Positions 1-64,000 of a stretch of DNA of 64,000 bases are shown piece by piece. Location of the stretch: the NCBI GenBank assembly GCA_026390015.1, contig JAPLGS010000141.1, forward strand, positions 99,071-163,070, read 5' to 3'. Source of the DNA: Chloroflexota bacterium. GTDB taxonomy: Bacteria; Chloroflexota; Anaerolineae; Anaerolineales; Villigracilaceae. The notes under the pieces are model-generated. The model saw only the letters and a list, made by a program, of their open reading frames with translations. It had not been told where the DNA came from and ran no database searches. The position numbers and the translations under genes were made by a program. Position 1 is the first letter of the stretch, and each line of letters begins with the position of its first letter.

Positions 1-1
1 G

Positions 2-931
2 CCTGAGTTGGGCAAAGCCGCGCCGCGCGCATTGGACGACTCAGCGATCGTGAATATCAACGGGCAACGACTCGCGCTGACAACTGACTCACACGTTGTC
101 TCACCGCTCTTCTTCCCCGGTGGAGATATTGGCCGCCTCGCGATCTGCGGTACGGTCAATGATCTGGCGATGGTGGGAGCTAAACCCATCGCGCTTACTT
201 GTGGATTTGTTATAGAAGAAGGATTGTCGTTTGAGATTTTGCAGCGCGTGGTTCAATCTATGCGTGATTCAGCGGCGGAAGCGGGCGTCTACATCGCGGC
301 GGGTGATACGAAGGTTGTCCAAAAAGGCGGCGCGGACAAACTCTTTATCAATACCGCCGGCATTGGATTTGTTGAATCTACGATCAATATTTCCGGCGCA
401 AACGCGCGAGTGGATGATGTGATCATCATCTCCGGCACACTGGGTGATCACGGCATCGCGGTCATGTCTGCGCGAGAAGGATTAAATTTTGAAACCGATT
501 TGAAATCAGATGTCGCGCCGCTCAATCATCTTATCGCGGCGATGATCCAGGCCGGCGAGATCCATGTACTGCGTGATCCAACTCGCGGCGGACTGGCCAC
601 TACCTTAAATGAAATTGCAATTCAATCAAATCTCACTGTTGAATTGCAGGAGACTGCGCTGCCTGTCAAGCCACAAGTGCACGCTGCCTGTGAAATGCTT
701 GGCTTTGATCCGCTGTATGTTGCCAATGAAGGGAAATTGGTTGCATTTGTCAAAGCCGAAGATGCCGAAAAAATCCTTTCGGTCATGCACCAGACCAGAT
801 ACGGGGAAGAGGCGGTCATCATTGGCAAAGTCGTCCAAACAAAAAATCCGCACGTCAGGTTGCGGACTGCAATCGGGGGAACTCGTTTGATCGATATGTT
901 GCCCGGGGAAATGCTTCCGCGAATTTGTTAA
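2..931 (+). CDS. hypE: Hydrogenase maturation protein HypE (5'-truncated by window edge)
   Basis: HypE converts the carbamoyl group delivered by HypF to a C-terminal Cys into thiocyanate, the source of the CN ligands of the NiFe-hydrogenase active site (family knowledge). Seen: an AIR-synthase-like fold with LDDSAIV near the left edge, GGDIGRLAICGTVNDLAM, RDPTRGGLATTLNE in the C-terminal domain, and the diagnostic C-terminal PRIC whose last Cys carries the modified group. The frame is open to base 2, giving about 309 visible residues. HypE proteins are about 330-350 long, so a short N-terminal part with the true start lies outside the window. The TTG at 8 is probably not the start. The other hyp genes would be expected to the left. 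It converges on manA with only a few bases between. Confidence 0.95.
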   Translation, partial: PELGKAAPRALDDSAIVNINGQRLALTTDSHVVSPLFFPGGDIGRLAICGTVNDLAMVGAKPIALTCGFVIEEGLSFEILQRVVQSMRDSAAEAGVYIAAGDTKVVQKGGADKLFINTAGIGFVESTINISGANARVDDVIIISGTLGDHGIAVMSAREGLNFETDLKSDVAPLNHLIAAMIQAGEIHVLRDPTRGGLATTLNEIAIQSNLTVELQETALPVKPQVHAACEMLGFDPLYVANEGKLVAFVKAEDAEKILSVMHQTRYGEEAVIIGKVVQTKNPHVRLRTAIGGTRLIDMLPGEMLPRIC

Positions 932-936
932 TATGA

Positions 937-1881
937 TCAGGCGCTGGCTTTCAATGCGCGGCAATCTTCCAGCGGATAATATTGATAAGCGCCTAAGCTG
1001 GCCGGTATCAGCGCGGTTTCGTATTTCGCAAGTTCAATCCTCTCTGTCTCAGTTTGCAGGCGGGCTTTTCCTTCGATCATTGTTATTGTATGAAAAGTTT
1101 CGTTTTTAGTATCAAGCTCAATCGGATGGGTGGCGGCCGCGAGTAACTCCAAGGTAAAATATTCACATTGCACGAGCACTTCACGCGTGCCATCTCCGCA
1201 AACAGGCGGGGGAATTACCGGGGAGGAGAAATCGGCCCGCGTTACTTGAATTGACTTTTCGATATGCAAGCGGCGAGTTTCTGTTTGCGGACGTCCCCAA
1301 TCATAGACCCGATACGTAAGGTCAGACGTCTGTTGAACTTCGTAAACGAACAAGCCTGGCCCCAACGCATGCAGTGTACCAGCGGGCATAAAAATAGTTT
1401 CGCCCCGCGCTGCTGAAACATATTGTAATTTCTCAGCAACTGTCCCATTGCGGATGTCATCCGCAAGTTCATCGGCAGATGTGTTCGGTTTCAATCCTGC
1501 GATCAGTTTTGAATCGGGCTGAGCATCCAGAATGTGCCATGCTTCAGTCTTGCCAAATTGAGCGGAGCCTTCCAATTTAATGGCTTGCTCATCGTTGGGG
1601 TGCACTTGCAAGGATAACCATTGTGAGCAATCGAGCAGTTTCACAAGGATTGGAAATCGCAGACCGCTGCGCGCAAGAACCCGTTGACCGAGCAGATCAG
1701 CACCAAATTCAAGCGCCGCTTTGCCGAGAGTTTTTCCAGCCAAGGCTCCCGTTTCGATTCGATCTCCTTCCCAAACCACCCAAGCCTCGGCAGTCGGATT
1801 ATGCCCCGGGCGTAAACGGTCACCGCCCCAGACGTAATCACGATATTCGGGGATCAATTTCAAAAAGGAGCTCAGACCCAT
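937..1881 (-). CDS. manA: Mannose-6-phosphate isomerase, class I (short Bacillus-type)
   Basis: Interconverts fructose-6-phosphate and mannose-6-phosphate, giving mannose for glycan precursors or allowing its catabolism. Seen: the cupin zinc-site motif QVHPNDEQA, then GKTEAWHIL, and a C-terminal cupin-like half. The length of 314 residues fits the short single-catalytic-module form found in Firmicutes and many other bacteria rather than the 390-residue enterobacterial form. I chose the ATG at 1881 because GGAGG lies 8 bases upstream; an ATG at 1896 is in frame but has no such site. The gene converges with hypE, and the M20D gene lies 29 bases upstream on the same strand, so the two may be co-transcribed. 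Confidence 0.9.
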   Translation of the reverse strand: MGLSSFLKLIPEYRDYVWGGDRLRPGHNPTAEAWVVWEGDRIETGALAGKTLGKAALEFGADLLGQRVLARSGLRFPILVKLLDCSQWLSLQVHPNDEQAIKLEGSAQFGKTEAWHILDAQPDSKLIAGLKPNTSADELADDIRNGTVAEKLQYVSAARGETIFMPAGTLHALGPGLFVYEVQQTSDLTYRVYDWGRPQTETRRLHIEKSIQVTRADFSSPVIPPPVCGDGTREVLVQCEYFTLELLAAATHPIELDTKNETFHTITMIEGKARLQTETERIELAKYETALIPASLGAYQYYPLEDCRALKASA

Positions 1882-1910
1882 TTCGAAAACCTCCATGATG
1901 CAATTGGAAT

Positions 1911-3326
1911 TTAAATATTGAGCGGCGGTTTTGTTCCGGGCGGGATCGGGGAAATATAATTTGCCGCAGCACGTTTTTGTTTGAATTCTGTTTTTGCTTG
2001 TTCCCGGACTTTGTCGTTTTGCATGAATTCCACCGCACTCAACGCCATAACTTTACCAGCGTATAACATGCCGCGCTGGCCTATTCCCATGCTTCCTTGC
2101 GCAACGATCTGCCATGAATGGCCGGGTGAGCCTAAAGCCCAGCAGGTGGTGAATATCTGTCCCGTGGGAACAACCCATGAAACGTCGCCAACATCGGTCG
2201 AACCGGGCAGAACGATCTCGGATTTGAAGGGCGGCAGAATATCTTCGTACAGAACAATACCTTTAAGTGCGGCAACGGCTTTCGAATCCAAGCCATAAAT
2301 ATATGCACTTGTCTCAAGACTGTCTGCCGGTATAGACTTGGAAAGCTCGCGCGCAAATGCGTGTTCTTCGGAATTGAACTTTGGCGCGCCCACTTCGATC
2401 AACTTGGATTGCAGGATTTCGTTTATGGTTTCATTCAGCAGCATATTAGACATGCCCGAATGCACAACAATATCGAGCTCGGTACCGGTCATCAAGGCCG
2501 CACCTTTGGCAATATTTTTGACTCGTTCGAATAATGCATCCAGTTGATCGGTGCGCGGTGCGCGCACGCTGTAAAGTGATTCCGCTTCGGCGGGGACCAC
2601 ATTCGGGGCGATCCCGCCACCGTTGATGATCACGTAATGTACACGCGCGTCGGGAATCATGTGCTCGCGTAAATAATTGACGCCGACATTCATCAACTCG
2701 ACTGCGTCTAGCGCACTGCGACCGTTGAACGGGTCTGCCGCAGCGTGAGCAGTCTTGCCGTGAAATTTAAATGATACGCGATAGTTGGCAAGGAAGTTTG
2801 CATACAGTGTTCCGTTGAACATATCAGGATGCCAGGTCAGGCAGATATCTACATCATTGAATACGCCAGCGTTTGCCATGAAGGCTTTGCCGCCTCCGCC
2901 TTCTTCTGCGGGGCAACCAAAATATTTAATCATGCCTTTCACTTCGCCCATATCCATGGCTTGCTTGATCGCCATACAGGCCGCGAGGCCGGCCACGCCA
3001 AGCAGGTTATGTCCACAGCCGTGGCCGGGCGCGCCATTCGCGAGCGGCTTCTTATATGGAACGCAATCCTGACTCAGTCCCGGTAGAGCATCGAATTCAC
3101 CGAGGATGCCGATCACGGGGCCATCTGCGTTTCCGTAGCTGGCAACAAAAGCGGTTGGAATATCCGCCACGCCACGCTCAAGTTTGAAGCCTCCTTCTTC
3201 GAGTGCATCTTCCAGCGCTTTTGAAGATTCAAATTCTTTGTATCCCAATTCTGCATATCCCCAGACTTCATTGCTGAGGTGGGTGAACATCGAGCGGTTT
3301 GATTCGATCCATGTTGTGAGATCCAT
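1911..3326 (-). CDS. M20D-family amidohydrolase, AbgB-like
   Basis: Zinc-dependent amidohydrolase of the M20D/AbgB group, cytoplasmic, which removes acyl or aminobenzoyl groups from amino acids or dipeptides. Seen in order: GEFDALPG, GHGCGHNLLG (metal-binding Cys-Gly-His), PAEEGGGGKAFM (catalytic Glu pair), HAAADPFNGRSALDA at the dimerisation domain, and STDVGDVSW near the C-terminus. All the residues expected for activity appear present. The 471-residue length is normal for AbgB-like proteins. The ATG is preceded by AAGGAG at a good distance. There is no AbgA partner or AbgT-type transporter beside it, so the substrate is unknown; an indole-acetyl-amino-acid or N-acyl-amino-acid hydrolase is equally possible. 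Confidence 0.85.
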   Translation of the reverse strand: MDLTTWIESNRSMFTHLSNEVWGYAELGYKEFESSKALEDALEEGGFKLERGVADIPTAFVASYGNADGPVIGILGEFDALPGLSQDCVPYKKPLANGAPGHGCGHNLLGVAGLAACMAIKQAMDMGEVKGMIKYFGCPAEEGGGGKAFMANAGVFNDVDICLTWHPDMFNGTLYANFLANYRVSFKFHGKTAHAAADPFNGRSALDAVELMNVGVNYLREHMIPDARVHYVIINGGGIAPNVVPAEAESLYSVRAPRTDQLDALFERVKNIAKGAALMTGTELDIVVHSGMSNMLLNETINEILQSKLIEVGAPKFNSEEHAFARELSKSIPADSLETSAYIYGLDSKAVAALKGIVLYEDILPPFKSEIVLPGSTDVGDVSWVVPTGQIFTTCWALGSPGHSWQIVAQGSMGIGQRGMLYAGKVMALSAVEFMQNDKVREQAKTEFKQKRAAANYISPIPPGTKPPLNI

Positions 3327-3548
3327 TTTATGCTCCTTTAGCTTTTGAAGAGAGACGCGCTAATTTACTTATGGGGTTTATCGGAATGTTCATTTCTGGC
3401 TCGCCGTTTGTGAATAATTTTATCATTAGTACTGAGGTACTGGAAATATGCCCTTATTTAGCTAGAAGTATTAGAATAGGTTAAGAGTGCCAAAAGGCAG
3501 GTAACTTTTTTTAAGCTTGGAGCGACTAATATTCAAAGGAGATAAAAA

Positions 3549-4112
3549 ATGTCCAAAAAACTATTTAATTTCTTTACTACAATGTTCGTAATATTCGGTA
3601 TGCTCGCTACTACTTCTTCAGCTTTGGCTGATAGTAATAAGGGCGGCAGCAAAGGTGAGGTGAGCGGTACTATTTCGGCTGTTGGTGCAGACAGCCTCAC
3701 GATCACACCCAAGAAAGGCGGTGCTGCAATTACTATAACTGTTGACCCATCAACCCGCATCCGACGTGATGGTAAAACGGCCATGCTCAGCGATCTGTTA
3801 GTGGGCGAAAGAGTTGAAGCCAAATATGATAAGACATCTTTGATCGCCAGCAGAATTGAAGACAAGGCGAAAGTTGCCAAAAGCGATTCGAAAAAAGGTG
3901 AGATCAAAGGGGCTATCTCTGCGATAACTCCTGGAACTGTAACCATCACCCCCAGCAAAGGTGGCGCGGATGTTGTGCTAATGATTGACTCTAGCACACG
4001 TTTTGAACGCGGCGTTCTTCATATAACTTTTGCAGACCTTGTAGTCGGTGATAAAGTTGAAGCCAAGTTTAATCCGACGACGATGCTCGCAACCAAGATC
4101 GAAACCAAGTAG
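3549..4112 (+). CDS. Secreted DUF5666-type beta-repeat protein
   Basis: A 187-residue exported protein of unknown function. Seen: an N-terminal signal peptide (Lys-Lys then a hydrophobic run, likely cleavage after the ALA near residue 27), then two related domains at about residues 36-96 and 107-186. Each has the pattern GEVSGTISAV...SLTITPKKGG...ITVDPSTRI...DLLVGERVEAKYD, which matches the DUF5666 (OB-like small beta-barrel) repeat. The two copies look like an internal duplication. AAAGGAG precedes the ATG. The gene is isolated on the plus strand between two minus-strand blocks. There are no catalytic residues to point to, so a structural or ligand-binding role outside the membrane is the most that can be said. 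Confidence 0.75.
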   Translation: MSKKLFNFFTTMFVIFGMLATTSSALADSNKGGSKGEVSGTISAVGADSLTITPKKGGAAITITVDPSTRIRRDGKTAMLSDLLVGERVEAKYDKTSLIASRIEDKAKVAKSDSKKGEIKGAISAITPGTVTITPSKGGADVVLMIDSSTRFERGVLHITFADLVVGDKVEAKFNPTTMLATKIETK

Positions 4113-4133
4113 ATTCCATTTATTGGTAAAAAA

Positions 4134-4167
4134 AACTCGCCCCGAAGATTTATCTTCGGGGCGAGTT
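4134..4167 (-). terminator. Rho-independent terminator after rsmD
   Basis: A perfect 16-base inverted repeat (arms reading AACTCGCCCCGAAGAT and its complement) with a minimal TT centre. On the minus strand it is followed by a T run (an A run at about 4127-4135 on the plus strand), so it terminates the long minus-strand run ending with rsmD. On the plus strand it may also slow transcription from the DUF5666 gene, but there is no T run on that side. Confidence 0.85.
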
Positions 4168-4170
4168 CCA

Positions 4171-4728
4171 TTAATTCAGGCGGTCGTAAAAAATGATCAA
4201 GGTGCTTCCATATTTTCTTTGATCACTCTCGCCAAAATTTTTTAGCTCAAGCTGTTCGTATTCTTTCGGGTCAATTTGGACAATGACAGTGCCGTCATTG
4301 GTCAGCCAGTGAATATTTTCATCCACCAATTTCAAAGCTTTCGACCACATTTCCTGGTATTGCGGCGGTGCAATATAAATATATTCGAACTGCCTGTCAA
4401 CTTGCGCCGACAACATGCTGAACGCGTCGCCTTTGCGAACCTCGGCTTGTTTGACAAAACCACACTGCTCAATATTTTCTTTGATGGTTTCAACCGGCGC
4501 ACGATTCAGATCGGAAAAACGGACGAAGGTCGCGCCGCGACTCAACGCTTCAATGCCAATCGCGCCCGTCCCCCCAAACAGATCCCACCAATTAGAATCG
4601 ATCACATCGCCGGCGAGGATGTTGAACAAGGCTTCCTTTACACGGTCCATGACCGGGCGCGTGCTATCGCCGGGCACAGACTTCAGTTTTCTTCCTCTTG
4701 CGGTTCCAGAAATGACTCGGACCGTCAT
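4171..4728 (-). CDS. rsmD: 16S rRNA guanine-N2 methyltransferase RsmD-like
   Basis: RsmD methylates G966 (E. coli numbering) in 16S rRNA using S-adenosylmethionine. Seen: RVISGTARGRKL at the N-terminus, RPVMDRVKEALFNIL, and the SAM-binding loop DLFGGTGAIGIEALSRGA. Length 185 is normal. Odd point: the catalytic motif expected as DPPY or DPPF reads IAPPQY (Ala120-Pro-Pro-Gln-Tyr), so the Asp/Asn usual at the first position is an Ala. All other family features are intact. The start overlaps the stop of the URO-D gene by 4 bases (ATGA), implying translational coupling, and the gene ends just before a strong terminator. Confidence 0.88.
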   Translation of the reverse strand: MTVRVISGTARGRKLKSVPGDSTRPVMDRVKEALFNILAGDVIDSNWWDLFGGTGAIGIEALSRGATFVRFSDLNRAPVETIKENIEQCGFVKQAEVRKGDAFSMLSAQVDRQFEYIYIAPPQYQEMWSKALKLVDENIHWLTNDGTVIVQIDPKEYEQLELKNFGESDQRKYGSTLIIFYDRLN

Positions 4729-5699
4729 TCAACGCTCCTGCACGCTGTAACTAAATTTCCATGTGACGCAGTGATGGGAACTACGCAGCCAGTGCCGAGG
4801 ATGAAACGTTGACCCCCAGTCTGTTGGATGGCATCCGCCGCTTCTTGCTTAACCTTGGCCTGTTCCTCGAGCACGAGAGTCTCCTGTCTCAAGCCGCCGC
4901 ACAGCGCACCCTTAAAGAGACTCTGCGCCTCAGCCAGTGAAGGGTAAGTTTCGCGGTCATGCCAGTTGACGATCTGAAAATTGAACATCCTCAACAATGA
5001 GAAATATACATCCTTGCCATGCAGGTGAAGCATATTGCACCAAAGATCATTCGTGGTTTCGAGCACCTGTTGATCATATGGCAAGCCGAAGGTTCTATAT
5101 TCATCCAGTGAAATGACGCTTGCCTGTGCATGTTGAACGGCATAAAAGACTCCGTCCACGCCAACATCGCATACGGCTTCAATGAATTTTGCTGTGGTCT
5201 TCGCGATGGTTTCCAATCCCTTCATCACTGCTTCGGGATGTGTGCGGATATGACTCAATAGCAATTCGTTGCCTGCCAAATTTTTCGCCTGTGAAAGCGG
5301 ATTGAATATCGTTTGGATCAGCGGAGTCTCCGGGCTGAGATTCTGTCGAATGAGACGGAGACAGGCTAACTGTCCGGCAAGATGCGGGGAGGTTGGGTCG
5401 AGCGCCGTCAGCTTTTCCCAATCTGCTGGTTCATGGATCACGCGTTTTGTATATCGCCGTGAGCCCTCCGAGTCTCCCGTCCATTGATCTTCCACTCCCC
5501 AGCCTCTGACTGCAAACGAAGAAGCTGGCGTGACTTTGACAATGTCGAAATCATATGTGTTTTGAAAATGCAAAGTGGAGGCCGCGAGGAGCTCGGGGTT
5601 TTGATCGTCCACTGGGAAATGCCGCCATAAGGCAATGGGTGTGCGGTCTGGTTTTTCGTCATTAAGGCATGCTTGGATTCGTTCACGGTGTGTGGTCAT
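4725..5699 (-). CDS. Uroporphyrinogen decarboxylase (URO-D) superfamily protein, probably not HemE
   Basis: A 324-residue protein of the URO-D/cobalamin-dependent methyltransferase superfamily. Seen: the family-type start HRERIQACLNDEKPDRTPIALWRHF, a central barrel with GVDGVFYAVQHAQ, a histidine in MLHLHGKD and the C-terminal FILGTGCVVP. The HemE substrate loop RQAGRYLPE is absent, so haem synthesis is unlikely; a methyltransferase-like or other tetrapyrrole-independent activity is possible. The substrate cannot be told from sequence. It lies in a tight operon, overlapping rsmD by 4 bases and starting just after the GNAT gene stop (4702-5703 boundary within a few bases). No corrinoid protein gene is adjacent. 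Confidence 0.8.
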   Translation of the reverse strand: MTTHRERIQACLNDEKPDRTPIALWRHFPVDDQNPELLAASTLHFQNTYDFDIVKVTPASSFAVRGWGVEDQWTGDSEGSRRYTKRVIHEPADWEKLTALDPTSPHLAGQLACLRLIRQNLSPETPLIQTIFNPLSQAKNLAGNELLLSHIRTHPEAVMKGLETIAKTTAKFIEAVCDVGVDGVFYAVQHAQASVISLDEYRTFGLPYDQQVLETTNDLWCNMLHLHGKDVYFSLLRMFNFQIVNWHDRETYPSLAEAQSLFKGALCGGLRQETLVLEEQAKVKQEAADAIQQTGGQRFILGTGCVVPITASHGNLVTACRSVE

Positions 5700-5702
5700 A
5701 TT

Positions 5703-6302
5703 TTATAATTTACTTTCCAAACGGTGTCTGAGATAAATTCCTTCACGGAATGTTTTTATAATTGTAAATCCATTTGCCAATGTCGCGGAGAGACTGGCCT
5801 TGTTCCAGGTCTCGATGCTGGCAAAAATTTTTTTGTATCCAGAAATACGCGCTCTATCCATTAATTCTTTTTGAAGGGTTCGCCCTATTTTTAGTCCGCG
5901 GTATTTTGGGTCAACGGAAAAATAAACACACTCGATCGCGTTTGCTTCGTTGTTCATTTGACCTTTGATGGTAATGCTTGAAACGATCAATTGAATAAAG
6001 ACGTGCGGGCGCGTAAAAAATAATTTTATGATCTGTTTAATGAACCATTTTTTATCGTCACTGAGTTGGGATGTGAGCGACTCGGGCTGCGGAGATGCGA
6101 TTCCATATCCGATCAATTCTCCGATGTCATCATCCTGTGCGTACACGCCGATCACGCGCCGATCTTTGTATGCTATTTCGAAATAACGAAGCACAAAGGG
6201 ATAGCCCAGTTTGGAAAGTAATCCGCGGTCTCCCATGTGGATCTCTGCGAGTCTCGGCAGGAGCGCGGGGTTGAGTTCGGTCAGGTTGTGAAGGGTGTAC
6301 AT
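5703..6302 (-). CDS. GNAT-family N-acetyltransferase
   Basis: A 199-residue acetyltransferase of the GNAT fold that would transfer an acetyl group from acetyl-CoA to an amine. Seen: beta-strand ECVYFSVDPKYRGLKIGRTLQKELMDRA, which contains the acetyl-CoA pyrophosphate loop (R-G-L-K-I-G-R), followed by KIFASIETWNKASLSATLANGF, typical of GNAT motif B. A longer in-frame start at 6368 would overlap the upstream gene by 67 bases. I prefer the ATG at 6302, which shares one base with the upstream stop (TAATG), the same junction style used elsewhere in this run. It is probably coupled to the FemAB-like gene and may acetylate a sugar amine, by context only. Confidence 0.78.
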   Translation of the reverse strand: MYTLHNLTELNPALLPRLAEIHMGDRGLLSKLGYPFVLRYFEIAYKDRRVIGVYAQDDDIGELIGYGIASPQPESLTSQLSDDKKWFIKQIIKLFFTRPHVFIQLIVSSITIKGQMNNEANAIECVYFSVDPKYRGLKIGRTLQKELMDRARISGYKKIFASIETWNKASLSATLANGFTIIKTFREGIYLRHRLESKL

Positions 6303-7324
6303 TATGCCAGTCCGCGCACGAGGTACGGCCCAATAGCCCGGACGATAAATGCAGGCATACGTTTCCAAACCGCGATCGCCAATTGGAATTTTGGATTCTT
6401 TTGATCAAGCGCAGGCAGGGCTTGCTCTGGCGCAAGCCAATGCCAGTATGCCAGCAGCTTTTTTTGCGGATGCCATTTCATCTTGAACACTTCATTGCCC
6501 GAACCCGCGAGACTGCGCCCCAGGTCAAAAGTATTTAATCCCTTTTGGATGCTGCGTTCGATCACAGACCAATACAGAAATTCACCCGCGTAATTTGAAC
6601 GAACATCCCTCAAAATATTTGCGTGCAAGTTGAAGACGGTATCTCCTTGATAGATAAAAACTCCTCCGCCTGCTATCTTCCCTTTGAGATCATACAAAAC
6701 GGCGAATTCGAGTGTGTCACCAAGAAACTCCGCCATTTTTTGCAGATAGGTTTTTGTATGATATGGCGAACCGAGTTCGTGCATACTGCGCGCCAGCGCT
6801 TCATAAATATCATCCAATAGATCGAGATGTCCAAAGCGAACAGTGAATCCTTTTTTTGTTGATTTGCGAACGTGGTTGCGGTGGTCTGATGAAAAATTTT
6901 TTAGAAGCGCCTCGCTGCCAGAAGATAGATCTATAAGATAGGTAAAATATGCGGGGTGTTGAATCCAGTTATCAGGCGGAGTGGTTTCGCCTTCGTCAAA
7001 GCGAATGGCGGCATATTCAACTTTGAGCTGCTCTGCCAGATGACTCACTTCAGTCAATAAAAAATTGCGGGCTGATTGTGTCTCGAAAGCGAATCCGCCA
7101 TAACTGCCAAAGGGTGCGCTCACAAGATAATGTCCGAAGACTGGGTGTTTTACTTCCACCAGCGAGATCGCTGCCAGAGGTTGCGAATCTTCTGTTGCGG
7201 TATAACGATAAACTTTATAGCCATACATCGTGTGGGCGAGGTTGGTCCAACTATCGAGGCCTGAGAAACTTAGTTTGCGCTCAAGTAGTGGATAATCTAA
7301 AGAGTCAACGCGCTGAACTTTCAT
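6302..7324 (-). CDS. FemAB-like/BioF2 GNAT acyltransferase
   Basis: A 340-residue protein with the double-GNAT FemAB-like layout found in exopolysaccharide clusters. Seen: HRNHVRKSTKKGFTVRFG in the middle (the typical N-x-R-K-A/S-x-K segment), AVLYDLKGKIAGGGVFIYQGD, and FDLGRSLAGSGNEVFKMKWHPQ at the C-terminal GNAT core, the FDFGR-S signature of this group. FemAB relatives transfer amino acids or acyl groups to cell-wall or glycan acceptors; the substrate here is unknown. It overlaps the deacetylase stop by 4 bases and the GNAT start by 1 base, so these three are one transcription unit. No membrane segment is obvious; the C-terminal stretch is hydrophobic and basic. Confidence 0.78.
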   Translation of the reverse strand: MKVQRVDSLDYPLLERKLSFSGLDSWTNLAHTMYGYKVYRYTATEDSQPLAAISLVEVKHPVFGHYLVSAPFGSYGGFAFETQSARNFLLTEVSHLAEQLKVEYAAIRFDEGETTPPDNWIQHPAYFTYLIDLSSGSEALLKNFSSDHRNHVRKSTKKGFTVRFGHLDLLDDIYEALARSMHELGSPYHTKTYLQKMAEFLGDTLEFAVLYDLKGKIAGGGVFIYQGDTVFNLHANILRDVRSNYAGEFLYWSVIERSIQKGLNTFDLGRSLAGSGNEVFKMKWHPQKKLLAYWHWLAPEQALPALDQKNPKFQLAIAVWKRMPAFIVRAIGPYLVRGLA

Positions 7325-8157
7325 TGATCACTCTCGATGATGTAGTCAGCAATCGTGGAGATCGGAAATGAACGCAAGAGCTCATTTAGAAAAGCTGACT
7401 TGCTGAACGTAAAAGGATACAGAAGAGGGTTCGCTAAAAGATCGCGAGCAAAACGCGCAGGCCATCGTTTAGGCGGAATAATTTCGTATGGATGCAGAAA
7501 GATGACCGGGCTTAAACCCGCTTTCAATTCTCTTTCGATTATCTTGAAAACAATGCGGGGGAAAAGTCCGCTCATCATGCTTGAGCCGTAGGGGAATTCG
7601 CCGCCGATTACAAGCGGTAGATTCATTCGGCGCGGCGCATGAATAGTTTTAGGAAGGCCGAGCAAGGGAAATGTGCTGACAGGTAACTCCCAAACATTGC
7701 CTTTGCATAAAATCGTTCCGGTTGGCGCGTAAAGCGATGAACTGTATAAAAAATTATTCTGTTCTAAAATTGGATAAACAGCTTCGATGGTGTTGATCAT
7801 CGGAGCGCGAAATCCGCGGACATTATATTTTGTTCGCCAGTCAATGGATTTTTGCAGATCGTATTCAATATCCGCAACGTTCGTGAGCGGGCGGTGCACC
7901 TGACAATGAAAACCAACTTCGTGCCCCGCGGCGGATAATTTTTGCGGCAGGTCAGGGTACCATGCCACCATTTCGCCGACCAGATAAATACTGGTTCTTA
8001 CATCTTTAATTCGTTCAAGCAGGGGTTCGAGCGCGTTCCGTGAAAAATTATCGTCCAATTCGCGGCGTTCAGCGGAAGTGAGGTTGTCATACCTGCGCGA
8101 AGGGGCGAACCATGATTCGTAATCTATTGTGAGTAACAATCTTGGAGTTGGACTCAT
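7321..8157 (-). CDS. Polysaccharide deacetylase (NodB-homology domain)
   Basis: A 278-residue carbohydrate esterase 4-type protein that would remove N-acetyl groups from a surface polysaccharide. Seen: LLLTIDYESWF (motif 1 with the metal or base Asp), GHEVGFHCQVHRPL (the His-x4-His metal motif) and RGFRAPMI (motif 3). It resembles the deacetylases found beside exosortase-linked exopolysaccharide genes. I use the ATG at 8157 rather than 8181: a TATAAT box at 8172-8167 sits so close that a transcript would begin at about 8160, after the earlier codon. This implies a leaderless or nearly leaderless message. Downstream it is coupled to the FemAB-like gene (4-base overlap). Confidence 0.85.
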   Translation of the reverse strand: MSPTPRLLLTIDYESWFAPSRRYDNLTSAERRELDDNFSRNALEPLLERIKDVRTSIYLVGEMVAWYPDLPQKLSAAGHEVGFHCQVHRPLTNVADIEYDLQKSIDWRTKYNVRGFRAPMINTIEAVYPILEQNNFLYSSSLYAPTGTILCKGNVWELPVSTFPLLGLPKTIHAPRRMNLPLVIGGEFPYGSSMMSGLFPRIVFKIIERELKAGLSPVIFLHPYEIIPPKRWPARFARDLLANPLLYPFTFSKSAFLNELLRSFPISTIADYIIESDQ

Positions 8158-8195
8158 ACGCGGAAGATTATAGCATGGCAAACTGGAGCAATTTT
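8158..8195 (-). promoter_or_regulatory. Promoter of the deacetylase-FemAB-GNAT-URO-D-rsmD unit
   Basis: A perfect minus-strand TATAAT at 8172-8167 lies 9 bases before the ATG at 8157. No convincing -35 hexamer is visible at 16-18 bases. Expected transcription start is at about 8160-8158, giving a leaderless mRNA. Confidence 0.45.
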
Positions 8196-8206
8196 TTTGA
8201 CGCGGA

Positions 8207-10192
8207 TTAGTTGGGACATTTCAGAGCGGAGAAAATCTTTGCGAATTTTTCCGCGCCTCTTTCGGCGTCTTTTGTTTGTATCTGCTTCCAGACAGCGCAT
8301 ACTCCCCTGCGCATTTTTACGTCATCTTTCAGTATTTGTTCTGATTGTTTCTGCGCGGCTTGCAGGTCACCTGTTAATGCGTGCGCTTCAATGAAGATCA
8401 GCCATTCGTACTGATCTTCAGGCGTATAACCCTGCGCGGCCGCTTCTGATTCAAGGGAAATTACTTTTGCGAAATTGCCAGTTTGGAAAGCAAGTTCAGC
8501 TTTCGTGAAGTAATAACACCATCTATGCTCTGGCTCATTTGATAGAAAGATGGGCGCGGCAACTCTATCGGGGTTTGTGATGATCCGCGATGGGTCAGAG
8601 ATGGGAATTGCTTTTGTCAGCGTATTTGGTAAGTTAGCGTAAATATCCGCGTCGCCGCGGGATGGATCAAGCACGCGCAGACATCCATTTGATGGCATGT
8701 AGATCACCACTGCTTGAGATGTGGAACCGTGAAAACTCATTGTTCGATAGGTAAATGAAATATCGGTATCTGGTTCAAGGGAAGGCAGTGTGGCGCTCCC
8801 GATGCGCTTTTCGGTATTGAGCAATGCGTACGGCAAGTTGGGCGGTGTTAGTTCCGGCGCATATATCCAGTTGATGGGTGCGGTAAAGGATAGGTCGGTC
8901 TCATAGTCAATTGGCATTTGGTGTGTGAGGAGAATGGTGTTTGGTTTCAAAGCTGGAATGCGCCAGGTTAATTGCCAATAGATCTGTTTTTGCTGTTCCC
9001 AATCACGCCGAAAAATATTTGCGTTGAAGAATTGTTGACCAACGCCCAATGCGATCAGCGCGGTTAATAGCAGTGTTTTGTAACGCGTGTTTTGAAAGAT
9101 CAACTCGATCAATCCGATAATAAAGAGACTCCCGCCGATCATCATGGAGATCATGAATCTGTCATAGCTGCTTTGAAGTCTGAGAGGCAGTCCTGCGGCG
9201 AGCGAGGGGAGTCGTCCGAGTAAAATGCCGATCAAACCGATGGCGATGAGTGACCAGGCAAAACTGCGCGATTCGTTTTGACCTTGCATGTGTGGAAAAT
9301 ATGACGTAAGTAATGTGAAGGTCACCACGATGAGGCAAAGCGTTAATAGGGAGGATGGTGCTAAAATGTTTGCCGAAGATAAAACCAGTACCTGTCCCCA
9401 AACATAGAAGCAAACTTTCCAGAGAGTATCTACCAGCTCAACGAAAATATTGACGCTTGAAATATCATTCGCGGCAGTGACTTCATAAGAATTGTACGCG
9501 CCAAAGCGGTAATAATAGATCAGCCAGAGCGCGTTCAATATCCAGACGAGAAGATACGGCCACCATATCTTTATGCTCTTGCGGATGCGGTCTATGAAAA
9601 CGCCTTCATGATGGGATAATAGAAAAAGTAAGCGCAATCCTTCCATTCCGAAAAAATACTCGGTTGGAAATATGCCGCAGATCTGCAGGAGAAGCGCGAT
9701 CATTATATAAATCCATGGACGTTTGGCGCGTAATGCTTTGAAGGTAAATCCAAAGGATAAAATATAAAATAAAAATGGAATTAATTCCTGATTGATGTGC
9801 GTGTAAGCCACCCAATGTTGACTGTAGCCCGGGAAAACTGTGATGAGCAGCGCAAGAGTCAGCACGAAGCGCGGGCGGGTTGGCCAAACCTGATTGAAGG
9901 TCCACCATGCTGAAAGTCCAATTAAGAAGCGAATGATCAACGCAAAGATCTGCCAGTAAAGGGGAATCGGTGGGATGAAGGTTGTCATCGCGTAGAAAAT
10001 TGGTCCCAAAAAAGGACGGAAAGGCATGAAGGCGGGAATAAATTCGGCGGGGCCAAGAAATTTTGCGATCCAGGCGAACGGCCAGTCGTCCCAGTAGAAA
10101 CCTGTATACGGAAGAAGCAGCCCGTATCCAAGGAGCGTGACGAATATAATTAGGAAAAACGGATGGGCGAGTTTCGAGCGCAAAGTTTGCAT
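8207..10192 (-). CDS. GT-C-like multi-pass membrane protein with cytosolic or periplasmic tail
   Basis: A 661-residue protein with about 11-12 membrane segments in the first 420 residues and a soluble C-terminal part of about 240 residues. The first loop after membrane segment 1 contains the acidic pair in GFYWDDWPF, the position where GT-C glycosyltransferases (PMT, ArnT, GT39/GT83) carry their catalytic Asp-Asp/Glu. The tail has helical repeats (AELAFQTGNFAKVISLE, EAHALTGDLQAAQKQSEQ) that look like one or two TPR units. The likely role is transfer of a sugar from a polyprenyl-phosphate donor on the outer face of the membrane. The start overlaps the upstream gene's stop (TAATG), so the two GT-C-like genes are coupled. 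Confidence 0.65.
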   Translation of the reverse strand: MQTLRSKLAHPFFLIIFVTLLGYGLLLPYTGFYWDDWPFAWIAKFLGPAEFIPAFMPFRPFLGPIFYAMTTFIPPIPLYWQIFALIIRFLIGLSAWWTFNQVWPTRPRFVLTLALLITVFPGYSQHWVAYTHINQELIPFLFYILSFGFTFKALRAKRPWIYIMIALLLQICGIFPTEYFFGMEGLRLLFLLSHHEGVFIDRIRKSIKIWWPYLLVWILNALWLIYYYRFGAYNSYEVTAANDISSVNIFVELVDTLWKVCFYVWGQVLVLSSANILAPSSLLTLCLIVVTFTLLTSYFPHMQGQNESRSFAWSLIAIGLIGILLGRLPSLAAGLPLRLQSSYDRFMISMMIGGSLFIIGLIELIFQNTRYKTLLLTALIALGVGQQFFNANIFRRDWEQQKQIYWQLTWRIPALKPNTILLTHQMPIDYETDLSFTAPINWIYAPELTPPNLPYALLNTEKRIGSATLPSLEPDTDISFTYRTMSFHGSTSQAVVIYMPSNGCLRVLDPSRGDADIYANLPNTLTKAIPISDPSRIITNPDRVAAPIFLSNEPEHRWCYYFTKAELAFQTGNFAKVISLESEAAAQGYTPEDQYEWLIFIEAHALTGDLQAAQKQSEQILKDDVKMRRGVCAVWKQIQTKDAERGAEKFAKIFSALKCPN

Positions 10193-11733
10193 TATGGAAT
10201 TTGCTTGATCTCGCAGAAAATAGCTTTTCCACGTTGTACAGAAAGAAACACGGGCGCGTCTCTAAAAGTGCTGCGATCTTCGTTGGTGCGCGTATTGACC
10301 AAAACGAAGTCACCAGTTTTTATTTGAGCAAGTTCCGTCCGGTAATCGCGGATGGTGATGCTTGGGCTTGCGTAATAGGCGGCGATGTAAGGCTCTCGTT
10401 TTATAAACAGTTGTGATCCCGGCGGTGCTTTTTGATCGAAATCCAAAAGCGCTTCGCGATAACAGGTGAGCCAATATTCGGTTTCGTAGGTGCGGAAAGC
10501 GCTGCTTGTGCCGCCTGCGAAAGAATTGTAATATGCGTATTCATAAGGATGGAGTTTCAGCGCGCCATAGATCCCGGGCAAAAGCAGAATCAGTACAAAT
10601 GAAATTACGGCCCAGCGGGTTTTTACGGTATCGAAAATTTTCTCAAAAGCGAAACCTGCAAATATGAAGATCGGCGGAAGCATGAATAGGAAATGACGGA
10701 AGCCATCATACATGGGTGGCTTTCGAAGGATAACATACGCGGCGGGGATGCTGAACCATAATAAAATGAGGATTAAGGTCAGCCGCTGCTTGTTATTCGA
10801 TTTCCAGATCCCAAGAAACAGGCCGATGAAAAATAAAAGCCACACTGGTTCGGTCAGAGTGAAGCCGAGTAGTACAGGCAAATATCTGCGGGGAAGTTCG
10901 TTGGCCAGATAAATATTTCCATTGAAGAGAACTTTTAGCTGCGTGGGGTTCGCTGACATGAATCCAAAGACTTCAATAAATTTTTGAAGCGGACTTGTCC
11001 ATAAATAGGGCCAGACAATAAATGTAACAAAAATGGTGAGCACAATGTAAATCGTCAACTGCTTTATAAATATTAGTGCGCTGTCTTTTTTGAATTGACT
11101 GAGCGCATAAATACTCACCAGCACGCCGGCCAGCGGGCCAAGTACTCGAATGGATGTCGCGATCCCAAGAAAGAACGCAGCGAGAATAATTTTTGTAATA
11201 CTGATTTTTTTATTTTCGGCGATCGAATCCGCCATTTCAAAACCGAAGCAGATTGCGGCGAGAAAAAAAACGAGGAAGGGTATATCTTTTGGGTTAATAA
11301 AAGCGTGCCCCCATAGAAGCGGCTGCCAGGCGAACAGCGCGCTGGAAGCAAGCGCTGCTGGTTTGCTCATCCATTTTTTAGATAAACGATAGAGCAAATA
11401 TACTCCAATTTGGAATGTAAAAAAATTGACGAGATGCCAGGCGGAGGCATTATCCATGCCAAAAGATTCAAGGACAGAGACAACCGGATGCGCGATCAGG
11501 ATGTACGCCGGGCCCCGGTTGGCGTGGTCTGTTCCACTGGCGCCGTATGCATTCTCAAGGTTGAAGTTTCCACTGAACCATGCGGCTGGTGAGTATGCGT
11601 AGCCAAGCGAGTTGGCATAATCATAAAAGAGCGGCTCATCCCAGGACAAGCCGTAATTTCGAAAAGTTAATAAGCCAACCGCCATGTTGATGATCAGCAA
11701 AATAAGAATTGAATGTTGGCGAAATTTTTGCAC
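10192..11733 (-). CDS. GT39/ArnT-like membrane glycosyltransferase
   Basis: A 513-residue integral membrane protein with about 11 transmembrane segments. The first periplasmic loop has GLSWDEPLFYDYA, the acidic DE motif of dolichyl- or undecaprenyl-phosphate-mannose protein mannosyltransferase-type enzymes; a GTDHANRGPAY stretch and ATSIRVLGPLAG further on also match this family. The C-terminal 120 residues are soluble. It would transfer a lipid-linked sugar to a protein or glycan acceptor; donor and acceptor are unknown. It is followed by the second GT-C-like gene with a 1-base stop/start overlap and preceded by a thioesterase gene with a 13-base gap. Confidence 0.75.
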   Translation of the reverse strand: MQKFRQHSILILLIINMAVGLLTFRNYGLSWDEPLFYDYANSLGYAYSPAAWFSGNFNLENAYGASGTDHANRGPAYILIAHPVVSVLESFGMDNASAWHLVNFFTFQIGVYLLYRLSKKWMSKPAALASSALFAWQPLLWGHAFINPKDIPFLVFFLAAICFGFEMADSIAENKKISITKIILAAFFLGIATSIRVLGPLAGVLVSIYALSQFKKDSALIFIKQLTIYIVLTIFVTFIVWPYLWTSPLQKFIEVFGFMSANPTQLKVLFNGNIYLANELPRRYLPVLLGFTLTEPVWLLFFIGLFLGIWKSNNKQRLTLILILLWFSIPAAYVILRKPPMYDGFRHFLFMLPPIFIFAGFAFEKIFDTVKTRWAVISFVLILLLPGIYGALKLHPYEYAYYNSFAGGTSSAFRTYETEYWLTCYREALLDFDQKAPPGSQLFIKREPYIAAYYASPSITIRDYRTELAQIKTGDFVLVNTRTNEDRSTFRDAPVFLSVQRGKAIFCEIKQIP

Positions 11734-11746
11734 GATGGGATGGATT

Positions 11747-12220
11747 TTATTTTTTCGAAATGCGATACGCTTGCCGCTTTTTAGCTTGTTCCATTCGTTG
11801 ATTTTCTTCTTCTGTTTCGATGATCAACTCCGGTATGGAAGTTGGTTTTCCGTCATCGTCCAACGCCACATAGACGAGATAGGCATTGTTCGTGTGGATG
11901 CGTTCGCCGGTAATGGGATTCTCTGCAATTACTTGAACTTCAGCTTCCAAGGATGTTTTTCCAACATAAGTCACTTCCGCGTTGAGGATGATGAGGTCGC
12001 CTATTTTGATCGGTTCACGGAAGACGAGCGAGTCAACTGCCACAGTGACGACTCGTTTCTGCGCGTGGCGCATACAGGCGAGCGCGCCGGCTTCGTCTGC
12101 GAGTTTCATGATCCAACCGCCATGCACATTGCCGAAATGGTTGGCGTGTTCGGGCTGCATCAATTGCGCGATGCTGATGCGCGAGGCGCGGATGGTTTTT
12201 GGTTTGGGGGCGTTTGTCAT
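11747..12220 (-). CDS. Acyl-CoA thioesterase (hotdog fold, YciA/BACH type)
   Basis: Hydrolyses acyl-CoA to free acid and CoA in the cytoplasm. Seen: QLMQPEHANHFGNVHGGWIMKLADEAG, the hotdog central helix with the conserved N-H-x-G-x-V-H-G-G and the Asp of LADE, followed by VDSLVFREPIKIGDLI and EVTYVGKTSLEAEVQV. Length (157 residues) is normal. The longer frame begins with a TTG at 12238; I chose the ATG at 12220 because it begins the family-typical N-terminus. TATAAC at 12232-12227 lies only 6 bases before it, suggesting another leaderless start. There is no functional link to the glycan genes that I can see. Confidence 0.85.
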   Translation of the reverse strand: MTNAPKPKTIRASRISIAQLMQPEHANHFGNVHGGWIMKLADEAGALACMRHAQKRVVTVAVDSLVFREPIKIGDLIILNAEVTYVGKTSLEAEVQVIAENPITGERIHTNNAYLVYVALDDDGKPTSIPELIIETEEENQRMEQAKKRQAYRISKK

Positions 12221-12295
12221 TGGGTCGTTATATTTCAAGGAGAAATTTTACGGAGTGTGAAGTCTACAAAACTTGCCTCTCCATAAATATTGTGG

Positions 12296-12676
12296 CTAAT
12301 CCATATCCTGGCGGCTTTCGCCAGAATCGATTGTATGCAAACGTTCTGGAAGGTCAAGTAACACGTCAATGATAGAGTGGGTCAATTCAGGCATCATGGG
12401 CGCCAGCGGAATCGTTGCGGGCGGGTAAATTTTTCGGGGAGGTGGAGGCGGCTTCAAGTTAGGTTTGAGCGAGGATGTTGATCGTTTGCGTACAATGCGC
12501 GGGTCGTTGGTAAGCGTCCCGACAAAGTCTCCGAGTACCGAGTAGACTTCCCGCTTGGGAGTGATGAATCCGATCCAATCCCCATTGCGGTTGAACAGGT
12601 ATGGATAAACTAAAAAGGCTTCTGCGTCGCCTTTGGTGGTGTAAATGGGAATGATCGTGGGCTGGCTATTGTTCAT
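12296..12676 (-). CDS. Hypothetical protein resembling the 4-fold beta-flower group
   Basis: A 126-residue protein with no signal peptide or membrane segment. The first half has the repeated aromatic-turn pattern YPYLFNRNGDWIGFIT and REVYSVLGDFVGTLTN, that is, [F/Y]-x-x-x-G-x-[W/F/Y]-[I/V]-G, which recalls the short proteins called 4-fold beta flower. The middle is a proline-rich linker (PPPPPRKIYPP) and the end is acidic. It sits between the thioesterase and gtrA genes in the same direction, 9 bases after the GtrA stop. I do not recognise a function, and the family suggestion is from pattern memory only. Confidence 0.5.
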   Translation of the reverse strand: MNNSQPTIIPIYTTKGDAEAFLVYPYLFNRNGDWIGFITPKREVYSVLGDFVGTLTNDPRIVRKRSTSSLKPNLKPPPPPRKIYPPATIPLAPMMPELTHSIIDVLLDLPERLHTIDSGESRQDMD

Positions 12677-12685
12677 TGACTCACC

Positions 12686-13147
12686 TTATGAATTTTTGTC
12701 AATGTCATTATACGTCCAATACCTATTCACGAAGAAGTTCCAAATCATTACAATTCCAACAGCCGCCGCGAGCGTGATATTGTTGGCGTAGAATTCTGCG
12801 GTCTTCGCAGATGCGTGGAATACGCCTTCAAAAAAATGAAGGACGGGCGGTTCAACATAATGAAGTGTTGGAATTCGGATCGCTACGCCGGCTGTATTCA
12901 CCAGAAAGAACATCCCTAATTGATTCAGCAGGGACCGTGACCGTGATTCAGGATACGTCCAATAGCGATTCCAGATGAAATTACTGATCACAGCGCAAGT
13001 AAAGGAAATCGTCCCCGCGTAAACGAGGGATATATTTGTAAAATGTGAAAGTAGGTTCATCACACCAAAGTCAATTGCGGCGCCGAGTGTGCCCACCAAC
13101 GCAAATTTGAAGAAACGATTGCGTTCCTTTGTGTTACTTAGGCTCAT
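12686..13147 (-). CDS. GtrA-family membrane protein
   Basis: A 153-residue protein with four predicted membrane helices, the usual GtrA layout. Seen: [22 protein letters not shown] at the start and two copies of the N-F-x-x-N-R-x-W-T-Y signature ([11 protein letters not shown] after helix 2 and [11 protein letters not shown] at the C-terminus). GtrA proteins are thought to help move lipid-linked sugars across the membrane. The start overlaps the stop of the epimerase gene by 4 bases, so it is coupled to nucleotide-sugar synthesis, supporting a role in building a surface glycan. No bactoprenol glucosyltransferase (GtrB) is adjacent. Confidence 0.88.
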
Positions 13148-14100
13148 GTAGTTCCCAACTTTTGTTTAAAGAATGGAATCGTGCGGCGGATGCCTTCTTC
13201 AAGATCCACTTTGGGTTCCCAGTTTAAGAGATCATGCGCGCGGGTGATGTCTGGCTGGCGGCGTTGAGGGTCTCGCGCACTTCGCGCATCTACATATGTG
13301 ATACCCGCTTTGTTGCCAGTGATCTTGTTGATCGCTTCTGCAAATTGCAGGATGGTCATTTCAATGGGATTCCCAATGTTGATAGGGAAATGCTCCTCGG
13401 AGTAGAGCAGTTTTACGATCCCGTTCACCAGATCATCCACATAGCAAAATGAGCGGGTCTGTGCCCCGTCACCATAGACAGTGAGTGGTTGACCGAGTAA
13501 GGCTTGTTTGAGCAGATTCGGCAAGGCGCGGCCGTCTTCCAGATCCATACGTGGACCGTAGGTGTTGAAGATGCGCACTATGCTTGTGTTCACGTTATGG
13601 AAACGGTGATAGGCCATCGTTAAAGATTCTGCAAATCTTTTCGCTTCGTCGTATACGGCGCGTGTACCGACTGGGTCCACGTTGCCGGCGTAATCTTCTG
13701 TTTGTGGATGTACCAACGGGTCACCATAAATTTCGCTTGTAGATGCGATCAAAAAGCGCGCATTTTGTGCCCGTGCAAGTCCAAGACAATTGTGTGTGCC
13801 AAGTGCGCCGGCCTTCATGGTTTGAATCGGAAGATTGAAATAGCCCGATTTAGATAATGGGTTTGGGCTGGCAGGAGAAGCGAAATGCAGGATCGCATCT
13901 ATATTGCCGGGGACGAAGATGTAGTTAGATACATCACGCCTGTAAAAGGAAAATTTTTCATTACCCGCAAGGTGCGCGATATTATCCGGGCTCCCTGTTA
14001 TGAAATTATCCATCCCAATGACTTCATGCCCATCGTTAAGCAAGTGGTCGCAAAGATGGGAACCCAGAAACCCGGCCGCGCCTGTGATCAAAATTCGCAT
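13144..14100 (-). CDS. NAD-dependent nucleotide-sugar epimerase, UDP-glucuronate decarboxylase-like
   Basis: An extended short-chain dehydrogenase of 318 residues, cytoplasmic. Seen: [20 protein letters not shown] (NAD-binding Rossmann glycine motif), [32 protein letters not shown] (catalytic Tyr and Lys), [10 protein letters not shown] and [10 protein letters not shown]. The ASPASP and YGDP..HPQ motifs are those of UDP-glucuronate decarboxylase, which makes UDP-xylose, but dTDP-glucose 4,6-dehydratase-like activity is not excluded. I use the ATG at 14100 with GAGGAAAA upstream; the frame is open further to 14118. It is coupled downstream to gtrA by a 4-base overlap. Confidence 0.85.
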
Positions 14101-14121
14101 TGTTTTTTCCTCATTCAAAAT

Positions 14122-15714
14122 TTATTTCCAATTGATGGCGCTGATCAATCCGTCGCCAGTAACTTGATACGTTTCGCCGCTGCCACTATCCACGAGCCAA
14201 AGATTTCCCTGGTACAGTACCGCAAGAAAATCACCAGTCTGTCCGTCAAGTTGTTCAGGGGCCCAGGCAGGGGATTGTGGTTCAATTCCGCTGGCGTCTG
14301 CCGGTGGGAAAAGGGATTTTCTGTTCGAGCCATCCCGATCCATTACCATTAATCGATAGCGGCTCGTTTCGCTTTGCTCAATAAAAATGGATTGCAGATA
14401 GGCTACCTGATACGACTTCTCTTTGCCGTTTGTTTGAGCAGGAGACGATGCTGTATAGGAGAACATACCTGTTGCATCGACAATGGACACAGTCGCTTGG
14501 CTACTTAAAGAGGTGGCTGCGAGATCAAAAAAAGGTGATTCCTCACTGGTGATGGGAGCGGGGGCGGGCGCATGGCTGACGTAATATAAAGTTGTTCCGT
14601 CTGCGCCCCATGTCAACGGTGGAATCCAAGCCCAATCGCTGTGAGTATTCAGGGGCGTGATCTCCAGCAATGGTTTGAGATAGCCGCCATCCTGATCTAC
14701 CAAGCCAATTTGATCTGGACGTGCGTATGCCAGCTGACCATTATCAGCATAAGCAAATGACATTCCCCACCAGCCATATACCCCGCCGCTATTTGCTTCC
14801 AACATCTTGACCGGAATGCCGCCCGTGATGCTGACGCGATACAAGTCGTTGTTTGCCTGCCAGCCGGGGGATGTGCTGCGGGGTTCCACCGTTGAATATG
14901 CCACCGAACTTTTTCCAGGAATCCATGCAGCGAAGTGAACTACATTTTTGGCTTGTAGATAAACAGGTTTTGGCTCAAGATTTTGGATGCGTACCGACCA
15001 AAGTGTATTGATCTCTTCACTGGCGGGCTTCTTGGATTTTCTGGTATAGATCAAATATTTGCCGTCTGGTGATAGAAAAAAAATGCGCCCATCCAAATCT
15101 CCGCTGCTGACGAGGATGCGCCGATTGGCTGTGGAGCCTTCCATGATCCAGGCATTGCCTCCCGCAAGATATGCGATCACCCCGGGAATATTCAACGGTG
15201 TGAAAGAGGATTGCGCGCCGACCATTAAAATCTCTGGCAGAGCTTCTTTCAAAATGACAGTTTTGACCGATGACTTGCTGATCTCAATATTGTCCTCAAG
15301 AATTCTTCGAAAGGTGATTTCTTCCAGACCGTTCACGCCGGCTTGCACGAGTCTTGTTTCGCCTTCAGGGAGCGTTTCATTTCGCACGATCTGTCGTTCG
15401 TATGCCACGACCACTTGCTCGGTATCAAATATCTCCTCCACCCGCGTGAGGATGATCTGGTCACCTTTGTTTAGTACTGTGTAAAGCGGTGGGTCGGTGC
15501 GGTCTAATTTCCCTGTTGCGATACCCCCAGTTTGCAAAGCCTGTGTCACGGTGCTGCCTGATGTTACGGTTACTTCGCGCGTTGTTCCGTCCGTTACAAT
15601 TGTGACGGTCATATCCCCGCCAACTTGCGGCGAGCGGCAGGAAACTATCAGCCATGCGAATGCTAAAAGAAACAGGAGCAGGTTGAGACGACGATGAAGC
15701 GTGAAGCGAAGCAT
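14122..15714 (-). CDS. Lipoprotein with DUF348, G5 and beta-propeller domains
   Basis: A 530-residue lipoprotein. Seen: a hydrophobic N-terminus ending in the lipobox LIVSC (Cys26); about residues 35-78 [16 protein letters not shown]...VLNKGDQI, the ubiquitin-like DUF348 fold; about 88-160 a G5-type beta domain ([18 protein letters not shown]...G); then about 180-530 with WD40/TolB-like blades such as [28 protein letters not shown] and [15 protein letters not shown]348-G5 is usual in Gram-positive Rpf/YabE cell-wall enzymes, where G5 is linked with glycan binding; here the enzymatic domain is replaced by a propeller. It may be a cell-envelope scaffold or sensor. Located directly upstream of the epimerase gene, 21 bases apart. 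Confidence 0.75.
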
Positions 15715-15733
15715 GTCGGGTATAATCCAGCCG

Positions 15734-16306
15734 CTATTTAATTCGCCCAGTCATTGTCATGAGGCCATCTGTGATGATGATCGATTCAAGTCGAAAGCCT
15801 GTGGCTACTGGCCCGAGTGAACCAGTGAAGGCTTCGTCAACGATGGCACTGATCGCATTGTTTATTCCTTCAGGAGCTGGAATGGGGCCGAAATCTGCTG
15901 AGACGATCTCGATCTTTGGCAAGCCGCTGGTTTCATCAATACTGATATTCATTGTGATCAAAATATTTGCGGCAATCATGCCTCGCGCAACTTTGCCATA
16001 CATTTGCATTTGACCGTCGCGAAGCAGGATTTGCGGTTCAGTGAATGGCGGATTGGTTTGTTCTTGCATCTTTAGCGCAATATACGATGTGAGCTGGCTT
16101 TCCGTAAATTGCAAAGTGACCAGACCGCTCTCTGCGCCCGCAGTAAAAGCCTGTTCGATGAGCGTGCGCATGTTTTGCACTTCGTTTTCAGAGACGGGCA
16201 CGGTTTGTTCTGGGTAATCGGGGCCGCCCGCGAAAACTGTGCAGGCCAATGAGGCGAGGACAAGGATTACAATGAAAGAAGTTAAGGAAGTTGTTTTTGT
16301 TTTCAT
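15734..16306 (-). CDS. Hypothetical lipoprotein
   Basis: A 190-residue exported protein of unknown function. Seen: signal sequence with lipobox LASLAC (Cys22 of the chosen start), then a soluble domain with FTESQLTSYIALKMQEQ and alternating strands (VARGMIAANILITMNISI, FRLESIIITDGLMTMTGRI), a pattern also seen in lipid-binding LmeA/YpmS-like proteins; that resemblance is weak. The frame extends to 16345, but the ATG at 16306 starts a normal signal peptide and I use it. It is the first gene of the long minus-strand run and is divergent from scpB. Confidence 0.65.
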   Translation of the reverse strand: MKTKTTSLTSFIVILVLASLACTVFAGGPDYPEQTVPVSENEVQNMRTLIEQAFTAGAESGLVTLQFTESQLTSYIALKMQEQTNPPFTEPQILLRDGQMQMYGKVARGMIAANILITMNISIDETSGLPKIEIVSADFGPIPAPEGINNAISAIVDEAFTGSLGPVATGFRLESIIITDGLMTMTGRIK

Positions 16307-16352
16307 GGTTTGGTTTATCGGAATTAAAATTATATAGCGGAGCAATTATAGC
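16307..16352. promoter_or_regulatory. Divergent promoter region, lipoprotein run and scpB
   Basis: This AT-rich 46-base gap separates two divergent starts. On the minus strand there are two perfect TATAAT boxes (16350-16345 and 16334-16329), the second giving a leader of about 15 bases. On the plus strand GGAG at about 16338-16341 could serve scpB. No clear -35 element is visible in the gap itself. Confidence 0.4.
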
Positions 16353-16922
16353 ATGAGCGACTCTCAATCCACTTTGAATACTGAACTATCCATCGCGGCA
16401 AAAATCGAAGCGATGTTATTTGTTTCTGCCGAGCCTGTGCCAATTTCACAGCTTGCAACAGCGCTGGATGTGACCGCTTCGGTAGTGGAACGTGGGCTTA
16501 AGGAACTGGACGATCTATTCTTGACGCGCGGCCTGCGTCTGCAGCGAAATGCAGGGCGCGTGCAATTGACAACTGCTCCCGAACTGGCTCAACTGATCGA
16601 ACTTTTTCTCGGCCTTGAATCAACAACTCATCTTAGCCGTGCTGCGACAGAGACTCTGGCGATCATCGCGTATCAACAGCCATGCACGCGCCCGCAAGTG
16701 GATTCGATCCGCGGCGTGAACAGTGACGGTATGATGAAGAGCCTGCTTAGCAAAGGCCTTGTTCAGGAATCAGGCCGCACCGACGGTCCCGGGCGGCCGA
16801 TCTTATATTCCACCACTCCGGAGTTTTTACAGCATTTTGGGTTAAATTCAATTCTTGATCTGCCTCCGCTCGCTGCGCCCGCTGAAGCAGATGCCGAGCA
16901 TAGCGTATTGCTAAAAGGATAA
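16353..16922 (+). CDS. scpB: Segregation and condensation protein B
   Basis: ScpB, with ScpA and SMC, forms the bacterial condensin that organises and segregates the chromosome. Seen: two winged-helix halves, with IAAKIEAMLFVSAEPVPISQLA at the start, the highly conserved LSRAATETLAIIAYQQPCTRPQVDSIRGVNSD, then LVQESGRTDGPGRPILYSTTPEFLQHFGL. Length 189 is normal. Its usual partner scpA is not next to it; upstream is a divergent lipoprotein gene, so scpA must be elsewhere. The next gene, rluB, starts 7 bases after its stop, the common scpB-rluB pairing. Confidence 0.93.
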   Translation: MSDSQSTLNTELSIAAKIEAMLFVSAEPVPISQLATALDVTASVVERGLKELDDLFLTRGLRLQRNAGRVQLTTAPELAQLIELFLGLESTTHLSRAATETLAIIAYQQPCTRPQVDSIRGVNSDGMMKSLLSKGLVQESGRTDGPGRPILYSTTPEFLQHFGLNSILDLPPLAAPAEADAEHSVLLKG

Positions 16923-16929
16923 GTATCAC

Positions 16930-17844
16930 ATGCAGGAACGATTACAAAAACTGCTCGCCCAGGCTGGTTATGGATCCCGCCGCGCGTGCGAGGAATTTCT
17001 TATTTCTGGCCGCGTGCGTGTGAATGGACTGATTGCCATTCTCGGCCAAAAGGCTGACCTGACAGTTGATAAGGTCACCATTGACGGAAAGGCTTTGCCC
17101 AAAGCCGAGTCGCTGACTTATATTGCACTCTATAAACCGCGCAATGTACTTTCCGCGGCAGAGGGACAGGATGACCGTGAAACGGTTCGCGGACTGATCC
17201 CTGTGGAAGGACATTTATATCCTGTCGGACGGTTGGATTATGATTCTGAAGGTTTGATCTTAATGACCAATGACGGGGAATTGACTAATAAATTAACGCA
17301 TCCGCGCTTCGGCCACGAAAAGGAATATCGAGTATTAGTTGCGAGCCGCCCAGATGAAAAACAGTTTGAAGCATGGCGTCGAGGTGTGGTTCTTGATGAT
17401 GGTGATAAAACCATGCCCGCTGACGTGGTGTTTATTTCCTCTTCCGGCAAAGGCGCGTGGATTCGCGTGGTGATGGGCGAAGGCAAAAAACGTCAGATTC
17501 GCGAGGTTGGCAGATTGCTGGGCCTGCCAGTCGTAAAAATAGTCCGCATGAGAATTGGTACATTGAAACTGGGCAGTCTCAAGCCGCGTCAGTGGCGCTA
17601 TCTTACAGAAAGTGAAGTGATGGAATTAAAAGGGGAAAAAAGAAAGTTGGTGGAAAAAAGCAGTGAACGAGGCCGAGCTAACCAGCTCCAATCAAAAGAC
17701 CGCCCAAAACGTGAGTCTATTAATACATCAAAAGCTCGTTCCAAACTCGGCCCAAACGAGAGGCCTCGCACCAAGGAGCGTACTCAAGGAGTACGTGATG
17801 ACCGGCTTGACAGCTCAACAAAATCTCGAAAACCGCGGCGTTGA
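16930..17844 (+). CDS. rluB: Pseudouridine synthase RluB/RsuA family with long basic tail
   Basis: Makes pseudouridine in rRNA (23S position 2605 for RluB). Seen: S4 RNA-binding domain at residues 2-60 (RLQKLLAQAGYGSRRACEEFL), catalytic motif GRLDYDSEGLILMTNDGEL with the nucleophilic Asp, and GEGKKRQIREVGRLLG in the C-terminal part of the core. From about residue 235 to 304 the protein continues as a low-complexity tail rich in Lys, Arg and Ser, probably disordered and RNA-binding. Such tails are common but variable in this family. It follows scpB in an apparent operon and ends before a bidirectional terminator. Confidence 0.9.
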   Translation: MQERLQKLLAQAGYGSRRACEEFLISGRVRVNGLIAILGQKADLTVDKVTIDGKALPKAESLTYIALYKPRNVLSAAEGQDDRETVRGLIPVEGHLYPVGRLDYDSEGLILMTNDGELTNKLTHPRFGHEKEYRVLVASRPDEKQFEAWRRGVVLDDGDKTMPADVVFISSSGKGAWIRVVMGEGKKRQIREVGRLLGLPVVKIVRMRIGTLKLGSLKPRQWRYLTESEVMELKGEKRKLVEKSSERGRANQLQSKDRPKRESINTSKARSKLGPNERPRTKERTQGVRDDRLDSSTKSRKPRR

Positions 17845-17852
17845 TTTGCAAA

Positions 17853-17891
17853 AAAAAGATCCGTTGCTCAACTCAAGCAACGGATCTTTTT
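17853..17891. terminator. Bidirectional terminator between rluB and the CBS-ACT gene
   Basis: A perfect 16-base inverted repeat (arms AAAAAGATCCGTTGCT and complement) around a 7-base loop CAACTCA, with A run on the left and T run on the right, so it can end both converging genes. Confidence 0.9.
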
Positions 17892-17893
17892 GA

Positions 17894-18535
17894 TCAACTG
17901 AGTCTTATATCCCAAAATTTCTTTACTACTTTCTCAAGAGCCTTTTCGACGCCATCCTTTTTCAGTCCCGCCACTTTGAAAGTGAGTATTTTGGTGCCGG
18001 TATCGGGGCCGGAGAACATCCCGAAGGAAACGAAGTTTCCGCCTGCTTCGGCAATTGCTTTAGTCACCTTTGCAAGTTGACCCGGCTTATCTTCCACCAG
18101 CGCGCTGACTCTGACAGCTTTTTCACGCGCGCCCATTAGCTCGAGTAATATCTTGAACAAATCCGTCTCTGTGATTATTCCAACTACTTGGCCTGAACGC
18201 ATCACCGGCATACCGCCAATTTTAGAATCCGCCATGATGCGCGCGGCTTCCTCGATGGGTGTGTCTGTATCGATGGTCTTGACCTTTTTGCTCATGACCT
18301 GTTTGACGGTCACTTTGCTGATCAGATAATTCATTTCCCAAACGCTCAAACTGGTGACAGGCGATGGGGATGCGTTTAGCAGATCACGTTGAGAAACGAT
18401 CCCGACCAACTTGCCATCTTTCATGACCGGCGCGCGGCGGATATGTTCCTTCTTGAACATTACCAAAACATCATGAATGGGAGCTTCAGGGGTTACAGAA
18501 ATAACAGGGTGGGACATTCTTTCACCGACAAACAT
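17894..18535 (-). CDS. CBS-domain pair with C-terminal ACT domain (AcuB-like)
   Basis: A 213-residue cytoplasmic regulatory protein. Seen: CBS1 (MSHPVISVTPEAPIHDVL...GKLVGIVSQRDLL), CBS2 (VMSKKVKTIDTDTPIEEAA...GQVVGIITETDLF), then an ACT domain (RVSALVEDKPGQLAKVTKAIAEAGGNFVS). CBS pairs bind adenine nucleotides and ACT domains bind amino acids, so it can report on both energy and amino-acid state. The AcuB group has been linked to acetoin or branched-chain metabolism, but no such genes are nearby. The ATG at 18535 is preceded by GGAGG at 5 bases, better than the in-frame ATG at 18547. The leader carries a strong hairpin. Confidence 0.85.
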   Translation of the reverse strand: MFVGERMSHPVISVTPEAPIHDVLVMFKKEHIRRAPVMKDGKLVGIVSQRDLLNASPSPVTSLSVWEMNYLISKVTVKQVMSKKVKTIDTDTPIEEAARIMADSKIGGMPVMRSGQVVGIITETDLFKILLELMGAREKAVRVSALVEDKPGQLAKVTKAIAEAGGNFVSFGMFSGPDTGTKILTFKVAGLKKDGVEKALEKVVKKFWDIRLS

Positions 18536-18557
18536 AATTACCTCCAAATTGGTTAAC

Positions 18558-18604
18558 CGAATTGGAAAAACCCAATTCGTGAAATTTGTTACAAACGTAT
18601 TATA
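18558..18604 (-). promoter_or_regulatory. Promoter and leader hairpin of the CBS-ACT gene
   Basis: A perfect minus-strand TATAAT at 18604-18599 predicts a start near 18592 and a leader of about 56 bases. Within the leader a perfect 8-base-pair hairpin (CGAATTGG / CCAATTCG, 6-base loop) covers 18558-18579, ending about 12 bases upstream of the GGAGG site. It is not followed by a T run long enough to be a clear terminator, so it may affect mRNA stability or translation. Confidence 0.45.
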
Positions 18605-18655
18605 CGCAGTTTTGACAGAAAGAAAGTCACGAAATTGGAGTGAATAAGGTCACTT

Positions 18656-20014
18656 TTATTTCGCGAATTCTTTCACTACTCTAGCCATGTGACGAGCGTG
18701 TTTGAGATAAAGGTCGAGGCGGATGTTTTCGTTGGGGGCGTGGGCGCGTGTGTCAGGGTAGCCGAGGCCCATCGTCGCAACGGGCAGGCCAAGGTCATGG
18801 ACGAATGGGTAGCTGGGGCCAGATCCGCCAACCATGGGCACGATCTCCATTTTTGATTCAAAAACCTCTTCAGTTGTATCCACAATAATCTTGATGAATG
18901 GATCGTCCGGGTCAGTTTGCGCGGCTGGCTCGCCTCCTAGAAAATTAATTTCCACATCTTTGAAGCCTTCGTTATTGAGGTGCAGGCGAAGTTTGGCGAC
19001 AATATCCTCAGGTTTCTGGCCGAGAACGAGGCGGAAATCCACTTTGGCAGAAGCGCGCGCCGGTTGGACGGTCTTTGAGCCGGGGCCTTGATATCCGCTT
19101 GTCAGGCCGCAAATGGTGCAGGTTGGCGTGAAAACCTCTTCCATTTTTAGATCAGTGCCGCCCTTCAGGCCTTTGATGAATTCTTTGACACCATATTGTT
19201 TTTTATAGACCTCCGCGACATCCGGAAGCGCCTCCATTAACTCACGGTCGCGAGCAGTTGGCGGTACGATGTTGTCGTAAAAGCCGGGGATGCGGATACG
19301 TTCATCCGGACCCTTGAGGCTGTTCAGTGCCCAAACGAGACGCCACGCCGCGTTTGGGAAGATGCTGCCACCGGTACCCGAATGGACATCTGTCTCCAAA
19401 CATTCAACAGAAAGCTCAACATAGCAGATCCCGCGCAGGCCGAGATATTGCATGGGCACTTCGCGGTGATCTACGCCGCCAAATTCCCAAATGCAGGCGT
19501 CGGCTTGAAGAATATCCAAGTTTTGTTTGATGAAATCATGCAAATGGACGCTGCTGGTTTCTTCCTCGCCTTCGACAATGAATTTGACGTTGCAGGGCAG
19601 CTCGCCTTCATAATCCAGAATTGCATCCAGTGCGAAGAGGCGTGAGGTTAAGTGACTCTTATCATCGCTGACCCCGCGGCCGTACATTTTTCCGCCGCGG
19701 ATGACCGGCTCGAAGGGAGGCGATTCCCACAATTCCAAAGGTTCAGGCGGCTGAACATCATAGTGATTATAGATGAGCAGAGTCTTGTCGCTTTTTCCTT
19801 TTCGCTCACCGAATACAACCGGCGCGCCGTCGGTGTCCATGACCTGGGCAGTGAAGCCGCGCTTTTCGAGCATGGTTTTAACAATTTGTGCACATTCCTT
19901 CAAACCCAAATTCTGTGCGCTGATGCTGGGCTGTGCCACATACACTGAAAGTTCCGCAAGACTTTTGGCGAGGTTTTTTTCGAGATATGAATCTATTCTG
20001 TTGTAATCACTCAT
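18656..20014 (-). CDS. M20-family dipeptidase (CNDP/PepV-like)
   Basis: A 452-residue zinc peptidase that cleaves dipeptides or short peptides in the cytoplasm. Seen: IYNHYDVQPPEPLELW (metal His and Asp), GRGVSDDKSHL (bridging Asp), EGEEETSS (catalytic Glu pair), GGSGPSYPFVHDLG and HAPNENIRLDLY (last metal His) . The long YxVQP and lid-domain layout match the carnosinase/CNDP group rather than AbgB or ArgE. The ATG at 20014 has AAGGAG upstream; the frame is open to 20059 without such a site. It is not clearly in an operon with the CBS gene: a 120-base gap with the CBS promoter separates them. Confidence 0.88.
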   Translation of the reverse strand: MSDYNRIDSYLEKNLAKSLAELSVYVAQPSISAQNLGLKECAQIVKTMLEKRGFTAQVMDTDGAPVVFGERKGKSDKTLLIYNHYDVQPPEPLELWESPPFEPVIRGGKMYGRGVSDDKSHLTSRLFALDAILDYEGELPCNVKFIVEGEEETSSVHLHDFIKQNLDILQADACIWEFGGVDHREVPMQYLGLRGICYVELSVECLETDVHSGTGGSIFPNAAWRLVWALNSLKGPDERIRIPGFYDNIVPPTARDRELMEALPDVAEVYKKQYGVKEFIKGLKGGTDLKMEEVFTPTCTICGLTSGYQGPGSKTVQPARASAKVDFRLVLGQKPEDIVAKLRLHLNNEGFKDVEINFLGGEPAAQTDPDDPFIKIIVDTTEEVFESKMEIVPMVGGSGPSYPFVHDLGLPVATMGLGYPDTRAHAPNENIRLDLYLKHARHMARVVKEFAK

Positions 20015-20092
20015 GTTTTCTCCTTTGTTATTTTGGAGTGTTGAAGCTTGCTCCAACACTAAACAGTCAGCGAGCTGTCCAAAAGACCCAAC

Positions 20093-20659
20093 TTAAAATA
20101 ATTTTTCCAGCCAGTTGATCGAGTAAGCGCCTGCGTAGGCGAACATTGTCATTTTGATCAATTGGCCGATCCAACAAAAAAACAGGAATTTCCATAGCGG
20201 CATTTTGGCGATGCCGGCGGCGATTCCTGCTATATCAAAAAATGGATTGGGGATGGCAGAGAGAACCAGAATCGCCCATCCGCCATATTTATTGATCCAC
20301 GGGCTTATTTTTCTGTAAGTGTTTGTTTGTTCTACCACGGCTTGTCCGCTAAAACCTGCGAGGTAGCCGGAAAGTTCGCCAAGTGCGCCGCCTGTTCCTG
20401 CTGCGAGGGCCACTCCCAGCGGGTTGAAAATACTGCCCATCGCAAAAATAACAGCCACTCCCGGCGCTGGCAGGAAAACAGTCGCGTTTGCCATTAATGC
20501 GATCAGGAAAATGCCGGGATATCCATACGCGGCAAATTCCTCTACATGATCGCGGATGCTGTAAATGTAAGCTGTGATCGCGATGACCGCAAGCAGAGCG
20601 GCGATTCGTAGAATTGTGAGGGCAACGTTTGAACGTTTAGCTTTCTTCGATGGTAACAC
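20093..20659 (-). CDS. VTT/DedA-superfamily membrane protein
   Basis: A 188-residue integral membrane protein with about five helices. Seen: the VTT (formerly SNARE-associated) core with [45 protein letters not shown] and [15 protein letters not shown], the two re-entrant hairpins typical of TVP38/DedA. Members are linked to membrane lipid scrambling or polyprenyl-phosphate recycling; which applies here is unknown. Its start lies 23 bases inside the end of the cyclophilin gene, so the two are translationally coupled, an unexpected pairing of functions. Confidence 0.83.
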
Positions 20660-21146
20660 TGATGATCTTTACCGCCGGGGCGTTGACGTTGCCCGGGTCG
20701 CGCTCGGGAATGGACATAAGCACATCCAGTCCTTCTACAATTTTTCCAAAGACAGTGTGCTTGCCATTGAGGTGTGGAGTAGGGACGTGAGTGATGAAGA
20801 ACTGCGAACCGTTCGTGCCGGGTCCCGCGTTCGCCATGGATAGGATGCCTTTCTTATCGTGTTTCAAGCTGGAGTCAAATTCATCGCCAAATTTATAGCC
20901 GGGTCCACCTCGGCCGGTGCCGGTTGGGTCTCCGCCTTGTACCATGAAATTACCAATGACTCGATGGAAGATAACGCCGTCGTAATAGCCTTCGCGTGAA
21001 AGAAAGACAAAGTTGTTTACGGTCAGCGGGGTCTTGTCTGCAAATAATTCAATGACCATCGTACCTTTGTCTGTTTCCATACGAGCTTTGTACATCTTCT
21101 TCGGGTCGATCTGTAATGCGGGTGGGGTCGTCCATTGTTTTGCCAT
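20637..21146 (-). CDS. Peptidyl-prolyl cis-trans isomerase, cyclophilin type
   Basis: Speeds proline isomerisation in protein folding. Seen: [22 protein letters not shown], then the catalytic stretch [23 protein letters not shown] (active-site Arg, Phe and Gln), [17 protein letters not shown] and [14 protein letters not shown]. No signal peptide, so probably cytoplasmic. Length 169 is normal for small bacterial cyclophilins, with a 20-residue N-terminal extension before the core. AAAGGAG precedes the ATG. The 3' end overlaps the VTT gene by 23 bases. Confidence 0.93.
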
Positions 21147-21178
21147 TCTAAAATCTCCTTTAAGATATTTGTTTTACT

Positions 21179-21240
21179 GGAGCACGAAGGCTGTTTACTT
21201 CGCTGCAAAATCAGGGGATTTTGCGCTCCGTTTTTTATTT
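21179..21240. other. Structured intergenic element (three-way-junction-like)
   Basis: Between udk and the cyclophilin gene, GGAGC (21179-21183) pairs with GCTCC (21225-21229) and encloses two hairpins: CGAAG/CTTCG (21185-21202) and GCAAAATC/GATTTTGC (21205-21224). On the plus strand a T-rich run follows (21230-21240), like a terminator, yet there is no plus-strand gene to end. On the minus strand it lies in the gap between the udk stop and the cyclophilin ribosome-binding site. Confidence 0.4.
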
Positions 21241-21858
21241 CAACAACAATTGGATCCTCGCCACAACCATGTCGAGCGCGGCGGTGTTGAATCCACCTTC
21301 AGGGATGATAATATCCGCGTATCGTTTGGATGGTTCGACAAATTCGAGGTGCATCGGGCGGACTGTGGATTGATATTGTTTGATGACAGATTCAGTTGTG
21401 CGTCCTCTTTCGGTGATGTCACGGTGTAAGCGGCGGATGAAGCGCAGGTCTGCGTCGGTGTCTACATAAATTTTTACGTCAAATAATTTTCGTAATTCTG
21501 GTTCTGTGAAAATTAATATCCCTTCAACCAGGATCACGCCGCGCGGATTAACTGTGAATGTTTGGCTGGTGCGGCTGTCTGTGGAGAAATCATAGATCGG
21601 AACCTGCACTGGTTCAAGGTCACGCAGTGCGGCGATGTGTTTTATCAGCAGTTCAGTCTCAAGGGAGTGGGGGTGATCGAAATTTACTTCCTTGTGCAGG
21701 GTTGGTGGTAATCCACTCAAGTCCTTGTAATACGAATCGTGCTGGAGATATGCGATCCGATCAGCGCCGACTCGGTTGAGTATTTCTTTAACGACGGTTG
21801 TTTTGCCCGAACCGGATCCTCCTGCGATGCCAATGACGAGAGGGGTATTGTGACTCAT
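21235..21858 (-). CDS. udk: Uridine kinase
   Basis: Phosphorylates uridine and cytidine in pyrimidine salvage. Seen: P-loop GIAGGSGSGKTTV at residues 10-22, HDSYYKD, the uridine-binding NFDHPHSLE, PIYDFSTDSRT, and the lid RRLHRDITERGRT. Length 207 is normal. The frame extends upstream to 21891, but a TATAAT at 21871-21866 lies between the two possible starts, and only 7 bases separate it from the ATG at 21858, so the mRNA is predicted to be leaderless and to begin at that ATG. No ribosome-binding site is seen, which fits. Confidence 0.92.
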   Translation of the reverse strand: MSHNTPLVIGIAGGSGSGKTTVVKEILNRVGADRIAYLQHDSYYKDLSGLPPTLHKEVNFDHPHSLETELLIKHIAALRDLEPVQVPIYDFSTDSRTSQTFTVNPRGVILVEGILIFTEPELRKLFDVKIYVDTDADLRFIRRLHRDITERGRTTESVIKQYQSTVRPMHLEFVEPSKRYADIIIPEGGFNTAALDMVVARIQLLLK

Positions 21859-21871
21859 ATTTTTAATTATA
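21859..21871 (-). promoter_or_regulatory. -10 box giving a leaderless udk message
   Basis: A perfect minus-strand TATAAT (21871-21866) followed by 7 bases and the ATG. Transcription would start at or within about two bases of the start codon. A -35 hexamer is not evident. Confidence 0.5.
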
Positions 21872-21981
21872 GCGCATGACTGATAAAGCAAGTTCCGAGC
21901 CTGCGCGGATTTTTCTGGCTAAGAATAAAATAATTTGGGTGATTGAAATTAAATCAAATCTTCTGCGGTCAAATGTTTTCG

Positions 21982-22833
21982 TTAATCAAACATAAAAGCC
22001 AATCCCACAGTGCCCGGACCTGTGTGCGTGCCCACCACCGGGCTGACTTCTGTAAAGATCGTTTCCACCGGATTTAATTCTTTTACGGCACGCGCAAGCA
22101 ACGCCTTGGCATCTTCTGCGGCGTTAGCGTGCAGCGAAGCGATGCGAATATTGGATTTGCCTTTTGTCTTTTCCGCTACCAATTCAAGGATGCGATCATG
22201 AGCCTTGTTCTTGTTGCGGATGCGTTCTATGCCATCAACAAGTCCATTTCTAAGTTCAAGAATGGGTTTCAAATTCAAAACAGAGCCGATAAATCTCTGC
22301 GCTCCGCCAATACGTCCGCCGCGATGCAGGAATTCCAGCGTGTCTACTGCGAAAAAGATGCCAGTTCTTGAGTGGGCTTTTTCTGCCAGCGCAACTGTTT
22401 CCTTGAGGCTTGCGCCAGCTTCCAGCGAACGTGCGGCGGCGAGCACTTGAAATCCCAAAGCCATCGCGGTCGATTGACTGTCAACCAGAGAAACTTTGTC
22501 GCCGGCAGATCCCATCATCTCCTTGCCTTGAACGGCTGATTGCAGAGTGCCGGAAAGTTTTGATGAAATAAAGATTCCGACTACTTCAAATCCCTGATCC
22601 ACCAGTGGTTGAAAAATAGATTGCATGGAAGCCGGCGAGACTTGAGAGGTGGATGGCATAACCTTCGCTGTTTTCAAACGACTAAAAAATTCATCCGAGC
22701 CGATGTCGATTCCGTCACGAAAGGTTTGATTGTCCCAGATCAAAACCTGGGGAGCGACAGTTATATTATGCTGTCTGACGTATTCAGCGGGAATGTAAGC
22801 TGTGCTGTCGGTAACGATTGCTATCTTATTCAT
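21982..22833 (-). CDS. DegV-family fatty-acid-binding protein
   Basis: DegV/FakB proteins bind a free fatty acid and present it to the kinase FakA for activation to acyl-phosphate. Seen: KIAIVTDSTAYIPAEY at the start, FRDGIDIGSDEFF, the conserved STSQVSP loop that contacts the carboxylate, SSKLSGTLQSA, FLHRGGRIGG, and GTHTGPGTVGLAF at the C-terminus. Length 283 is normal. GGAGAGAA precedes the ATG. No fakA (Dak domain) gene is nearby. It is divergent from mreB. Confidence 0.92.
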   Translation of the reverse strand: MNKIAIVTDSTAYIPAEYVRQHNITVAPQVLIWDNQTFRDGIDIGSDEFFSRLKTAKVMPSTSQVSPASMQSIFQPLVDQGFEVVGIFISSKLSGTLQSAVQGKEMMGSAGDKVSLVDSQSTAMALGFQVLAAARSLEAGASLKETVALAEKAHSRTGIFFAVDTLEFLHRGGRIGGAQRFIGSVLNLKPILELRNGLVDGIERIRNKNKAHDRILELVAEKTKGKSNIRIASLHANAAEDAKALLARAVKELNPVETIFTEVSPVVGTHTGPGTVGLAFMFD

Positions 22834-22928
22834 AAAGTTCTCTCCGAAAAACTGGATTTTTCGTACAGAACCATTTTACCCTAATGGGAGGTCGCGAGTT
22901 AACAAAAATTGGAAAGTAGTGCTCATGG

Positions 22929-22977
22929 TATAATATTTTCCGCGAGCCTTATCTCACTATGGAAATTCAATTAGGAG
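22929..22977 (+). promoter_or_regulatory. mreB promoter -10 and ribosome-binding site
   Basis: TATAAT at 22929-22934 with no strong -35; predicted transcription start near 22941, leader about 43 bases. AGGAG at 22973-22977 lies 6 bases before the TTG start of mreB and supports that unusual start codon. Confidence 0.5.
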
Positions 22978-22983
22978 CCTATT

Positions 22984-24057
22984 TTGGCCTTCAACCCTAT
23001 TAACTGGCTGCTAGGCCTTTTTTCTCTGGACATAGCCATAGACCTTGGCACCGCGAACACACTCGTCCACGTTCGCGGTAAGGGGATTGTAATTAATGAA
23101 CCATCCTGGGTCACTGTCGACAAGAAATTACGTCAGCCTGTAGCAATTGGTCTCGAAGCAAAAGAAATGGTCGGCCGCACACCAAGCAATGTGATGGTGG
23201 TGCGTCCAATTCGCGATGGCGTCATCGCAGAGTTTGATGTTACACAGGTCATGCTTGAATACTTCATCGGCAAAGTTCACGAACAAAGCATGGTGCCGCT
23301 TCCGCGCCCGCGTGTGATCGTGGGTTTGCCGACTGGCGTTACTGAAGTTGAAAAACGCGCAGTCTATGATGCAGTGATGGCCTCCGGCGCGCGTCAAGCC
23401 ATGTTGATCGAAGAGCCGATCGCAGCTGCGCTCGGAGCGGGTCTGCCCGTGGGAGAGATTCGAGGCTCAATGGTGGTAGACATCGGCGGAGGCACGACCG
23501 AAGTTGCAGTCTTGTCCATGAGCGGGGTGGTAGCTTCCCGTTCTTTGCGTGTAGCTGGTGACGAGATGGATCAGGATATTGTGCAATATCTGCGTAACAA
23601 ATACAACCTGCTGATTGGTGAAGGTAACGCTGAGCAGGTCAAATGGCAGATCGGTTCCGCTTATCCATTGCAGCCTGAAAAAACAATGGAAGTCCGCGGA
23701 CGAAATCTTGTAACCGGTTTACCCGAAACCGTTGAAGTCTCATCCATTGAAATTCGTGAAGCGCTAACCGGTTCTGTTCAAGTTATCATTGATACCGTCC
23801 GCGATGCACTCGACGAGATTCCGCCTGAGATCGTGTCAGATTTGATGGACATTGGCATTTGTCTTGCCGGTGGCGGCGCATTACTTCAAGGCCTTGCCGA
23901 ACGCCTTACCGATGAAATGAATCTGCGCGTATGGGTCGCAGAAGATCCGCTGACTTGTGTGGCGCGCGGTGCTGCCATGATCTTCGACGATCTTGATTCG
24001 CTTTCACGTTATTTAGTGGGATTGGAACGCGGCAGTACGCGTCACATGGTCGGATGA
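22984..24057 (+). CDS. mreB: Rod-shape actin homologue MreB
   Basis: MreB polymerises under the inner membrane and guides lateral peptidoglycan synthesis. Seen: IAIDLGTANTLVHVRGKGIVINEPS (phosphate 1), VGLPTGVTEVEKRAV, EEPIAAALGAGLPV, VDIGGGTTEVAVLSM (phosphate 2) and ICLAGGGALLQGLAERL (adenosine motif). Length 357 with a short hydrophobic N-terminus (INWLLGLF) that may bind the membrane. Start codon is TTG, supported by AGGAG 6 bases upstream. First gene of the mreBCD-mrdA-min-rodA block. Confidence 0.97.
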   Translation: MAFNPINWLLGLFSLDIAIDLGTANTLVHVRGKGIVINEPSWVTVDKKLRQPVAIGLEAKEMVGRTPSNVMVVRPIRDGVIAEFDVTQVMLEYFIGKVHEQSMVPLPRPRVIVGLPTGVTEVEKRAVYDAVMASGARQAMLIEEPIAAALGAGLPVGEIRGSMVVDIGGGTTEVAVLSMSGVVASRSLRVAGDEMDQDIVQYLRNKYNLLIGEGNAEQVKWQIGSAYPLQPEKTMEVRGRNLVTGLPETVEVSSIEIREALTGSVQVIIDTVRDALDEIPPEIVSDLMDIGICLAGGGALLQGLAERLTDEMNLRVWVAEDPLTCVARGAAMIFDDLDSLSRYLVGLERGSTRHMVG

Positions 24058-24165
24058 TCACAAGCCTGAATTATTTTTTATACGATTTGCCAGGCCTAGA
24101 TATTTAGTTGAAATGAATCTAGAGTTGATTGAGGTTACCAGCGGACCCGCTAGGGTTTATAAATT

Positions 24166-25002
24166 ATGAATTCCCGTTCTTTACAAACTGCGATCATTTT
24201 TCTTGTGGTAGGAGGTATTTTTGTCTTAGCCCTCGGCGGTTTTTTCGGTTCCGCTTCAAGACAATTTGACTCAGCTTTGATCGAAGTTCAAACCTACATA
24301 GCCTCCCGTTTTCTGGGCATCCAGGATTTTTTTACCGCGCCGCGTGACATTGTATCCCTTCGCAATCGTAATGCTGATCTTGAAACCCAAGTATCGCAAT
24401 TACAGGCGCAAGTCATCGAGTTGCAGCAACTCACAAGCGAGACTGAAAGACTCGCCGCGCTCGTTGATTTTGCCAGTTCGAAAGCTGAAAACACCTATAA
24501 GGCCGCCGCAGTAATTGGTCGTGACCCCAGCCCTTTTCTACACTATATTATTATCAACCGCGGTTCCAACTCCAAAATTCGGCGTGGCATGCCCGTTGTA
24601 ACCAATCAAGGTTTGGTTGGGCGGGTGGATGCGGTTATCGCCGATGCAGCGCGGGTACAACTCATCACCGACCCAGCCTCGGCGGTTAACTCCATTCTGC
24701 AGAATGCAGATACGAACGCGATGACTTTAGGGTCTGTTACCGGTGACGTATCTTTGGATTTGATCTCGCAAGATGTGAGCGTAGAATCAGGCGATCTTGT
24801 TCTTACCTCCGGCTTGGGCGGCGGTTATCCATCAGACATTATCATCGGGCAGGTGGTTACGGTTCGTAGACTTGAGTTTGAATTATTCCAGCAGGCCACC
24901 CTCCAGCCCGCAGTGGATTTTTCCCGCCTGTCTATCGTTCTGGTCATCACCAATTTCCGCTCAGTGGATATTTCTCCGCTCGAGCCATTACCCCTCCCAT
25001 AA
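24166..25002 (+). CDS. mreC: Rod-shape-determining protein MreC
   Basis: Bitopic protein that links MreB to the elongation peptidoglycan synthases and activates PBP2. Seen: one N-terminal membrane helix (FLVVGGIFVLALGGFF), a coiled coil at about residues 60-105 (RNRNADLETQVSQLQAQV), then the paired beta-barrel MreC core (AAVIGRDPSPFLHYIIINRGS, GMPVVTNQGLVGRVD, DLVLTSGLGGGYP). Length 278 is normal. No clear ribosome-binding site is visible just upstream of the ATG. The 108-base gap after mreB contains a short inverted repeat (AGCGG..CCGCT, about 24140-24151). Confidence 0.93.
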   Translation: MNSRSLQTAIIFLVVGGIFVLALGGFFGSASRQFDSALIEVQTYIASRFLGIQDFFTAPRDIVSLRNRNADLETQVSQLQAQVIELQQLTSETERLAALVDFASSKAENTYKAAAVIGRDPSPFLHYIIINRGSNSKIRRGMPVVTNQGLVGRVDAVIADAARVQLITDPASAVNSILQNADTNAMTLGSVTGDVSLDLISQDVSVESGDLVLTSGLGGGYPSDIIIGQVVTVRRLEFELFQQATLQPAVDFSRLSIVLVITNFRSVDISPLEPLPLP

Positions 25003-25012
25003 TTATAATTAC

Positions 25013-25513
25013 ATGCGAAACCTTGTTGCGTTCCCATTGCTTGGGCTGGCGATTATTTTGCAATCATCAGTTGTCAGCCAGATCAAATTACTTTCCGGTT
25101 ATGCAGATCTACCACTGATTATGCTCGCCTCATGGGCTTTGCAGGAACGTGTCAAATCCGCATGGCATTGGGCAATTCTTGGTTGCGCCATGCTGGCGTT
25201 TGTGTCTAGCATGCCCTGGCCTGTCCTGGTGATCGGATATCTTGGAGTTATATTTATGGCTCAGATATTACAAAAACGTGTTTGGCAGGCACCGTTGCTT
25301 GCCATGTTCAGTGTCACATTTATCGGGACGTTATTTACTCACTTTGTAGCTTTTATCGTGTTACTCGTTTTGGGCACACCCTTAGCGTTCGGTGACGTGG
25401 CCGGATCGATTACCTTGCCAAGCCTGCTGCTAAATATGTTATTCTCCATACCGGTTTATGCTTTCATGCGCGATCTGGCGCGTTGGGTTTATCCGGTAGA
25501 GGAGTTTGAATGA
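25013..25513 (+). CDS. mreD: Rod-shape-determining membrane protein MreD
   Basis: A 166-residue protein with about five membrane helices, the usual MreD form. Little sequence motif is conserved in this family, so the call rests on size, hydrophobicity and its place between mreC and the PBP2 gene. The frame is open from 24797, but that part overlaps mreC in another frame; the ATG at 25013, 10 bases after the mreC stop, gives a normal start (RNLVAFPLLGLAIILQSS). No ribosome-binding site is evident, so it may rely on coupling. Its stop overlaps the mrdA start (ATGA). Confidence 0.85.
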   Translation: MRNLVAFPLLGLAIILQSSVVSQIKLLSGYADLPLIMLASWALQERVKSAWHWAILGCAMLAFVSSMPWPVLVIGYLGVIFMAQILQKRVWQAPLLAMFSVTFIGTLFTHFVAFIVLLVLGTPLAFGDVAGSITLPSLLLNMLFSIPVYAFMRDLARWVYPVEEFE

Positions 25514-27702
25514 GTACTGGTTCCATTTCACGGCCGGCCCGCTTCGAGGTTTGGAGACTTGCTGTAATTTATATCGCAGTAATACTGGCTTTTACCGGCC
25601 TTCTTTTTAAACTTATTAATTTACAGGTGGTTGAAGGATCTAATTGGGCAACTCGCGCAACTGATAATTTCACGAACGAGGTCAGCATACCTGCTCCACG
25701 GGGCATCATCTATGATCGAAATGGATATATCCTTGCGCGTAACGTTGCATCTTATAACGTAGTAATTACCCCTGCGAGTTTGCCTGATGATGATTCAGAT
25801 ATTCAGCGGATCTACCGCGAGCTTTCGGCCTTCATCGATGTCCCTGTTGGTGGCCCCGTTACAGACGCATCATTAGAGGAAGCCAAGTTGTTTGCCGCCT
25901 GTGTGCCTGGCCCGGGGATCAGTCAATTTGTTGCGCTGCAGGATACACTTGCTCCGTATAGCTCTGTAAAAATTAAATGCAATGTTTCTGAGGATATCGC
26001 CCGCATCGTGAAGGAAAAGACTGTCGATTGGCCCGGCGTGTCCGTTGAGATCGAACCGATTCGTGATTTTCCAACAGGTTCACTCACTTCGAATGTAGTT
26101 GGTTTTTTGGGGCCGATCCCAGCTTTATTTGAACAAAAATTCAAAGATAAAGGATTTGTTCCTAATCGCGATAAAGTCGGCTATGCAGGCGTAGAGTCAT
26201 CCTTACAGGATATTCTCGCAGGGCGAAATGGTTTGCGCGTGGTTCAAATTGACGTGGCTGGGCAGGAACTCCGAAATCTTGAGCCCCCGATTTCTTCCGT
26301 GCCTGGACATAATGTAACTCTGACGATCGATACACGTCTACAAGCCGCCGCAGAGGCTTCCTTATTGCAGGAGATCAATTATTGGAACACATATTTTGGG
26401 ACAAATCGTATTTCTAGCGGCGTCGTCATTGCCATGAACCCAAAGACCGGTGAAATCCTTGCGATGGTTTCTTATCCTTCGTATGAGAACAATCGATTCG
26501 CACGTTTAATACCTTCTTATTATTACGAACAGTTGAGTCAGGATCCGCGTCATCCATTATTAAATAATGCTATTTCCGCTGAATTCCCGCCGGGTTCAGT
26601 CTTTAAGCTATCCACAGCCACAGGCGCATTCAACGAAAAAGTTATAGACTTGAACACAATCATTCAAGCGCCCGGACAGTTGCTTCTTTGTGAAAAGTTC
26701 AACCCGAATGACCTCTGTAATGACAGTAATACCCGTCCTTTCGTAGATTGGATTTTTGAAAAGAATCCAGCAGGCTTTGGTCAGATAGATTTTCAACACT
26801 GTATTGCATATTCAAGTAATGTCTGTTTTTACAAACTTGGTGGTGGATTTCAAGATGAAATCAAGCAAGGTCTTGGCATTGAACGCCTGGGACAATATGC
26901 GAGTGCGCTTGGGTACAACAAACGGTCGGGCATCCAACTGGAAGGTGAAGCTGCTGGTTTAATCCCGTCACCCCAATGGAAGCGAATCAACACCGGTGAA
27001 AACTGGTCGACTGGTGATACATACATCGCCAGCGTTGGGCAGGGATATGTGCTGGCGACTCCTTTGCAAGTTTTGATGTCCGGGGCGACTATCGCCAATA
27101 ACGGCAAATTGATGCAGCCAACCATTGTTCGTGAAGTGACAGACGGCGAGGGGAACGTGGTGAATATGTGGTTCAATCCGCAGGATTTTACTGTTAGCAC
27201 AGAACAGACCGAAGGCAGTTATCAAATCTCCCCGTTTACTCCAAACATGAAATGGGATATCACGACCACGCCCATGATCCAGAGTTATTCTTGTGATGGC
27301 GGTTATTGTTCGCTGAATGAGAACGAGTTAAAGATCGTTGCCCCCGAAACCGTGGCTGCCGTACGCGGCGGCACACGTCTTGCAGTGACTGATCCGCGCG
27401 GCACTCTTCAGAAATTGTTTAAAGGATTTCCGATCGCCGTGGGCGGCAAGACCGGCACCGCCGAATATTGTGATGATGTCGCTTTTAAAGCACAGCGTTG
27501 TAATTTTGGTTCGTGGCCGACCCATGCTTGGACTCTGGCTTATGCTCCCTATGAAGACCCTGAGATCATCGTAGTCGCATTTGCATACAATGGAGGGGAA
27601 GGCGCGAGTGTGGCCGGCCCGATTGTCGAGCGAGTGCTCAAGGCTTACTTTGAATTAAAAGCTCTCGATATTGAACAAGGAAAGACAACCTTTGGCCAAT
27701 AG
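25510..27702 (+). CDS. mrdA: Penicillin-binding protein 2 (elongation transpeptidase), cysteine-rich
   Basis: Cross-links peptidoglycan during cell elongation. Seen: N-terminal membrane helix at about 17-38, pedestal with IPAPRGIIYDRNGYILA, and the transpeptidase motifs SVFK (Ser363-Lys366), SSN (Ser435-Asn437) and KTG (Lys647-Gly649). At 730 residues it is somewhat longer than the 600-650 typical of PBP2. Odd: ten cysteines, all outside the membrane, several as close pairs (394/403, 431/439, 595/600, 654/664, plus 131 and 157); 431 and 439 flank the SSN motif and 654 follows KTG. They suggest disulfides in the active domain. Coupled to mreD by an ATGA overlap. Confidence 0.93.
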   Translation: MSTGSISRPARFEVWRLAVIYIAVILAFTGLLFKLINLQVVEGSNWATRATDNFTNEVSIPAPRGIIYDRNGYILARNVASYNVVITPASLPDDDSDIQRIYRELSAFIDVPVGGPVTDASLEEAKLFAACVPGPGISQFVALQDTLAPYSSVKIKCNVSEDIARIVKEKTVDWPGVSVEIEPIRDFPTGSLTSNVVGFLGPIPALFEQKFKDKGFVPNRDKVGYAGVESSLQDILAGRNGLRVVQIDVAGQELRNLEPPISSVPGHNVTLTIDTRLQAAAEASLLQEINYWNTYFGTNRISSGVVIAMNPKTGEILAMVSYPSYENNRFARLIPSYYYEQLSQDPRHPLLNNAISAEFPPGSVFKLSTATGAFNEKVIDLNTIIQAPGQLLLCEKFNPNDLCNDSNTRPFVDWIFEKNPAGFGQIDFQHCIAYSSNVCFYKLGGGFQDEIKQGLGIERLGQYASALGYNKRSGIQLEGEAAGLIPSPQWKRINTGENWSTGDTYIASVGQGYVLATPLQVLMSGATIANNGKLMQPTIVREVTDGEGNVVNMWFNPQDFTVSTEQTEGSYQISPFTPNMKWDITTTPMIQSYSCDGGYCSLNENELKIVAPETVAAVRGGTRLAVTDPRGTLQKLFKGFPIAVGGKTGTAEYCDDVAFKAQRCNFGSWPTHAWTLAYAPYEDPEIIVVAFAYNGGEGASVAGPIVERVLKAYFELKALDIEQGKTTFGQ

Positions 27703-27763
27703 CTTTGTGTTGCCAGGTTTTTTCTTTTCAAGGCAATCAATACGATTCGCGGGTAGCGTCAGG

Positions 27764-27769
27764 TATAAT
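27764..27769 (+). promoter_or_regulatory. Possible internal promoter (-10) before minC
   Basis: TATAAT 30 bases upstream of the minC ATG in the 97-base gap after mrdA. No good -35 at 16-18 bases. It could allow min-rodA-gltX to be transcribed apart from mreBCD. Confidence 0.4.
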
Positions 27770-27799
27770 TCGGTGCAATAAATTTTCTAACAAACTCTT

Positions 27800-28486
27800 A
27801 TGGAACAAATTACTTCACTCGTTCAGATCAAAGGGATACGTGATGGGCTTCTTGCGACATTCACCGAAGCGCCGTGGGACGATCAGCGTATTGCCTTGCT
27901 TGCTCAAATTGATGAACGCCCATCTTTTTTTCAAGGAGCCCGGCTTGCGATGGATGTTGGGCTTCAAGTGTTAAAAGTAAATGACCTGGTGGATCTGCGC
28001 GATCAGCTTTCAGAACGCAATGTCGTCATGTGGGCTGTCGTCGGCGAATCCCCGACCACTAATCAAACTTCACAGTTACTTGGGCTTGCGACCCGTATCT
28101 CGAAGCCACGTCCGGAAGAACAAAGGCAATTCGCAAATACGATCTCAGATGATACGGCCTTATTTATCAATAAAACGCTTCGTTCCGGCACACGAGTTGA
28201 ATATCCCGGTCATGTCGTGGTGATGGGAGATGTTAATCCAGGCGCTGAGATCGTCGCGGAAGGCAATGTGATCGTCTGGGGACGGGTACGCGGTATGATC
28301 CACGCCGGAGCCAAAGGAAATCGATCCGCATTCATTTGCGCACTTGATCTTTCAGCCAATCAACTTCGGATCGCCGATGAAATATCAGCAATGCTCAAAC
28401 CTCAAAAAGACTCCAAGCCTGAAATAGCCAGCATAAATAGTGAAGGGCGTTTGCAAGCCGAACTCTGGCATTCGGGTATTTCATAA
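27800..28486 (+). CDS. minC: Septum-site inhibitor MinC
   Basis: MinC blocks FtsZ ring assembly away from mid-cell when bound to MinD. Seen: an N-terminal domain of about 110 residues (QITSLVQIKGIRDGLLATF, then FFQGARLAMDVG) and the C-terminal beta-helix domain with RSGTRVEYPGHVVVMGDVN, GAEIVAEGNVIVWGRVRG and HAGAKGN, the conserved dimer and MinD-binding face. Length 228 is normal. It starts the minC-minD-minE triplet inserted between mrdA and rodA. Confidence 0.9.
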   Translation: MEQITSLVQIKGIRDGLLATFTEAPWDDQRIALLAQIDERPSFFQGARLAMDVGLQVLKVNDLVDLRDQLSERNVVMWAVVGESPTTNQTSQLLGLATRISKPRPEEQRQFANTISDDTALFINKTLRSGTRVEYPGHVVVMGDVNPGAEIVAEGNVIVWGRVRGMIHAGAKGNRSAFICALDLSANQLRIADEISAMLKPQKDSKPEIASINSEGRLQAELWHSGIS

Positions 28487-28499
28487 TTAGGAATCAAAA

Positions 28500-29297
28500 A
28501 TGACAGCTCAAGTGATCACAGTTACTTCCGGAAAAGGCGGTGTGGGTAAAACCACCGCCGTAGCTAATCTTGCCACTGCCCTTGCCGCAGATGGCAGAAA
28601 AGTTGTATGTATTGATGGCGATATTGGCTTACGCAACCTGGATGTCATCCTTGGGCTTGAGAATCGTATTGTTTATGATATTGTAGATGTAATCGAAGGC
28701 CGCTGCAAACTAAAACAGGCAATGATCCGTGATAAGCATTATCCTGATTTGTATTTGATCCCCGCCGCGCAAACACGTGACAAGAACGCGGTTTCACCCT
28801 CAGACATGATACGCATCTGCAAGGAACTTCGACCGGATTATGATTTCGTGATCATCGATTCGCCGGCGGGTATTGAGCGCGGTTTCCGAAATTCCATCGC
28901 CGCCGCTGACCGTGTTTTGATCGTGACCAACCCCGAAGTCAGCGCGGTGCGAGATGCGGATCGCGTAGTTGGAATCCTCGAAGCGGAAGAGAAAGGGACC
29001 CCGTCCCTAATCCTTAATCGCTTGAATCCTGCGTTGGTCAGAAATAATGACATGCTCTCCGCCGAAGATGTTTTAGACTTGCTCGGAATCCAATTGATCG
29101 GTGTTGTCCCTGAAGACGAGGCAGTCATCATTGGCTCAAATCGGGGCTCACCGGTCGTAACCGATCCCAGAAGCCGCGCAGGGCAGGCTTTCCGCAACAT
29201 CGCGAAGCGGCTTCAAGGGCAGGATGTTCCATTCATGGATCTTGAACAGCAAAATGCGATTTGGTCAGCGCTTCAACGGTTGACGGGGAGGAAGTAA
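28500..29297 (+). CDS. minD: Septum-site ATPase MinD
   Basis: Membrane-binding ATPase of the ParA/MinD family that recruits MinC and oscillates or localises with MinE. Seen: deviant Walker A SGKGGVGKTTAVANLA at residues 10-25, IDGDIGLRNLDVILGLE, Walker B-like FVIIDSPAGIERGF, and the C-terminal amphipathic helix NAIWSALQRLTGRK that inserts in the membrane. Length 265 is normal. The stop overlaps the minE start by one base. Confidence 0.96.
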   Translation: MTAQVITVTSGKGGVGKTTAVANLATALAADGRKVVCIDGDIGLRNLDVILGLENRIVYDIVDVIEGRCKLKQAMIRDKHYPDLYLIPAAQTRDKNAVSPSDMIRICKELRPDYDFVIIDSPAGIERGFRNSIAAADRVLIVTNPEVSAVRDADRVVGILEAEEKGTPSLILNRLNPALVRNNDMLSAEDVLDLLGIQLIGVVPEDEAVIIGSNRGSPVVTDPRSRAGQAFRNIAKRLQGQDVPFMDLEQQNAIWSALQRLTGRK

Positions 29298-29551
29298 TGT
29301 TTAACTTCTTTAGTAAAAAACGAAGCGCTGGAAATGCTAAAGACCGCCTTCAACTCGTTTTGGTACATGACCGCACAGACTTGACCCCCGCACAATTGGA
29401 GAATTTGAAGAATGATCTGCTTAAGGCGATCTCAAATTACATTGATATTGATCCTGAAGCGGTGCAGATTGGCCTGGAACGCGACGGTCGTTCTCAACGG
29501 CTGGTAGCTGATATTCCCTTACGAGGCGCTTCGCGTCATCGCACTGGTTGA
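29297..29551 (+). CDS. minE: Cell-division topological specificity factor MinE
   Basis: Stimulates the MinD ATPase and so restricts MinCD to the poles. Seen: an N-terminal membrane-targeting patch MFNFFSKKR, the MinD-contact helix RLQLVLVHDRTDLTP, and a C-terminal dimer domain (AISNYIDIDPEAVQI...LVADIPL). Length 84 is typical. The ATG at 29297 shares a base with the minD stop (TAATG) and has GGGGAGG just upstream; a longer frame to 29261 only overlaps minD. The presence of MinE means the organism uses a MinE-type rather than a DivIVA-type system. Confidence 0.92.
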   Translation: MFNFFSKKRSAGNAKDRLQLVLVHDRTDLTPAQLENLKNDLLKAISNYIDIDPEAVQIGLERDGRSQRLVADIPLRGASRHRTG

Positions 29552-29619
29552 TTTTATTTTCAATTGGAGACGCGGATCAACCCTCAATTCGATGGTGGTT
29601 GCATCCGTGTTTTTATTTC

Positions 29620-30720
29620 ATGACTCGTGGACTCTCCTGGCGTAACTTTGACTTCCTTTTATTAGGCGCGGTCGTGCTGGCCTCTTCCCTGGGTACAGCC
29701 ATGATCCGCTCTGCTGTCGCGGGGAATGAGATCCTGCAGCCGCTGATCATCCGTCAGGTGTATTTTGCCTTGCTGGGTGGCTTTGTGATTTTTGTTGTGG
29801 CTTCCATTGATTATCGCTACTGGCTGGCTTTGTATCGACCGATCTATTTCGGCATCATGATCTTTTTGGTATCGCTTTCCAGTTTTGGTCAGAGCGCATT
29901 TGGCGCACAACGCTGGTTTCAGGTGGGCGTCTTGTTTTTGCAGCCTACCGAGTTTGCAAAGATCGTTGCCATCATCGTTCTTGCTCGTTATTTTGATAAG
30001 ACCCAATATCAACCAAAAAATTTGCGCTGGGCCTTTGGTGGTTTCTTGTGGGCCTTTGGGCTTATTATTTGGATCCTGCTCCAGCCCAATCTTAGCAATG
30101 TGATCGTGCTTGCCATAATTTTCTTCGCAATGCTCTGGATCAATGGCTTGGAGTTAAAACAAGTACTCTATCTCGGATTGGCTGGGATCGTACTTGCCGG
30201 AATCGCCTTCCCTTTTCTTGAGCCCTATCAACGCCAGCGTGTATTTACTTTTCTTTCCCAGGATTCAACTGCTACTTACGGAGCAACTTATAATGTGCAA
30301 CAAGCCTTGATCGCGATCGGGTCCGGCGGCCTCTTTGGCAAGGGATATGGTCATGGCACGCAGACTCAATTACGTTTTCTAAAGGTGCGCCACACCGATT
30401 TTATTTTTTCAGCTGTTTCAGAAGAGTTCGGCATGATCGGCGCGATCGTTATTATTTTAACTTTGGCATTTATTGTGTGGCGTTGTATTCGCGCCGCGCA
30501 GAAAGCGCGTGATGTTTCCGGATCAATGATGGCCTTTGTCGTGGCGATATTGATCTTCTTCCAGGGAGCGGTGAATATTGCCATGAACTTAAATATTTTT
30601 CCTGTTTCAGGCTTGCCGCTTCCATTTATAAGTTATGGTGGTAGCGGTCTTACTGCACTTATGCTTGGGATCGGACTCGTTGAAAGCGTTGTCATGCGTC
30701 ATTCACAAACAGAATTTTGA
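29620..30720 (+). CDS. rodA: Rod-shape SEDS glycosyltransferase RodA
   Basis: Polymerises lipid II into glycan strands, working with PBP2. Seen: about ten membrane helices; the SEDS motifs GAQRWFQVGVLFLQPTEFAKI, the loop with the catalytic Asp region after helix 7 (YQRQRVFTFL), YNVQQALIAIGSGGLFGKGYG, and VSGLPLPFISYGGSGL at the C-terminal end. The frame is open from a TTG at 29548 that overlaps minE by 4 bases, adding 24 residues without family resemblance; I chose the ATG at 29620, which starts ten residues before helix 1, but no ribosome-binding site favours either. The cognate PBP2 gene is four genes upstream. Confidence 0.9.
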   Translation: MTRGLSWRNFDFLLLGAVVLASSLGTAMIRSAVAGNEILQPLIIRQVYFALLGGFVIFVVASIDYRYWLALYRPIYFGIMIFLVSLSSFGQSAFGAQRWFQVGVLFLQPTEFAKIVAIIVLARYFDKTQYQPKNLRWAFGGFLWAFGLIIWILLQPNLSNVIVLAIIFFAMLWINGLELKQVLYLGLAGIVLAGIAFPFLEPYQRQRVFTFLSQDSTATYGATYNVQQALIAIGSGGLFGKGYGHGTQTQLRFLKVRHTDFIFSAVSEEFGMIGAIVIILTLAFIVWRCIRAAQKARDVSGSMMAFVVAILIFFQGAVNIAMNLNIFPVSGLPLPFISYGGSGLTALMLGIGLVESVVMRHSQTEF

Positions 30721-30737
30721 TTTACGGAGTATTTTTC

Positions 30738-32219
30738 TTGGCACTCAAACCTGCACGTACTCGTATCGCTCCTTCACCAACTGGACATATGCACCTTGGC
30801 ACAGCGCGTGTTGCGCTTTATGACTATCTACTCGCAAAAAAAACGGGTGGGCAATTTATCCTGCGGATTGAAGATACCGATCTGAAGCGGAATGTACCTG
30901 GCTCTGAACAAGGCATCTTTGACGGACTGCGCTGGCTTGGGCTTCAATATGACGAAGGACCTGACGTCGGTGGAAAGTATGGCCCATATCGTCAAACGGA
31001 ACGACGCGAAATATATTCCCAGCATGCCAGAATTCTTGTGGCTAATGGAAGTGCATATCCATGTTTTTGTTCGACTGATCAATTGGAAAAAACAAAACAG
31101 GAGCAAATGAAACGAAAGGAAAATCCGCATTATGACGGAACCTGCCGCGACATGGATCCCGACGAAGCCGCGCGTAGAATGGCTGGCGGCCAGGCTTACA
31201 CCATCCGATTCAGAATGCCGAAGGAGGGCACAACAATCGCCCACGATCATCTGCGCGGCGATATCGTCACAGAAAATAAACAGCTCAATGATTATGTTCT
31301 TTTGAAATCTGATGGTCTGCCGACCTATCACCTCGCGGCGATCGTGGATGATCATGAAATGGAAATCACACATGTCTTGCGCGGCTCTGAATGGCTGGGC
31401 ACATTTCCACTGCATGTGAATATTGTGCGCGCCTTTGGCTGGGAGGAACCGATCTGGATTCATCTTTCAGTGTTCCTCAAGCCAAGCGGAAAAGGAAAGA
31501 TGAGCAAGCGCGAAACCGCCGCCGCGGTAAAAGATGGCTACTCCATTTTTATTAAAGATTTGGATGAACTTGGCTTTACTCCTGAAGGTTTCCTGAACTG
31601 GTCTGCATTGATGGGATGGGGTGTTGCTGAAGATGATGTGATGAATCTTGACCAGATGATGGATAGATTCAACATCGATCATTTGACTTCGTCGCCGGCT
31701 GCGATCAACTTTCAGAAGCTGGATCATTTCAACGCGACGCATATCCGTCTCTTTTCGACCGAGGGTCTGGCTGGGCGCATCAAACCTTATTTCATCCGTG
31801 AGGGACTCACCGTTGACGATGAGGTATTGCTCAAGATCGTGCCTTTATTGCGCGAGAGACTCGTCACATTGGATGATTGCCTTTCCTTTGGAAGTTTTTT
31901 CTTTATGGAAGATGTGATTCCCAACCCTGATGATCTGATCGCGAAAGGATTGGACGCGAAACAATCAGCGGCCATTGCTCGCAGGATGTATGAAATTCTT
32001 TTAGCGCAACCAGATATCAGCCACGAAAGTTGTGAGCCGCCATTGCGGATTTATGTCGAAGAAAGCGGCCTAAGTGCCAATCAGGTTTTTGGCATCCTGC
32101 GAGTTGCCACTACTGGGCAGAAAGTTAGCCCGCCATTGTTTGAGTCTATGGAGATCATCGGCAGGGAAAAGTGCCTCGGCCGCGTTCTGAAAGCAATTGA
32201 AATTCTCGAGAAATTATAG
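30738..32219 (+). CDS. gltX: Glutamyl-tRNA synthetase
   Basis: Charges tRNA-Glu (and, in organisms with GatCAB, tRNA-Gln) with glutamate. Seen: class I HIGH motif as APSPTGHMHLGTAR, FILRIEDTD, CFCSTDQLEKTK with Cys near DGTCRD resembling the zinc-binding segment, LRGSEWLGTFPLH, and KMSKR-type GKGKMSKRET. Length 493 is normal. The frame begins at a TTG at 30717 overlapping rodA, but GGAG at 30726-30729 sits 8 bases before the TTG at 30738, which also begins at the family-typical position; I use that. It ends the mre-min-rod block. Confidence 0.94.
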   Translation: MALKPARTRIAPSPTGHMHLGTARVALYDYLLAKKTGGQFILRIEDTDLKRNVPGSEQGIFDGLRWLGLQYDEGPDVGGKYGPYRQTERREIYSQHARILVANGSAYPCFCSTDQLEKTKQEQMKRKENPHYDGTCRDMDPDEAARRMAGGQAYTIRFRMPKEGTTIAHDHLRGDIVTENKQLNDYVLLKSDGLPTYHLAAIVDDHEMEITHVLRGSEWLGTFPLHVNIVRAFGWEEPIWIHLSVFLKPSGKGKMSKRETAAAVKDGYSIFIKDLDELGFTPEGFLNWSALMGWGVAEDDVMNLDQMMDRFNIDHLTSSPAAINFQKLDHFNATHIRLFSTEGLAGRIKPYFIREGLTVDDEVLLKIVPLLRERLVTLDDCLSFGSFFFMEDVIPNPDDLIAKGLDAKQSAAIARRMYEILLAQPDISHESCEPPLRIYVEESGLSANQVFGILRVATTGQKVSPPLFESMEIIGREKCLGRVLKAIEILEKL

Positions 32220-32288
32220 AATTATTGTGCATCCATTTTCAAACTGGTGCGTATATTTGGAAGACATCAATTGAAAATGGAGGTTCAA

Positions 32289-32483
32289 ATGACAACTCAA
32301 CAAAAAGCTTTACGACGTTCACGTAACAATCGCATGGTGGCCGGAGTCTGTGGCGGCCTCGCTGAATTTTTTGGCATCAGTGCATTTTGGTTTCGCCTGG
32401 CTTTTTTGATCGCACTGGTACCAGGCGGCATCCCCGGCATCCTGGTCTATCTCCTGATGGTCATGATCGTCCCGAACGAATAG
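32289..32483 (+). CDS. PspC-domain small membrane protein
   Basis: A 64-residue protein that is essentially one PspC domain: basic N-terminus (ALRRSRNNRMVAGVCGGLAEFFGI), then a hydrophobic hairpin or helix FRLAFLIALVPGGIPGILVYLLMVMIVP. PspC domains act in envelope-stress sensing or as toxins partners, but stand-alone forms like this are common and uncharacterised. GGAGG lies 6 bases before the ATG at 32289; a longer frame from 32247 has no such site. It is followed directly by a strong terminator. Confidence 0.88.
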   Translation: MTTQQKALRRSRNNRMVAGVCGGLAEFFGISAFWFRLAFLIALVPGGIPGILVYLLMVMIVPNE

Positions 32484-32507
32484 CGCAGCTGTTGATGGGG
32501 AAACTTT

Positions 32508-32546
32508 ACCCGCTGAGGATAGGATTCCTCAGCGGGTTTGTTTTTT
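32508..32546 (+). terminator. Rho-independent terminator after the PspC gene
   Basis: Perfect 12-base-pair stem (ACCCGCTGAGGA / TCCTCAGCGGGT), 6-base loop, followed by TTGTTTTTT. It closes the plus-strand block that begins at mreB. Confidence 0.92.
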
Positions 32547-32570
32547 AGGCTCTCGCTGAATTAACGGCGA

Positions 32571-32622
32571 TTGTACAATTAAACATGATTTTCATAATAG
32601 ATGCACCGGGCAAGTGTATAAT
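32571..32622 (+). promoter_or_regulatory. Promoter region of the plus-strand kinase cassette
   Basis: Two candidate -10 boxes: CATAAT at 32593-32598 with TTGTAC 16 bases upstream, and a perfect TATAAT at 32617-32622, which is 13 bases before the ATG at 32636. The second implies a very short leader. Confidence 0.4.
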
Positions 32623-32635
32623 TCATCCAAATACC

Positions 32636-35236
32636 ATGCCTACCGATACCAGTATCGAAAATCAACTCAAAGATGCAGTGCAACTCTCTGACGCCAAATG
32701 GGCTGTTCTTGCCGAACGTGTTGGCAATGCCTGGCAGCTTCGCTCGATATATCATCTCAATAAATCTGCACAAAATGAATTGATCACATTGATGGGCAAG
32801 CCATCCATTGACACTTGGTTGTGCGGTGCGCTGAGCGGTGGGCATAGCCGTTCAAGTTCCATCCCTGAAGAGAATGATCTCAATGCTGAACGTTTTTTCG
32901 CATTTCCGATCCCTGGCACATCCCAGATCATTTTGGCCGGGGCAGATACCCAAACTCCGATCGCCCAACGTATTTGGAAATTAATTGCATCGTTATTGTC
33001 GGGGCGTTCCACTTCTTCCAATCAACCGTTCCTGCCAGACCTGCAATCTGGTCTGGCCTTCGACTTGCCGCTTGCCCTCGAGAAGGTTCTGGGAGCAATC
33101 GTGCAGGTGGTGACTTGTCAGGGGGGCTGGCTGGCAATCCGCAGGGGTGATTCTCTTGATATTCAAGCTGAGTGGAATGTTCCAAAAGCCAAAGGCGCGG
33201 CCCTGTTGATTGACTCGAATCCGCTTCTCCGTCGGGTGAATCGCTCGTTGAAAGAAGCCCTCATTACGCGCGGTCAGCCGAATTGGGATAATCTACCATA
33301 CGGTGCGCTCAAGTCCGGAACGAATGTATGGATCTGCCTGCCATTGGTGATTGGCCAGCGCTTAATTGGTGTTGTAACACTCTGGCGGCAGAAGGAATTC
33401 ACCTCGACAGAATTGGGTCAGCTTCGTGAATTCGTGGGGCGTGTTCCGCCATCTGTGGAAGTGGTTGTCATATTCTCTGAAATGACTGCTCACTTGCGCC
33501 GTCTTGGTTTGCTGAATGATTTTGTGCTCACTGTTTCCTCTGCGCAAAATCTGGATCAGATCGCAAGACGTATGTTTGATTTACTTGCACGCGCCTTCAA
33601 CACTGAATTGATCGTGCTCTTTCTTCGCTCAAGTGATGGGCGCATCCTGCGTGATTATCGCCTGTTTGATGGCAAGATGAACGTTGTCAGCACTCCGCTC
33701 GCTGGGCATTCCGTCCAGCCGTATCTTTCAAAAGATGGGCGTGCGCGGCTGATCGTAGATGCAGTTAAGGAAGGTTTTGCTCCAATTCATAAAGAAGCGC
33801 GCTCCATGTTGATCGTTCCACTTAAATATCGTGGTCAGGCAATTGGCGTATTGATCATTGAAAATTTGCGGGACGAAGCCTTTACTCAATATGATGAGCA
33901 TCTTATGGTAGTGATCACCAGCCATCTCGCAGGATTGATCGAATATACACGTCTGCGCGAAGAAGCTGAAGGAAGGGCGCGCAGTCTGAGTCTGATCCAC
34001 GAAGTAGTTCAGCAGGTAATTGGTTTGAACGATAAGGCGGAAGTGGCGCATATTACCGCTGAATTGGTGGCGCAATATTTCAAGTATGAACTGGCCGCTA
34101 TATTTCTATTTGATGAAGAACACAAATTCTTTATTCAAGGGATTGGCGGCACTCACGCTGATACCGTCAAACGCGCACTGGGCGGAGAAGAGTTTGTGGT
34201 GAGCGGAGGTGTTACAAGCCATGTTTCTCAAACCGGCGCGAGCATCATGATCAACGACACCAATCTGGATGCGCTTTACAAACCTCTCAAAGGCTGGGCG
34301 GCCCGTTCAGAAATTTGTGTTGCGTTGAAAGATGGAGATACCATTTTAGGCATTATTGATGTCGAGAGCCGCGAACAAAATGCATTTACGCATAATGATC
34401 TGATCGCGATGGAATCACTCGCGGGTATTCTTGCCTCGGTAATAACCAGCGCAAATCAATATCAGAAATTGCAGGAGTCCATCCGTCAATTGCGCTTGAT
34501 CGAAATCGAATTGAATGCGCGCATTGAAGCTCAGCGTTCGGCTGAAAATCGCCTCCTTCAAGCCGCTAAGCTTGCTGCGGTGGGTGAAATGGCCGCTGGT
34601 ATTGCCCACGAATTGAATAATCCTTTAACTGCGGTCACGGGTTTCTCTGAACTTATTTTGGATGAACTGCCTCAGGATTCTGTACATCGAAAGGATCTAG
34701 AAATGGTTTTGCACGAAGCGCGCCGCGCAGGTGACGTGGTCCGCCGTCTGCTTGATTTCTCGCGGCAAGGTGAACGAGTCCGCACCCAATCTGACTTGAA
34801 CGAAGTTATCAAGGACGTAATCGCGTTGACGAATCACCTCATCAAAACCAACGGAGTGGCATTGTCGCTCGATTTGAATGAAACCCTTCCATGGGTTTTC
34901 ATGGATACCAACCAAATGAAACAGGTACTTTTAAATTTGATCCATAATGCGCTACAAGCCATGCCGAATGGCGGCGACCTGCAAATTAGTACGGGTCTTG
35001 TTCAGCGTGATGAGCGTAATTGGGCTATTATGGAAATCAGAGATAGCGGCGTAGGAATTACACAAGCCGATCAAAACCGAATTTTCGAACCATTCTTTAC
35101 CACCAGAGGAGATCGCGGCGGAACCGGGCTGGGACTCTCGGTCTCGTTTGGTATCGTCACCGATCATGGCGGCCTGATCGAAATTTCAAGTGAGCCGGAA
35201 AATGGCTCCATCTTTTCAGTTTGGCTGCCGATTTAA
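32636..35236 (+). CDS. Soluble multi-GAF sensor histidine kinase
   Basis: An 866-residue cytoplasmic kinase without membrane helices. Seen: an N-terminal region of about 290 residues with GAF-like segments (VWICLPLVIGQRLIGVVTLW), two clearer GAF domains at about 290-445 and 455-610, a coiled coil, then HisKA with AAGIAHELNNPLTAV (His658) and a HATPase with NLIHNALQAM, EIRDSGVGI, FEPFFTT and GGTGLGLSVSFGIV. The H box belongs to the NtrB-like HELNNPL class. The signal is unknown. Its frame is open from 32585, but I prefer the ATG at 32636, which follows a TATAAT box closely. It is followed 5 bases later by a second kinase gene. Confidence 0.88.
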   Translation: MPTDTSIENQLKDAVQLSDAKWAVLAERVGNAWQLRSIYHLNKSAQNELITLMGKPSIDTWLCGALSGGHSRSSSIPEENDLNAERFFAFPIPGTSQIILAGADTQTPIAQRIWKLIASLLSGRSTSSNQPFLPDLQSGLAFDLPLALEKVLGAIVQVVTCQGGWLAIRRGDSLDIQAEWNVPKAKGAALLIDSNPLLRRVNRSLKEALITRGQPNWDNLPYGALKSGTNVWICLPLVIGQRLIGVVTLWRQKEFTSTELGQLREFVGRVPPSVEVVVIFSEMTAHLRRLGLLNDFVLTVSSAQNLDQIARRMFDLLARAFNTELIVLFLRSSDGRILRDYRLFDGKMNVVSTPLAGHSVQPYLSKDGRARLIVDAVKEGFAPIHKEARSMLIVPLKYRGQAIGVLIIENLRDEAFTQYDEHLMVVITSHLAGLIEYTRLREEAEGRARSLSLIHEVVQQVIGLNDKAEVAHITAELVAQYFKYELAAIFLFDEEHKFFIQGIGGTHADTVKRALGGEEFVVSGGVTSHVSQTGASIMINDTNLDALYKPLKGWAARSEICVALKDGDTILGIIDVESREQNAFTHNDLIAMESLAGILASVITSANQYQKLQESIRQLRLIEIELNARIEAQRSAENRLLQAAKLAAVGEMAAGIAHELNNPLTAVTGFSELILDELPQDSVHRKDLEMVLHEARRAGDVVRRLLDFSRQGERVRTQSDLNEVIKDVIALTNHLIKTNGVALSLDLNETLPWVFMDTNQMKQVLLNLIHNALQAMPNGGDLQISTGLVQRDERNWAIMEIRDSGVGITQADQNRIFEPFFTTRGDRGGTGLGLSVSFGIVTDHGGLIEISSEPENGSIFSVWLPI

Positions 35237-35241
35237 TTATT

Positions 35242-36822
35242 ATGGAATCCCCTTTAATTTTTGTGGTCGATGACGAACCCGGCATTGCGCTGCTGTGCAA
35301 ACGATTATTAACCCGCGCAGGATTTCAGGTGGAAGCCCAAACCGATCCGCGGCAAGCCATCGAATACCTCAAGGAAAATGCGATCGATCTTTTGCTGGTT
35401 GATATTCGCATGCCTGGCGTGGATGGATTCGAAGTTATTCAATATGCTCAACGCCTGCAGCCTGATGCGGCGATCCTCATCATGACCGGCCATGGTACCG
35501 TTGAAACAGCCATTCGTGCACTCAGGCAGGGAGTTGACGGCCTTCTCCTTAAACCGTTTAGTCAAGGCAGCGAGTTGATTGACGCGATCAAATTAGCTCT
35601 TGCAGATAGCCAGCAAAAGCATGATGCCGCCCGTGTTAAGGCTTTACGCCCTCTTTTTTCGGTCACCGAATCTTTGCTTTCAGAAACACGACGCGAGCCC
35701 TTGCTCGACCTGATCACCAGTGCCATTTGCGAACATTTGCAATGTATGCACTCGGCTTGTTATCAGCAAAATAATGAGACAAAAAAATATTCGTTGTTGA
35801 TCTCACGCGGGAAAGTCTTATCATCAGAAATTCATGATCTGATCGTAAATGCTGGAGAATCTGCCGCACCCTTCTTGATCAATGTCAACGGGCCAGGCGA
35901 TTCAAAACAAAAATCAATTCTCTCGAACCTTGGGCTTGGTGCCGCGATCCTCGTGCCGATTCTCCGCCCAAACTTGAGCATGGTATTATTCGCGGCCCGC
36001 GACAGGAACCTCTCGCCATTTCACGAATCTGATGTGGAATTATTCCAGATCCTTGCGCGGCAAGCCGCGGTTGCCCTGGAAAATGCGCGCTTGTACGCCG
36101 AGCAAATGGATTACATCCACAAAGTTGAGGATTCTCAAAAAGCTTTGCTTCAAGCCGAAAAAATGGCAGCGGCCGGCAGATTAAGTGCCTCCATTGCGCA
36201 TGAGGTTAATAATCCACTGCAGGCTGTGCAAAATTGCCTGCATCTTGCGGGGCGTGAAGATCTGCCCGCAGAAAAACGCCAGGAATATTTTGATCTCGCC
36301 CGCACAGAACTTGAGCGATTAATTCTCACCGTCCGCCGCATGTTGGATTTTTACCGGCCAGGCGCAGCAGCCCCTGAAAAAATTGACCTCGCTGAAATGC
36401 TGCAATATATTTTGAACTTAATGTCGAAACAACTTTCAGAGTCTAATGTAAAAATAAGTTTAGATATCATAGGAAAGGTTTTGCCCATCACAGCAGTTGG
36501 GAGTCAGATCCAGCAGGTTTTTATCAACCTGATCCTGAATGCGGCTGACGCTATGCCAGACGGCGGAAGTCTTCAAGTCAGCGCCTGTTCATTCGAAGAA
36601 GGAGTGGAATTATTGTTTCAAGATCAAGGAAGAGGAATTCCAAAAGAACAACAATCCAATATTTTCGAACCCTTCTTTAGCACAAAGGATGGCGGCACCG
36701 GCTTGGGACTTACGGTAAGTTACAATATAATTACCGCGCATGGCGGCGTTTTGGAACTGCTTCCTAAACGGGGCCCTGGTGCCTGTTTCCGAATATTCTT
36801 GCCGCAAGGAGGAAAACAATGA
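35242..36822 (+). CDS. REC-GAF histidine kinase (receiver at the N-terminus)
   Basis: A 526-residue cytoplasmic kinase. Domains in order: receiver (VVDDEPGIALL; phospho-acceptor Asp54 in LLLVDIRMPG; TGHG; LLLKPF), a short GAF (about 140-285, ending ARQAAVALENARLYAEQ), HisKA (SASIAHEVNNPLQAVQN, His320) and HATPase (NLILNAADAMPDGG, DQGRGIP, GGTGLGLTVSYNII). The N-terminal receiver suggests it is itself a target of the preceding kinase, forming a relay to the following response regulator. The ATG at 35242 is 5 bases after the previous stop; the frame is open to 35221 but overlaps. The end overlaps the regulator start (ATGA). Confidence 0.9.
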   Translation: MESPLIFVVDDEPGIALLCKRLLTRAGFQVEAQTDPRQAIEYLKENAIDLLLVDIRMPGVDGFEVIQYAQRLQPDAAILIMTGHGTVETAIRALRQGVDGLLLKPFSQGSELIDAIKLALADSQQKHDAARVKALRPLFSVTESLLSETRREPLLDLITSAICEHLQCMHSACYQQNNETKKYSLLISRGKVLSSEIHDLIVNAGESAAPFLINVNGPGDSKQKSILSNLGLGAAILVPILRPNLSMVLFAARDRNLSPFHESDVELFQILARQAAVALENARLYAEQMDYIHKVEDSQKALLQAEKMAAAGRLSASIAHEVNNPLQAVQNCLHLAGREDLPAEKRQEYFDLARTELERLILTVRRMLDFYRPGAAAPEKIDLAEMLQYILNLMSKQLSESNVKISLDIIGKVLPITAVGSQIQQVFINLILNAADAMPDGGSLQVSACSFEEGVELLFQDQGRGIPKEQQSNIFEPFFSTKDGGTGLGLTVSYNIITAHGGVLELLPKRGPGACFRIFLPQGGKQ

Positions 36823-37550
36823 AACCTAATATTCTAGTGGTCGATGACGAGCCCGTCGCGCGGCAATCTCTCACAGATATTCTAAAATTGGAGGGGTTTG
36901 CAGTAACCTCTGCGCCCAATGGGCAGGCAGCGGTTGAGTATGTCCGCACGCATTCTGTAGATGTAATGATCGTGGATCTGAGAATGCCGGGTATGGATGG
37001 ATTGGAAGTGGTGCAGGTTTTGAATCAACTCTCACCTGAAACCGAAGTGATCCTGCTCACGGCCTTTGGTTCCACCGAAACAGCCATTCAAGCTTTGCGT
37101 TTGCGCATCCATGATTATTTGTTAAAACCTTCCTCCCCGGCGCAGATCATTTCCAGCGTAAAAAAAGCGCTGACGCATCGGGCTACAAAAATACAGTTGC
37201 GCGATAGTGACGCTGATAATGTGGATGAATCCATCGAGGTGGTAACTCTGACGGATGGTACAGAGATTGACCTCTCGCGCCGCCAGATAAAATATAAAAG
37301 CAGAGTGGAGCATCTCACTCCGGCTGAAGGAAGGTTACTTCGTATATTGATAAAGAACGAAGGCAAGGTTTTCTCGCACCGTGAATTGGTGTTGTTGGTT
37401 CAGGGATATGACACTTCCCAGCGCGAGGCGCCGGAGATCTTGCGTCCACTGGTAAGTCGTTTACGGCATAAACTTGAACAATTCCCATTGTTATCTGAGC
37501 AGGTAGTAAGTGTTCGAGGGACTGGTTATTTGTACGAAAGAAATAAATGA
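36819..37550 (+). CDS. OmpR/PhoB-family response regulator
   Basis: A 243-residue transcription regulator. Seen: receiver with VVDDEPVARQSL, phospho-acceptor Asp53 in MIVDLRMPGMDG, LLTAFGSTE and DYLLKPSS; then a winged-helix DNA-binding domain with HLTPAEGRLLRILIKNEGKVFS, LVQGYDTSQREAPEILRPLVSRLRHKL written across helices, and VRGTGYLYE at the wing. The receiver is followed by an extra linker of about 25 residues rich in Asp and Glu. It is coupled to the REC-GAF kinase by a 4-base overlap, and the three genes form one cassette ending at a terminator. Targets are unknown. Confidence 0.9.
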   Translation: MKPNILVVDDEPVARQSLTDILKLEGFAVTSAPNGQAAVEYVRTHSVDVMIVDLRMPGMDGLEVVQVLNQLSPETEVILLTAFGSTETAIQALRLRIHDYLLKPSSPAQIISSVKKALTHRATKIQLRDSDADNVDESIEVVTLTDGTEIDLSRRQIKYKSRVEHLTPAEGRLLRILIKNEGKVFSHRELVLLVQGYDTSQREAPEILRPLVSRLRHKLEQFPLLSEQVVSVRGTGYLYERNK

Positions 37551-37587
37551 AAGAAAAACGCACCCATAACCAGGTGCGTTTTTCTTT
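37550..37587. terminator. Bidirectional terminator between response regulator and EamA gene
   Basis: Perfect 15-base-pair stem (AAAGAAAAACGCACC and complement) with loop CATAACCA, A run on one side and T run on the other. It ends both the plus-strand cassette and the long minus-strand signalling run. Confidence 0.9.
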
Positions 37588-37594
37588 GCAGGAA

Positions 37595-38542
37595 TTATTC
37601 GTAGGGGCCGAAAATATCTTTGGGCAAATCTGGCGCGCGGATCCATGAAAGCCAACCGCTGGTTTTGCTGTGATTAGGAGCTGGGATATTTTCAAACATC
37701 ACGAGGAGCAGGCTCAAGCCGAGTCCGATTGCGCCCAGCCATTGCAGCAGAGAAAGGTTTTCGCCAAGCCAAATGTGACTAAAAAAAATCGCGATAAAAA
37801 GCTCGGCGAGTCCTAATATGGCTGTTTGCATTCCACCGATTTTCTTTACTCCCATAAATAAGGCGATCCGCGAGAAGACGGTTACAAAGGTTAATCCGAA
37901 AATCGGAAGCCAGGGCGTGTTAAGCACCGGCCAAGCACGGTCGAATATTAAATAAGCGGGTACTACCACAGCGCTCATGGCAAGCAGGGTATAGAGAGCA
38001 ACGGTTGGCGCTGGAACTTCGTATAGCACACGCTGGTTGATTGGCAGATGCATGGCGTACAGCAAAGCTGCCCCGATCATCAACAGTACCCCGGTAGGGT
38101 CGGTTGAATCATCTGGAATACTTGTGAGAAGTAACACCGCGACCGTTGCAAGGAAGATACGAAAAAATGTAAGGCGGGTTGGGGGTTGATGATCCAAGAT
38201 TAGCCAGAGCGCTACGAAAAATGGATAAAGCGAGTAAAGCAATTGCCCAACGCTTGCGTGGAGTCTTGCAAGCGCAAGGTAGTAAAGCAGTGAGCCAAGT
38301 CCGTTGATCGCGCCGGCCAGAATACAGCCGATCAGTCCGACGGGAAAGATGTAGAGATATTGCCGATAGAAAATGGCGATAACCAAAAATAATAGACAGG
38401 CCGCAATTCCGGTGCGTAATGCCACAACCGCAAATGGTGAAAAGCCTTGCGTAATGGCGAGTTTTCCGAAGACGGGTGCGAAACCAAGAAAAAATGCCGC
38501 ACTAAAAGCAGCGAGAATTCCACCAGATTTTTTGTTAAGCAA
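37595..38542 (-). CDS. EamA-family (DMT) transporter
   Basis: A 315-residue membrane protein with ten predicted helices in two EamA repeats (FFLGFAPVFGKLAITQGFSPFAVVALR and FGLTFVTVFSRIALFMGVKKIGGMQTAILGLAELFIAIFF). DMT family members export amino acids, sugars or metabolites; RhtA, a threonine and homoserine exporter, is one. That is suggestive because the upstream gene is a threonine-synthase-like fusion, but the substrate cannot be read from sequence. Start is TTG at 38542, with GGCTGG upstream as a poor ribosome site. It is the last gene of the minus-strand run, 38 bases after the fusion gene, and ends at a terminator. Confidence 0.82.
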   Translation of the reverse strand: MLNKKSGGILAAFSAAFFLGFAPVFGKLAITQGFSPFAVVALRTGIAACLLFLVIAIFYRQYLYIFPVGLIGCILAGAINGLGSLLYYLALARLHASVGQLLYSLYPFFVALWLILDHQPPTRLTFFRIFLATVAVLLLTSIPDDSTDPTGVLLMIGAALLYAMHLPINQRVLYEVPAPTVALYTLLAMSAVVVPAYLIFDRAWPVLNTPWLPIFGLTFVTVFSRIALFMGVKKIGGMQTAILGLAELFIAIFFSHIWLGENLSLLQWLGAIGLGLSLLLVMFENIPAPNHSKTSGWLSWIRAPDLPKDIFGPYE

Positions 38543-38580
38543 AGATACCAGCCTTTAGGGTCGTTTCTGCGAGGAGAGCG

Positions 38581-40236
38581 TTACTTTATTAATGCTTTCA
38601 CCTCTTCAAGAAACTCGTCATTTAGAAAATCTCCTTTTTGCATAAGGGATTGGATCTGACCGCCAAGCCGGTTTTTCTCTTCTGCTGTGAGTTCTTTTGC
38701 GGTCGCAACAATAACGGGAATGGTTGCAGTTTCCGGTTTTGCGCGCAGCAATTCTATGACCGTGAAGCCGTCCATTTCCGGCATCATTAGATCGAGGACG
38801 ACAAGATCCGGTAATACGCGTTGGATTAATTCGAGACCTTCTCTGCCGTTTGATGCTTCGAGGATGGTGAAATTCCCTTGCGATTGTAATATGCGGCGGA
38901 TGAGTCGGCGTGCTTCGTCGGTATCTTCCACAATAACAATTTTTGGGAATCGTTCAGGCGCAACCTGCGTCAGGGCTGCAAGTAAGCCTTCCTGTGGAGT
39001 CTCGTCTGCCGATGGGAATTTCACGTCGCGTGACCAATTTTCGCCGAGAATACTCGGGTCTGCCGACATGGTGTGGCCGGTGCAGTTTACTACAACGGTG
39101 TCGCTTGGTTTGATGATGCCCGCGCGAATTAGTTTGAATAACCCGGCAAAAGCAACGCCGGCGGCAGGCTCCGCTGATATCCCTTCCATCTTTGCCAAAA
39201 CGTGCATCGCGCGGAAGGCTTCTTCATCACTTACGCATTCGAAGGAACCGTTTGTGCTGTTTACATAGTCTCGCAGGAATTCGTAAGCGCGGCCAGGATC
39301 ACCGGTTGCGAGGGTTTCGATGCGTGTTTTTGGCGATGTGACAGGTTCCACTTTATCGAGTCCTTTTTTCCAGCTATTGACCATTGGCGCGCAGCCTTCG
39401 GCTTGAATGGGGGCAAACGAAGGAATGTGATTTATCCATCCCATTTGCTTCATTTCGCGGAAACCCTTATAGACTCCAAGGGGACCCATTCCACCGCTGA
39501 TCGCCTGCACATACCAATCAGGGGTTTTCCAGAGGGTACCGTCAGGTGGAGTTCCTTGAACGGATGTTAGTTGTTCTGCGATTTCGAATGCGATGGTTTT
39601 CATCGCCTCAATTGAGGTGATGGTACGAGCGCCCATGTCTTGATACAAGTTGCGTTGGCGGGCAAATTCAGAAGCGACTTGCTTACACTGATCGTATGAT
39701 CCGGTGATCTTGATCACCTGACTTCCGTACAGGGCGATCTCGCGCATTTTTACTGCAGGTACCAGGCTTGTGACGAAAGCCCATAATTTCATCCCTGCGC
39801 GTGAAGCGTAGGCAGAATATGAAATTGCCACATTCCCAGTGGAAGCCGCCACCATTTCGGTAATTCCCGCTTCTTTCAAAGCGGCGATCGTAACCGAAGC
39901 CTGTCGATCTTTGAAAGAAGAAGTCGGCCCCTGACGTTCATCTTTTATATAAATATTGGGGCAGCCCAGCATCAGTCCCAAATTGATCGCTCTTATGAGG
40001 GGCGTCCCTCCTTCGCCAAGTGATAAGCTTACATTAGGTTCGCGTATCGGGAGTAGCTCATGATAGCGCCAGAGACTGGAAGAGCGATTTACCAGTTGAG
40101 ATGGCAGGGTTTTGCCGATAATTTCATAATCGTACACAGCTTCACGCCATTGGCTGCCGCACTTTGGGCACGTGGTGGAGGCTGGGTGATAAGATGTGTT
40201 ATGCCCGCAATCAAGACATTTGATGATAAATGACAC
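38581..40236 (-). CDS. Threonine synthase-like PLP enzyme fused to a response-regulator receiver
   Basis: A 551-residue fusion. Residues 1-30 hold a zinc-ribbon (Cys7, Cys10, Cys23, Cys26). Residues 40-420 are a fold-type II PLP enzyme: LGEGGTPLIRA, PTSSFKDRQA with the PLP Lys109, ASTGNVAISYSAYASRAG, AISGGMGPLGVYKGF and the threonine-synthase-like VNCTGHTMSADPS. Threonine synthase turns O-phosphohomoserine into threonine; other beta-replacement enzymes of this fold are possible. Residues 432-551 are a complete receiver (VIVEDTDEARR, phospho-acceptor Asp482 in VVLDLMMPEMDG, Thr512, Lys534). The start is GTG with AGGAG 9 bases upstream. It directly follows the hybrid kinase gene, 12 bases apart, a likely phosphodonor. 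Confidence 0.9.
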   Translation of the reverse strand: MSFIIKCLDCGHNTSYHPASTTCPKCGSQWREAVYDYEIIGKTLPSQLVNRSSSLWRYHELLPIREPNVSLSLGEGGTPLIRAINLGLMLGCPNIYIKDERQGPTSSFKDRQASVTIAALKEAGITEMVAASTGNVAISYSAYASRAGMKLWAFVTSLVPAVKMREIALYGSQVIKITGSYDQCKQVASEFARQRNLYQDMGARTITSIEAMKTIAFEIAEQLTSVQGTPPDGTLWKTPDWYVQAISGGMGPLGVYKGFREMKQMGWINHIPSFAPIQAEGCAPMVNSWKKGLDKVEPVTSPKTRIETLATGDPGRAYEFLRDYVNSTNGSFECVSDEEAFRAMHVLAKMEGISAEPAAGVAFAGLFKLIRAGIIKPSDTVVVNCTGHTMSADPSILGENWSRDVKFPSADETPQEGLLAALTQVAPERFPKIVIVEDTDEARRLIRRILQSQGNFTILEASNGREGLELIQRVLPDLVVLDLMMPEMDGFTVIELLRAKPETATIPVIVATAKELTAEEKNRLGGQIQSLMQKGDFLNDEFLEEVKALIK

Positions 40237-40248
40237 GATAACAAGCTC

Positions 40249-43158
40249 CTAGTGAATTTTTATTTGTATCCGTTCCAAGGCACTGGCGAGATCATCTTCA
40301 AGGATCGGCTTTACCAGATAATCTATTGCGCCAAGTTCGTATCCTTTTTGCACATCTTCAATGATGCTGCAAATTATGACGGGAATATTATGTGTAATCG
40401 GGTCATTTTTTAAAATAGTCAAAATCTTCCAGCCGTCAGTTCCGGGCATCAAAATATCCAGGGTTACCGCAAAAGGCATAAAATGTTTAACGCGCTCCAA
40501 GGCCTTTGACGGGTCTGTGCATGGGATCACTTGATATCCGCGTGGTTTTAAATAACGCTCATAGAGTTCGATTACATTCGAATCACCATCGATCGAGAGG
40601 ATTATCTTGTTGGTGTTCGGCCGATGATCACTCCCGATTTCATTTCGGAAGAGTGGCAGTGTAAAAGAGAAGGTGCTTCCCTTTCCGATTTCACTCTCAA
40701 CCCAAATCCTTCCGCCATGCATGGTGATCAATTGCTGGCAAATGGAAAGCCCAAGCCCTGTCCCGCCTGTCTTTCGTGTGGGCGAGTCGTCAACTTGTGA
40801 GAATGCCTGGAAGAGTTTTTCCTGATCTTGTTTTGAAATGCCCGGGCCAGTATCTCTTACGCTGACTTTTACTTCGTTACGGCCGGTTGGACCGGCCCTG
40901 AGGCCGACTTCAACGGTGATATCGCCTTCGTCGGTAAATTTGGATGCGTTGGAAAGTAGGTTGATCATTACCTGACGAGCGCGAATCACATCGGCCCGCA
41001 CCGTTGGTAGATTCGGCTCAATAATATGTTTCATTTGTATCGGACGTCCCTTTACCAAACCGCTCATGGTGGAGAGCACACTGTTGACCACATCTGTCAT
41101 GTTCACTTCATCGAAAGTCAACTCCATTTTGCCAGCCTCGATCTTGGCGAGATCAAGGATGTCATTGATGAGCCCAAGCAGATGCTGGCCTGAAGTGTAG
41201 ATGGCGGTTAGGTCCTGTTGTTGTAATTCGGTCACAGGCCCGTCAATGCCTTTTATGATAACTCGCGAAAAACCGATAATGGAATTAAGCGGTGTGCGCA
41301 ATTCATGACTCATATTTGCGAGGAATTGACTTTTTAATCGGTCGATCTCGCGCATTTCCATCACAGCTTGTTGAGAGAGTTCAAAGGAACGGGCGTTATC
41401 AATTGCGACGGCCACTTGGTCCGCAAGCGTTTGAAGAACTACGATCTCATCATCTGTAAATGAATTTTTTGTTTTAGCTTGAACATCAAGGACGCCTATC
41501 ACCCTGCTTCCGATCCTCAATGGGATGGCGGCTTCTGCCTGTGTTTCAGGGAGTAGGGGGTTGTGTTTATGCAATGGCGCGCGCGAGACATTATTTACAA
41601 TCACGGCATAACCTTCAAGCGCCACCTTTCCTACAATAGAATCTAAATTTACTGGTAATGTGTGTTTGTTTTTTTTCATCTCCGCGCCGGCTTCGCCAGT
41701 TGCCTCGCGTAGGGCAACGTTAAAGCCGGTCTCTTCAACGATAAAAATAGCGGCATGATAAAACCCGAATTTTTCATTGACTAGATTTACAGTTCTTGTG
41801 AAAATTGTACTCAAATCAAGCGTAGATGTAACAAGGCGACCGATCTCAGCAGAAGCTGACAAATACGTATTCCGTCTTTGCAGTTCTTCCTCAACATTTT
41901 TGCGGTCGGTAATATCATGGTGAACCGATAGAAATCCGAGGATGTTTCGATTCTTATCCAGAATGGGGCTGTTCGTACCAGCGATGTGTACGAACCTTCC
42001 GTCTTTAGTTTTATTAACCCATTCATTGGTGGCCGGCTTCTTGGATAGCAGGGTGTTCCAAAAATACTTGTATTGTTCCCGCGCCACCAAGCCGGATTTG
42101 AGAATGCGTGGGTTTTGGCCGATAACATCAATTGGTTTGAAACCATATACTGTTTCAAATGCCGAGTTGGCAAATATAATATTGCCGTTGGTGTCTGTCA
42201 TAAAAACCGCGTCACCGGAGGTTTCGATACCCAGCTTAAACCTTGTTAAATCTTCTTCTGCGCGTAAGCGGCCAATAGCAGTTGAGATTGGCGCAAGTGA
42301 CGCCTCCAGCAGGGAAATTTGATTTTGATTAAGAGTTGCCTTTTTATCCATCATATCCACACCCAGGGTCGCAATCACTTCATTGTTATTGGTGATGGGG
42401 AAAATGGCTGTGTAGTTGATTCCCAGACGGCGGAATTCCTCGCGGAGGGTGGGCGGGTTGACGGGATTATTGGAAGAATCTTCTAAAATATAAGGCTTGC
42501 GGGTAGCGACCACGGTCTGGGTGGCCAGGTTTTCTTCAAGAGGAATTCTTAAACCTACTGCGCTCGCCGCATTTACAATTTTGGAATGATCGGCAACCAC
42601 GGTAAAACCTTGCTTATCTTCATCGAGTAATGCGATTGCACCGCGCGCAACTGGGAAGCCCTCTACAATTTCACGGATGACGACTCGCAGTGCCTCTTCC
42701 ATGGTCGTTGAAATGGTCAAGGTGTTGACGACACGGTTAATTAAAGCCAGTTCATTGGCGCGTTCTTTTGATTCCTGGAATAAGCGCGCATTTTCAAGCG
42801 CGAGTGAAAGTTGATCAGTAACCTGTTTTATAAGCAATTCTTCATCAGAGGTCCATTCGCGAGTCTGTCTATCATCCATAACGCGTAAAGTTGACCAGTC
42901 CTGGTCGCCGGTTTGGATATCGACAGAATAGGATGAGGCATTGGTCAGTACGTTTTTCTGTGGCACGCTGCGAGCTTGACGAACCGGCTCAGGTGAAGCG
43001 ACCTGCTCGAGGTTTTGCCGAGCAGGCGCAGTGCTGGTCTGAAGCGCCGTATCTTTATCAAATTTTGGCACGCCCTTCGACCCGGATACAATTCCTTCAG
43101 GCTGGATATCCTTAAAGAATTTGTCAAGCCGTTTGTTTATTTTTGGTTTCTTTGGCAT
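40249..43158 (-). CDS. GAF-PAS-GAF hybrid histidine kinase
   Basis: A 969-residue kinase, cytoplasmic, no membrane helix. Residues 1-75 are a low-complexity linker. Residues 76-130 are the tail of a GAF-like module (REWTSDEELLIKQV...LALENARLFQES) nearly identical in pattern to the receptor proteins of this cluster. Then GAF (135-300), PAS (305-425), GAF (440-595), HisKA (NMSHELRTPLNS, His618), HATPase (INLLSNASKF, DTGPGIS, GGTGLGLSICQQL) and a C-terminal receiver (Asp857/Asp859, phospho-acceptor Asp901, Lys950). It is the only kinase in the 26-kb minus-strand run. Its start lies 35 bases inside the parA gene, so the two are coupled. Confidence 0.92.
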   Translation of the reverse strand: MPKKPKINKRLDKFFKDIQPEGIVSGSKGVPKFDKDTALQTSTAPARQNLEQVASPEPVRQARSVPQKNVLTNASSYSVDIQTGDQDWSTLRVMDDRQTREWTSDEELLIKQVTDQLSLALENARLFQESKERANELALINRVVNTLTISTTMEEALRVVIREIVEGFPVARGAIALLDEDKQGFTVVADHSKIVNAASAVGLRIPLEENLATQTVVATRKPYILEDSSNNPVNPPTLREEFRRLGINYTAIFPITNNNEVIATLGVDMMDKKATLNQNQISLLEASLAPISTAIGRLRAEEDLTRFKLGIETSGDAVFMTDTNGNIIFANSAFETVYGFKPIDVIGQNPRILKSGLVAREQYKYFWNTLLSKKPATNEWVNKTKDGRFVHIAGTNSPILDKNRNILGFLSVHHDITDRKNVEEELQRRNTYLSASAEIGRLVTSTLDLSTIFTRTVNLVNEKFGFYHAAIFIVEETGFNVALREATGEAGAEMKKNKHTLPVNLDSIVGKVALEGYAVIVNNVSRAPLHKHNPLLPETQAEAAIPLRIGSRVIGVLDVQAKTKNSFTDDEIVVLQTLADQVAVAIDNARSFELSQQAVMEMREIDRLKSQFLANMSHELRTPLNSIIGFSRVIIKGIDGPVTELQQQDLTAIYTSGQHLLGLINDILDLAKIEAGKMELTFDEVNMTDVVNSVLSTMSGLVKGRPIQMKHIIEPNLPTVRADVIRARQVMINLLSNASKFTDEGDITVEVGLRAGPTGRNEVKVSVRDTGPGISKQDQEKLFQAFSQVDDSPTRKTGGTGLGLSICQQLITMHGGRIWVESEIGKGSTFSFTLPLFRNEIGSDHRPNTNKIILSIDGDSNVIELYERYLKPRGYQVIPCTDPSKALERVKHFMPFAVTLDILMPGTDGWKILTILKNDPITHNIPVIICSIIEDVQKGYELGAIDYLVKPILEDDLASALERIQIKIH

Positions 43159-43909
43159 ATTCCATTAACTCCTGGGCGAGGACACGATATTGCGTGGAGC
43201 TACGCGCGTTTGGTTTATACAATGTAATGGGCATTCCGGCGATGGGGCTTTCGCGTAATTTTGTATCTACTTCTATGATGGTATTAAAAACACCTTGGCC
43301 GAAAGTAGTGCGGAGCTGCTCGCTGATATTACGATGTGTGCGATTCCTTTTATCTAACATCGTGACCAGGATACGATACGCCAGGGCAGGATTGTCTTCT
43401 TCTCGGATTTTGCGAATGAGAGTCATCATATTACGCAGGGCGTACGCGGAAAAATATTCCGCCTGGGTTGGGATAAGCAGCAGGTCGGCTGCGGTAAGCG
43501 CATTTTTTGTAATGGCGCCAAGTACGGGCGGGCAATCAAAGATGATGTAATCGTATGTCAAGTTCGCGTTTGCGATGGCTTGACGCAGAATAGTGGTGTG
43601 ATTCGTTCGCATCGGAAGAAATTGTTCAGATGCTTCAATGCGCGAACTTGATGGGATGAGATCGAGATGTGCCACGTCAGTTTTTCGGCAGGTGCTTTGT
43701 ATTGAAGCATTATCAAGCAAAACATCACAAGATGTTAACCTGCTTTCACCAGGTTCGAAGCCGAGTGATAAGGTTAAGTTGGCTTGCGCATCCAGATCAA
43801 TCAGTAAGACACTCAGCCCATGGTCTACCAGGGCCGCGCCGAGGGATATTGTGGTGGTGGTTTTTGCCACACCGCCTTTTTCGTTTGATACAGCAATAGT
43901 TATTGGCAT
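43124..43909 (-). CDS. ParA/Soj-family partitioning ATPase
   Basis: A 261-residue Walker-type ATPase. Seen: deviant Walker A NEKGGVAKTTTTISLGAAL with the signature Lys11 and Lys16, LLIDLDAQANLTLSLGFE, FDCPPVLGAITKNAL, and a C-terminal half with LVTMLDKRNRTHRNISEQL. These are ParA/Soj features, not MinD: the C-terminal membrane helix is lacking. No parB or parS gene is adjacent, so it is unlikely to segregate the chromosome; orphan ParAs can position protein clusters such as cytoplasmic chemoreceptors (PpfA) or carboxysomes (McdA). The ATG at 43909 has AGGA upstream; a longer frame to 43966 overlaps the receptor gene. The 3' end overlaps the hybrid kinase start by 35 bases. Confidence 0.88.
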   Translation of the reverse strand: MPITIAVSNEKGGVAKTTTTISLGAALVDHGLSVLLIDLDAQANLTLSLGFEPGESRLTSCDVLLDNASIQSTCRKTDVAHLDLIPSSSRIEASEQFLPMRTNHTTILRQAIANANLTYDYIIFDCPPVLGAITKNALTAADLLLIPTQAEYFSAYALRNMMTLIRKIREEDNPALAYRILVTMLDKRNRTHRNISEQLRTTFGQGVFNTIIEVDTKLRESPIAGMPITLYKPNARSSTQYRVLAQELMEYAKETKNKQTA

Positions 43910-43919
43910 GATTATCCTG

Positions 43920-46900
43920 TTACTTATTTGGTTGAGGTTTGCTTTTTTTTTGCGGAGTGATCTCAATTCGCGTGGCGCCCAGAACGCGTTGTAATTCAGC
44001 CATTGCAGTTTGCATCATTTCCTGTGGATCATTCGTGCTGCGGATCTTGTTGGTTATATCAGAAACGATGCGTTCCCGTGTGGCGCGTGAGGTTGTTTCC
44101 TCGAACAGACGGGCATTTTCAGCGGATAACGCAACACGCTCGGCTACGGCTTTGATCAGATCCATCTGGTCTCTGCTTACCCGTTCAGCTTTTGGAACCT
44201 GCACAGATAATGTGCCGATCGTCTCACCGCGTAAGATGACCGGGACAGATATTTCCTGCCGCTGGTCATTATCAGGCACATTTTGATTTTTTTCAATTTC
44301 AATTTGATCCTTTGATTCAGTCTCATTTATTTGCTGACGAAATACTTCACTTTTATACATGTTCCTGTTTTGAAATTTGATCATGATTTCCGACCCAGGC
44401 ATGGCTCTTTCTAATTCCTCCACCGCCGTCTGCAAAATATCTCTCATATGGATGGATGCGCCAATCTTCCCTGTAACTTCACTGATCGTCTGTTCTTTGA
44501 TCGCCTGACGCTGAGATTCTTGGATCAGGCGGGCATTTTCAAGCGCAAGCGAGAGACGCTCTGAGATCGCTTCAACAAGATTGATCTCGTCACTCGTCCA
44601 TTGGCGGTCAATGTTTGGAGCTTTAATATTCATAACGCCGATAACTTGTCCGCGTAATTTTATTGGAACATTGATGGACGGTTCCTGCGTGCCCCGATTT
44701 GAATTGATGGCTAACATTGTCCCGTGATTCATTGCTTGCATGATCTCGTCCGTTTCCACAGGTGTTGTCAAATTTCTGCCGCCGATCATGTTTTGATGAT
44801 ATCCGATCAGTTCCTCCTCGCGAGTGAATGTAAGCCAACCTTCGTGAACATTTTGTTGATAAAGCGCCTGCGCTTCATTGAGTGCTTGCTGCGTTTGAGA
44901 GAACAAGCGCGCATTTTCGAGCGCAATGGAAATTTGGTCAGCCAAAATACTGAGCGTGTTCGCATCGTTTTGAGTAAAGGCGCCGGGCTGATCACTTTGA
45001 ACATCGAGCACGCCCACGATCTGTTCGCGTAATTTGAGGGGCAATGCCATTTCAGAGCGGGTGGTTGGCAGATCGGGATTATTGAAATAAGCAGGATCCA
45101 ATCCAACATCAAGGGCGATGCGCGGGATGCCATATTTTGCGACAAAGCCCACAATTCCGCTTGTACCGACTTCAAGCCTGTGTCTGCGTGCCAGCATTAT
45201 TTTTCCGCCTTTGCTGTTTGCGGCTTGTAGCACCGCAAATTGTTTTGTTTCGTTGATCAGGAAAATTCCGGAGTGATAATAGCCGAAACGTTCGCTCACG
45301 AGACGGGTGATCAATGGAAAAAGGATTTCAAGCCTTTGTTCACTGGCTATGATTCTTGATATCTCTCCGATCGCTTGGAGTTTATTGGCTCGAATTTCGC
45401 TTTGCTCACGCGAAAGCTCAAGGTCAGTTGTGCGTTCTAAAACGCGTGATTCCAGGCTATTTACGGTTTGATTTAACTCTTCCGCCATGCGATTAAAGGA
45501 ATCTGAAAGAGCGCCGATCTCATCTTCTGTTATTGCTGTTGCACGGGCGGTGAGCTCTCCCGCTGTTATTTTTTCGGCAACTTTGGCAAGCGAAATAAGA
45601 GGTGATGTCAGAAATTGTGATGCTAAAAAGCCGGTCCCAATACTAAAAATTATCAATCCCATAGAGATCAAAATATTCGTTCTATTTTGCTCTGATATCG
45701 GTTCTAAATACACACTCGTAGATTGGCGGATTATTGCGACCCAGGGTTGTGTCTTCAGCAACGCTCCGGTGTTGATGGTGTTAGTTGCAAGAGTATCTGA
45801 ATAAGCTTCAAAAAAAGATTGCTGTTGTAAATTGTTGATGCCTGCAACAAGCTCATCATTTATTCCTTTCAGTGCATCTTCTCTCGCGCCAGAAAGCAGA
45901 CTGCCTTCCAATTGCAAATTATTTAATTCCAAATTATTGAAATTATTGAATGATTTTAATAATTCATCCCGGCTGCCGGTATCGCCGACCCGCAAAAAGG
46001 TTCTTGAGTCTGCCAGTAAAATAACGACATCCGAGTTTCCGGTATCAATGGATCGAATTATGGATTGTAAAACGATCGCGTAATATTCCACTCGCAAGAC
46101 CCCAAGGGTAGTGCCGCTTTCTCCTTTAATTGGCGAACTGAAGTATATAAACGCCTCGTGGTCATGAAAAACTACATTCGAGGCGAAAGGTAACCCTGTC
46201 TCAAGTACCTGTTTAAAATAAGTTTGTTCCCTTTCGTTTTGACCATTGTGATCCTCGAAAGTGTCGAGGATGTTTACTCCGTTTTCATTTAACACCGCAA
46301 TGGAATGAATGAATATTGGGTCTTTGCGTAGCAGGGAGAGCAGCACAAGGCGGGCATTTTTTTCTTCGATACTATTGGCACGTAATTGTGTTGACAGGCC
46401 TAAAAAGGAAACCAAAGGAAGCTGTTTTGAATCTGCGCGGATGGCATCCAGATGCGTGGTCATAAAACCGTCAATATTACCAGCGACGATTTTTGCGATC
46501 GTGAGTAATTGGGCTTTGTTTTGGATCTGAAGGCTTTGGGACGAGGATCTGGAATTGAACAATCCAAGCGCAGCCACAGGGATAATGGTGACAAAGAAAA
46601 ATGCAATGATGATCTTTGTTCTAAGTATATATGAGTTGAAGCGTCGTAAAATGAAGGCGGTATAGATGACCGATATAACAAGAACGATCAAATTTGTTGC
46701 AGTGGGATTGGTAGGCAAGCCAGTATCTGGCAGGAACATATCTGTGAGCGTAATAAGAATGGCAATGATAAAAATACCGATTATTACGCGTGTGTTCCGC
46801 GCGGGCGGAAGCGTTGCAGATGAGATCCCGCCCACAACGATGGCGATCACGATCCCGAGAGCAAGGCTTTGTCCATGGACTATAAATGGAATCGTAAGCG

Positions 46901-47168
46901 CTATCACAAATATCGTTCCAATTAAGATTGAGATTCCCAACGTTGAGCGGGCACGACTGCTCAGGTAGACGCTTATAAATGCCATAATCGCAATTGTGCC
47001 CGTGATGCCTAACCCAATTAAACCTCTTATGCCATTATCGGTATACCCGATATAGCCGGTGATCACAGCCAATGCTGCGAATAAGAATCCTGTGATCATA
47101 CTGATCGTCAGTATATTTTTACGACGGAATTCTTCCTGTTTTATGGCTTGATCGGACAGGTTAATCAT
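43920..47168 (-). CDS. Kinase-less receptor: membrane domain, Cache, HAMP, three GAF modules
   Basis: A 1082-residue membrane receptor with no output enzyme. About residues 20-190 hold six helices; a further helix near 195-212 leads to a dCache-like extracellular domain (215-505, NIDGFMTTHLDAIR) and a last helix (508-528). Then HAMP (EKITAGELTARATAITEDEIGALSDSF), coiled coil, a complete GAF with FGYYHSGIFLINE...YFNNPDLPTTRSEMALPL, a half-GAF (WLTFTREEELIGY ... PIKLRGQVIGVMNIK), and a further GAF starting with ILQTAVEELERAM that here is completed (SVPVILRGETIGTLSVQV), before a final repeated stub (ITNKIRSTNDPQEMMQTAM). It is the longest member with an intact third GAF. Next to parA, 10 bases away. 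Confidence 0.85.
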   Translation of the reverse strand: MINLSDQAIKQEEFRRKNILTISMITGFLFAALAVITGYIGYTDNGIRGLIGLGITGTIAIMAFISVYLSSRARSTLGISILIGTIFVIALTIPFIVHGQSLALGIVIAIVVGGISSATLPPARNTRVIIGIFIIAILITLTDMFLPDTGLPTNPTATNLIVLVISVIYTAFILRRFNSYILRTKIIIAFFFVTIIPVAALGLFNSRSSSQSLQIQNKAQLLTIAKIVAGNIDGFMTTHLDAIRADSKQLPLVSFLGLSTQLRANSIEEKNARLVLLSLLRKDPIFIHSIAVLNENGVNILDTFEDHNGQNEREQTYFKQVLETGLPFASNVVFHDHEAFIYFSSPIKGESGTTLGVLRVEYYAIVLQSIIRSIDTGNSDVVILLADSRTFLRVGDTGSRDELLKSFNNFNNLELNNLQLEGSLLSGAREDALKGINDELVAGINNLQQQSFFEAYSDTLATNTINTGALLKTQPWVAIIRQSTSVYLEPISEQNRTNILISMGLIIFSIGTGFLASQFLTSPLISLAKVAEKITAGELTARATAITEDEIGALSDSFNRMAEELNQTVNSLESRVLERTTDLELSREQSEIRANKLQAIGEISRIIASEQRLEILFPLITRLVSERFGYYHSGIFLINETKQFAVLQAANSKGGKIMLARRHRLEVGTSGIVGFVAKYGIPRIALDVGLDPAYFNNPDLPTTRSEMALPLKLREQIVGVLDVQSDQPGAFTQNDANTLSILADQISIALENARLFSQTQQALNEAQALYQQNVHEGWLTFTREEELIGYHQNMIGGRNLTTPVETDEIMQAMNHGTMLAINSNRGTQEPSINVPIKLRGQVIGVMNIKAPNIDRQWTSDEINLVEAISERLSLALENARLIQESQRQAIKEQTISEVTGKIGASIHMRDILQTAVEELERAMPGSEIMIKFQNRNMYKSEVFRQQINETESKDQIEIEKNQNVPDNDQRQEISVPVILRGETIGTLSVQVPKAERVSRDQMDLIKAVAERVALSAENARLFEETTSRATRERIVSDITNKIRSTNDPQEMMQTAMAELQRVLGATRIEITPQKKSKPQPNK

Positions 47169-47197
47169 AATAATTCTCTTATCATTTATTGAGGTAT

Positions 47198-48169
47198 CTA
47201 AGGTAGATAGGATGGATCAAGCAGGGTTTGCGTATCTATTTGCTGCGCTAAAGCTCCAATAGAAATCAAGTAATCTGTTGTAATATTTGTTATAGTGTAT
47301 ATGGAAATTGCTTCCTGTAAATTGAATAACTTCTTATTATCGTTGAGGTTAAGAATTTTTAAATTATTATCCGGTTGCACCTCTTCGATGTTTAAGTGCA
47401 GATATTTGGCGGCAATTGCGCGCGTTTCTTCCTGGTTTTTCAGACGGTAATCGACTGCCTCAAACCACGCATTTAGGAATGCCCGAACATCTTCAGGCCT
47501 TTTTTTCACAACCAGGGCATCGAAAACAATCAGGTCTGGAAACAGATAAAGTTGTTCTTGTGGGTAAATAATCTTGTAGCCACTCGAAAGCGCTTCAGAC
47601 GAGTAGGGCTCCCAGGTAGAGGCCGCTTGAACCTGGCCACTTTCAAGCGCTGCCAACGCATCTTCAGGGTTTATAGCGACAATAGTAACATCCTCAATGC
47701 CCATGTTCACACTCTGTAACATTTTGACAACAGTCAGCTCATATTGCGAGCCGATCTGCAGACCGATTGTTTTTCCTTTTAGATCTTGAATGGAATTAAT
47801 ATCAGAACCAACAAGAACAGCGTCGTTGCCTCCATTGTCGTAGACCGCTACTACTTTCATTGGGGCGGTACGGTTAATGTTAATAGTGTCTCCAACTGCG
47901 ATCAATGCGCCGTCAATTTGCCCTGCTGCCAGGTCCGGATATGTTTTAGAAAAAATGTCGTAATAAACTGGTTCCACTTCCACTCCGTATTTTTCAAACA
48001 GCCCTTTCTCTTTTGCAACAAGCAGCGTATAGTCGCCCCACCATTGTGCGTATTCAATGCGCAATGGTGCTTTTGTGGGCTTGTCTGTTTGCAATGCCGT
48101 ACAGCCAGCGAGGGAAATGAGGATGGCGATCAGAAGCACTACTTTCAATAGGCTGTTTTTATACATCAT
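47198..48169 (-). CDS. Orphan NMT1/THI5-like substrate-binding lipoprotein
   Basis: A 323-residue lipoprotein of the SsuA/TauA/NMT1 group of periplasmic binding proteins. Seen: lipobox LISLAGC (Cys23), then IEYAQWWGDYTLLVAKEKGLFEKYGVEVE at the first lobe, AAGQIDGALIAVGDTI, LKGKTIGLQIGSQYE, ALESGQVQAASTWEPYSSEAL and ALVVKKRPEDVRAFLNAW, all family-typical. Ligands in this group include sulfonates, nitrate, taurine and thiamine precursors; which one is not readable. No permease or ATPase gene lies nearby. It is inserted between two kinase-less receptor genes, so it may deliver its ligand to a receptor rather than to a transporter. Confidence 0.85.
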   Translation of the reverse strand: MMYKNSLLKVVLLIAILISLAGCTALQTDKPTKAPLRIEYAQWWGDYTLLVAKEKGLFEKYGVEVEPVYYDIFSKTYPDLAAGQIDGALIAVGDTININRTAPMKVVAVYDNGGNDAVLVGSDINSIQDLKGKTIGLQIGSQYELTVVKMLQSVNMGIEDVTIVAINPEDALAALESGQVQAASTWEPYSSEALSSGYKIIYPQEQLYLFPDLIVFDALVVKKRPEDVRAFLNAWFEAVDYRLKNQEETRAIAAKYLHLNIEEVQPDNNLKILNLNDNKKLFNLQEAISIYTITNITTDYLISIGALAQQIDTQTLLDPSYLP

Positions 48170-48180
48170 GGATTCCTGAA

Positions 48181-49899
48181 TTATTCCGCCATGTCCAGTT
48201 CGATCGATACTGGCTTGATCTGTACAATCACTTCGGAACCGCCAAGCGCACGGCTGAGTTCCTGCGCGGCTGTTTGTAAAATAGTCTCAAAGCGCGTGGA
48301 TGCGGTGATCTTCGATGAGATATCAGTTGTGACACGCTCAATATCCGCACGATGTTGTGTGGATTGGAGGAGCACGGCAGTTTCAATGGCGAGTGAAAGT
48401 CGTTCAGCAACGGCTTCAGCGATATCTGATTCGTCGCTCGAAAATTTCCTGTTTTTGCGCGTACGAAGGTTCATCACGCCAATGACCTGTCCGCGCAAAC
48501 GAATGGGAATTCTGAATTTTGATGAAGTATCTTTCTCGTTTGACATAATCGAGCTGTTTTTTATGACAACTTCTTGAATATCTTTATCCTCTAAAAGCAC
48601 AACCGTTGAACCTGATGATTGAAAACCCTGCCCGAGTGATTTTGGGCGCATGACCTTCCATGATTCGCGAGTTAATTTGTTAAATGTATTTTGCGATTCA
48701 GCCAGTGATTTTCGTGCTTCTTCAAACAAGCGTGTATTGTTGATGGTAATGGCCACCTGGTCAGCCAGAGTACTCAACACTTCGACATCATCCAGGTCAA
48801 ATGCATTCGCTTCTGCGCTCTGTACGTCAAGCGCACCAATGACCTGCCCGGAATATTGTAGTGGCAGCGCGATTTCGGAGCGAGTATTCGGAAGGTCGGG
48901 GTTGTCAAAGTAAGCAGCATCAGATCCAACATCGAGTGCGACCCGTGCGCGTCCTGTAGCAGTAACGAAACCGACAATTCCGGTCTGTCCAATCTGTAGT
49001 TTGTGTCCGCGTTCCAACATTTTCCTTCCGCCTTCACTGTTGGAAGCGCGGAAAACCGCGAATTCGTGAGCCTCATCCAACAGGAAAATTCCCGCATGGT
49101 AGGTATTAAATTTTTCGCTGATCACGTGTGTGATACGCGGTAGAAGGATATCCAGTTCCTGAATGGATGAGATCGCTTTTACCACCTGCGAGACAGCTTC
49201 GAATTGCCGCGCACGTTTTAAATTGAAGCGATTGGCGGTGTCCAATTCGGCGGTGCGCAGGTTTACTCGTTCTTCAAGAGATTGCCGTAATTGATTTAAT
49301 TCACGATTTTCCTCTGTCTGTAATTTTTCATGCTGCTGCAATTTATTGATGGTTTCTCTCAGGCGGTTGATCAATGCCTGAATGATCGCTGAACATCCAA
49401 TCAGGAGGACGACGATGATGATCGCATCGTCAACCCCGACCTGGGTAATGGCTCTGCCTGTCATTAGATCCATCAACGCTATCAAAAAAGCGGTCAAGAC
49501 GGTAACTGGTGCTATCGTCCAAATTGAACGTTTGCCGAGTAATAATGCCGCTAGAACGAGTACGAGCGGAAGGCCGACAATCGAGATATCACGGAGGCCA
49601 TTTGTACTGATGGCGATGATCGCAATTGCCGCAAGAAGTGCCAGCGGTACGATCAATTTTGCCATGCCGACTCTGCCGCGATTGGCAAGATACAAGGAAA
49701 TGATTTCCAAAATCAGGGTAACGCTTAATGCGATCAAAGCTGGTATGTTGCGTGATTCCTCACCAAAGAGGCCGATCACCAATGGCAGCAGGGAAGTGTT
49801 GATGACCACAACAAAAACAAGAATATTCCTCGTCATTTTAATAAATGACGGATTGTTGTCTTCTTCATCTCTAAAATAATTCATGAACTTGGAAAACAT
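48181..49899 (-). CDS. Kinase-less receptor: six-helix membrane domain plus GAF modules
   Basis: A 572-residue protein. About residues 25-190 hold six membrane helices with little extracellular sequence; 190-250 is a coiled coil (LEERVNLRTAELDTANR); 255-395 a full GAF (YHAGIFLLDEAHEFAVF, GIVGFVTATGRARVALDVG, YFDNPDLPNTRSEIALPL); 415-515 a half-GAF starting at a Trp (RESWKVM) and carrying RIPIRLRGQVIGVMNL and AVAERLSLAIE; the final 50 residues (ISSKITASTRFETILQTAAQEL) are a GAF start that stops. No kinase, cyclase, phosphatase or DNA-binding domain follows. It abuts the substrate-binding lipoprotein gene (11 bases). Confidence 0.83.
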   Translation of the reverse strand: MFSKFMNYFRDEEDNNPSFIKMTRNILVFVVVINTSLLPLVIGLFGEESRNIPALIALSVTLILEIISLYLANRGRVGMAKLIVPLALLAAIAIIAISTNGLRDISIVGLPLVLVLAALLLGKRSIWTIAPVTVLTAFLIALMDLMTGRAITQVGVDDAIIIVVLLIGCSAIIQALINRLRETINKLQQHEKLQTEENRELNQLRQSLEERVNLRTAELDTANRFNLKRARQFEAVSQVVKAISSIQELDILLPRITHVISEKFNTYHAGIFLLDEAHEFAVFRASNSEGGRKMLERGHKLQIGQTGIVGFVTATGRARVALDVGSDAAYFDNPDLPNTRSEIALPLQYSGQVIGALDVQSAEANAFDLDDVEVLSTLADQVAITINNTRLFEEARKSLAESQNTFNKLTRESWKVMRPKSLGQGFQSSGSTVVLLEDKDIQEVVIKNSSIMSNEKDTSSKFRIPIRLRGQVIGVMNLRTRKNRKFSSDESDIAEAVAERLSLAIETAVLLQSTQHRADIERVTTDISSKITASTRFETILQTAAQELSRALGGSEVIVQIKPVSIELDMAE

Positions 49900-49916
49900 T
49901 GCGTATCTCCGGGTGT

Positions 49917-51272
49917 TTATTTCACTGCTAAATTATCGGATGTGAATTGGATGGCAATATCGGTGTCTGGCAGTTTATTACCTAACTCTAGAATAGTGGT
50001 TTGAAGCAGGTTCTCAAGATTAACCAAATTGCCGATCTTAGCGGAGATCTCTCCAACCGCGCGTTCTTTTGCCGCGCGTTTTTGTGCTTCTTGAAGCAGG
50101 CGCGCGTTTTCAAGGGCAAGAACTGTGCGCTCAGCTGTTGCATGTGCTATGGCAATTTCATCATTCGTCCAAACTCGGTTTATATCTGTTACCGCGCTTA
50201 GCTTTATTGTGCCGATGCGGATGCCGCGCAAGGTGAGGGGAATGGCGAGACTGACCGGAGGAGGCTCGTCATTTGGATTTAATTTTTTTGTATCAATACC
50301 ATCGAAGACATAACTTCCCACAGATTGTTGCTCAAAGAAATCATGCCACTGTAATTTACTCATTTGCGCTGATGAAGCTTCAACTTGTGCAAGTGCTTCA
50401 AGAGATTGCTCTAAGGATCTTGCGTTTTGGATGGCAACACTGACTTGATCGGCTAGAACAGAAAGGATGCTTACATCTTCCTGGGAAAAGGCATTAGGTT
50501 CCACGCTTTGAACGTCCAAAGCTCCAAAAATATCAGCGCTCACGCGGAGTGGCAGGGCGATTGCGGAGCGTGTTTCTGGAAGTTCGAGATTGTTGAAGTA
50601 AGCAGAATCCAGCCCCAGGTTCAGAGCGACGCGGGGCTGTCCGCTAGTGGTCACGTTTCCAATTAGCTCTGGTCCTCCGACGAGCAGGCGGTGATTTTGT
50701 GTCAGTAACTTTTTTCCGCCTTCGCTGTTCGCAGCTACAAGGATGGCGTATTCTTTGCTATTATCCAAAAGGAAAATACCAACGTGATAAAAGCCAAATT
50801 GTTCTGAAATGGATTCTGCGATTCTGGGAAGCAGGGCGTTGAGTGTCTGTGAGGAACGAATTGTGCGTGCGATGCGGGCGATGGCTTCAAACTGCGCAGA
50901 GCGATGTATGTTGCGTTGGTTGGCGATGGTCAACTCGGCGGTGCGCTCGTTCACGCGCTGCTCGAGGTTTAATTGAATTAATTTTAATTCGTGTTCACGA
51001 CTGCTCAATTCCTCGTTGCTTTTTGAAAGCATATCTTGTTTTCTGCCGGCATATCCTGCAAATAGACCGAGCACGAATGGCGCAGTATCCACCAACCATA
51101 AAACAGGATCGGTGAGATGTGTATTGATCATGGCGGATATATTGAGCGGTAGTTGAAAAAATATGATTTTCAAAATAGTCCCAGCCAATGGAAATAAGAA
51201 TCCAAAGAACACACCTATCAAAGTGTAGCGTTGTGTTTCACTGATTCTTGCGCGAGTTGGTTTCTTGTTCAA
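49917..51272 (-). CDS. Kinase-less receptor: two-helix form plus GAF modules
   Basis: A 451-residue protein from the TTG at 51272, which has CCGAGG upstream; the frame is open to 51374, but that would overlap the neighbouring gene by 65 bases. Two membrane helices flank a short loop (RYTLIGVFFGFLFPLAGTI and VLWLVDTAPFVLGLFAGYAG). Then a coiled coil, a full GAF (FGFYHVGIFLLDNSKEYAIL ... NLELPETRSAIALPL), a half-GAF (LQWHDFFEQQSV...AIPLTLRGIRIGTIKL) and the truncated GAF start (ISAKIGNLVNLENLLQTTILEL). The N-terminus closely resembles that of the gene at 55397-56872, a sign of recent duplication. No output domain. Confidence 0.8.
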   Translation of the reverse strand: MNKKPTRARISETQRYTLIGVFFGFLFPLAGTILKIIFFQLPLNISAMINTHLTDPVLWLVDTAPFVLGLFAGYAGRKQDMLSKSNEELSSREHELKLIQLNLEQRVNERTAELTIANQRNIHRSAQFEAIARIARTIRSSQTLNALLPRIAESISEQFGFYHVGIFLLDNSKEYAILVAANSEGGKKLLTQNHRLLVGGPELIGNVTTSGQPRVALNLGLDSAYFNNLELPETRSAIALPLRVSADIFGALDVQSVEPNAFSQEDVSILSVLADQVSVAIQNARSLEQSLEALAQVEASSAQMSKLQWHDFFEQQSVGSYVFDGIDTKKLNPNDEPPPVSLAIPLTLRGIRIGTIKLSAVTDINRVWTNDEIAIAHATAERTVLALENARLLQEAQKRAAKERAVGEISAKIGNLVNLENLLQTTILELGNKLPDTDIAIQFTSDNLAVK

Positions 51273-51309
51273 TGCGTATACCTCGGAATTTTTCTTTTCC
51301 TTTGAGTGA

Positions 51310-53631
51310 TTATTCGTCGGCGCTGCCCAATTCAACTGTGACCTGGGCGCCGCTAATCTGATTGCCCAATTCACTTATGGCGGTTTTTATGATTGACTCA
51401 ATTTCAACCCCTGCGCCGATCTTCGCCGAGATGTTGCTGATGGCATGTTCGCGTGCGGCGCGTTTTTGCGAATCTTCAAGCAGGCGCGAATTTTCCAGAG
51501 ATAAAGCCGCGCGATTTGCGGCAGCTAAGGCAATTGCGATTTCTTCGTCTGTCCAAATATGAGCTGGGTTTTCCTGTTCCAATCCGATCACTCCGATGAC
51601 CTGGTTGAGAAGCATCAACGGAATCAGGAGAGTATTTTGCTTGACATTGGTTTGATGGTCGGTTGATTGTTTCACAATGATCGGCTTTCCATTTTCCAGT
51701 TTTTTTAATAATTCCAATGGAAGGTTATGCTGAACGGCGGTCACCTGCAATCCATCATATTCATAAGCGGGAAACTCCCTTTTGCTGATGGGGGATTTCC
51801 ATGCCCGTTGTGTTTGCTGGCGATTTACTTTCGTGAGCTCTAACATTGTTGCTTCCACCTGCTGTGCAAGTTGGGTTTTCTCAATTGCGGCGGATAGCTG
51901 GTCTGCCAGCAGTTGAAGAGTTTGAATATCCCGTTCGCTAAAGGCGTTGAATGCTTTTGTCTGAATATCCAAGGCGCCGATCGTAAGGTTGCGGTTGCGC
52001 AAAGGTAAAGCGATCTCTGAATGCGTTTCAGGCAGGAGCGGGTTTTCAAAATGGATAGCGTCTAGGCCGACATCCAAGGCAATGTAAGCCTGTCCATTTT
52101 TAGTGGACTTGCCTATCAGATCTTTTTGACTTACTTTTAATTTGTAATTGTTCATCAACATTTCTTCTGCGGCGATACTGCTGGCGGCGCGCAAGATGGC
52201 ATACTCTCCGAGTTCGTCCACAAGAAAAATACCGACGTGATAATAATCCAGGCGCTCCTTGATCAGATTCACTGAAACCTTAAGAAGAGTGTTTAGATCA
52301 CGGATGATGATGATCTCCCGCATGACGTTTGTGATGGCTTTCAGTTGCACGTTATCTTTTTGCAAATCAGCAGTTTGCTTGGAAACATGTTCTTCAAGAC
52401 TTCCCAATTTCGATTGGAGTTGATTTGTTATTGAATTAAATACCGATGCTATTGTCCCTAATTCATCTGATGAGTTCTCTTCGGCGCGAATATTTAAATT
52501 ACCCAATGATACTGAGTTTGCAATATCGGCGAGATCGAGAATGGGTCTGGTAAATATTCTGGCAACCAAAGTTGCCAAGATCGCAACCGCAAATGTGGTG
52601 AGAATCAAAAGCAGGATATTTGTGTTGGTCTGTTTCTGAATATCCGTAAGAAAAACTGAGGTTGGGCGGCTGTAAATCACAACCCATGGCTGGGTCTGCA
52701 TGTGGGCTACTGCGATGCTCTCATCCCCTGATTTATTTGGGGATATATCTGCCCGAAAGAAGGGTTGTGTATTTGCATTCTTAAGAGCGAGATCTAAATC
52801 GGTGAGATGAGTGGCCTGTTCTTCACTAGGAAGATTTAAAAATCGTTTCGACTCCATCGCCAGCAAATAGTCGGAAAGTTCAAGGGGAACGATGGATTTT
52901 AGAATGAGCTCCGGGTTTTGTGAATCCGCCATACGGATATTTAGTTCATCCAAGACAAGGATTGCTGCGTCGGTCGAAATTCCGATGCCTTCGGTAATCA
53001 CAGATTGTAAAATAGCCGAGTTGTATATTATTCGCAGCACGCCAACATAATCACCGCGCTGACTGAATATCTTACTTGCAAAGTGGATAACAGTTGTTGC
53101 GCCGTTCGAATAGGTGACTGTTGTAGCGAGTGGCTGGTCTTGCATCTGTACCTTGCGGAAATACAAATCATTAGATTCATTTGTTCTGCTGTCGTCTTTT
53201 GCAGTATCCATTAGGACAACGCCGTTTACATCTAAAAGAGCGTAGGAAATTATATTAATCGGATCTTTCCTGCCAAGTTTCTCGAGAAGATCCCTGGCGT
53301 GTTCCCCTTCCAGACTCCCGCTGCGTAGGGATGGCGCCATTTCCAGATAAGAGGAAAAGTCTGTAAATTGGGATTCGATTTTGGATGAATTCAGAACATT
53401 ATTAATAAACGAGTCAAGGTTGCTTGCTATTCGCTCTGCGTCAGACAACAAGGAAGTTTCAGCACTCTTAATATACGCCTGTCGGGCTAGAATAATATCC
53501 CGCATTGATATAAAGATAAGCGGAACCAAAGCGGTGAACAGCATGAATAGTACAAGACGTGTTTGTAGGGAGATCCGTCCAATCCTCAAGCCTAAACTGA
53601 GAGGGGAGTGTTCTGAACTACTCTGTGTCAT
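51310..53631 (-). CDS. Kinase-less receptor: Cache, HAMP and GAF modules
   Basis: A 773-residue protein. Membrane helix at about 25-45, an extracellular Cache-like domain (46-335, with IASNLDSFINNVLNSSKI and DVNGVVLMDTAKDD), second helix at about 345-365, HAMP (ARIFTRPILDLADIANSVS...LGTIASVF), coiled coil, full GAF (DYYHVGIFLVDELGEYAIL, NPLLPETHSEIALPL), half-GAF (QRAWKSPISKREFPAYEYDGLQ...LIPLMLLNQVIGVIGLE) and the truncated GAF start (ISAKIGAGVEIESIIKTAISEL). It looks like a chemoreceptor or sensor kinase whose output end has been removed. Only two family members here (this and 43920) have a clear extracellular Cache; a third at the right edge has a similar extracellular part. Confidence 0.83.
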   Translation of the reverse strand: MTQSSSEHSPLSLGLRIGRISLQTRLVLFMLFTALVPLIFISMRDIILARQAYIKSAETSLLSDAERIASNLDSFINNVLNSSKIESQFTDFSSYLEMAPSLRSGSLEGEHARDLLEKLGRKDPINIISYALLDVNGVVLMDTAKDDSRTNESNDLYFRKVQMQDQPLATTVTYSNGATTVIHFASKIFSQRGDYVGVLRIIYNSAILQSVITEGIGISTDAAILVLDELNIRMADSQNPELILKSIVPLELSDYLLAMESKRFLNLPSEEQATHLTDLDLALKNANTQPFFRADISPNKSGDESIAVAHMQTQPWVVIYSRPTSVFLTDIQKQTNTNILLLILTTFAVAILATLVARIFTRPILDLADIANSVSLGNLNIRAEENSSDELGTIASVFNSITNQLQSKLGSLEEHVSKQTADLQKDNVQLKAITNVMREIIIIRDLNTLLKVSVNLIKERLDYYHVGIFLVDELGEYAILRAASSIAAEEMLMNNYKLKVSQKDLIGKSTKNGQAYIALDVGLDAIHFENPLLPETHSEIALPLRNRNLTIGALDIQTKAFNAFSERDIQTLQLLADQLSAAIEKTQLAQQVEATMLELTKVNRQQTQRAWKSPISKREFPAYEYDGLQVTAVQHNLPLELLKKLENGKPIIVKQSTDHQTNVKQNTLLIPLMLLNQVIGVIGLEQENPAHIWTDEEIAIALAAANRAALSLENSRLLEDSQKRAAREHAISNISAKIGAGVEIESIIKTAISELGNQISGAQVTVELGSADE

Positions 53632-53669
53632 GACATCCTTTAATAATTTTACTTTTTTTCAGTGTGATT

Positions 53670-55394
53670 TTATTTCGCTGATTCTTCATTTTCGCGAGTC
53701 GTTCCTAACTGGATGAATGAGCGTGATGAGCCCAACGCCAACCCAAGTTCGTGAATGGTAGTTTGCAGGATACGATCAAAATCAGTCGATGCTCCAATTT
53801 GAGTTGTGACTCGAGCGATGGTTTCTTCCTGTTCAGCTCGGCGATTGGTTTCTTCAAAGAGGCGGGCGTTCTCAAGTGCGAATCCTGCTCGATCTGAAAT
53901 GGACTGCACCATGATAATTTCGTCGTCCGTCCATTTCCTTTTTTCTTCGACCGCTTGTATATGAATGATGCCGATTATTTGATCACGGAATTTAACGGGA
54001 ACCGCCAGCGTGGAAGGATTACCTATCGAAGGTTGGGCAATAAATTGGGTCTCACCAGATGCGAGGGCTTTTTCCAGCGTCGGGCTGTTTGATGGGAGGA
54101 CTGTTGAAATAGTCCCATCTGGAAGGTAATGATACCCATCCTGTTTTGGCTTGCGGTAAGAAGATTTATTGGCTTTTTGATTTGGATGATGGGTGTCTTC
54201 TTTTGCAAGATCCTTATTAATAATTGCGATCTGATTGGCAATGGTTTCAAGGACATTCACATCATCTGCTTTGAACGCGGAAGGCTGGGTGCTTTGAACG
54301 TCCAATACCCCGATTATTGTTTTGCCATATTTAATCGGCAGAGTAATTTCTGAACGGGTTTTTGGGAGATCGGGATTATTAAAGAAAAACATATCCGAGC
54401 CGGTTTCGAGCGCGATGCGTACGCGACCGCTTTGAGAAACATAACCAACGATGCCAGCTCCCCCAACTTTAAATTGATGGTGGTTCGCAAGCATGTGTTG
54501 CCCGCCTTCACTGTTGGCGGCGCGTAATACTGCATATTCATGGGTTTCATCAAGCAGGAAAATGCCAACGTGATAAGCTTCCATTTTTTCACTGATGGAT
54601 CGAGTGATTCGCGTCAATAATTCGGCTGATTGCAGCTCTACGTTTGCTGATATCTCCTGCGAGATATCAGCAATAACCTGCAGACGCATCGCGCGTTCCT
54701 GAATTTGTTGATAAGCAGCGTCAAGTGCATGAGTGCGTTCTTCAACATGCTTTTCCAGGTTCGTTTTAATTTCCTGCAATTCTTGGTTGACCGCGCGGGT
54801 CTCTTCCAAGCGAAAATTTTCAAGGTATGAACGAAAGATAACCGCAATGTACAGAATGAAGCCTGTAAAAAATACAACACCGCTTGCTTCAATAATATCG
54901 TTTTCTGAAATTGGAACTCTTGAATAATAGGAAGCTAATGCTGTCATTATGGTTGCATAGATCGCAAGCGTGGCAAAGGTGCGTTGACCTGTCAGCGTGC
55001 TTGCAACGATCAACGAGATCGGTACAAGCGCAAGCACAGATGTTAGATAAACCGCTGCCAAACCGAGAAATAATGAAAGATATGCAATAGAGATAACTCC
55101 GAGGGAAAAAATAAAAGTTCCAACTCTTGGAAATTTTGATTTGCCAAAAAGATATGAAATAATAGACACACCCAGCAGGAAGTCGATGATGATGGCAGGC
55201 TGTAGGCTGGCGATCAAACCCGCTCCCAATGCAATTATCAGCAGCAAAGCAATACCATTAAGCAATTGAGCACGTCGAGCAAATCCTGATTCTTGCAGCG
55301 TTGGATTCGGAGCAATTAAATTCTGAAGAATGTGATTGACCCTTGCCAACAGAGTTAGATTTTCAGTATCGTTGGGTGTTCGTGGTGTCGACAT
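53670..55394 (-). CDS. Kinase-less receptor: six-helix membrane domain plus GAF modules
   Basis: A 574-residue protein with about six membrane helices in residues 45-200, coiled coil 200-245, full GAF 255-395 (AYHVGIFLLDETHEYAVL, MFFFNNPDLPKTRSEITLPI), half-GAF 420-510 (DGYHYLPDGTISTV ... VPVKFRDQIIGIIHIQ, WTDDEIIMVQSISDRAGFALE) and the truncated GAF start (VTTQIGASTDFDRILQTTIHEL). The membrane part resembles that of the 48181 gene in layout but not closely in sequence, suggesting exchange or fast change of the sensor half. No output domain follows. Confidence 0.82.
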   Translation of the reverse strand: MSTPRTPNDTENLTLLARVNHILQNLIAPNPTLQESGFARRAQLLNGIALLLIIALGAGLIASLQPAIIIDFLLGVSIISYLFGKSKFPRVGTFIFSLGVISIAYLSLFLGLAAVYLTSVLALVPISLIVASTLTGQRTFATLAIYATIMTALASYYSRVPISENDIIEASGVVFFTGFILYIAVIFRSYLENFRLEETRAVNQELQEIKTNLEKHVEERTHALDAAYQQIQERAMRLQVIADISQEISANVELQSAELLTRITRSISEKMEAYHVGIFLLDETHEYAVLRAANSEGGQHMLANHHQFKVGGAGIVGYVSQSGRVRIALETGSDMFFFNNPDLPKTRSEITLPIKYGKTIIGVLDVQSTQPSAFKADDVNVLETIANQIAIINKDLAKEDTHHPNQKANKSSYRKPKQDGYHYLPDGTISTVLPSNSPTLEKALASGETQFIAQPSIGNPSTLAVPVKFRDQIIGIIHIQAVEEKRKWTDDEIIMVQSISDRAGFALENARLFEETNRRAEQEETIARVTTQIGASTDFDRILQTTIHELGLALGSSRSFIQLGTTRENEESAK

Positions 55395-55396
55395 GA

Positions 55397-56872
55397 TTAC
55401 TCTCTTACCTTTCTGGATGGATCAGGATTTGCGCCCCTGCCAGACTGACCATCAGCCTGTTTCTGCCCATTGAGTTGGTCCAGCAACTGAAAAGTGACGG
55501 CCGCGTTTCCGATAGTAAGCCCAAGCTCCCGGACAGTCTCCCGCAGAATAGTATCCACATTTGAAAACGCGCTGATCCGAGCTGAAATATTCGATACTAA
55601 AGATTCGCGGGCAGCGCGTTGTTGCGACTCATTGTATAGTCTGGCACTTTCCAAAGCAGCGCTTAACTGCTCCGATAACGCGATCGCTAGATTGGTCTCG
55701 TCTTGCGTCCAAGCTTCAGATATATCATTCTTTTTCAATCGAATTGCGCCAATAATCAACCCTCGCACTTTGATGGGAACGCTAATGGTAAGGTTATCGT
55801 TCCCGATAATAATATCACCGGTTTCGACAGCTTTTGTGATGCTTGGATCTAGAAATTCAGAATAAATTTGCACTGTCGTTGGCGACGTGGCAAGAAAACT
55901 TGTGTGCGGTTGATTTCGAAGAATCTTCCCCCAAGCCTCTCGACTAACTTCCCCATAAACCAGTTTGGAAGCTTCAAGTGCTTTTTCGATCTCACTAAAC
56001 AAATTTACATTTTGGATGGCAACCGCGAGTTGTTCCGCCAGGATTTGAAGAGTTGCTATATCTTCTTCAGAGAAAGCCAGCGATTCTTTGCTTTGCACAT
56101 CCAATGCGCCCAGGATTTGCCCGCCTGCCACTAGTGGCAGAGACATTTCAGAGCGTGTTTCTGGCAAGTCGGGATTATTAAAGTAAAACGCATCCGTACC
56201 AACATCCAACGCGATCCGGGCTTTTATATTTTCAGTAACGTAGCCCACAATGCCCATTTCACCAACTTTAAGTTGGTGATTCCTTTCCAGCATGCGTTGC
56301 CCGCCTGCACTATTTGCGGCGGCGAGCACCGCGTACTCTTTTCGCTCATCAAGAATAAAAATGCCAACATGATAATAGCCAAAATTTTCGTGAATAAGAT
56401 ATGTTGTTTGTTGTAAAAGTTCTGAGAGTTTTCGGTAGGAAGTTATCCCTCTGCCAACTTCCGCCACAGCTTTTAGCAAGTTGCTGCGATGCTCGATTTC
56501 GCGAGTACGTTCGTTCACGCGTTCCTCGAGGTTTAGTTGATATTTTATAAGTTCCTGTTCACGAGCATTTAATTCCTGATTGCTTCTTAAAAGCAGTTCC
56601 TGTTTTCGACCCGCGTAGCTGGCAAATAAACCGAGGAACACCGGCGCGCTGTCAATTATCCACAGAAGAGGATCTGTTCGTTGTATATTAAAAACAGCAG
56701 TAATATCTTGTGGTTGGTGAGAACCTGCTAATCTTAAAAGAGTTCCAATGATAGGGAATAAAAAACCAAATAGCACGCCGACCAAAGCGTACCGTTGTGT
56801 TTCACCGATTTGGATAAAAGCTGGTTTCTTACTCACGGATTTATATTCTCTCGGGTTTTGGGTGTGTATCAT
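55397..56872 (-). CDS. Kinase-less receptor: two-helix form plus GAF modules
   Basis: A 491-residue protein, sister of the 49917 gene: N-terminal RYALVGVLFGFLFPIIGTL and LLWIIDSAPVFLGLFASYAG match that protein's two helices. Coiled coil 90-135, full GAF 150-300 (FGYYHVGIFILDERKEYAVL, YFNNPDLPETRSEMSLPL), half-GAF 315-420 (REAWGKILRNQPHTSF ... SVPIKVRGLIIGAIRL), truncated GAF start (ISARISAFSNVDTILRETVREL) and a polar C-terminal tail rich in Gly and Asp, not seen in the others. No output domain. Confidence 0.82.
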   Translation of the reverse strand: MIHTQNPREYKSVSKKPAFIQIGETQRYALVGVLFGFLFPIIGTLLRLAGSHQPQDITAVFNIQRTDPLLWIIDSAPVFLGLFASYAGRKQELLLRSNQELNAREQELIKYQLNLEERVNERTREIEHRSNLLKAVAEVGRGITSYRKLSELLQQTTYLIHENFGYYHVGIFILDERKEYAVLAAANSAGGQRMLERNHQLKVGEMGIVGYVTENIKARIALDVGTDAFYFNNPDLPETRSEMSLPLVAGGQILGALDVQSKESLAFSEEDIATLQILAEQLAVAIQNVNLFSEIEKALEASKLVYGEVSREAWGKILRNQPHTSFLATSPTTVQIYSEFLDPSITKAVETGDIIIGNDNLTISVPIKVRGLIIGAIRLKKNDISEAWTQDETNLAIALSEQLSAALESARLYNESQQRAARESLVSNISARISAFSNVDTILRETVRELGLTIGNAAVTFQLLDQLNGQKQADGQSGRGANPDPSRKVRE

Positions 56873-56875
56873 TAA

Positions 56876-58552
56876 TTACTTTGTTCGTATTGAACTGGTT
56901 TTTTTTCTGACGGGTAATCCATCTGTTTGATTGGATCCAATGCTGATCTCAACTTCTTTTAGATCGAATACTCTGCGCAGTTCGGTAGTAGCTGTGCGGA
57001 TAACAGATTCGACATCCAACGTTTCGCGGACGCGGGTTGAAATATTCGCGATCATTTGATCTCGTAACGAGTTTTTTTGCGCTTCTTCTACCAGGCGACT
57101 ATTTTCCAAAGCCAGCGCCACCTGGTGGGCGATTTTTTCCACCAGACCACGCTCACGTGTAGACCATTCTGTCACTGCACCTTTTCTTACTAAATTTATA
57201 GTGCCAATTTTTTGCCCATACAATAATAACGGCACACGCAATCCATCCTTTATGTTCTTTTTGTCAAAAGAAAAAATAGGTCGTACCCCCGCAGGTGTAT
57301 ATTGATAGGCTGGTTTCTGGCGGCTGGTAAACTTGGACCAGGTCTTTTGGGCTTGGAACGACGAGTTGGTTTCCAATTCATTAACCAGATTATTCGATAG
57401 GTTCATGAGACGCACATTATCATAGGAGATGGCGATCAGATCGCATAGTGTTTTAAGGATTTCGGTATCTGAAGGTAAAAACGCTTTCGGTTGATCAGAG
57501 TGCAAATCAAAAACACCAATCACTTCACCGCGGACAGTGAAAGGCACTACCATTCGAGAGCGGGTGAGCGGGAAGTGGTTTTCATGGAAAAAATTTGTAT
57601 CCTCTGTATCTGATGAGATTATGGGACGGTTTTGTTGTATGACTAGATTTATCACGTTTCGATGGTCTGGCTCCACGCGAAATCCTTGACCGATAAGTTG
57701 TTTTCCTGTTGAAGAGGATGCCGCCTGAAGGAATGCGGTTTTTTTCTGTTCATCTAATATGTATAATCCAACATGATAGTAGCCAAATTGTTCCGACGTA
57801 AGCCGTGCCGCAGTTTCGATCAAGGTGGGAATGTCTTGAATCTCAGAGATAAAATTTGACACCTTGGCTGAAGTACGTAATTGTATTGTTTGCATATTTA
57901 ATTCTTCGGTACGTTCTCTGACTCTGTCTTCGAGTTGCGAGTGTTCTATTAATAAAGTTTGAAGAGTATTTTGCGTTTGGCTGACAACCCGAAAAAATGC
58001 CTCTTTAAACTGGCTTATTGCGATAATAAGGATTACGCCGGGGACGGAAAAATAAAGAATGTACCCGATCCAATCCGCAGGCGTTGGGGCAGGCAGATTA
58101 CGTAACGGAAGTTGATATAGGCCAAGTTGTTGCGAGGTCGCGATTGCAACGGTTGTTAATATGCATGCAGCAAGAATGTAGATATCAACATGGCGGTCAA
58201 ATAACAGAGAGGCTAAAGCCGCGCAGGTTATAAAAAATATACCCCCGCCAAGCCATGGACCCCATCCCAGGATCGAGTTCGTGCCGATGGTGTAAATTAT
58301 AAGAAGCAGCAGGGCGGCGCGCGTCGAATATTGTGCAGGTACTATTGTGATCAGTGTAATTGCTAGTAAAACACTGATAAATAAAATACGGTCATTGAGC
58401 GACGTGGTTGCCCAATTGAAAAGAATTATCGCTGCCCCCAATACACATGCAATGCGTAGCGCAATCAAGATAAAAGCGTCGCGCCATTTTTTATCGTTGA
58501 AATAAACCGATTTTGCTTCGATTGAAGATGAAGATGAAAAATTGCTATTCAT
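56876..58552 (-). CDS. Kinase-less receptor: multi-helix membrane domain plus GAF modules
   Basis: A 558-residue protein with about six membrane helices in residues 28-190, coiled coil to about 230, full GAF 240-385 (FGYYHVGLYILDEQKKTAFL, but with HFPLTRSRMVVPF instead of the usual P-E-T-R-S-E), half-GAF 400-490 (QKTWSKFTSRQKPAYQYTPAG ... RVPLLLYGQKIGTINL) and truncated GAF start (ISTRVRETLDVESVIRTATTEL). The more diverged first GAF may mean a different ligand. Its start overlaps the neighbouring gene's stop by 8 bases. No output domain. Confidence 0.81.
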   Translation of the reverse strand: MNSNFSSSSSIEAKSVYFNDKKWRDAFILIALRIACVLGAAIILFNWATTSLNDRILFISVLLAITLITIVPAQYSTRAALLLLIIYTIGTNSILGWGPWLGGGIFFITCAALASLLFDRHVDIYILAACILTTVAIATSQQLGLYQLPLRNLPAPTPADWIGYILYFSVPGVILIIAISQFKEAFFRVVSQTQNTLQTLLIEHSQLEDRVRERTEELNMQTIQLRTSAKVSNFISEIQDIPTLIETAARLTSEQFGYYHVGLYILDEQKKTAFLQAASSSTGKQLIGQGFRVEPDHRNVINLVIQQNRPIISSDTEDTNFFHENHFPLTRSRMVVPFTVRGEVIGVFDLHSDQPKAFLPSDTEILKTLCDLIAISYDNVRLMNLSNNLVNELETNSSFQAQKTWSKFTSRQKPAYQYTPAGVRPIFSFDKKNIKDGLRVPLLLYGQKIGTINLVRKGAVTEWSTRERGLVEKIAHQVALALENSRLVEEAQKNSLRDQMIANISTRVRETLDVESVIRTATTELRRVFDLKEVEISIGSNQTDGLPVRKKTSSIRTK

Positions 58553-60134
58553 TGTCTTCTTCCATTGAAACTTCGATCACTACTTCGGCCGCTTCAAGTG
58601 TTCGTCCCAACTCTCTTACGGTAGTTTGAAGAATACTTTCCATGTTTGTAGAAGCCCATATCTTTGCGATAAGCTCATTTGCCAGTCTTTCGCGTGCAGC
58701 AACCGACTGGCTTTCCTCCACCAATCGGGCGTTTTCCAATGCCAGCGTAGCTTGTGCCGTAATCGATTCGATCAGATTTTTTTGTTCAGGGGTCCAGTCG
58801 GATGAATTTTCTAAATGGATCATCCCGATGGTCTGATCTCGCAGAAGTAAAGAAATTTCCAAGTCCTTTGTGTTTGTTTGATTATTATCTCCGAGCGAGT
58901 ATTCTAAATTTTGTTCTTTTGTCAACGATGACCACGACCCTTGAAGATATTGCCTCTGCATAGCGCGCATTTCAGTGAGGCTTTGTTGGGATTCTCGAAA
59001 TAGGTGTGAGTTTTCTAGCGCAATCGCAATTTCATTTGTCATGCTTTGGAAGGTTCCCACTTCTTGCTGCGTGAACGCATTTGATTTTGTTGAATGCATT
59101 TCCAGCGCGCCTAATACCTTCTCTCCGGCGATAAGAGGAAGAACGATTTGGGAGCGGCTATAGGGCAGCAAAGGAGTGTCCGGCCGGATGAATTCGTTCG
59201 AATTATCTTGTGCAACGTGAGCTATCTTAGTACGAATGGATTTGCCTACCGCGCTTCTGCCATTCACATCGAGGCGGTGTCTGTTCTCGCGCAGGATTCG
59301 CCCGGCTTCTCCGGTAGCCTCTTTCAGCTCAGCCCATTGTTCGGTAGAGTCGAGTAAGAAAAAGGCTATGTAATAATATTCAAATTCAAGCGCGATTAGA
59401 TGTGCGGCGCGCCGAAGTAATTCGTCCGGCTCTAAAATAGCTGTGACCGCCCGTCCAATCTGATTTACTTTATCCAATTGACGGGTTCGGTCAGAAACTG
59501 TCAACTCGAGGTTGTCGCGCTCAATCTTAAGCATATTCAAGGTTGTATCAATTTGATTTTGTGCTTTAAGGAATTCTGCTTCCAGCCGTTGAAAGACCGC
59601 GATAATCACTGTCCCGAACAGGCTGATTACTAAACCTGCGCTTAGCCAGTCTGAGATACTCGCTGGGGCTGCCTTCGGATTAAGCGGTACGAATTGAGCA
59701 GTTAACATCAACCAGCCAAATAAAATGAAAGTGATTATATTAATAATTAATGCGGCCATGCCGATTTTTGGAGAGAGAAGCATTGTCGAAAAAACGATCA
59801 GCCCAAGAAAGAAAAATAGGCTATTGCCCAAAATACCATTTGTACTTAACTCGCTCAGGCTTATCACATAAATACCAAGTATAACGACACTCATTCGTGT
59901 GAGATATGAAAAACGGACAACCGTCACAACCCCTGTAATTACGAATATTGTAATAATAATTATATTAATAACCATGCTGTGAGAAGCGCTAAGTGTTGGG
60001 ATAAGTGCAATGCCTCCAAATACAAGCATGCTGATAAGCAAAGGGATTGAAAATTGCTCGCGCCAGCTTTTATAAAATTGACGGGTTGCTTCCTCTGGGA
60101 TTGATGTCCGATCGCGGGATGAAATATTTTTCAT
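58545..60134 (-). CDS. Kinase-less receptor: multi-helix membrane domain plus GAF modules
   Basis: A 529-residue protein with about six helices in residues 30-190, coiled coil, full GAF 230-375 (FEYYYIAFFLLDSTEQWAEL ... TPLLPYSRSQIVLPL), a short half-GAF 390-470 (QGSWSSLTKEQNLEY ... SLLLRDQTIGMIHLE) and truncated GAF start (IAKIWASTNMESILQTTVREL). The first GAF is again diverged, with a VGKSIRTKIAHVAQDNS loop replacing the GIVG..RIALDVG pattern. Overlaps the next gene by 8 bases and follows the edge gene by 5, so the run is translationally tight. No output domain. Confidence 0.81.
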   Translation of the reverse strand: MKNISSRDRTSIPEEATRQFYKSWREQFSIPLLISMLVFGGIALIPTLSASHSMVINIIIITIFVITGVVTVVRFSYLTRMSVVILGIYVISLSELSTNGILGNSLFFFLGLIVFSTMLLSPKIGMAALIINIITFILFGWLMLTAQFVPLNPKAAPASISDWLSAGLVISLFGTVIIAVFQRLEAEFLKAQNQIDTTLNMLKIERDNLELTVSDRTRQLDKVNQIGRAVTAILEPDELLRRAAHLIALEFEYYYIAFFLLDSTEQWAELKEATGEAGRILRENRHRLDVNGRSAVGKSIRTKIAHVAQDNSNEFIRPDTPLLPYSRSQIVLPLIAGEKVLGALEMHSTKSNAFTQQEVGTFQSMTNEIAIALENSHLFRESQQSLTEMRAMQRQYLQGSWSSLTKEQNLEYSLGDNNQTNTKDLEISLLLRDQTIGMIHLENSSDWTPEQKNLIESITAQATLALENARLVEESQSVAARERLANELIAKIWASTNMESILQTTVRELGRTLEAAEVVIEVSMEEDNE

Positions 60135-60139
60135 TGTTG

Positions 60140-63100
60140 TTAGTCTTTCCGCTCAAAATCATTTATCGGTTTTACTTGTATCTTTGCATAGCGTGCCCCG
60201 GTAACCCGGGTTAATTCGTTCGCGGTTGTCATTAAAATGGATTGTATATCCGTTGATCTTCGAATCTTGCTTGTGACCTCATAGATCACCCGCTCACGCT
60301 CAGCCTGTAACCGAATTTGTTCCAACAAACGCGCATTGGCGATGATGGCCGCTAAACTTCCGCCGAGCGTGCCAAGCATTTCCTCATCATTTTCAGTGTA
60401 AGCATCCAGTAATTCACTTTCAACATTTAATACACCGAGCAGTTCATTGCGATAAATAAGCGGGATGGCTAATTCGGAACGTGTATTGGAACTCATTTGA
60501 ATGTAACGTGGATCCTCGCTGACATCCCTTAATCGTAATAAGCGTCTATGAGCAGCTACCCAACCAGTAATGCCGCTGCCAAAGGGAATCGGTTCAGTGG
60601 ATGCATTTTCAGCGTACCCCATGGACGCTTTTAACACCAGAGTCTTTTTCTCGCGGTCTGCCAAAAAAATCATAACACGATCTCCCCCGAGGGTCACTTG
60701 CAGACCGTTGACTGCGCCTTCGAGCGCTTCTTCAAGTGTTGTTCCAGAAGCGGCTGTTGTTGTTATGTGGTGTAGTAGCCGATGCTGTGAGAGGTGTTCC
60801 TGGGTCTCGGCAAATAATTCTGTATTAACCACCGCAACCGCCAATTGGTCCGCGAGGATCTGTAGGCTGCGCAAGTTATCATCTGAAAACGCATAAGGCT
60901 TTGTGCTTTGAATATCCAATACGCCGAGAATACGTTCTCCTACTTTTAATGGTATTGCTGCTTCAGCGCGCGTATCAGGGAGCAATGGGTTGGCATAGTA
61001 GGTTGCGTCTTTGGCTGTATCATTTACTACAAGCTGTTCGCCACGACTGCTCACAAACCCAACAATAGACTTGGAACCTACTCCAATTTTGTAACCTGCT
61101 CGCTTCATCTGCGCTCCGGCTTCACCGGTTGCTTCGCGGATCATGGTGAATTCACCGGACAAGTCTCGTAAAAAAACTGCGGCATGGTAAAAATTAAGAC
61201 GCCCACGAATAAAGTTGACCGCCTTGATCAATAACTCATCAAGATTAAGCGAACCACTAATGTCGCGTGCAATTTCAGCTGCAGTTTCAAGTTGCAGAGC
61301 TCTCTGTTGGCTTTCATCCAAGAGGTGGATATTGTTGATCACGCCCGCTACTTGACCCGTAATGGTGGTGAAAAACTTCAGATCGGCCTCATCAAATGCA
61401 CGCTCATTTTCAGGATCTTGAAGAATTAAAGCTCCGATTAACTTGCTCTGAACCAGCATGGGTGCGCCCATCCATGATCGCACAGGTTTTCCAACAAACT
61501 TCACTCCAAGCTCCGCCGCCTTTTTTTCCGTATCTTCCACTAGCATGAATGGTTGACGGGTTCGGAGCAAAATGGATGTTAATCCTTCTCCTAGTGGAAA
61601 CGATTCTATGGAAGTAATTTTCTCGTCTTCATAACTAAACGGGATGCTGACGGTATCGCTCTTTTCATCATAGAGCGCAACGATCAGATTGTATTTGCCG
61701 ATAATTTGATGGATCTTTTCGAGTAAGCCACTGAAAAAACTTTGAAGATCCAAAGTTGCTGAAATTAATTTGTTAATGGATGCGAGTGATTCCACCTCAC
61801 GAAGGTGCTTCTCTGTTTGCTGGATAGCGTCAGCTTTTTCCAGCGAGATAGACATTAAATCAGCAAGATTGGCGTATGGCTGAATTGTTGTATTCGAAAG
61901 AGTTAGTTTTCGGATTCCGATCATGATGATCGCAACCAGCACCTCTCGATTTCTAACCGGTAGAAAAGCTGCTCCATTCAGATCCATCTTTTCTATAATA
62001 TTTTTAAGCGAATCTGGTACGTCGACTCTGCTTGAGGTCGTGATGATTGCGCCTCGAAACAAATAATCCGTTATTATTTCAGTGTCGATTTGGAAATATT
62101 TGGGAAGGCTGACGGCTCTTGTAGACTCACCTGAAGAGAGTACTTCCAGTTGCCCTCCATCAGCGTTCAGATGAAATAGGACGATAGGATAAGGAGCCTC
62201 TTTTAGAATTTGTCCGCTAATTTTCAAAATATCTGCTTCATTATTAGCGTTTGCGAGCAGGCGGCTTGATCGATAGAGACGCTCAATTTCCTCGAAATTT
62301 ACCTGACTGGTCTCAACCAATCCCTTGGTTTGTATCGCTGCTGCGATCTGGCTTGCCAGCGTTTGAAGCATGACCAAGGTTTCAGCGCTATTAAATGTGC
62401 CCGCAGTGGCACTTTGCACATCAAGAATGCCAAAAACTAAATTACCGATGGAAATTGGAACACTTGCTTCTGAACGGGTTTCTGGGAGCAGTTCATTTTT
62501 TAAGTGAAGAGGGTCATCCAAAACATCAGAGGCGATGCGCGGCTTATTGTTTGCACTGACCCACCCAAGAATGGTTGCTGATCCAACCTCCAGGCTGTAT
62601 TTCTTATCTGACAAGCCTTTTGCGGCTGATCCATAACCCGTTTTAAACTCAAGATATTTACCGCTCCTATCCACCAAGAAAATACTCGCTTGATAAAACT
62701 CGAACTGTTGAACAAGAAGTTCGACCGTTTTGTTGAGCATTTCATCAAGGTTGGAAATTGTGGTTATGCTTTGTGCTACTTCTGCGGCGGTGCGAATTTG
62801 ACGGGTGCGCTCGTCAACTTTTTGTTCAAGGGAACGGTAGGCTCCGCTAAGTTCATCAGCCATATCGTTAAAGGAATTTGCAAGGAAACCTACTTCATCA
62901 TTGCTCAATACTTCCGCCCGCCGGCTCCAATCTCCTTCGGCAAATCTGCGTGTTATATCAGACAGTGAACGTAATGGTTTAATAATTCGATTGATGCCAA
63001 AGATTAATACCAGACCTGTGGCAATTAAAGTACCTAAAACCAGAAAAAAAGTAAAAGGAGCAAGGCTCGATATCTTTCCGTAAACATCAATTGCTTTTAC

Positions 63101-64000
63101 TTCCAACGCTACGCCGGTTTGCATTCCTGGGAACCAGATTAATTGAGCCAGAGCAGCTTCGCCGTCTGGATCTTGGATTTCCAATGCTTCCGGCGTTGAT
63201 TTTCCTGTGAGTATTAAATCTGAGAGTTTTGATGTAATCTTAATTTGCGATGCTGAAGAGCCCATGGCGAGCTCGAATTTTCCAGAACTTATGTTGTTGT
63301 AAATAAATTGATTGTTTGGAAGAATAAAATAAATACTAGCCAGTGTCGAAATGCCGTTTAATGGTTGAATAAGTCTTTGTAAATTTTCTTTTTCTGTGAT
63401 CCCCACAATTGAACCGAGTGAGGAACCGCGCGCGGTTTTGTACTCCGCTATGGTAATAAGAATAAATTGATCTTTATAAATAGGTGCAAGCTCGCTGGCA
63501 GCAATAGATTGAGTCCCTTGCGATCCTTGATTAAAAATGGATGGATTGATTTTTATACCTTGCCAATCTGTATTGCTGGCAATTTTAATATTTCCATTTG
63601 TATCAACCAGAAAGAACTGGTCAAATATCGGAGAATTTTGTTGTGCATTAAGGGTTTGAAAAGCTTTAATAAAATTACCGCGTATTTCGCCAAACTGAGT
63701 GCTTTGCGGGTTGGCATGTAAAGCCAGCTCGATAAGAATTTCGAAATTACTGTCTGTAATCTGAAATTTGAGCAGTGCCTCCTTATTTTTTATTTCTTGA
63801 TCGATGATCTTGAGTTGATTGGTCAGCAGGTTTTGTGATTGGGTAATCGCCTGCTCGGTTAAAAGCGCGCGAGCACGAAAGTATGACACGCCTGCCATTA
63901 AAGCAAGAGGAATAAATGTGAAGATGAGCAGTGTTCTTACAAGCGTACTTGTCAGGCTGCCTTTGAATCTTTTTTGTTGGGTGTTAAGTATGGGCGTCGT
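60140..64000 (-). CDS. Large kinase-less receptor with five GAF domains (5' end outside window)
   Basis: At least 1286 residues; the frame stays open to the right edge, and bases 63899-64000 encode a hydrophobic helix upstream of the first in-window ATG (63898), so that ATG is not the start. Counting from it: extracellular part 20-280, membrane helix near 285-305, HAMP (RFAEGDWSRRAEVLSNDEVGFLANSF), then five GAF domains at about 365-520, 540-690, 700-870, 880-1040 and 1045-1200, ending in the shared truncated GAF start (TSKIRRSTDIQSILMTTANEL). GAF4 has ATGEAGAQMKRAGYKIGVG, nearly the same as in the hybrid kinase GAF. No kinase or other output domain. Confidence 0.85.
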   Translation of the reverse strand, partial: TTPILNTQQKRFKGSLTSTLVRTLLIFTFIPLALMAGVSYFRARALLTEQAITQSQNLLTNQLKIIDQEIKNKEALLKFQITDSNFEILIELALHANPQSTQFGEIRGNFIKAFQTLNAQQNSPIFDQFFLVDTNGNIKIASNTDWQGIKINPSIFNQGSQGTQSIAASELAPIYKDQFILITIAEYKTARGSSLGSIVGITEKENLQRLIQPLNGISTLASIYFILPNNQFIYNNISSGKFELAMGSSASQIKITSKLSDLILTGKSTPEALEIQDPDGEAALAQLIWFPGMQTGVALEVKAIDVYGKISSLAPFTFFLVLGTLIATGLVLIFGINRIIKPLRSLSDITRRFAEGDWSRRAEVLSNDEVGFLANSFNDMADELSGAYRSLEQKVDERTRQIRTAAEVAQSITTISNLDEMLNKTVELLVQQFEFYQASIFLVDRSGKYLEFKTGYGSAAKGLSDKKYSLEVGSATILGWVSANNKPRIASDVLDDPLHLKNELLPETRSEASVPISIGNLVFGILDVQSATAGTFNSAETLVMLQTLASQIAAAIQTKGLVETSQVNFEEIERLYRSSRLLANANNEADILKISGQILKEAPYPIVLFHLNADGGQLEVLSSGESTRAVSLPKYFQIDTEIITDYLFRGAIITTSSRVDVPDSLKNIIEKMDLNGAAFLPVRNREVLVAIIMIGIRKLTLSNTTIQPYANLADLMSISLEKADAIQQTEKHLREVESLASINKLISATLDLQSFFSGLLEKIHQIIGKYNLIVALYDEKSDTVSIPFSYEDEKITSIESFPLGEGLTSILLRTRQPFMLVEDTEKKAAELGVKFVGKPVRSWMGAPMLVQSKLIGALILQDPENERAFDEADLKFFTTITGQVAGVINNIHLLDESQQRALQLETAAEIARDISGSLNLDELLIKAVNFIRGRLNFYHAAVFLRDLSGEFTMIREATGEAGAQMKRAGYKIGVGSKSIVGFVSSRGEQLVVNDTAKDATYYANPLLPDTRAEAAIPLKVGERILGVLDIQSTKPYAFSDDNLRSLQILADQLAVAVVNTELFAETQEHLSQHRLLHHITTTAASGTTLEEALEGAVNGLQVTLGGDRVMIFLADREKKTLVLKASMGYAENASTEPIPFGSGITGWVAAHRRLLRLRDVSEDPRYIQMSSNTRSELAIPLIYRNELLGVLNVESELLDAYTENDEEMLGTLGGSLAAIIANARLLEQIRLQAERERVIYEVTSKIRRSTDIQSILMTTANELTRVTGARYAKIQVKPINDFERKD

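Follow-up and report, generated by a model that had tools for sequence, protein, structure and literature searches.

A conserved Anaerolineales operon, predicted to be sensory and multi-input, whose stub-tailed GAF receptors may regulate one shared hybrid kinase, possibly positioned by ParA

Introduction

The textbook example of one kinase serving many bacterial receptors is the chemosensory array. Some of these arrays use ParA-type positioning (PpfA-TlpT in Rhodobacter, ParC in Vibrio), and the locus described here is like them in combining a ParA-family ATPase with numerous receptors and one kinase, but its operon is devoid of the MCP signalling domain and of CheW, its kinase is a HisKA hybrid kinase and its receptors end in a GAF stub. 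TlpT, the suggested partner of PpfA, has a basic N-terminus according to the excerpted text of two reports (PMC7993993, PMC10241942). In ParA/MinD cargo systems (ParB, McdB, PomX), of which PomX has an Ala/Pro-rich and likely unstructured N-terminal domain in the part of PMC7993993 available, the partner differs from the one proposed for our operon, which is a histidine kinase instead. No case of a histidine kinase as a ParA/MinD partner was found in the literature search among the matches listed, as far as their excerpts go.

In the RetS-GacS multikinase network one sensor protein blocks the autophosphorylation of another, as the excerpts of PMC4866733 and PMC5992135 describe. RetS is itself a hybrid histidine kinase, whereas the regulators of the operon have no kinase domain, usually number 9-13, and show nothing kinase-like by Pfam. 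Plant ethylene receptors retain kinase-like domains, unlike the operon receptors, and are eukaryotic, with sensors unrelated to those of the operon. They are GAF-containing membrane receptors found in high-molecular-mass complexes, and a peptide binds the GAF domain of ETR1 (PMC2799528, PMC5832771, both in excerpt). In S-helix proteins the helix joins receptor and effector domains (PMC1592074, in excerpt), whereas in the operon receptors a truncated GAF comes after it and the protein then stops.

Here we analyse a Chloroflexota locus for which the literature search returned, among the matches listed, no description of the operon and nothing naming Villigracilis. We suggest, with a probability of roughly 0.6, that its stub-tailed receptors regulate one shared, ParA-positioned hybrid kinase, and that the locus represents a conserved multi-input sensory operon of Anaerolineales.

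Results

The window, that is the whole stretch of DNA analysed, comprises 64,000 nt of GCA_026390015.1 (contig JAPLGS010000141.1, 99,071-163,070 of the forward strand), and domains were called from the open reading frame list with Pfam at E <= 0.001. Read from the right edge, the minus strand carries nine GAF receptors, a binding lipoprotein, ParA, a hybrid kinase and finally the threonine-synthase fusion, PALP-REC (Table 1). Successive gaps from receptor 1 to PALP-REC are +5, -8, +3, +2, +38, -65, +17, +11, +29, about +10, -35 and +12 bases, where the -65 overlap of receptors 6 and 7 depends on the uncertain start of receptor 7. The open reading frames and Pfam thus confirm the tight minus-strand run of nine kinase-less GAF receptors described in the initial annotation, and all the called gaps, at +38 or less, agree with the 0-40 bases or overlaps given there. 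At the same threshold no match to HisKA, HATPase, GGDEF, EAL or MCP (PF00015) occurred in the nine receptors.

Table 1. Positions of the described features in the window
Feature	Position	Strand	Basis or remark
Receptor 1: 1288 aa, 2 TM, HAMP, four full GAFs, shared tail	60140..64006	-	Pfam
Receptor 2: MASE11 sensor, coil, GAF, half-GAF, tail	58545..60134	-	Pfam, AlphaFold model
Receptor 2, half-GAF and tail	about 58545-58865	-	Pfam, AlphaFold model
Receptor 3: weak MASE11 match, GAF, half-GAF, tail	56876..58552	-	Pfam
Receptor 4: short membrane part, GAF, half-GAF, tail	55397..56872	-	Pfam
Receptor 5: multi-TM, GAF, half-GAF, tail	53670..55394	-	Pfam
Receptor 6: weak dCache, HAMP, GAF, half-GAF, tail with less conserved stub	51310..53631	-	Pfam, orthologue alignment
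Receptor 7: short membrane part, GAF, half-GAF, tail; uncertain start	49917..51374	-	Pfam
Receptor 8: multi-TM, GAF, half-GAF, tail	48181..49899	-	Pfam
Solo substrate-binding lipoprotein, NMT1/SsuA type, lipobox LAGC	47198..48169	-	Pfam; lipobox read from translation
Receptor 9: 8 hydrophobic segments, weak dCache, HAMP, GAF, two half-GAF/tail modules	43920..47168	-	Pfam
ParA ATPase, deviant Walker A KGGVAKT; likely start ATG at 43909	43124..43966	-	Pfam, translation
ParB-like basic N-terminal kinase peptide, residues 1-21, overlapping the parA end	43096..43158	-	Pattern comparison
Disordered kinase linker, about residues 22-72	42943..43095	-	Model
Kinase module equivalent to receptor tail: beta-hairpin, 46-residue helix, second helix	42658..42933	-	Profile scores, model
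Soluble hybrid histidine kinase: half-GAF/S-helix, GAF, PAS, GAF, HisKA, HATPase, one REC	40249..43158	-	Pfam
PALP-REC: threonine-synthase-like PLP enzyme and receiver with phospho-Asp	38581..40236	-	Pfam
EamA transporter, final gene of the run	37595..38542	-	Pfam
Likely intrinsic terminator, 17-bp stem, 3' of EamA	37550..37587	-	Separates two convergent units
Convergent set: GAF-histidine kinase, REC-GAF-histidine kinase, OmpR-type regulator	32585..37550	+	Pfam

The start codon of receptor 1 lies 6 bases past the window edge (64000). Beyond it the run extends to two single-domain receivers (5085-5537 and 5530-6093 of the flanking stretch L001) and ends with them, being followed by a gap and a polyprenyl synthetase; output genes pairing one by one with the receptors, which would have spoken against a shared kinase, are thus absent there. 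EamA, at the other end, keeps its position in 20 of 20 further contexts, and in the window one strong terminator-like site comes after it. Between 44001 and 64000 no minus-strand terminator-like site with a stem of more than 8 pairs was among the sites listed, and no transporter genes for the solo binding lipoprotein were found in the run.

Synteny was examined in 25 of the 37 genomes of the genus. ParA directly precedes the kinase in all 25 contexts (in two the kinase is split and ParA stands before its first fragment), PALP-REC directly follows it in 24, the remaining one ending at a contig edge, and 9-13 receptors are present in 21 of 23 uncut runs. The neighbourhood is therefore conserved in relatives, and the lack of such conservation, foreseen as a ground for abandoning the initial reading, was not observed. 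Not all members of the genus have the system, since two of the 37 genomes, G001 (97% complete) and G020, both outside the 25 examined, gave only distant kinase matches. The same gene set occurs, among the matches listed, in other families and named Anaerolineales records, and recurs without ParA in other orders and another class. As two genomes of the same order (G047, G041) have receptors, kinase and PALP-REC with no ParA before the kinase, and as the same holds for other orders, ParA is dispensable for the core of the system.

The claim that a single histidine kinase is present stands for the operon, though not for its neighbourhood, where the convergent set adds two kinases (32585-36822) and an OmpR-type regulator. 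It would be logical to ask if the receptors act mainly through these convergent kinases, or through several kinases, with the hybrid kinase as one partner among others. The three-gene set adjoins the operon in G147, in G206 and in 13 of 14 further genomes of the genus (in G048 and G327 two of its genes do), and its GAF-rich kinases provide similar helices. However, the set lies on the opposite strand, and 10-kb stretches of G032, G060 and G403, three genomes that retain receptors, ParA and hybrid kinase, did not show it next to EamA, while in other orders the receptors stand directly 5' of the kinase/PALP-REC pair; we therefore consider this explanation improbable.

The receptors share a tail that consists of a half-GAF, a signalling helix and a GAF-start stub, after which the protein stops. 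The proposed common design (coil, GAF, half-GAF, GAF-start) holds for most of them; receptor 1 has a complete last GAF in place of the half-GAF and receptor 9 carries two tail modules, not one. In most genus contexts the first receptor of the run is a multi-GAF protein with the tail. At the C-terminal end of the receptor 2 AlphaFold model there is a hairpin (424-442) followed by two helices (449-493 and 498-513), and Foldseek with the receptor model returned GAF-type proteins as the best 50 of 720 matches.

In 48 contexts, 299 of 317 tail-bearing kinase-less proteins, a count restricted to those with a nearly full-length last tail match, stop within 25 residues past the tail, and for this reason its end point is more than chance. 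Scoring unaligned residues as mismatches, identity with orthologues is 8-53% in the sensors and 67-81% in the tails of seven of the nine receptors; receptor 4 combines a mean of 8% in the sensor with 67-79% in the tail. The stub of receptor 6 has low identity (0.38 against orthologues, 0.39 by end-to-end alignment), and its weak conservation is real. The value of 0.04-0.05 for receptor 9 is an artefact, because the second tail module was measured while relatives align to the first (end at about residue 936) in 20 of 21 genomes.

GAF domains and signalling helices are widespread, homodimer-forming modules, and one might suppose that the receptors are self-contained homodimers with no kinase contact, kept in an operon for co-expression only and having partners elsewhere. 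The tail, however, is among the best conserved parts of these proteins and its end is near-fixed, and in a search of this genome nothing outside the operon exceeded 51 bits (next-best 50.9). Taken together these three observations point to a shared partner, and we find the homodimer explanation unlikely, to much the same degree as action through the convergent kinases.

Within the operon that search gave the kinase N-terminal module, absent from the tail model, as the top match after the receptor tails (63.9 bits), which bears out the claim that the kinase N-terminus carries the module of the receptors. With a tail model built from other genomes it scored 77.2 bits against 69.3 for the next among the loci scored, a comparison that covered the window, two flanks and 19 loci (L157-L175). 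In the kinase model a hairpin (76-94) is likewise followed by two helices (104-149 and 153-167). This module is probably the nearest kin of the receptor tail, with a modest lead over other GAF junctions. In L216 and G359 the kinase adjoining the PALP-receiver gene is built like a receptor (sensor, GAF, half-GAF), and HisKA occupies the place of the receptor stub.

The window kinase combines HisKA, HATPase and receiver, as hybrid two-component and phosphorelay proteins do, with the SHELRTP box and the receiver Asp present in the translation, and a simple hydrophobicity scan gave no TM segment. Sensor and kinase are thus not on one polypeptide, the nine membrane sensors being kinase-less. Two RECs are found in 22 of 25 genus kinases examined; the window kinase has one. 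It also bears GAF and PAS domains of its own.

What the initial annotation said of the kinase N-terminus was right for the receptor-like module and overlooked a ParB-like peptide tied to ParA. In the kinase model this peptide contains a helix (7-16), and residues 21-70 form a block with pLDDT of 31-36. Where ParA immediately precedes the kinase, 32 of 33 kinases carry the basic peptide and disordered linker; of the kinase/PALP pairs without ParA immediately before them 0 of 14 have the peptide motif, and in the named-genome set the motif is present in 5 of 5 against 0 of 6, the pattern having been set after inspection of the first set and the independent set consisting partly of close relatives. 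The G059 kinase follows ParA without the peptide; in G039 a receptor follows ParA instead of the kinase, and the motif is on that receptor and not on the kinase. The chromosomal ParB of this genome begins MAQRTGLGKGLESLI, a pattern similar to the kinase peptide, while Pfam found no ParB domain among the proteins of the run. As in ParA/MinD cargo systems, there is a deviant Walker A ATPase and an adjacent partner with a basic N-terminal peptide, and the start of the kinase resembles a peptide for docking to a ParA positioning motor.

The closest solved relatives of the operon ParA are ParA/Soj proteins, and this, along with the ParA-less versions of the operon, would suit a hitchhiker unrelated to signalling, for example a segregation gene. 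We hold this for rather more unlikely still than the two explanations above, as the genome has its own separate ParA-ParB pair (at C16), the motif tracks ParA adjacency, and the end of parA and the start of the kinase gene share 35 bases in 23 of the 25 genus contexts.

That the locus is a chemotaxis array, which its HAMP and Cache parts and ParA neighbour resemble, or a set of frameshifted or decayed kinases is scarcely credible, since the nine receptors have no MCP domain and the locus no CheA or CheW (in keeping with the initial annotation), the genome's three MCP (PF00015) matches all lie on another contig, C112, and its two CheW-family matches on C112 and, in a long frame that may be CheA, on C68, while the stub and the tail end point are conserved across the order and beyond.

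Discussion

According to our reading, in which the stub-tailed receptors share the hybrid kinase, different and exchangeable sensors would be joined to a cytoplasmic end that hardly varies (GAF, half-GAF, signalling helix, GAF-start stub) and has no output of its own. We infer a physical contact in which the receptors would associate with the half-GAF/signalling-helix module at the kinase N-terminus and alter its autophosphorylation. Positioning by ParA we infer likewise: the kinase would bind ParA via its basic N-terminal peptide and flexible linker, and ParA would place or space the kinase-receptor clusters along the cell. Phosphate would pass from the kinase receiver or receivers to the two stand-alone receivers and the receiver-tagged threonine synthase, and the convergent set of kinases and regulator may respond to the same state.

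The operon may represent a new design for sensory arrays with many inputs. We may even suggest, tentatively and with somewhat less than even confidence, a second, independently evolved bacterial receptor array, where swappable sensors with a GAF-stub tail feed one HisKA hybrid kinase that is spaced by ParA via a ParB-like peptide. If true, receptor pooling has evolved more than once, here from GAF receptors and an ordinary hybrid kinase, the histidine kinase is a new cargo class for ParA/MinD positioning, and the fusion of new input parts to a constant tail offers a clean test of sensor addition.

In a bolder form of the proposal the stub, as the front of a GAF, would complete the half-GAF, as its back, in the kinase or in an adjacent receptor, and split GAFs would thereby serve as glue; receptor 1, with its complete last GAF, would then only donate and the kinase only accept. 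Mean-field covariation over 343-352 receptors gave no tail-to-hairpin signal, and the beta1-beta6 neighbourhood, expected in an intact GAF, was weak too; a helix-to-stub signal became weaker once the range of positions was narrowed.

The two stand-alone receivers and the receiver-tagged threonine synthase are among the candidate outputs, and in this little-studied group of Chloroflexota the operon would tie the sensing of the environment to an amino-acid enzyme that carries a receiver. Two other full-length ThrC-like matches in the genome rule out PALP-REC as its sole threonine synthase.

A conserved sensory operon

According to the ORF list and Pfam, the minus strand of the window (bases 99071-163070 of contig C66, in a genome of 4.3 Mb), read leftwards from the right edge, carries nine GAF receptors and a solo substrate-binding lipoprotein, then ParA, a hybrid histidine kinase, a fusion of a threonine-synthase-like enzyme with a receiver (PALP-REC) and an EamA transporter, in agreement with the operon-like run of nine kinase-less receptors described in the initial annotation. 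Its statement that only one histidine kinase is present holds for this run, but two further kinases and an OmpR-type regulator lie on the opposite, convergent strand, and a terminator-like site with a 17-bp stem separates the two units. Because the intergenic gaps across the run are small or negative and no terminator-like site with a stem of more than 8 pairs was listed on the minus strand of 44001-64000, a single transcript of about 26 kb would be plausible. Beyond the right edge the run goes on with two single-domain receivers, followed by a gap and a polyprenyl synthetase.

Positions of the main features in the window
Feature	Position	Strand
MinD-like ATPase, then MinE and FtsW/RodA	28500-29551 and 29548-30720	+
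Convergent set (two kinases, OmpR-type regulator)	32585-37550	+
PALP-REC	38581-40236	-
Hybrid histidine kinase	40249-43158	-
ParA	43124-43966	-
Receptor 9	43920-47168	-
Solo binding lipoprotein (SsuA/NMT1 family)	47198-48169	
Receptor 1	60140-64006	-

A search of relatives took in 37 genomes of the genus, the window's own included, and 25 neighbourhoods with a strong kinase match on a useful contig were chosen and annotated around the kinase orthologue by profiles built from the window. ParA directly precedes the kinase in all 25 (in G017 and G015, where the kinase is split, its leading fragment); the conserved synteny of multi-GAF genes with ParA and kinase genes, proposed earlier as a check, was found. 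PALP-REC directly follows the kinase in 24, the remaining one, G019, stopping at a contig edge. Among 23 runs uncut by an edge, 21 hold 9-13 receptors; the low counts are G017 (4 receptors, many broken frames) and G004 (1 receptor by the walking rule, with an interrupting N run and 20 kb fetched). Both upstream receivers were found in sixteen of these runs, one in four and none in three. Two of the 12 genus genomes outside the 25, G001 and G020, gave distant kinase matches only and may therefore lack the system. Two C-terminal receivers are present in the kinases of 22 genus members examined, and one in those of the window, G008 and G016.

The sensory operon is thus real and conserved, and our literature search found no description of it. 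We call it two-component signalling with pooled receptors; comparative genomics gives good support to a functional coupling between receptors, kinase and ParA, and a physical array is putative.

Receptor tails and the kinase module

Pfam (E up to 0.001) gives no kinase, cyclase, phosphodiesterase or MCP domain in any of the nine receptors. Their sensor parts vary (MASE11-like bundles, Cache-HAMP, HAMP alone, short membrane anchors), and the cytoplasmic part runs through a coil, a GAF, a half-GAF, a signalling helix and the opening helix and strand of a further GAF (the stub), where it stops; half-GAF, helix and stub make up the tail. This design, first ascribed to all nine proteins, stands overall, except that receptor 1 has four full GAFs ahead of its tail, the last of them complete where the others have a half-GAF. 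Among 317 tail-bearing kinase-less proteins from 48 contexts (relatives and the window), counted only where the last tail match was complete, the end lies within 25 residues of the tail in 299, at 26-60 in 15 and farther in 3, which excludes frameshift or decay as a general cause of the kinase-less ends.

Mean orthologue identities, computed for each receptor from its reciprocal best hits (present in 15-21 of 21 genomes of the genus) with unaligned residues taken as mismatches, are 8-53% for the sensors, 59-78% for the receptor GAF, 68-81% for the half-GAF and helix in eight receptors and 67-80% for the stub in seven. There are two outliers: in receptor 9 the measure landed on a second tail module unaligned in 20/21 relatives, and the receptor 6 stub is genuinely less conserved (38-39%). 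A variable sensor on a constant tail is the pattern expected for receptors with a common partner. In receptor 4 a sensor at 8% against a tail at 67-79% suggests that the input part was swapped. The second module of receptor 9 aligns only in G008 among the 21 relatives; most relatives have one extra receptor between receptor 9 and ParA, so this module may be what is left of a neighbour that was fused or deleted.

When the window's own genome is searched with a model of the nine tails, these tails and receptor 9's additional module score 120-137 bits; the N-terminal module of the kinase follows with 63.9, and no other match exceeds 50.9. A model from 305 receptors of other genomes, scored on the window, its two flanks and the 19 loci L157-L175, gives 113-143 bits for the tails, 77.2 for the kinase module and at most 69.3 for the rest. 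The kinase N-terminal module is therefore the nearest relative of the receptor tail, by a modest margin.

The AlphaFold model of receptor 2 (mean pLDDT 84.9, pTM 0.53) has a GAF fold from about residue 236, a hairpin at 424-442, a long helix at 449-493 and a short one at 498-513, the last strand not being formed; the best 50 of 720 Foldseek matches to it are GAF-type proteins. That of the kinase N-terminus (mean pLDDT 73.2, pTM 0.57, 7 sequences) has a helix at 7-16, disorder at 16-72, a hairpin at 76-94, helices at 104-149 and 153-167, and then a full GAF, so that the two modules, as predicted, match in order and length. At locus L216 and in genome G359 a receptor-like kinase, built as dCache-HAMP-GAF-half-GAF or 7TM-GAF-half-GAF with HisKA where the stub would be, adjoins a PALP gene with two receivers. 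The receptors therefore look like kinases whose catalytic part was exchanged for a GAF-start stub; in the window lineage the kinase, judging from its architecture, would instead have shed its membrane sensor and acquired the ParA peptide.

A kinase peptide linked to ParA

The kinase opens with a basic helix-forming peptide (MPKKPKINKRLDKFFKDIQPE in the window), followed by a proline-rich linker of varying length; M1, K4, R10, L11 and F15 are invariant in an 11-kinase alignment. A pattern built on this peptide and searched in the first 60 residues of proteins occurs in 32/33 kinases directly after ParA (G059 being the sole miss), 0/24 other kinases and 4/770 other ORFs, namely two N-terminal fragments from split kinases after ParA, an ORF without a known domain and a G039 receptor. 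The latter follows ParA in G039, which thus has the peptide on the protein after ParA although that protein is not the kinase. Complete kinase frames before PALP-REC and not directly after ParA lack the pattern (0/14: a split piece in G015, the G039 kinase, and 12 without ParA in the stretch covered). As the pattern was chosen after the first set was seen, the named set, some of its members close relatives, is a partial check: 5/5 after ParA, 0/6 before PALP without ParA, 1/95 other kinases and 1/784 other ORFs.

The genome's own chromosomal ParB (Pfam) begins MAQRTGLGKGLESLI, with a similar spacing of basic residue and hydrophobics. Short positively charged N-terminal extensions are described as common to ParA/MinD partners including TlpT, a suggested PpfA partner (PMC7993993, PMC10241942). 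Elsewhere in the window, genes for MinE and FtsW/RodA come after that of a MinD-like ATPase.

Candidate outputs and distribution

No DNA-binding output gene was found in the operon, whose own candidate outputs are PALP-REC and the two stand-alone receivers; the neighbouring convergent set is a further candidate. All three genes of the convergent set are present in G147, G206 and 13/14 additional genomes of the genus that were tested; G048 and G327 have two of them, and 10-kb stretches beside EamA in G032, G060 and G403 showed no such set. The reaction of PALP-REC is uncertain, since the genome has other threonine-synthase-like genes and PALP-REC scores under the NCBIfam cut-offs for threonine synthase. 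Our literature search found no paper on such an enzyme fused to a receiver. Fusions of this type recur in the class (198/396 genomes match, the weak matches of about 1e-60 to 1e-72 being probably plain threonine synthases), with two copies in some genomes and two receivers in two frames of about 720 aa. In the place of the solo lipoprotein, relatives G033, G009 and G043 have such lipoproteins from other families (Peripla_BP_6, PBP_like_2 and Bmp), which suggests swappable periplasmic ligand adaptors.

In the same family but outside the genus, G147, G403 and G206 have receptors, ParA and PALP-REC together with a larger kinase. Among 16 contexts from other families of the order, ParA directly precedes the kinase in seven (G060, G048, G037, G049, G059, G043, G327), lies two genes upstream of it in G039 and is replaced by a different gene in G047 and G041; the stretch ends before the ParA place in G051, G056, G042, G054 and G055, and holds no such kinase in G052. 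The set is also present in named records, among them Candidatus Villigracilaceae AMX68 (L178), whose kinase N-terminus is nearly identical to that of G032 from the window's genus, and Anaerolineales UBA5796 (L177).

With a strict threshold, 31/400 phylum genomes match the tail model, which is a lower bound because more distant tails score less. Among the genomes listed (349 matchless ones go unnamed) matches cover 11/11 of the genus, 13/14 of the rest of the family and 4/11 elsewhere in the order, and beyond it two genomes of the class that belong to other orders and one of a different class (G456). In the latter, 11 tail proteins without a kinase domain occur along with PALP-REC and a receptor-type kinase, and there is no ParA in the stretch covered; on its contig C528 (L289-L291) lies a large cluster of GAF receptors, the longest protein having 2521 aa. 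In G047 and G187 a Methyltransf_19 S-adenosyl methyltransferase gene precedes the kinase, ParA not adjoining (L077 1000-1794; L128 13768-14571).
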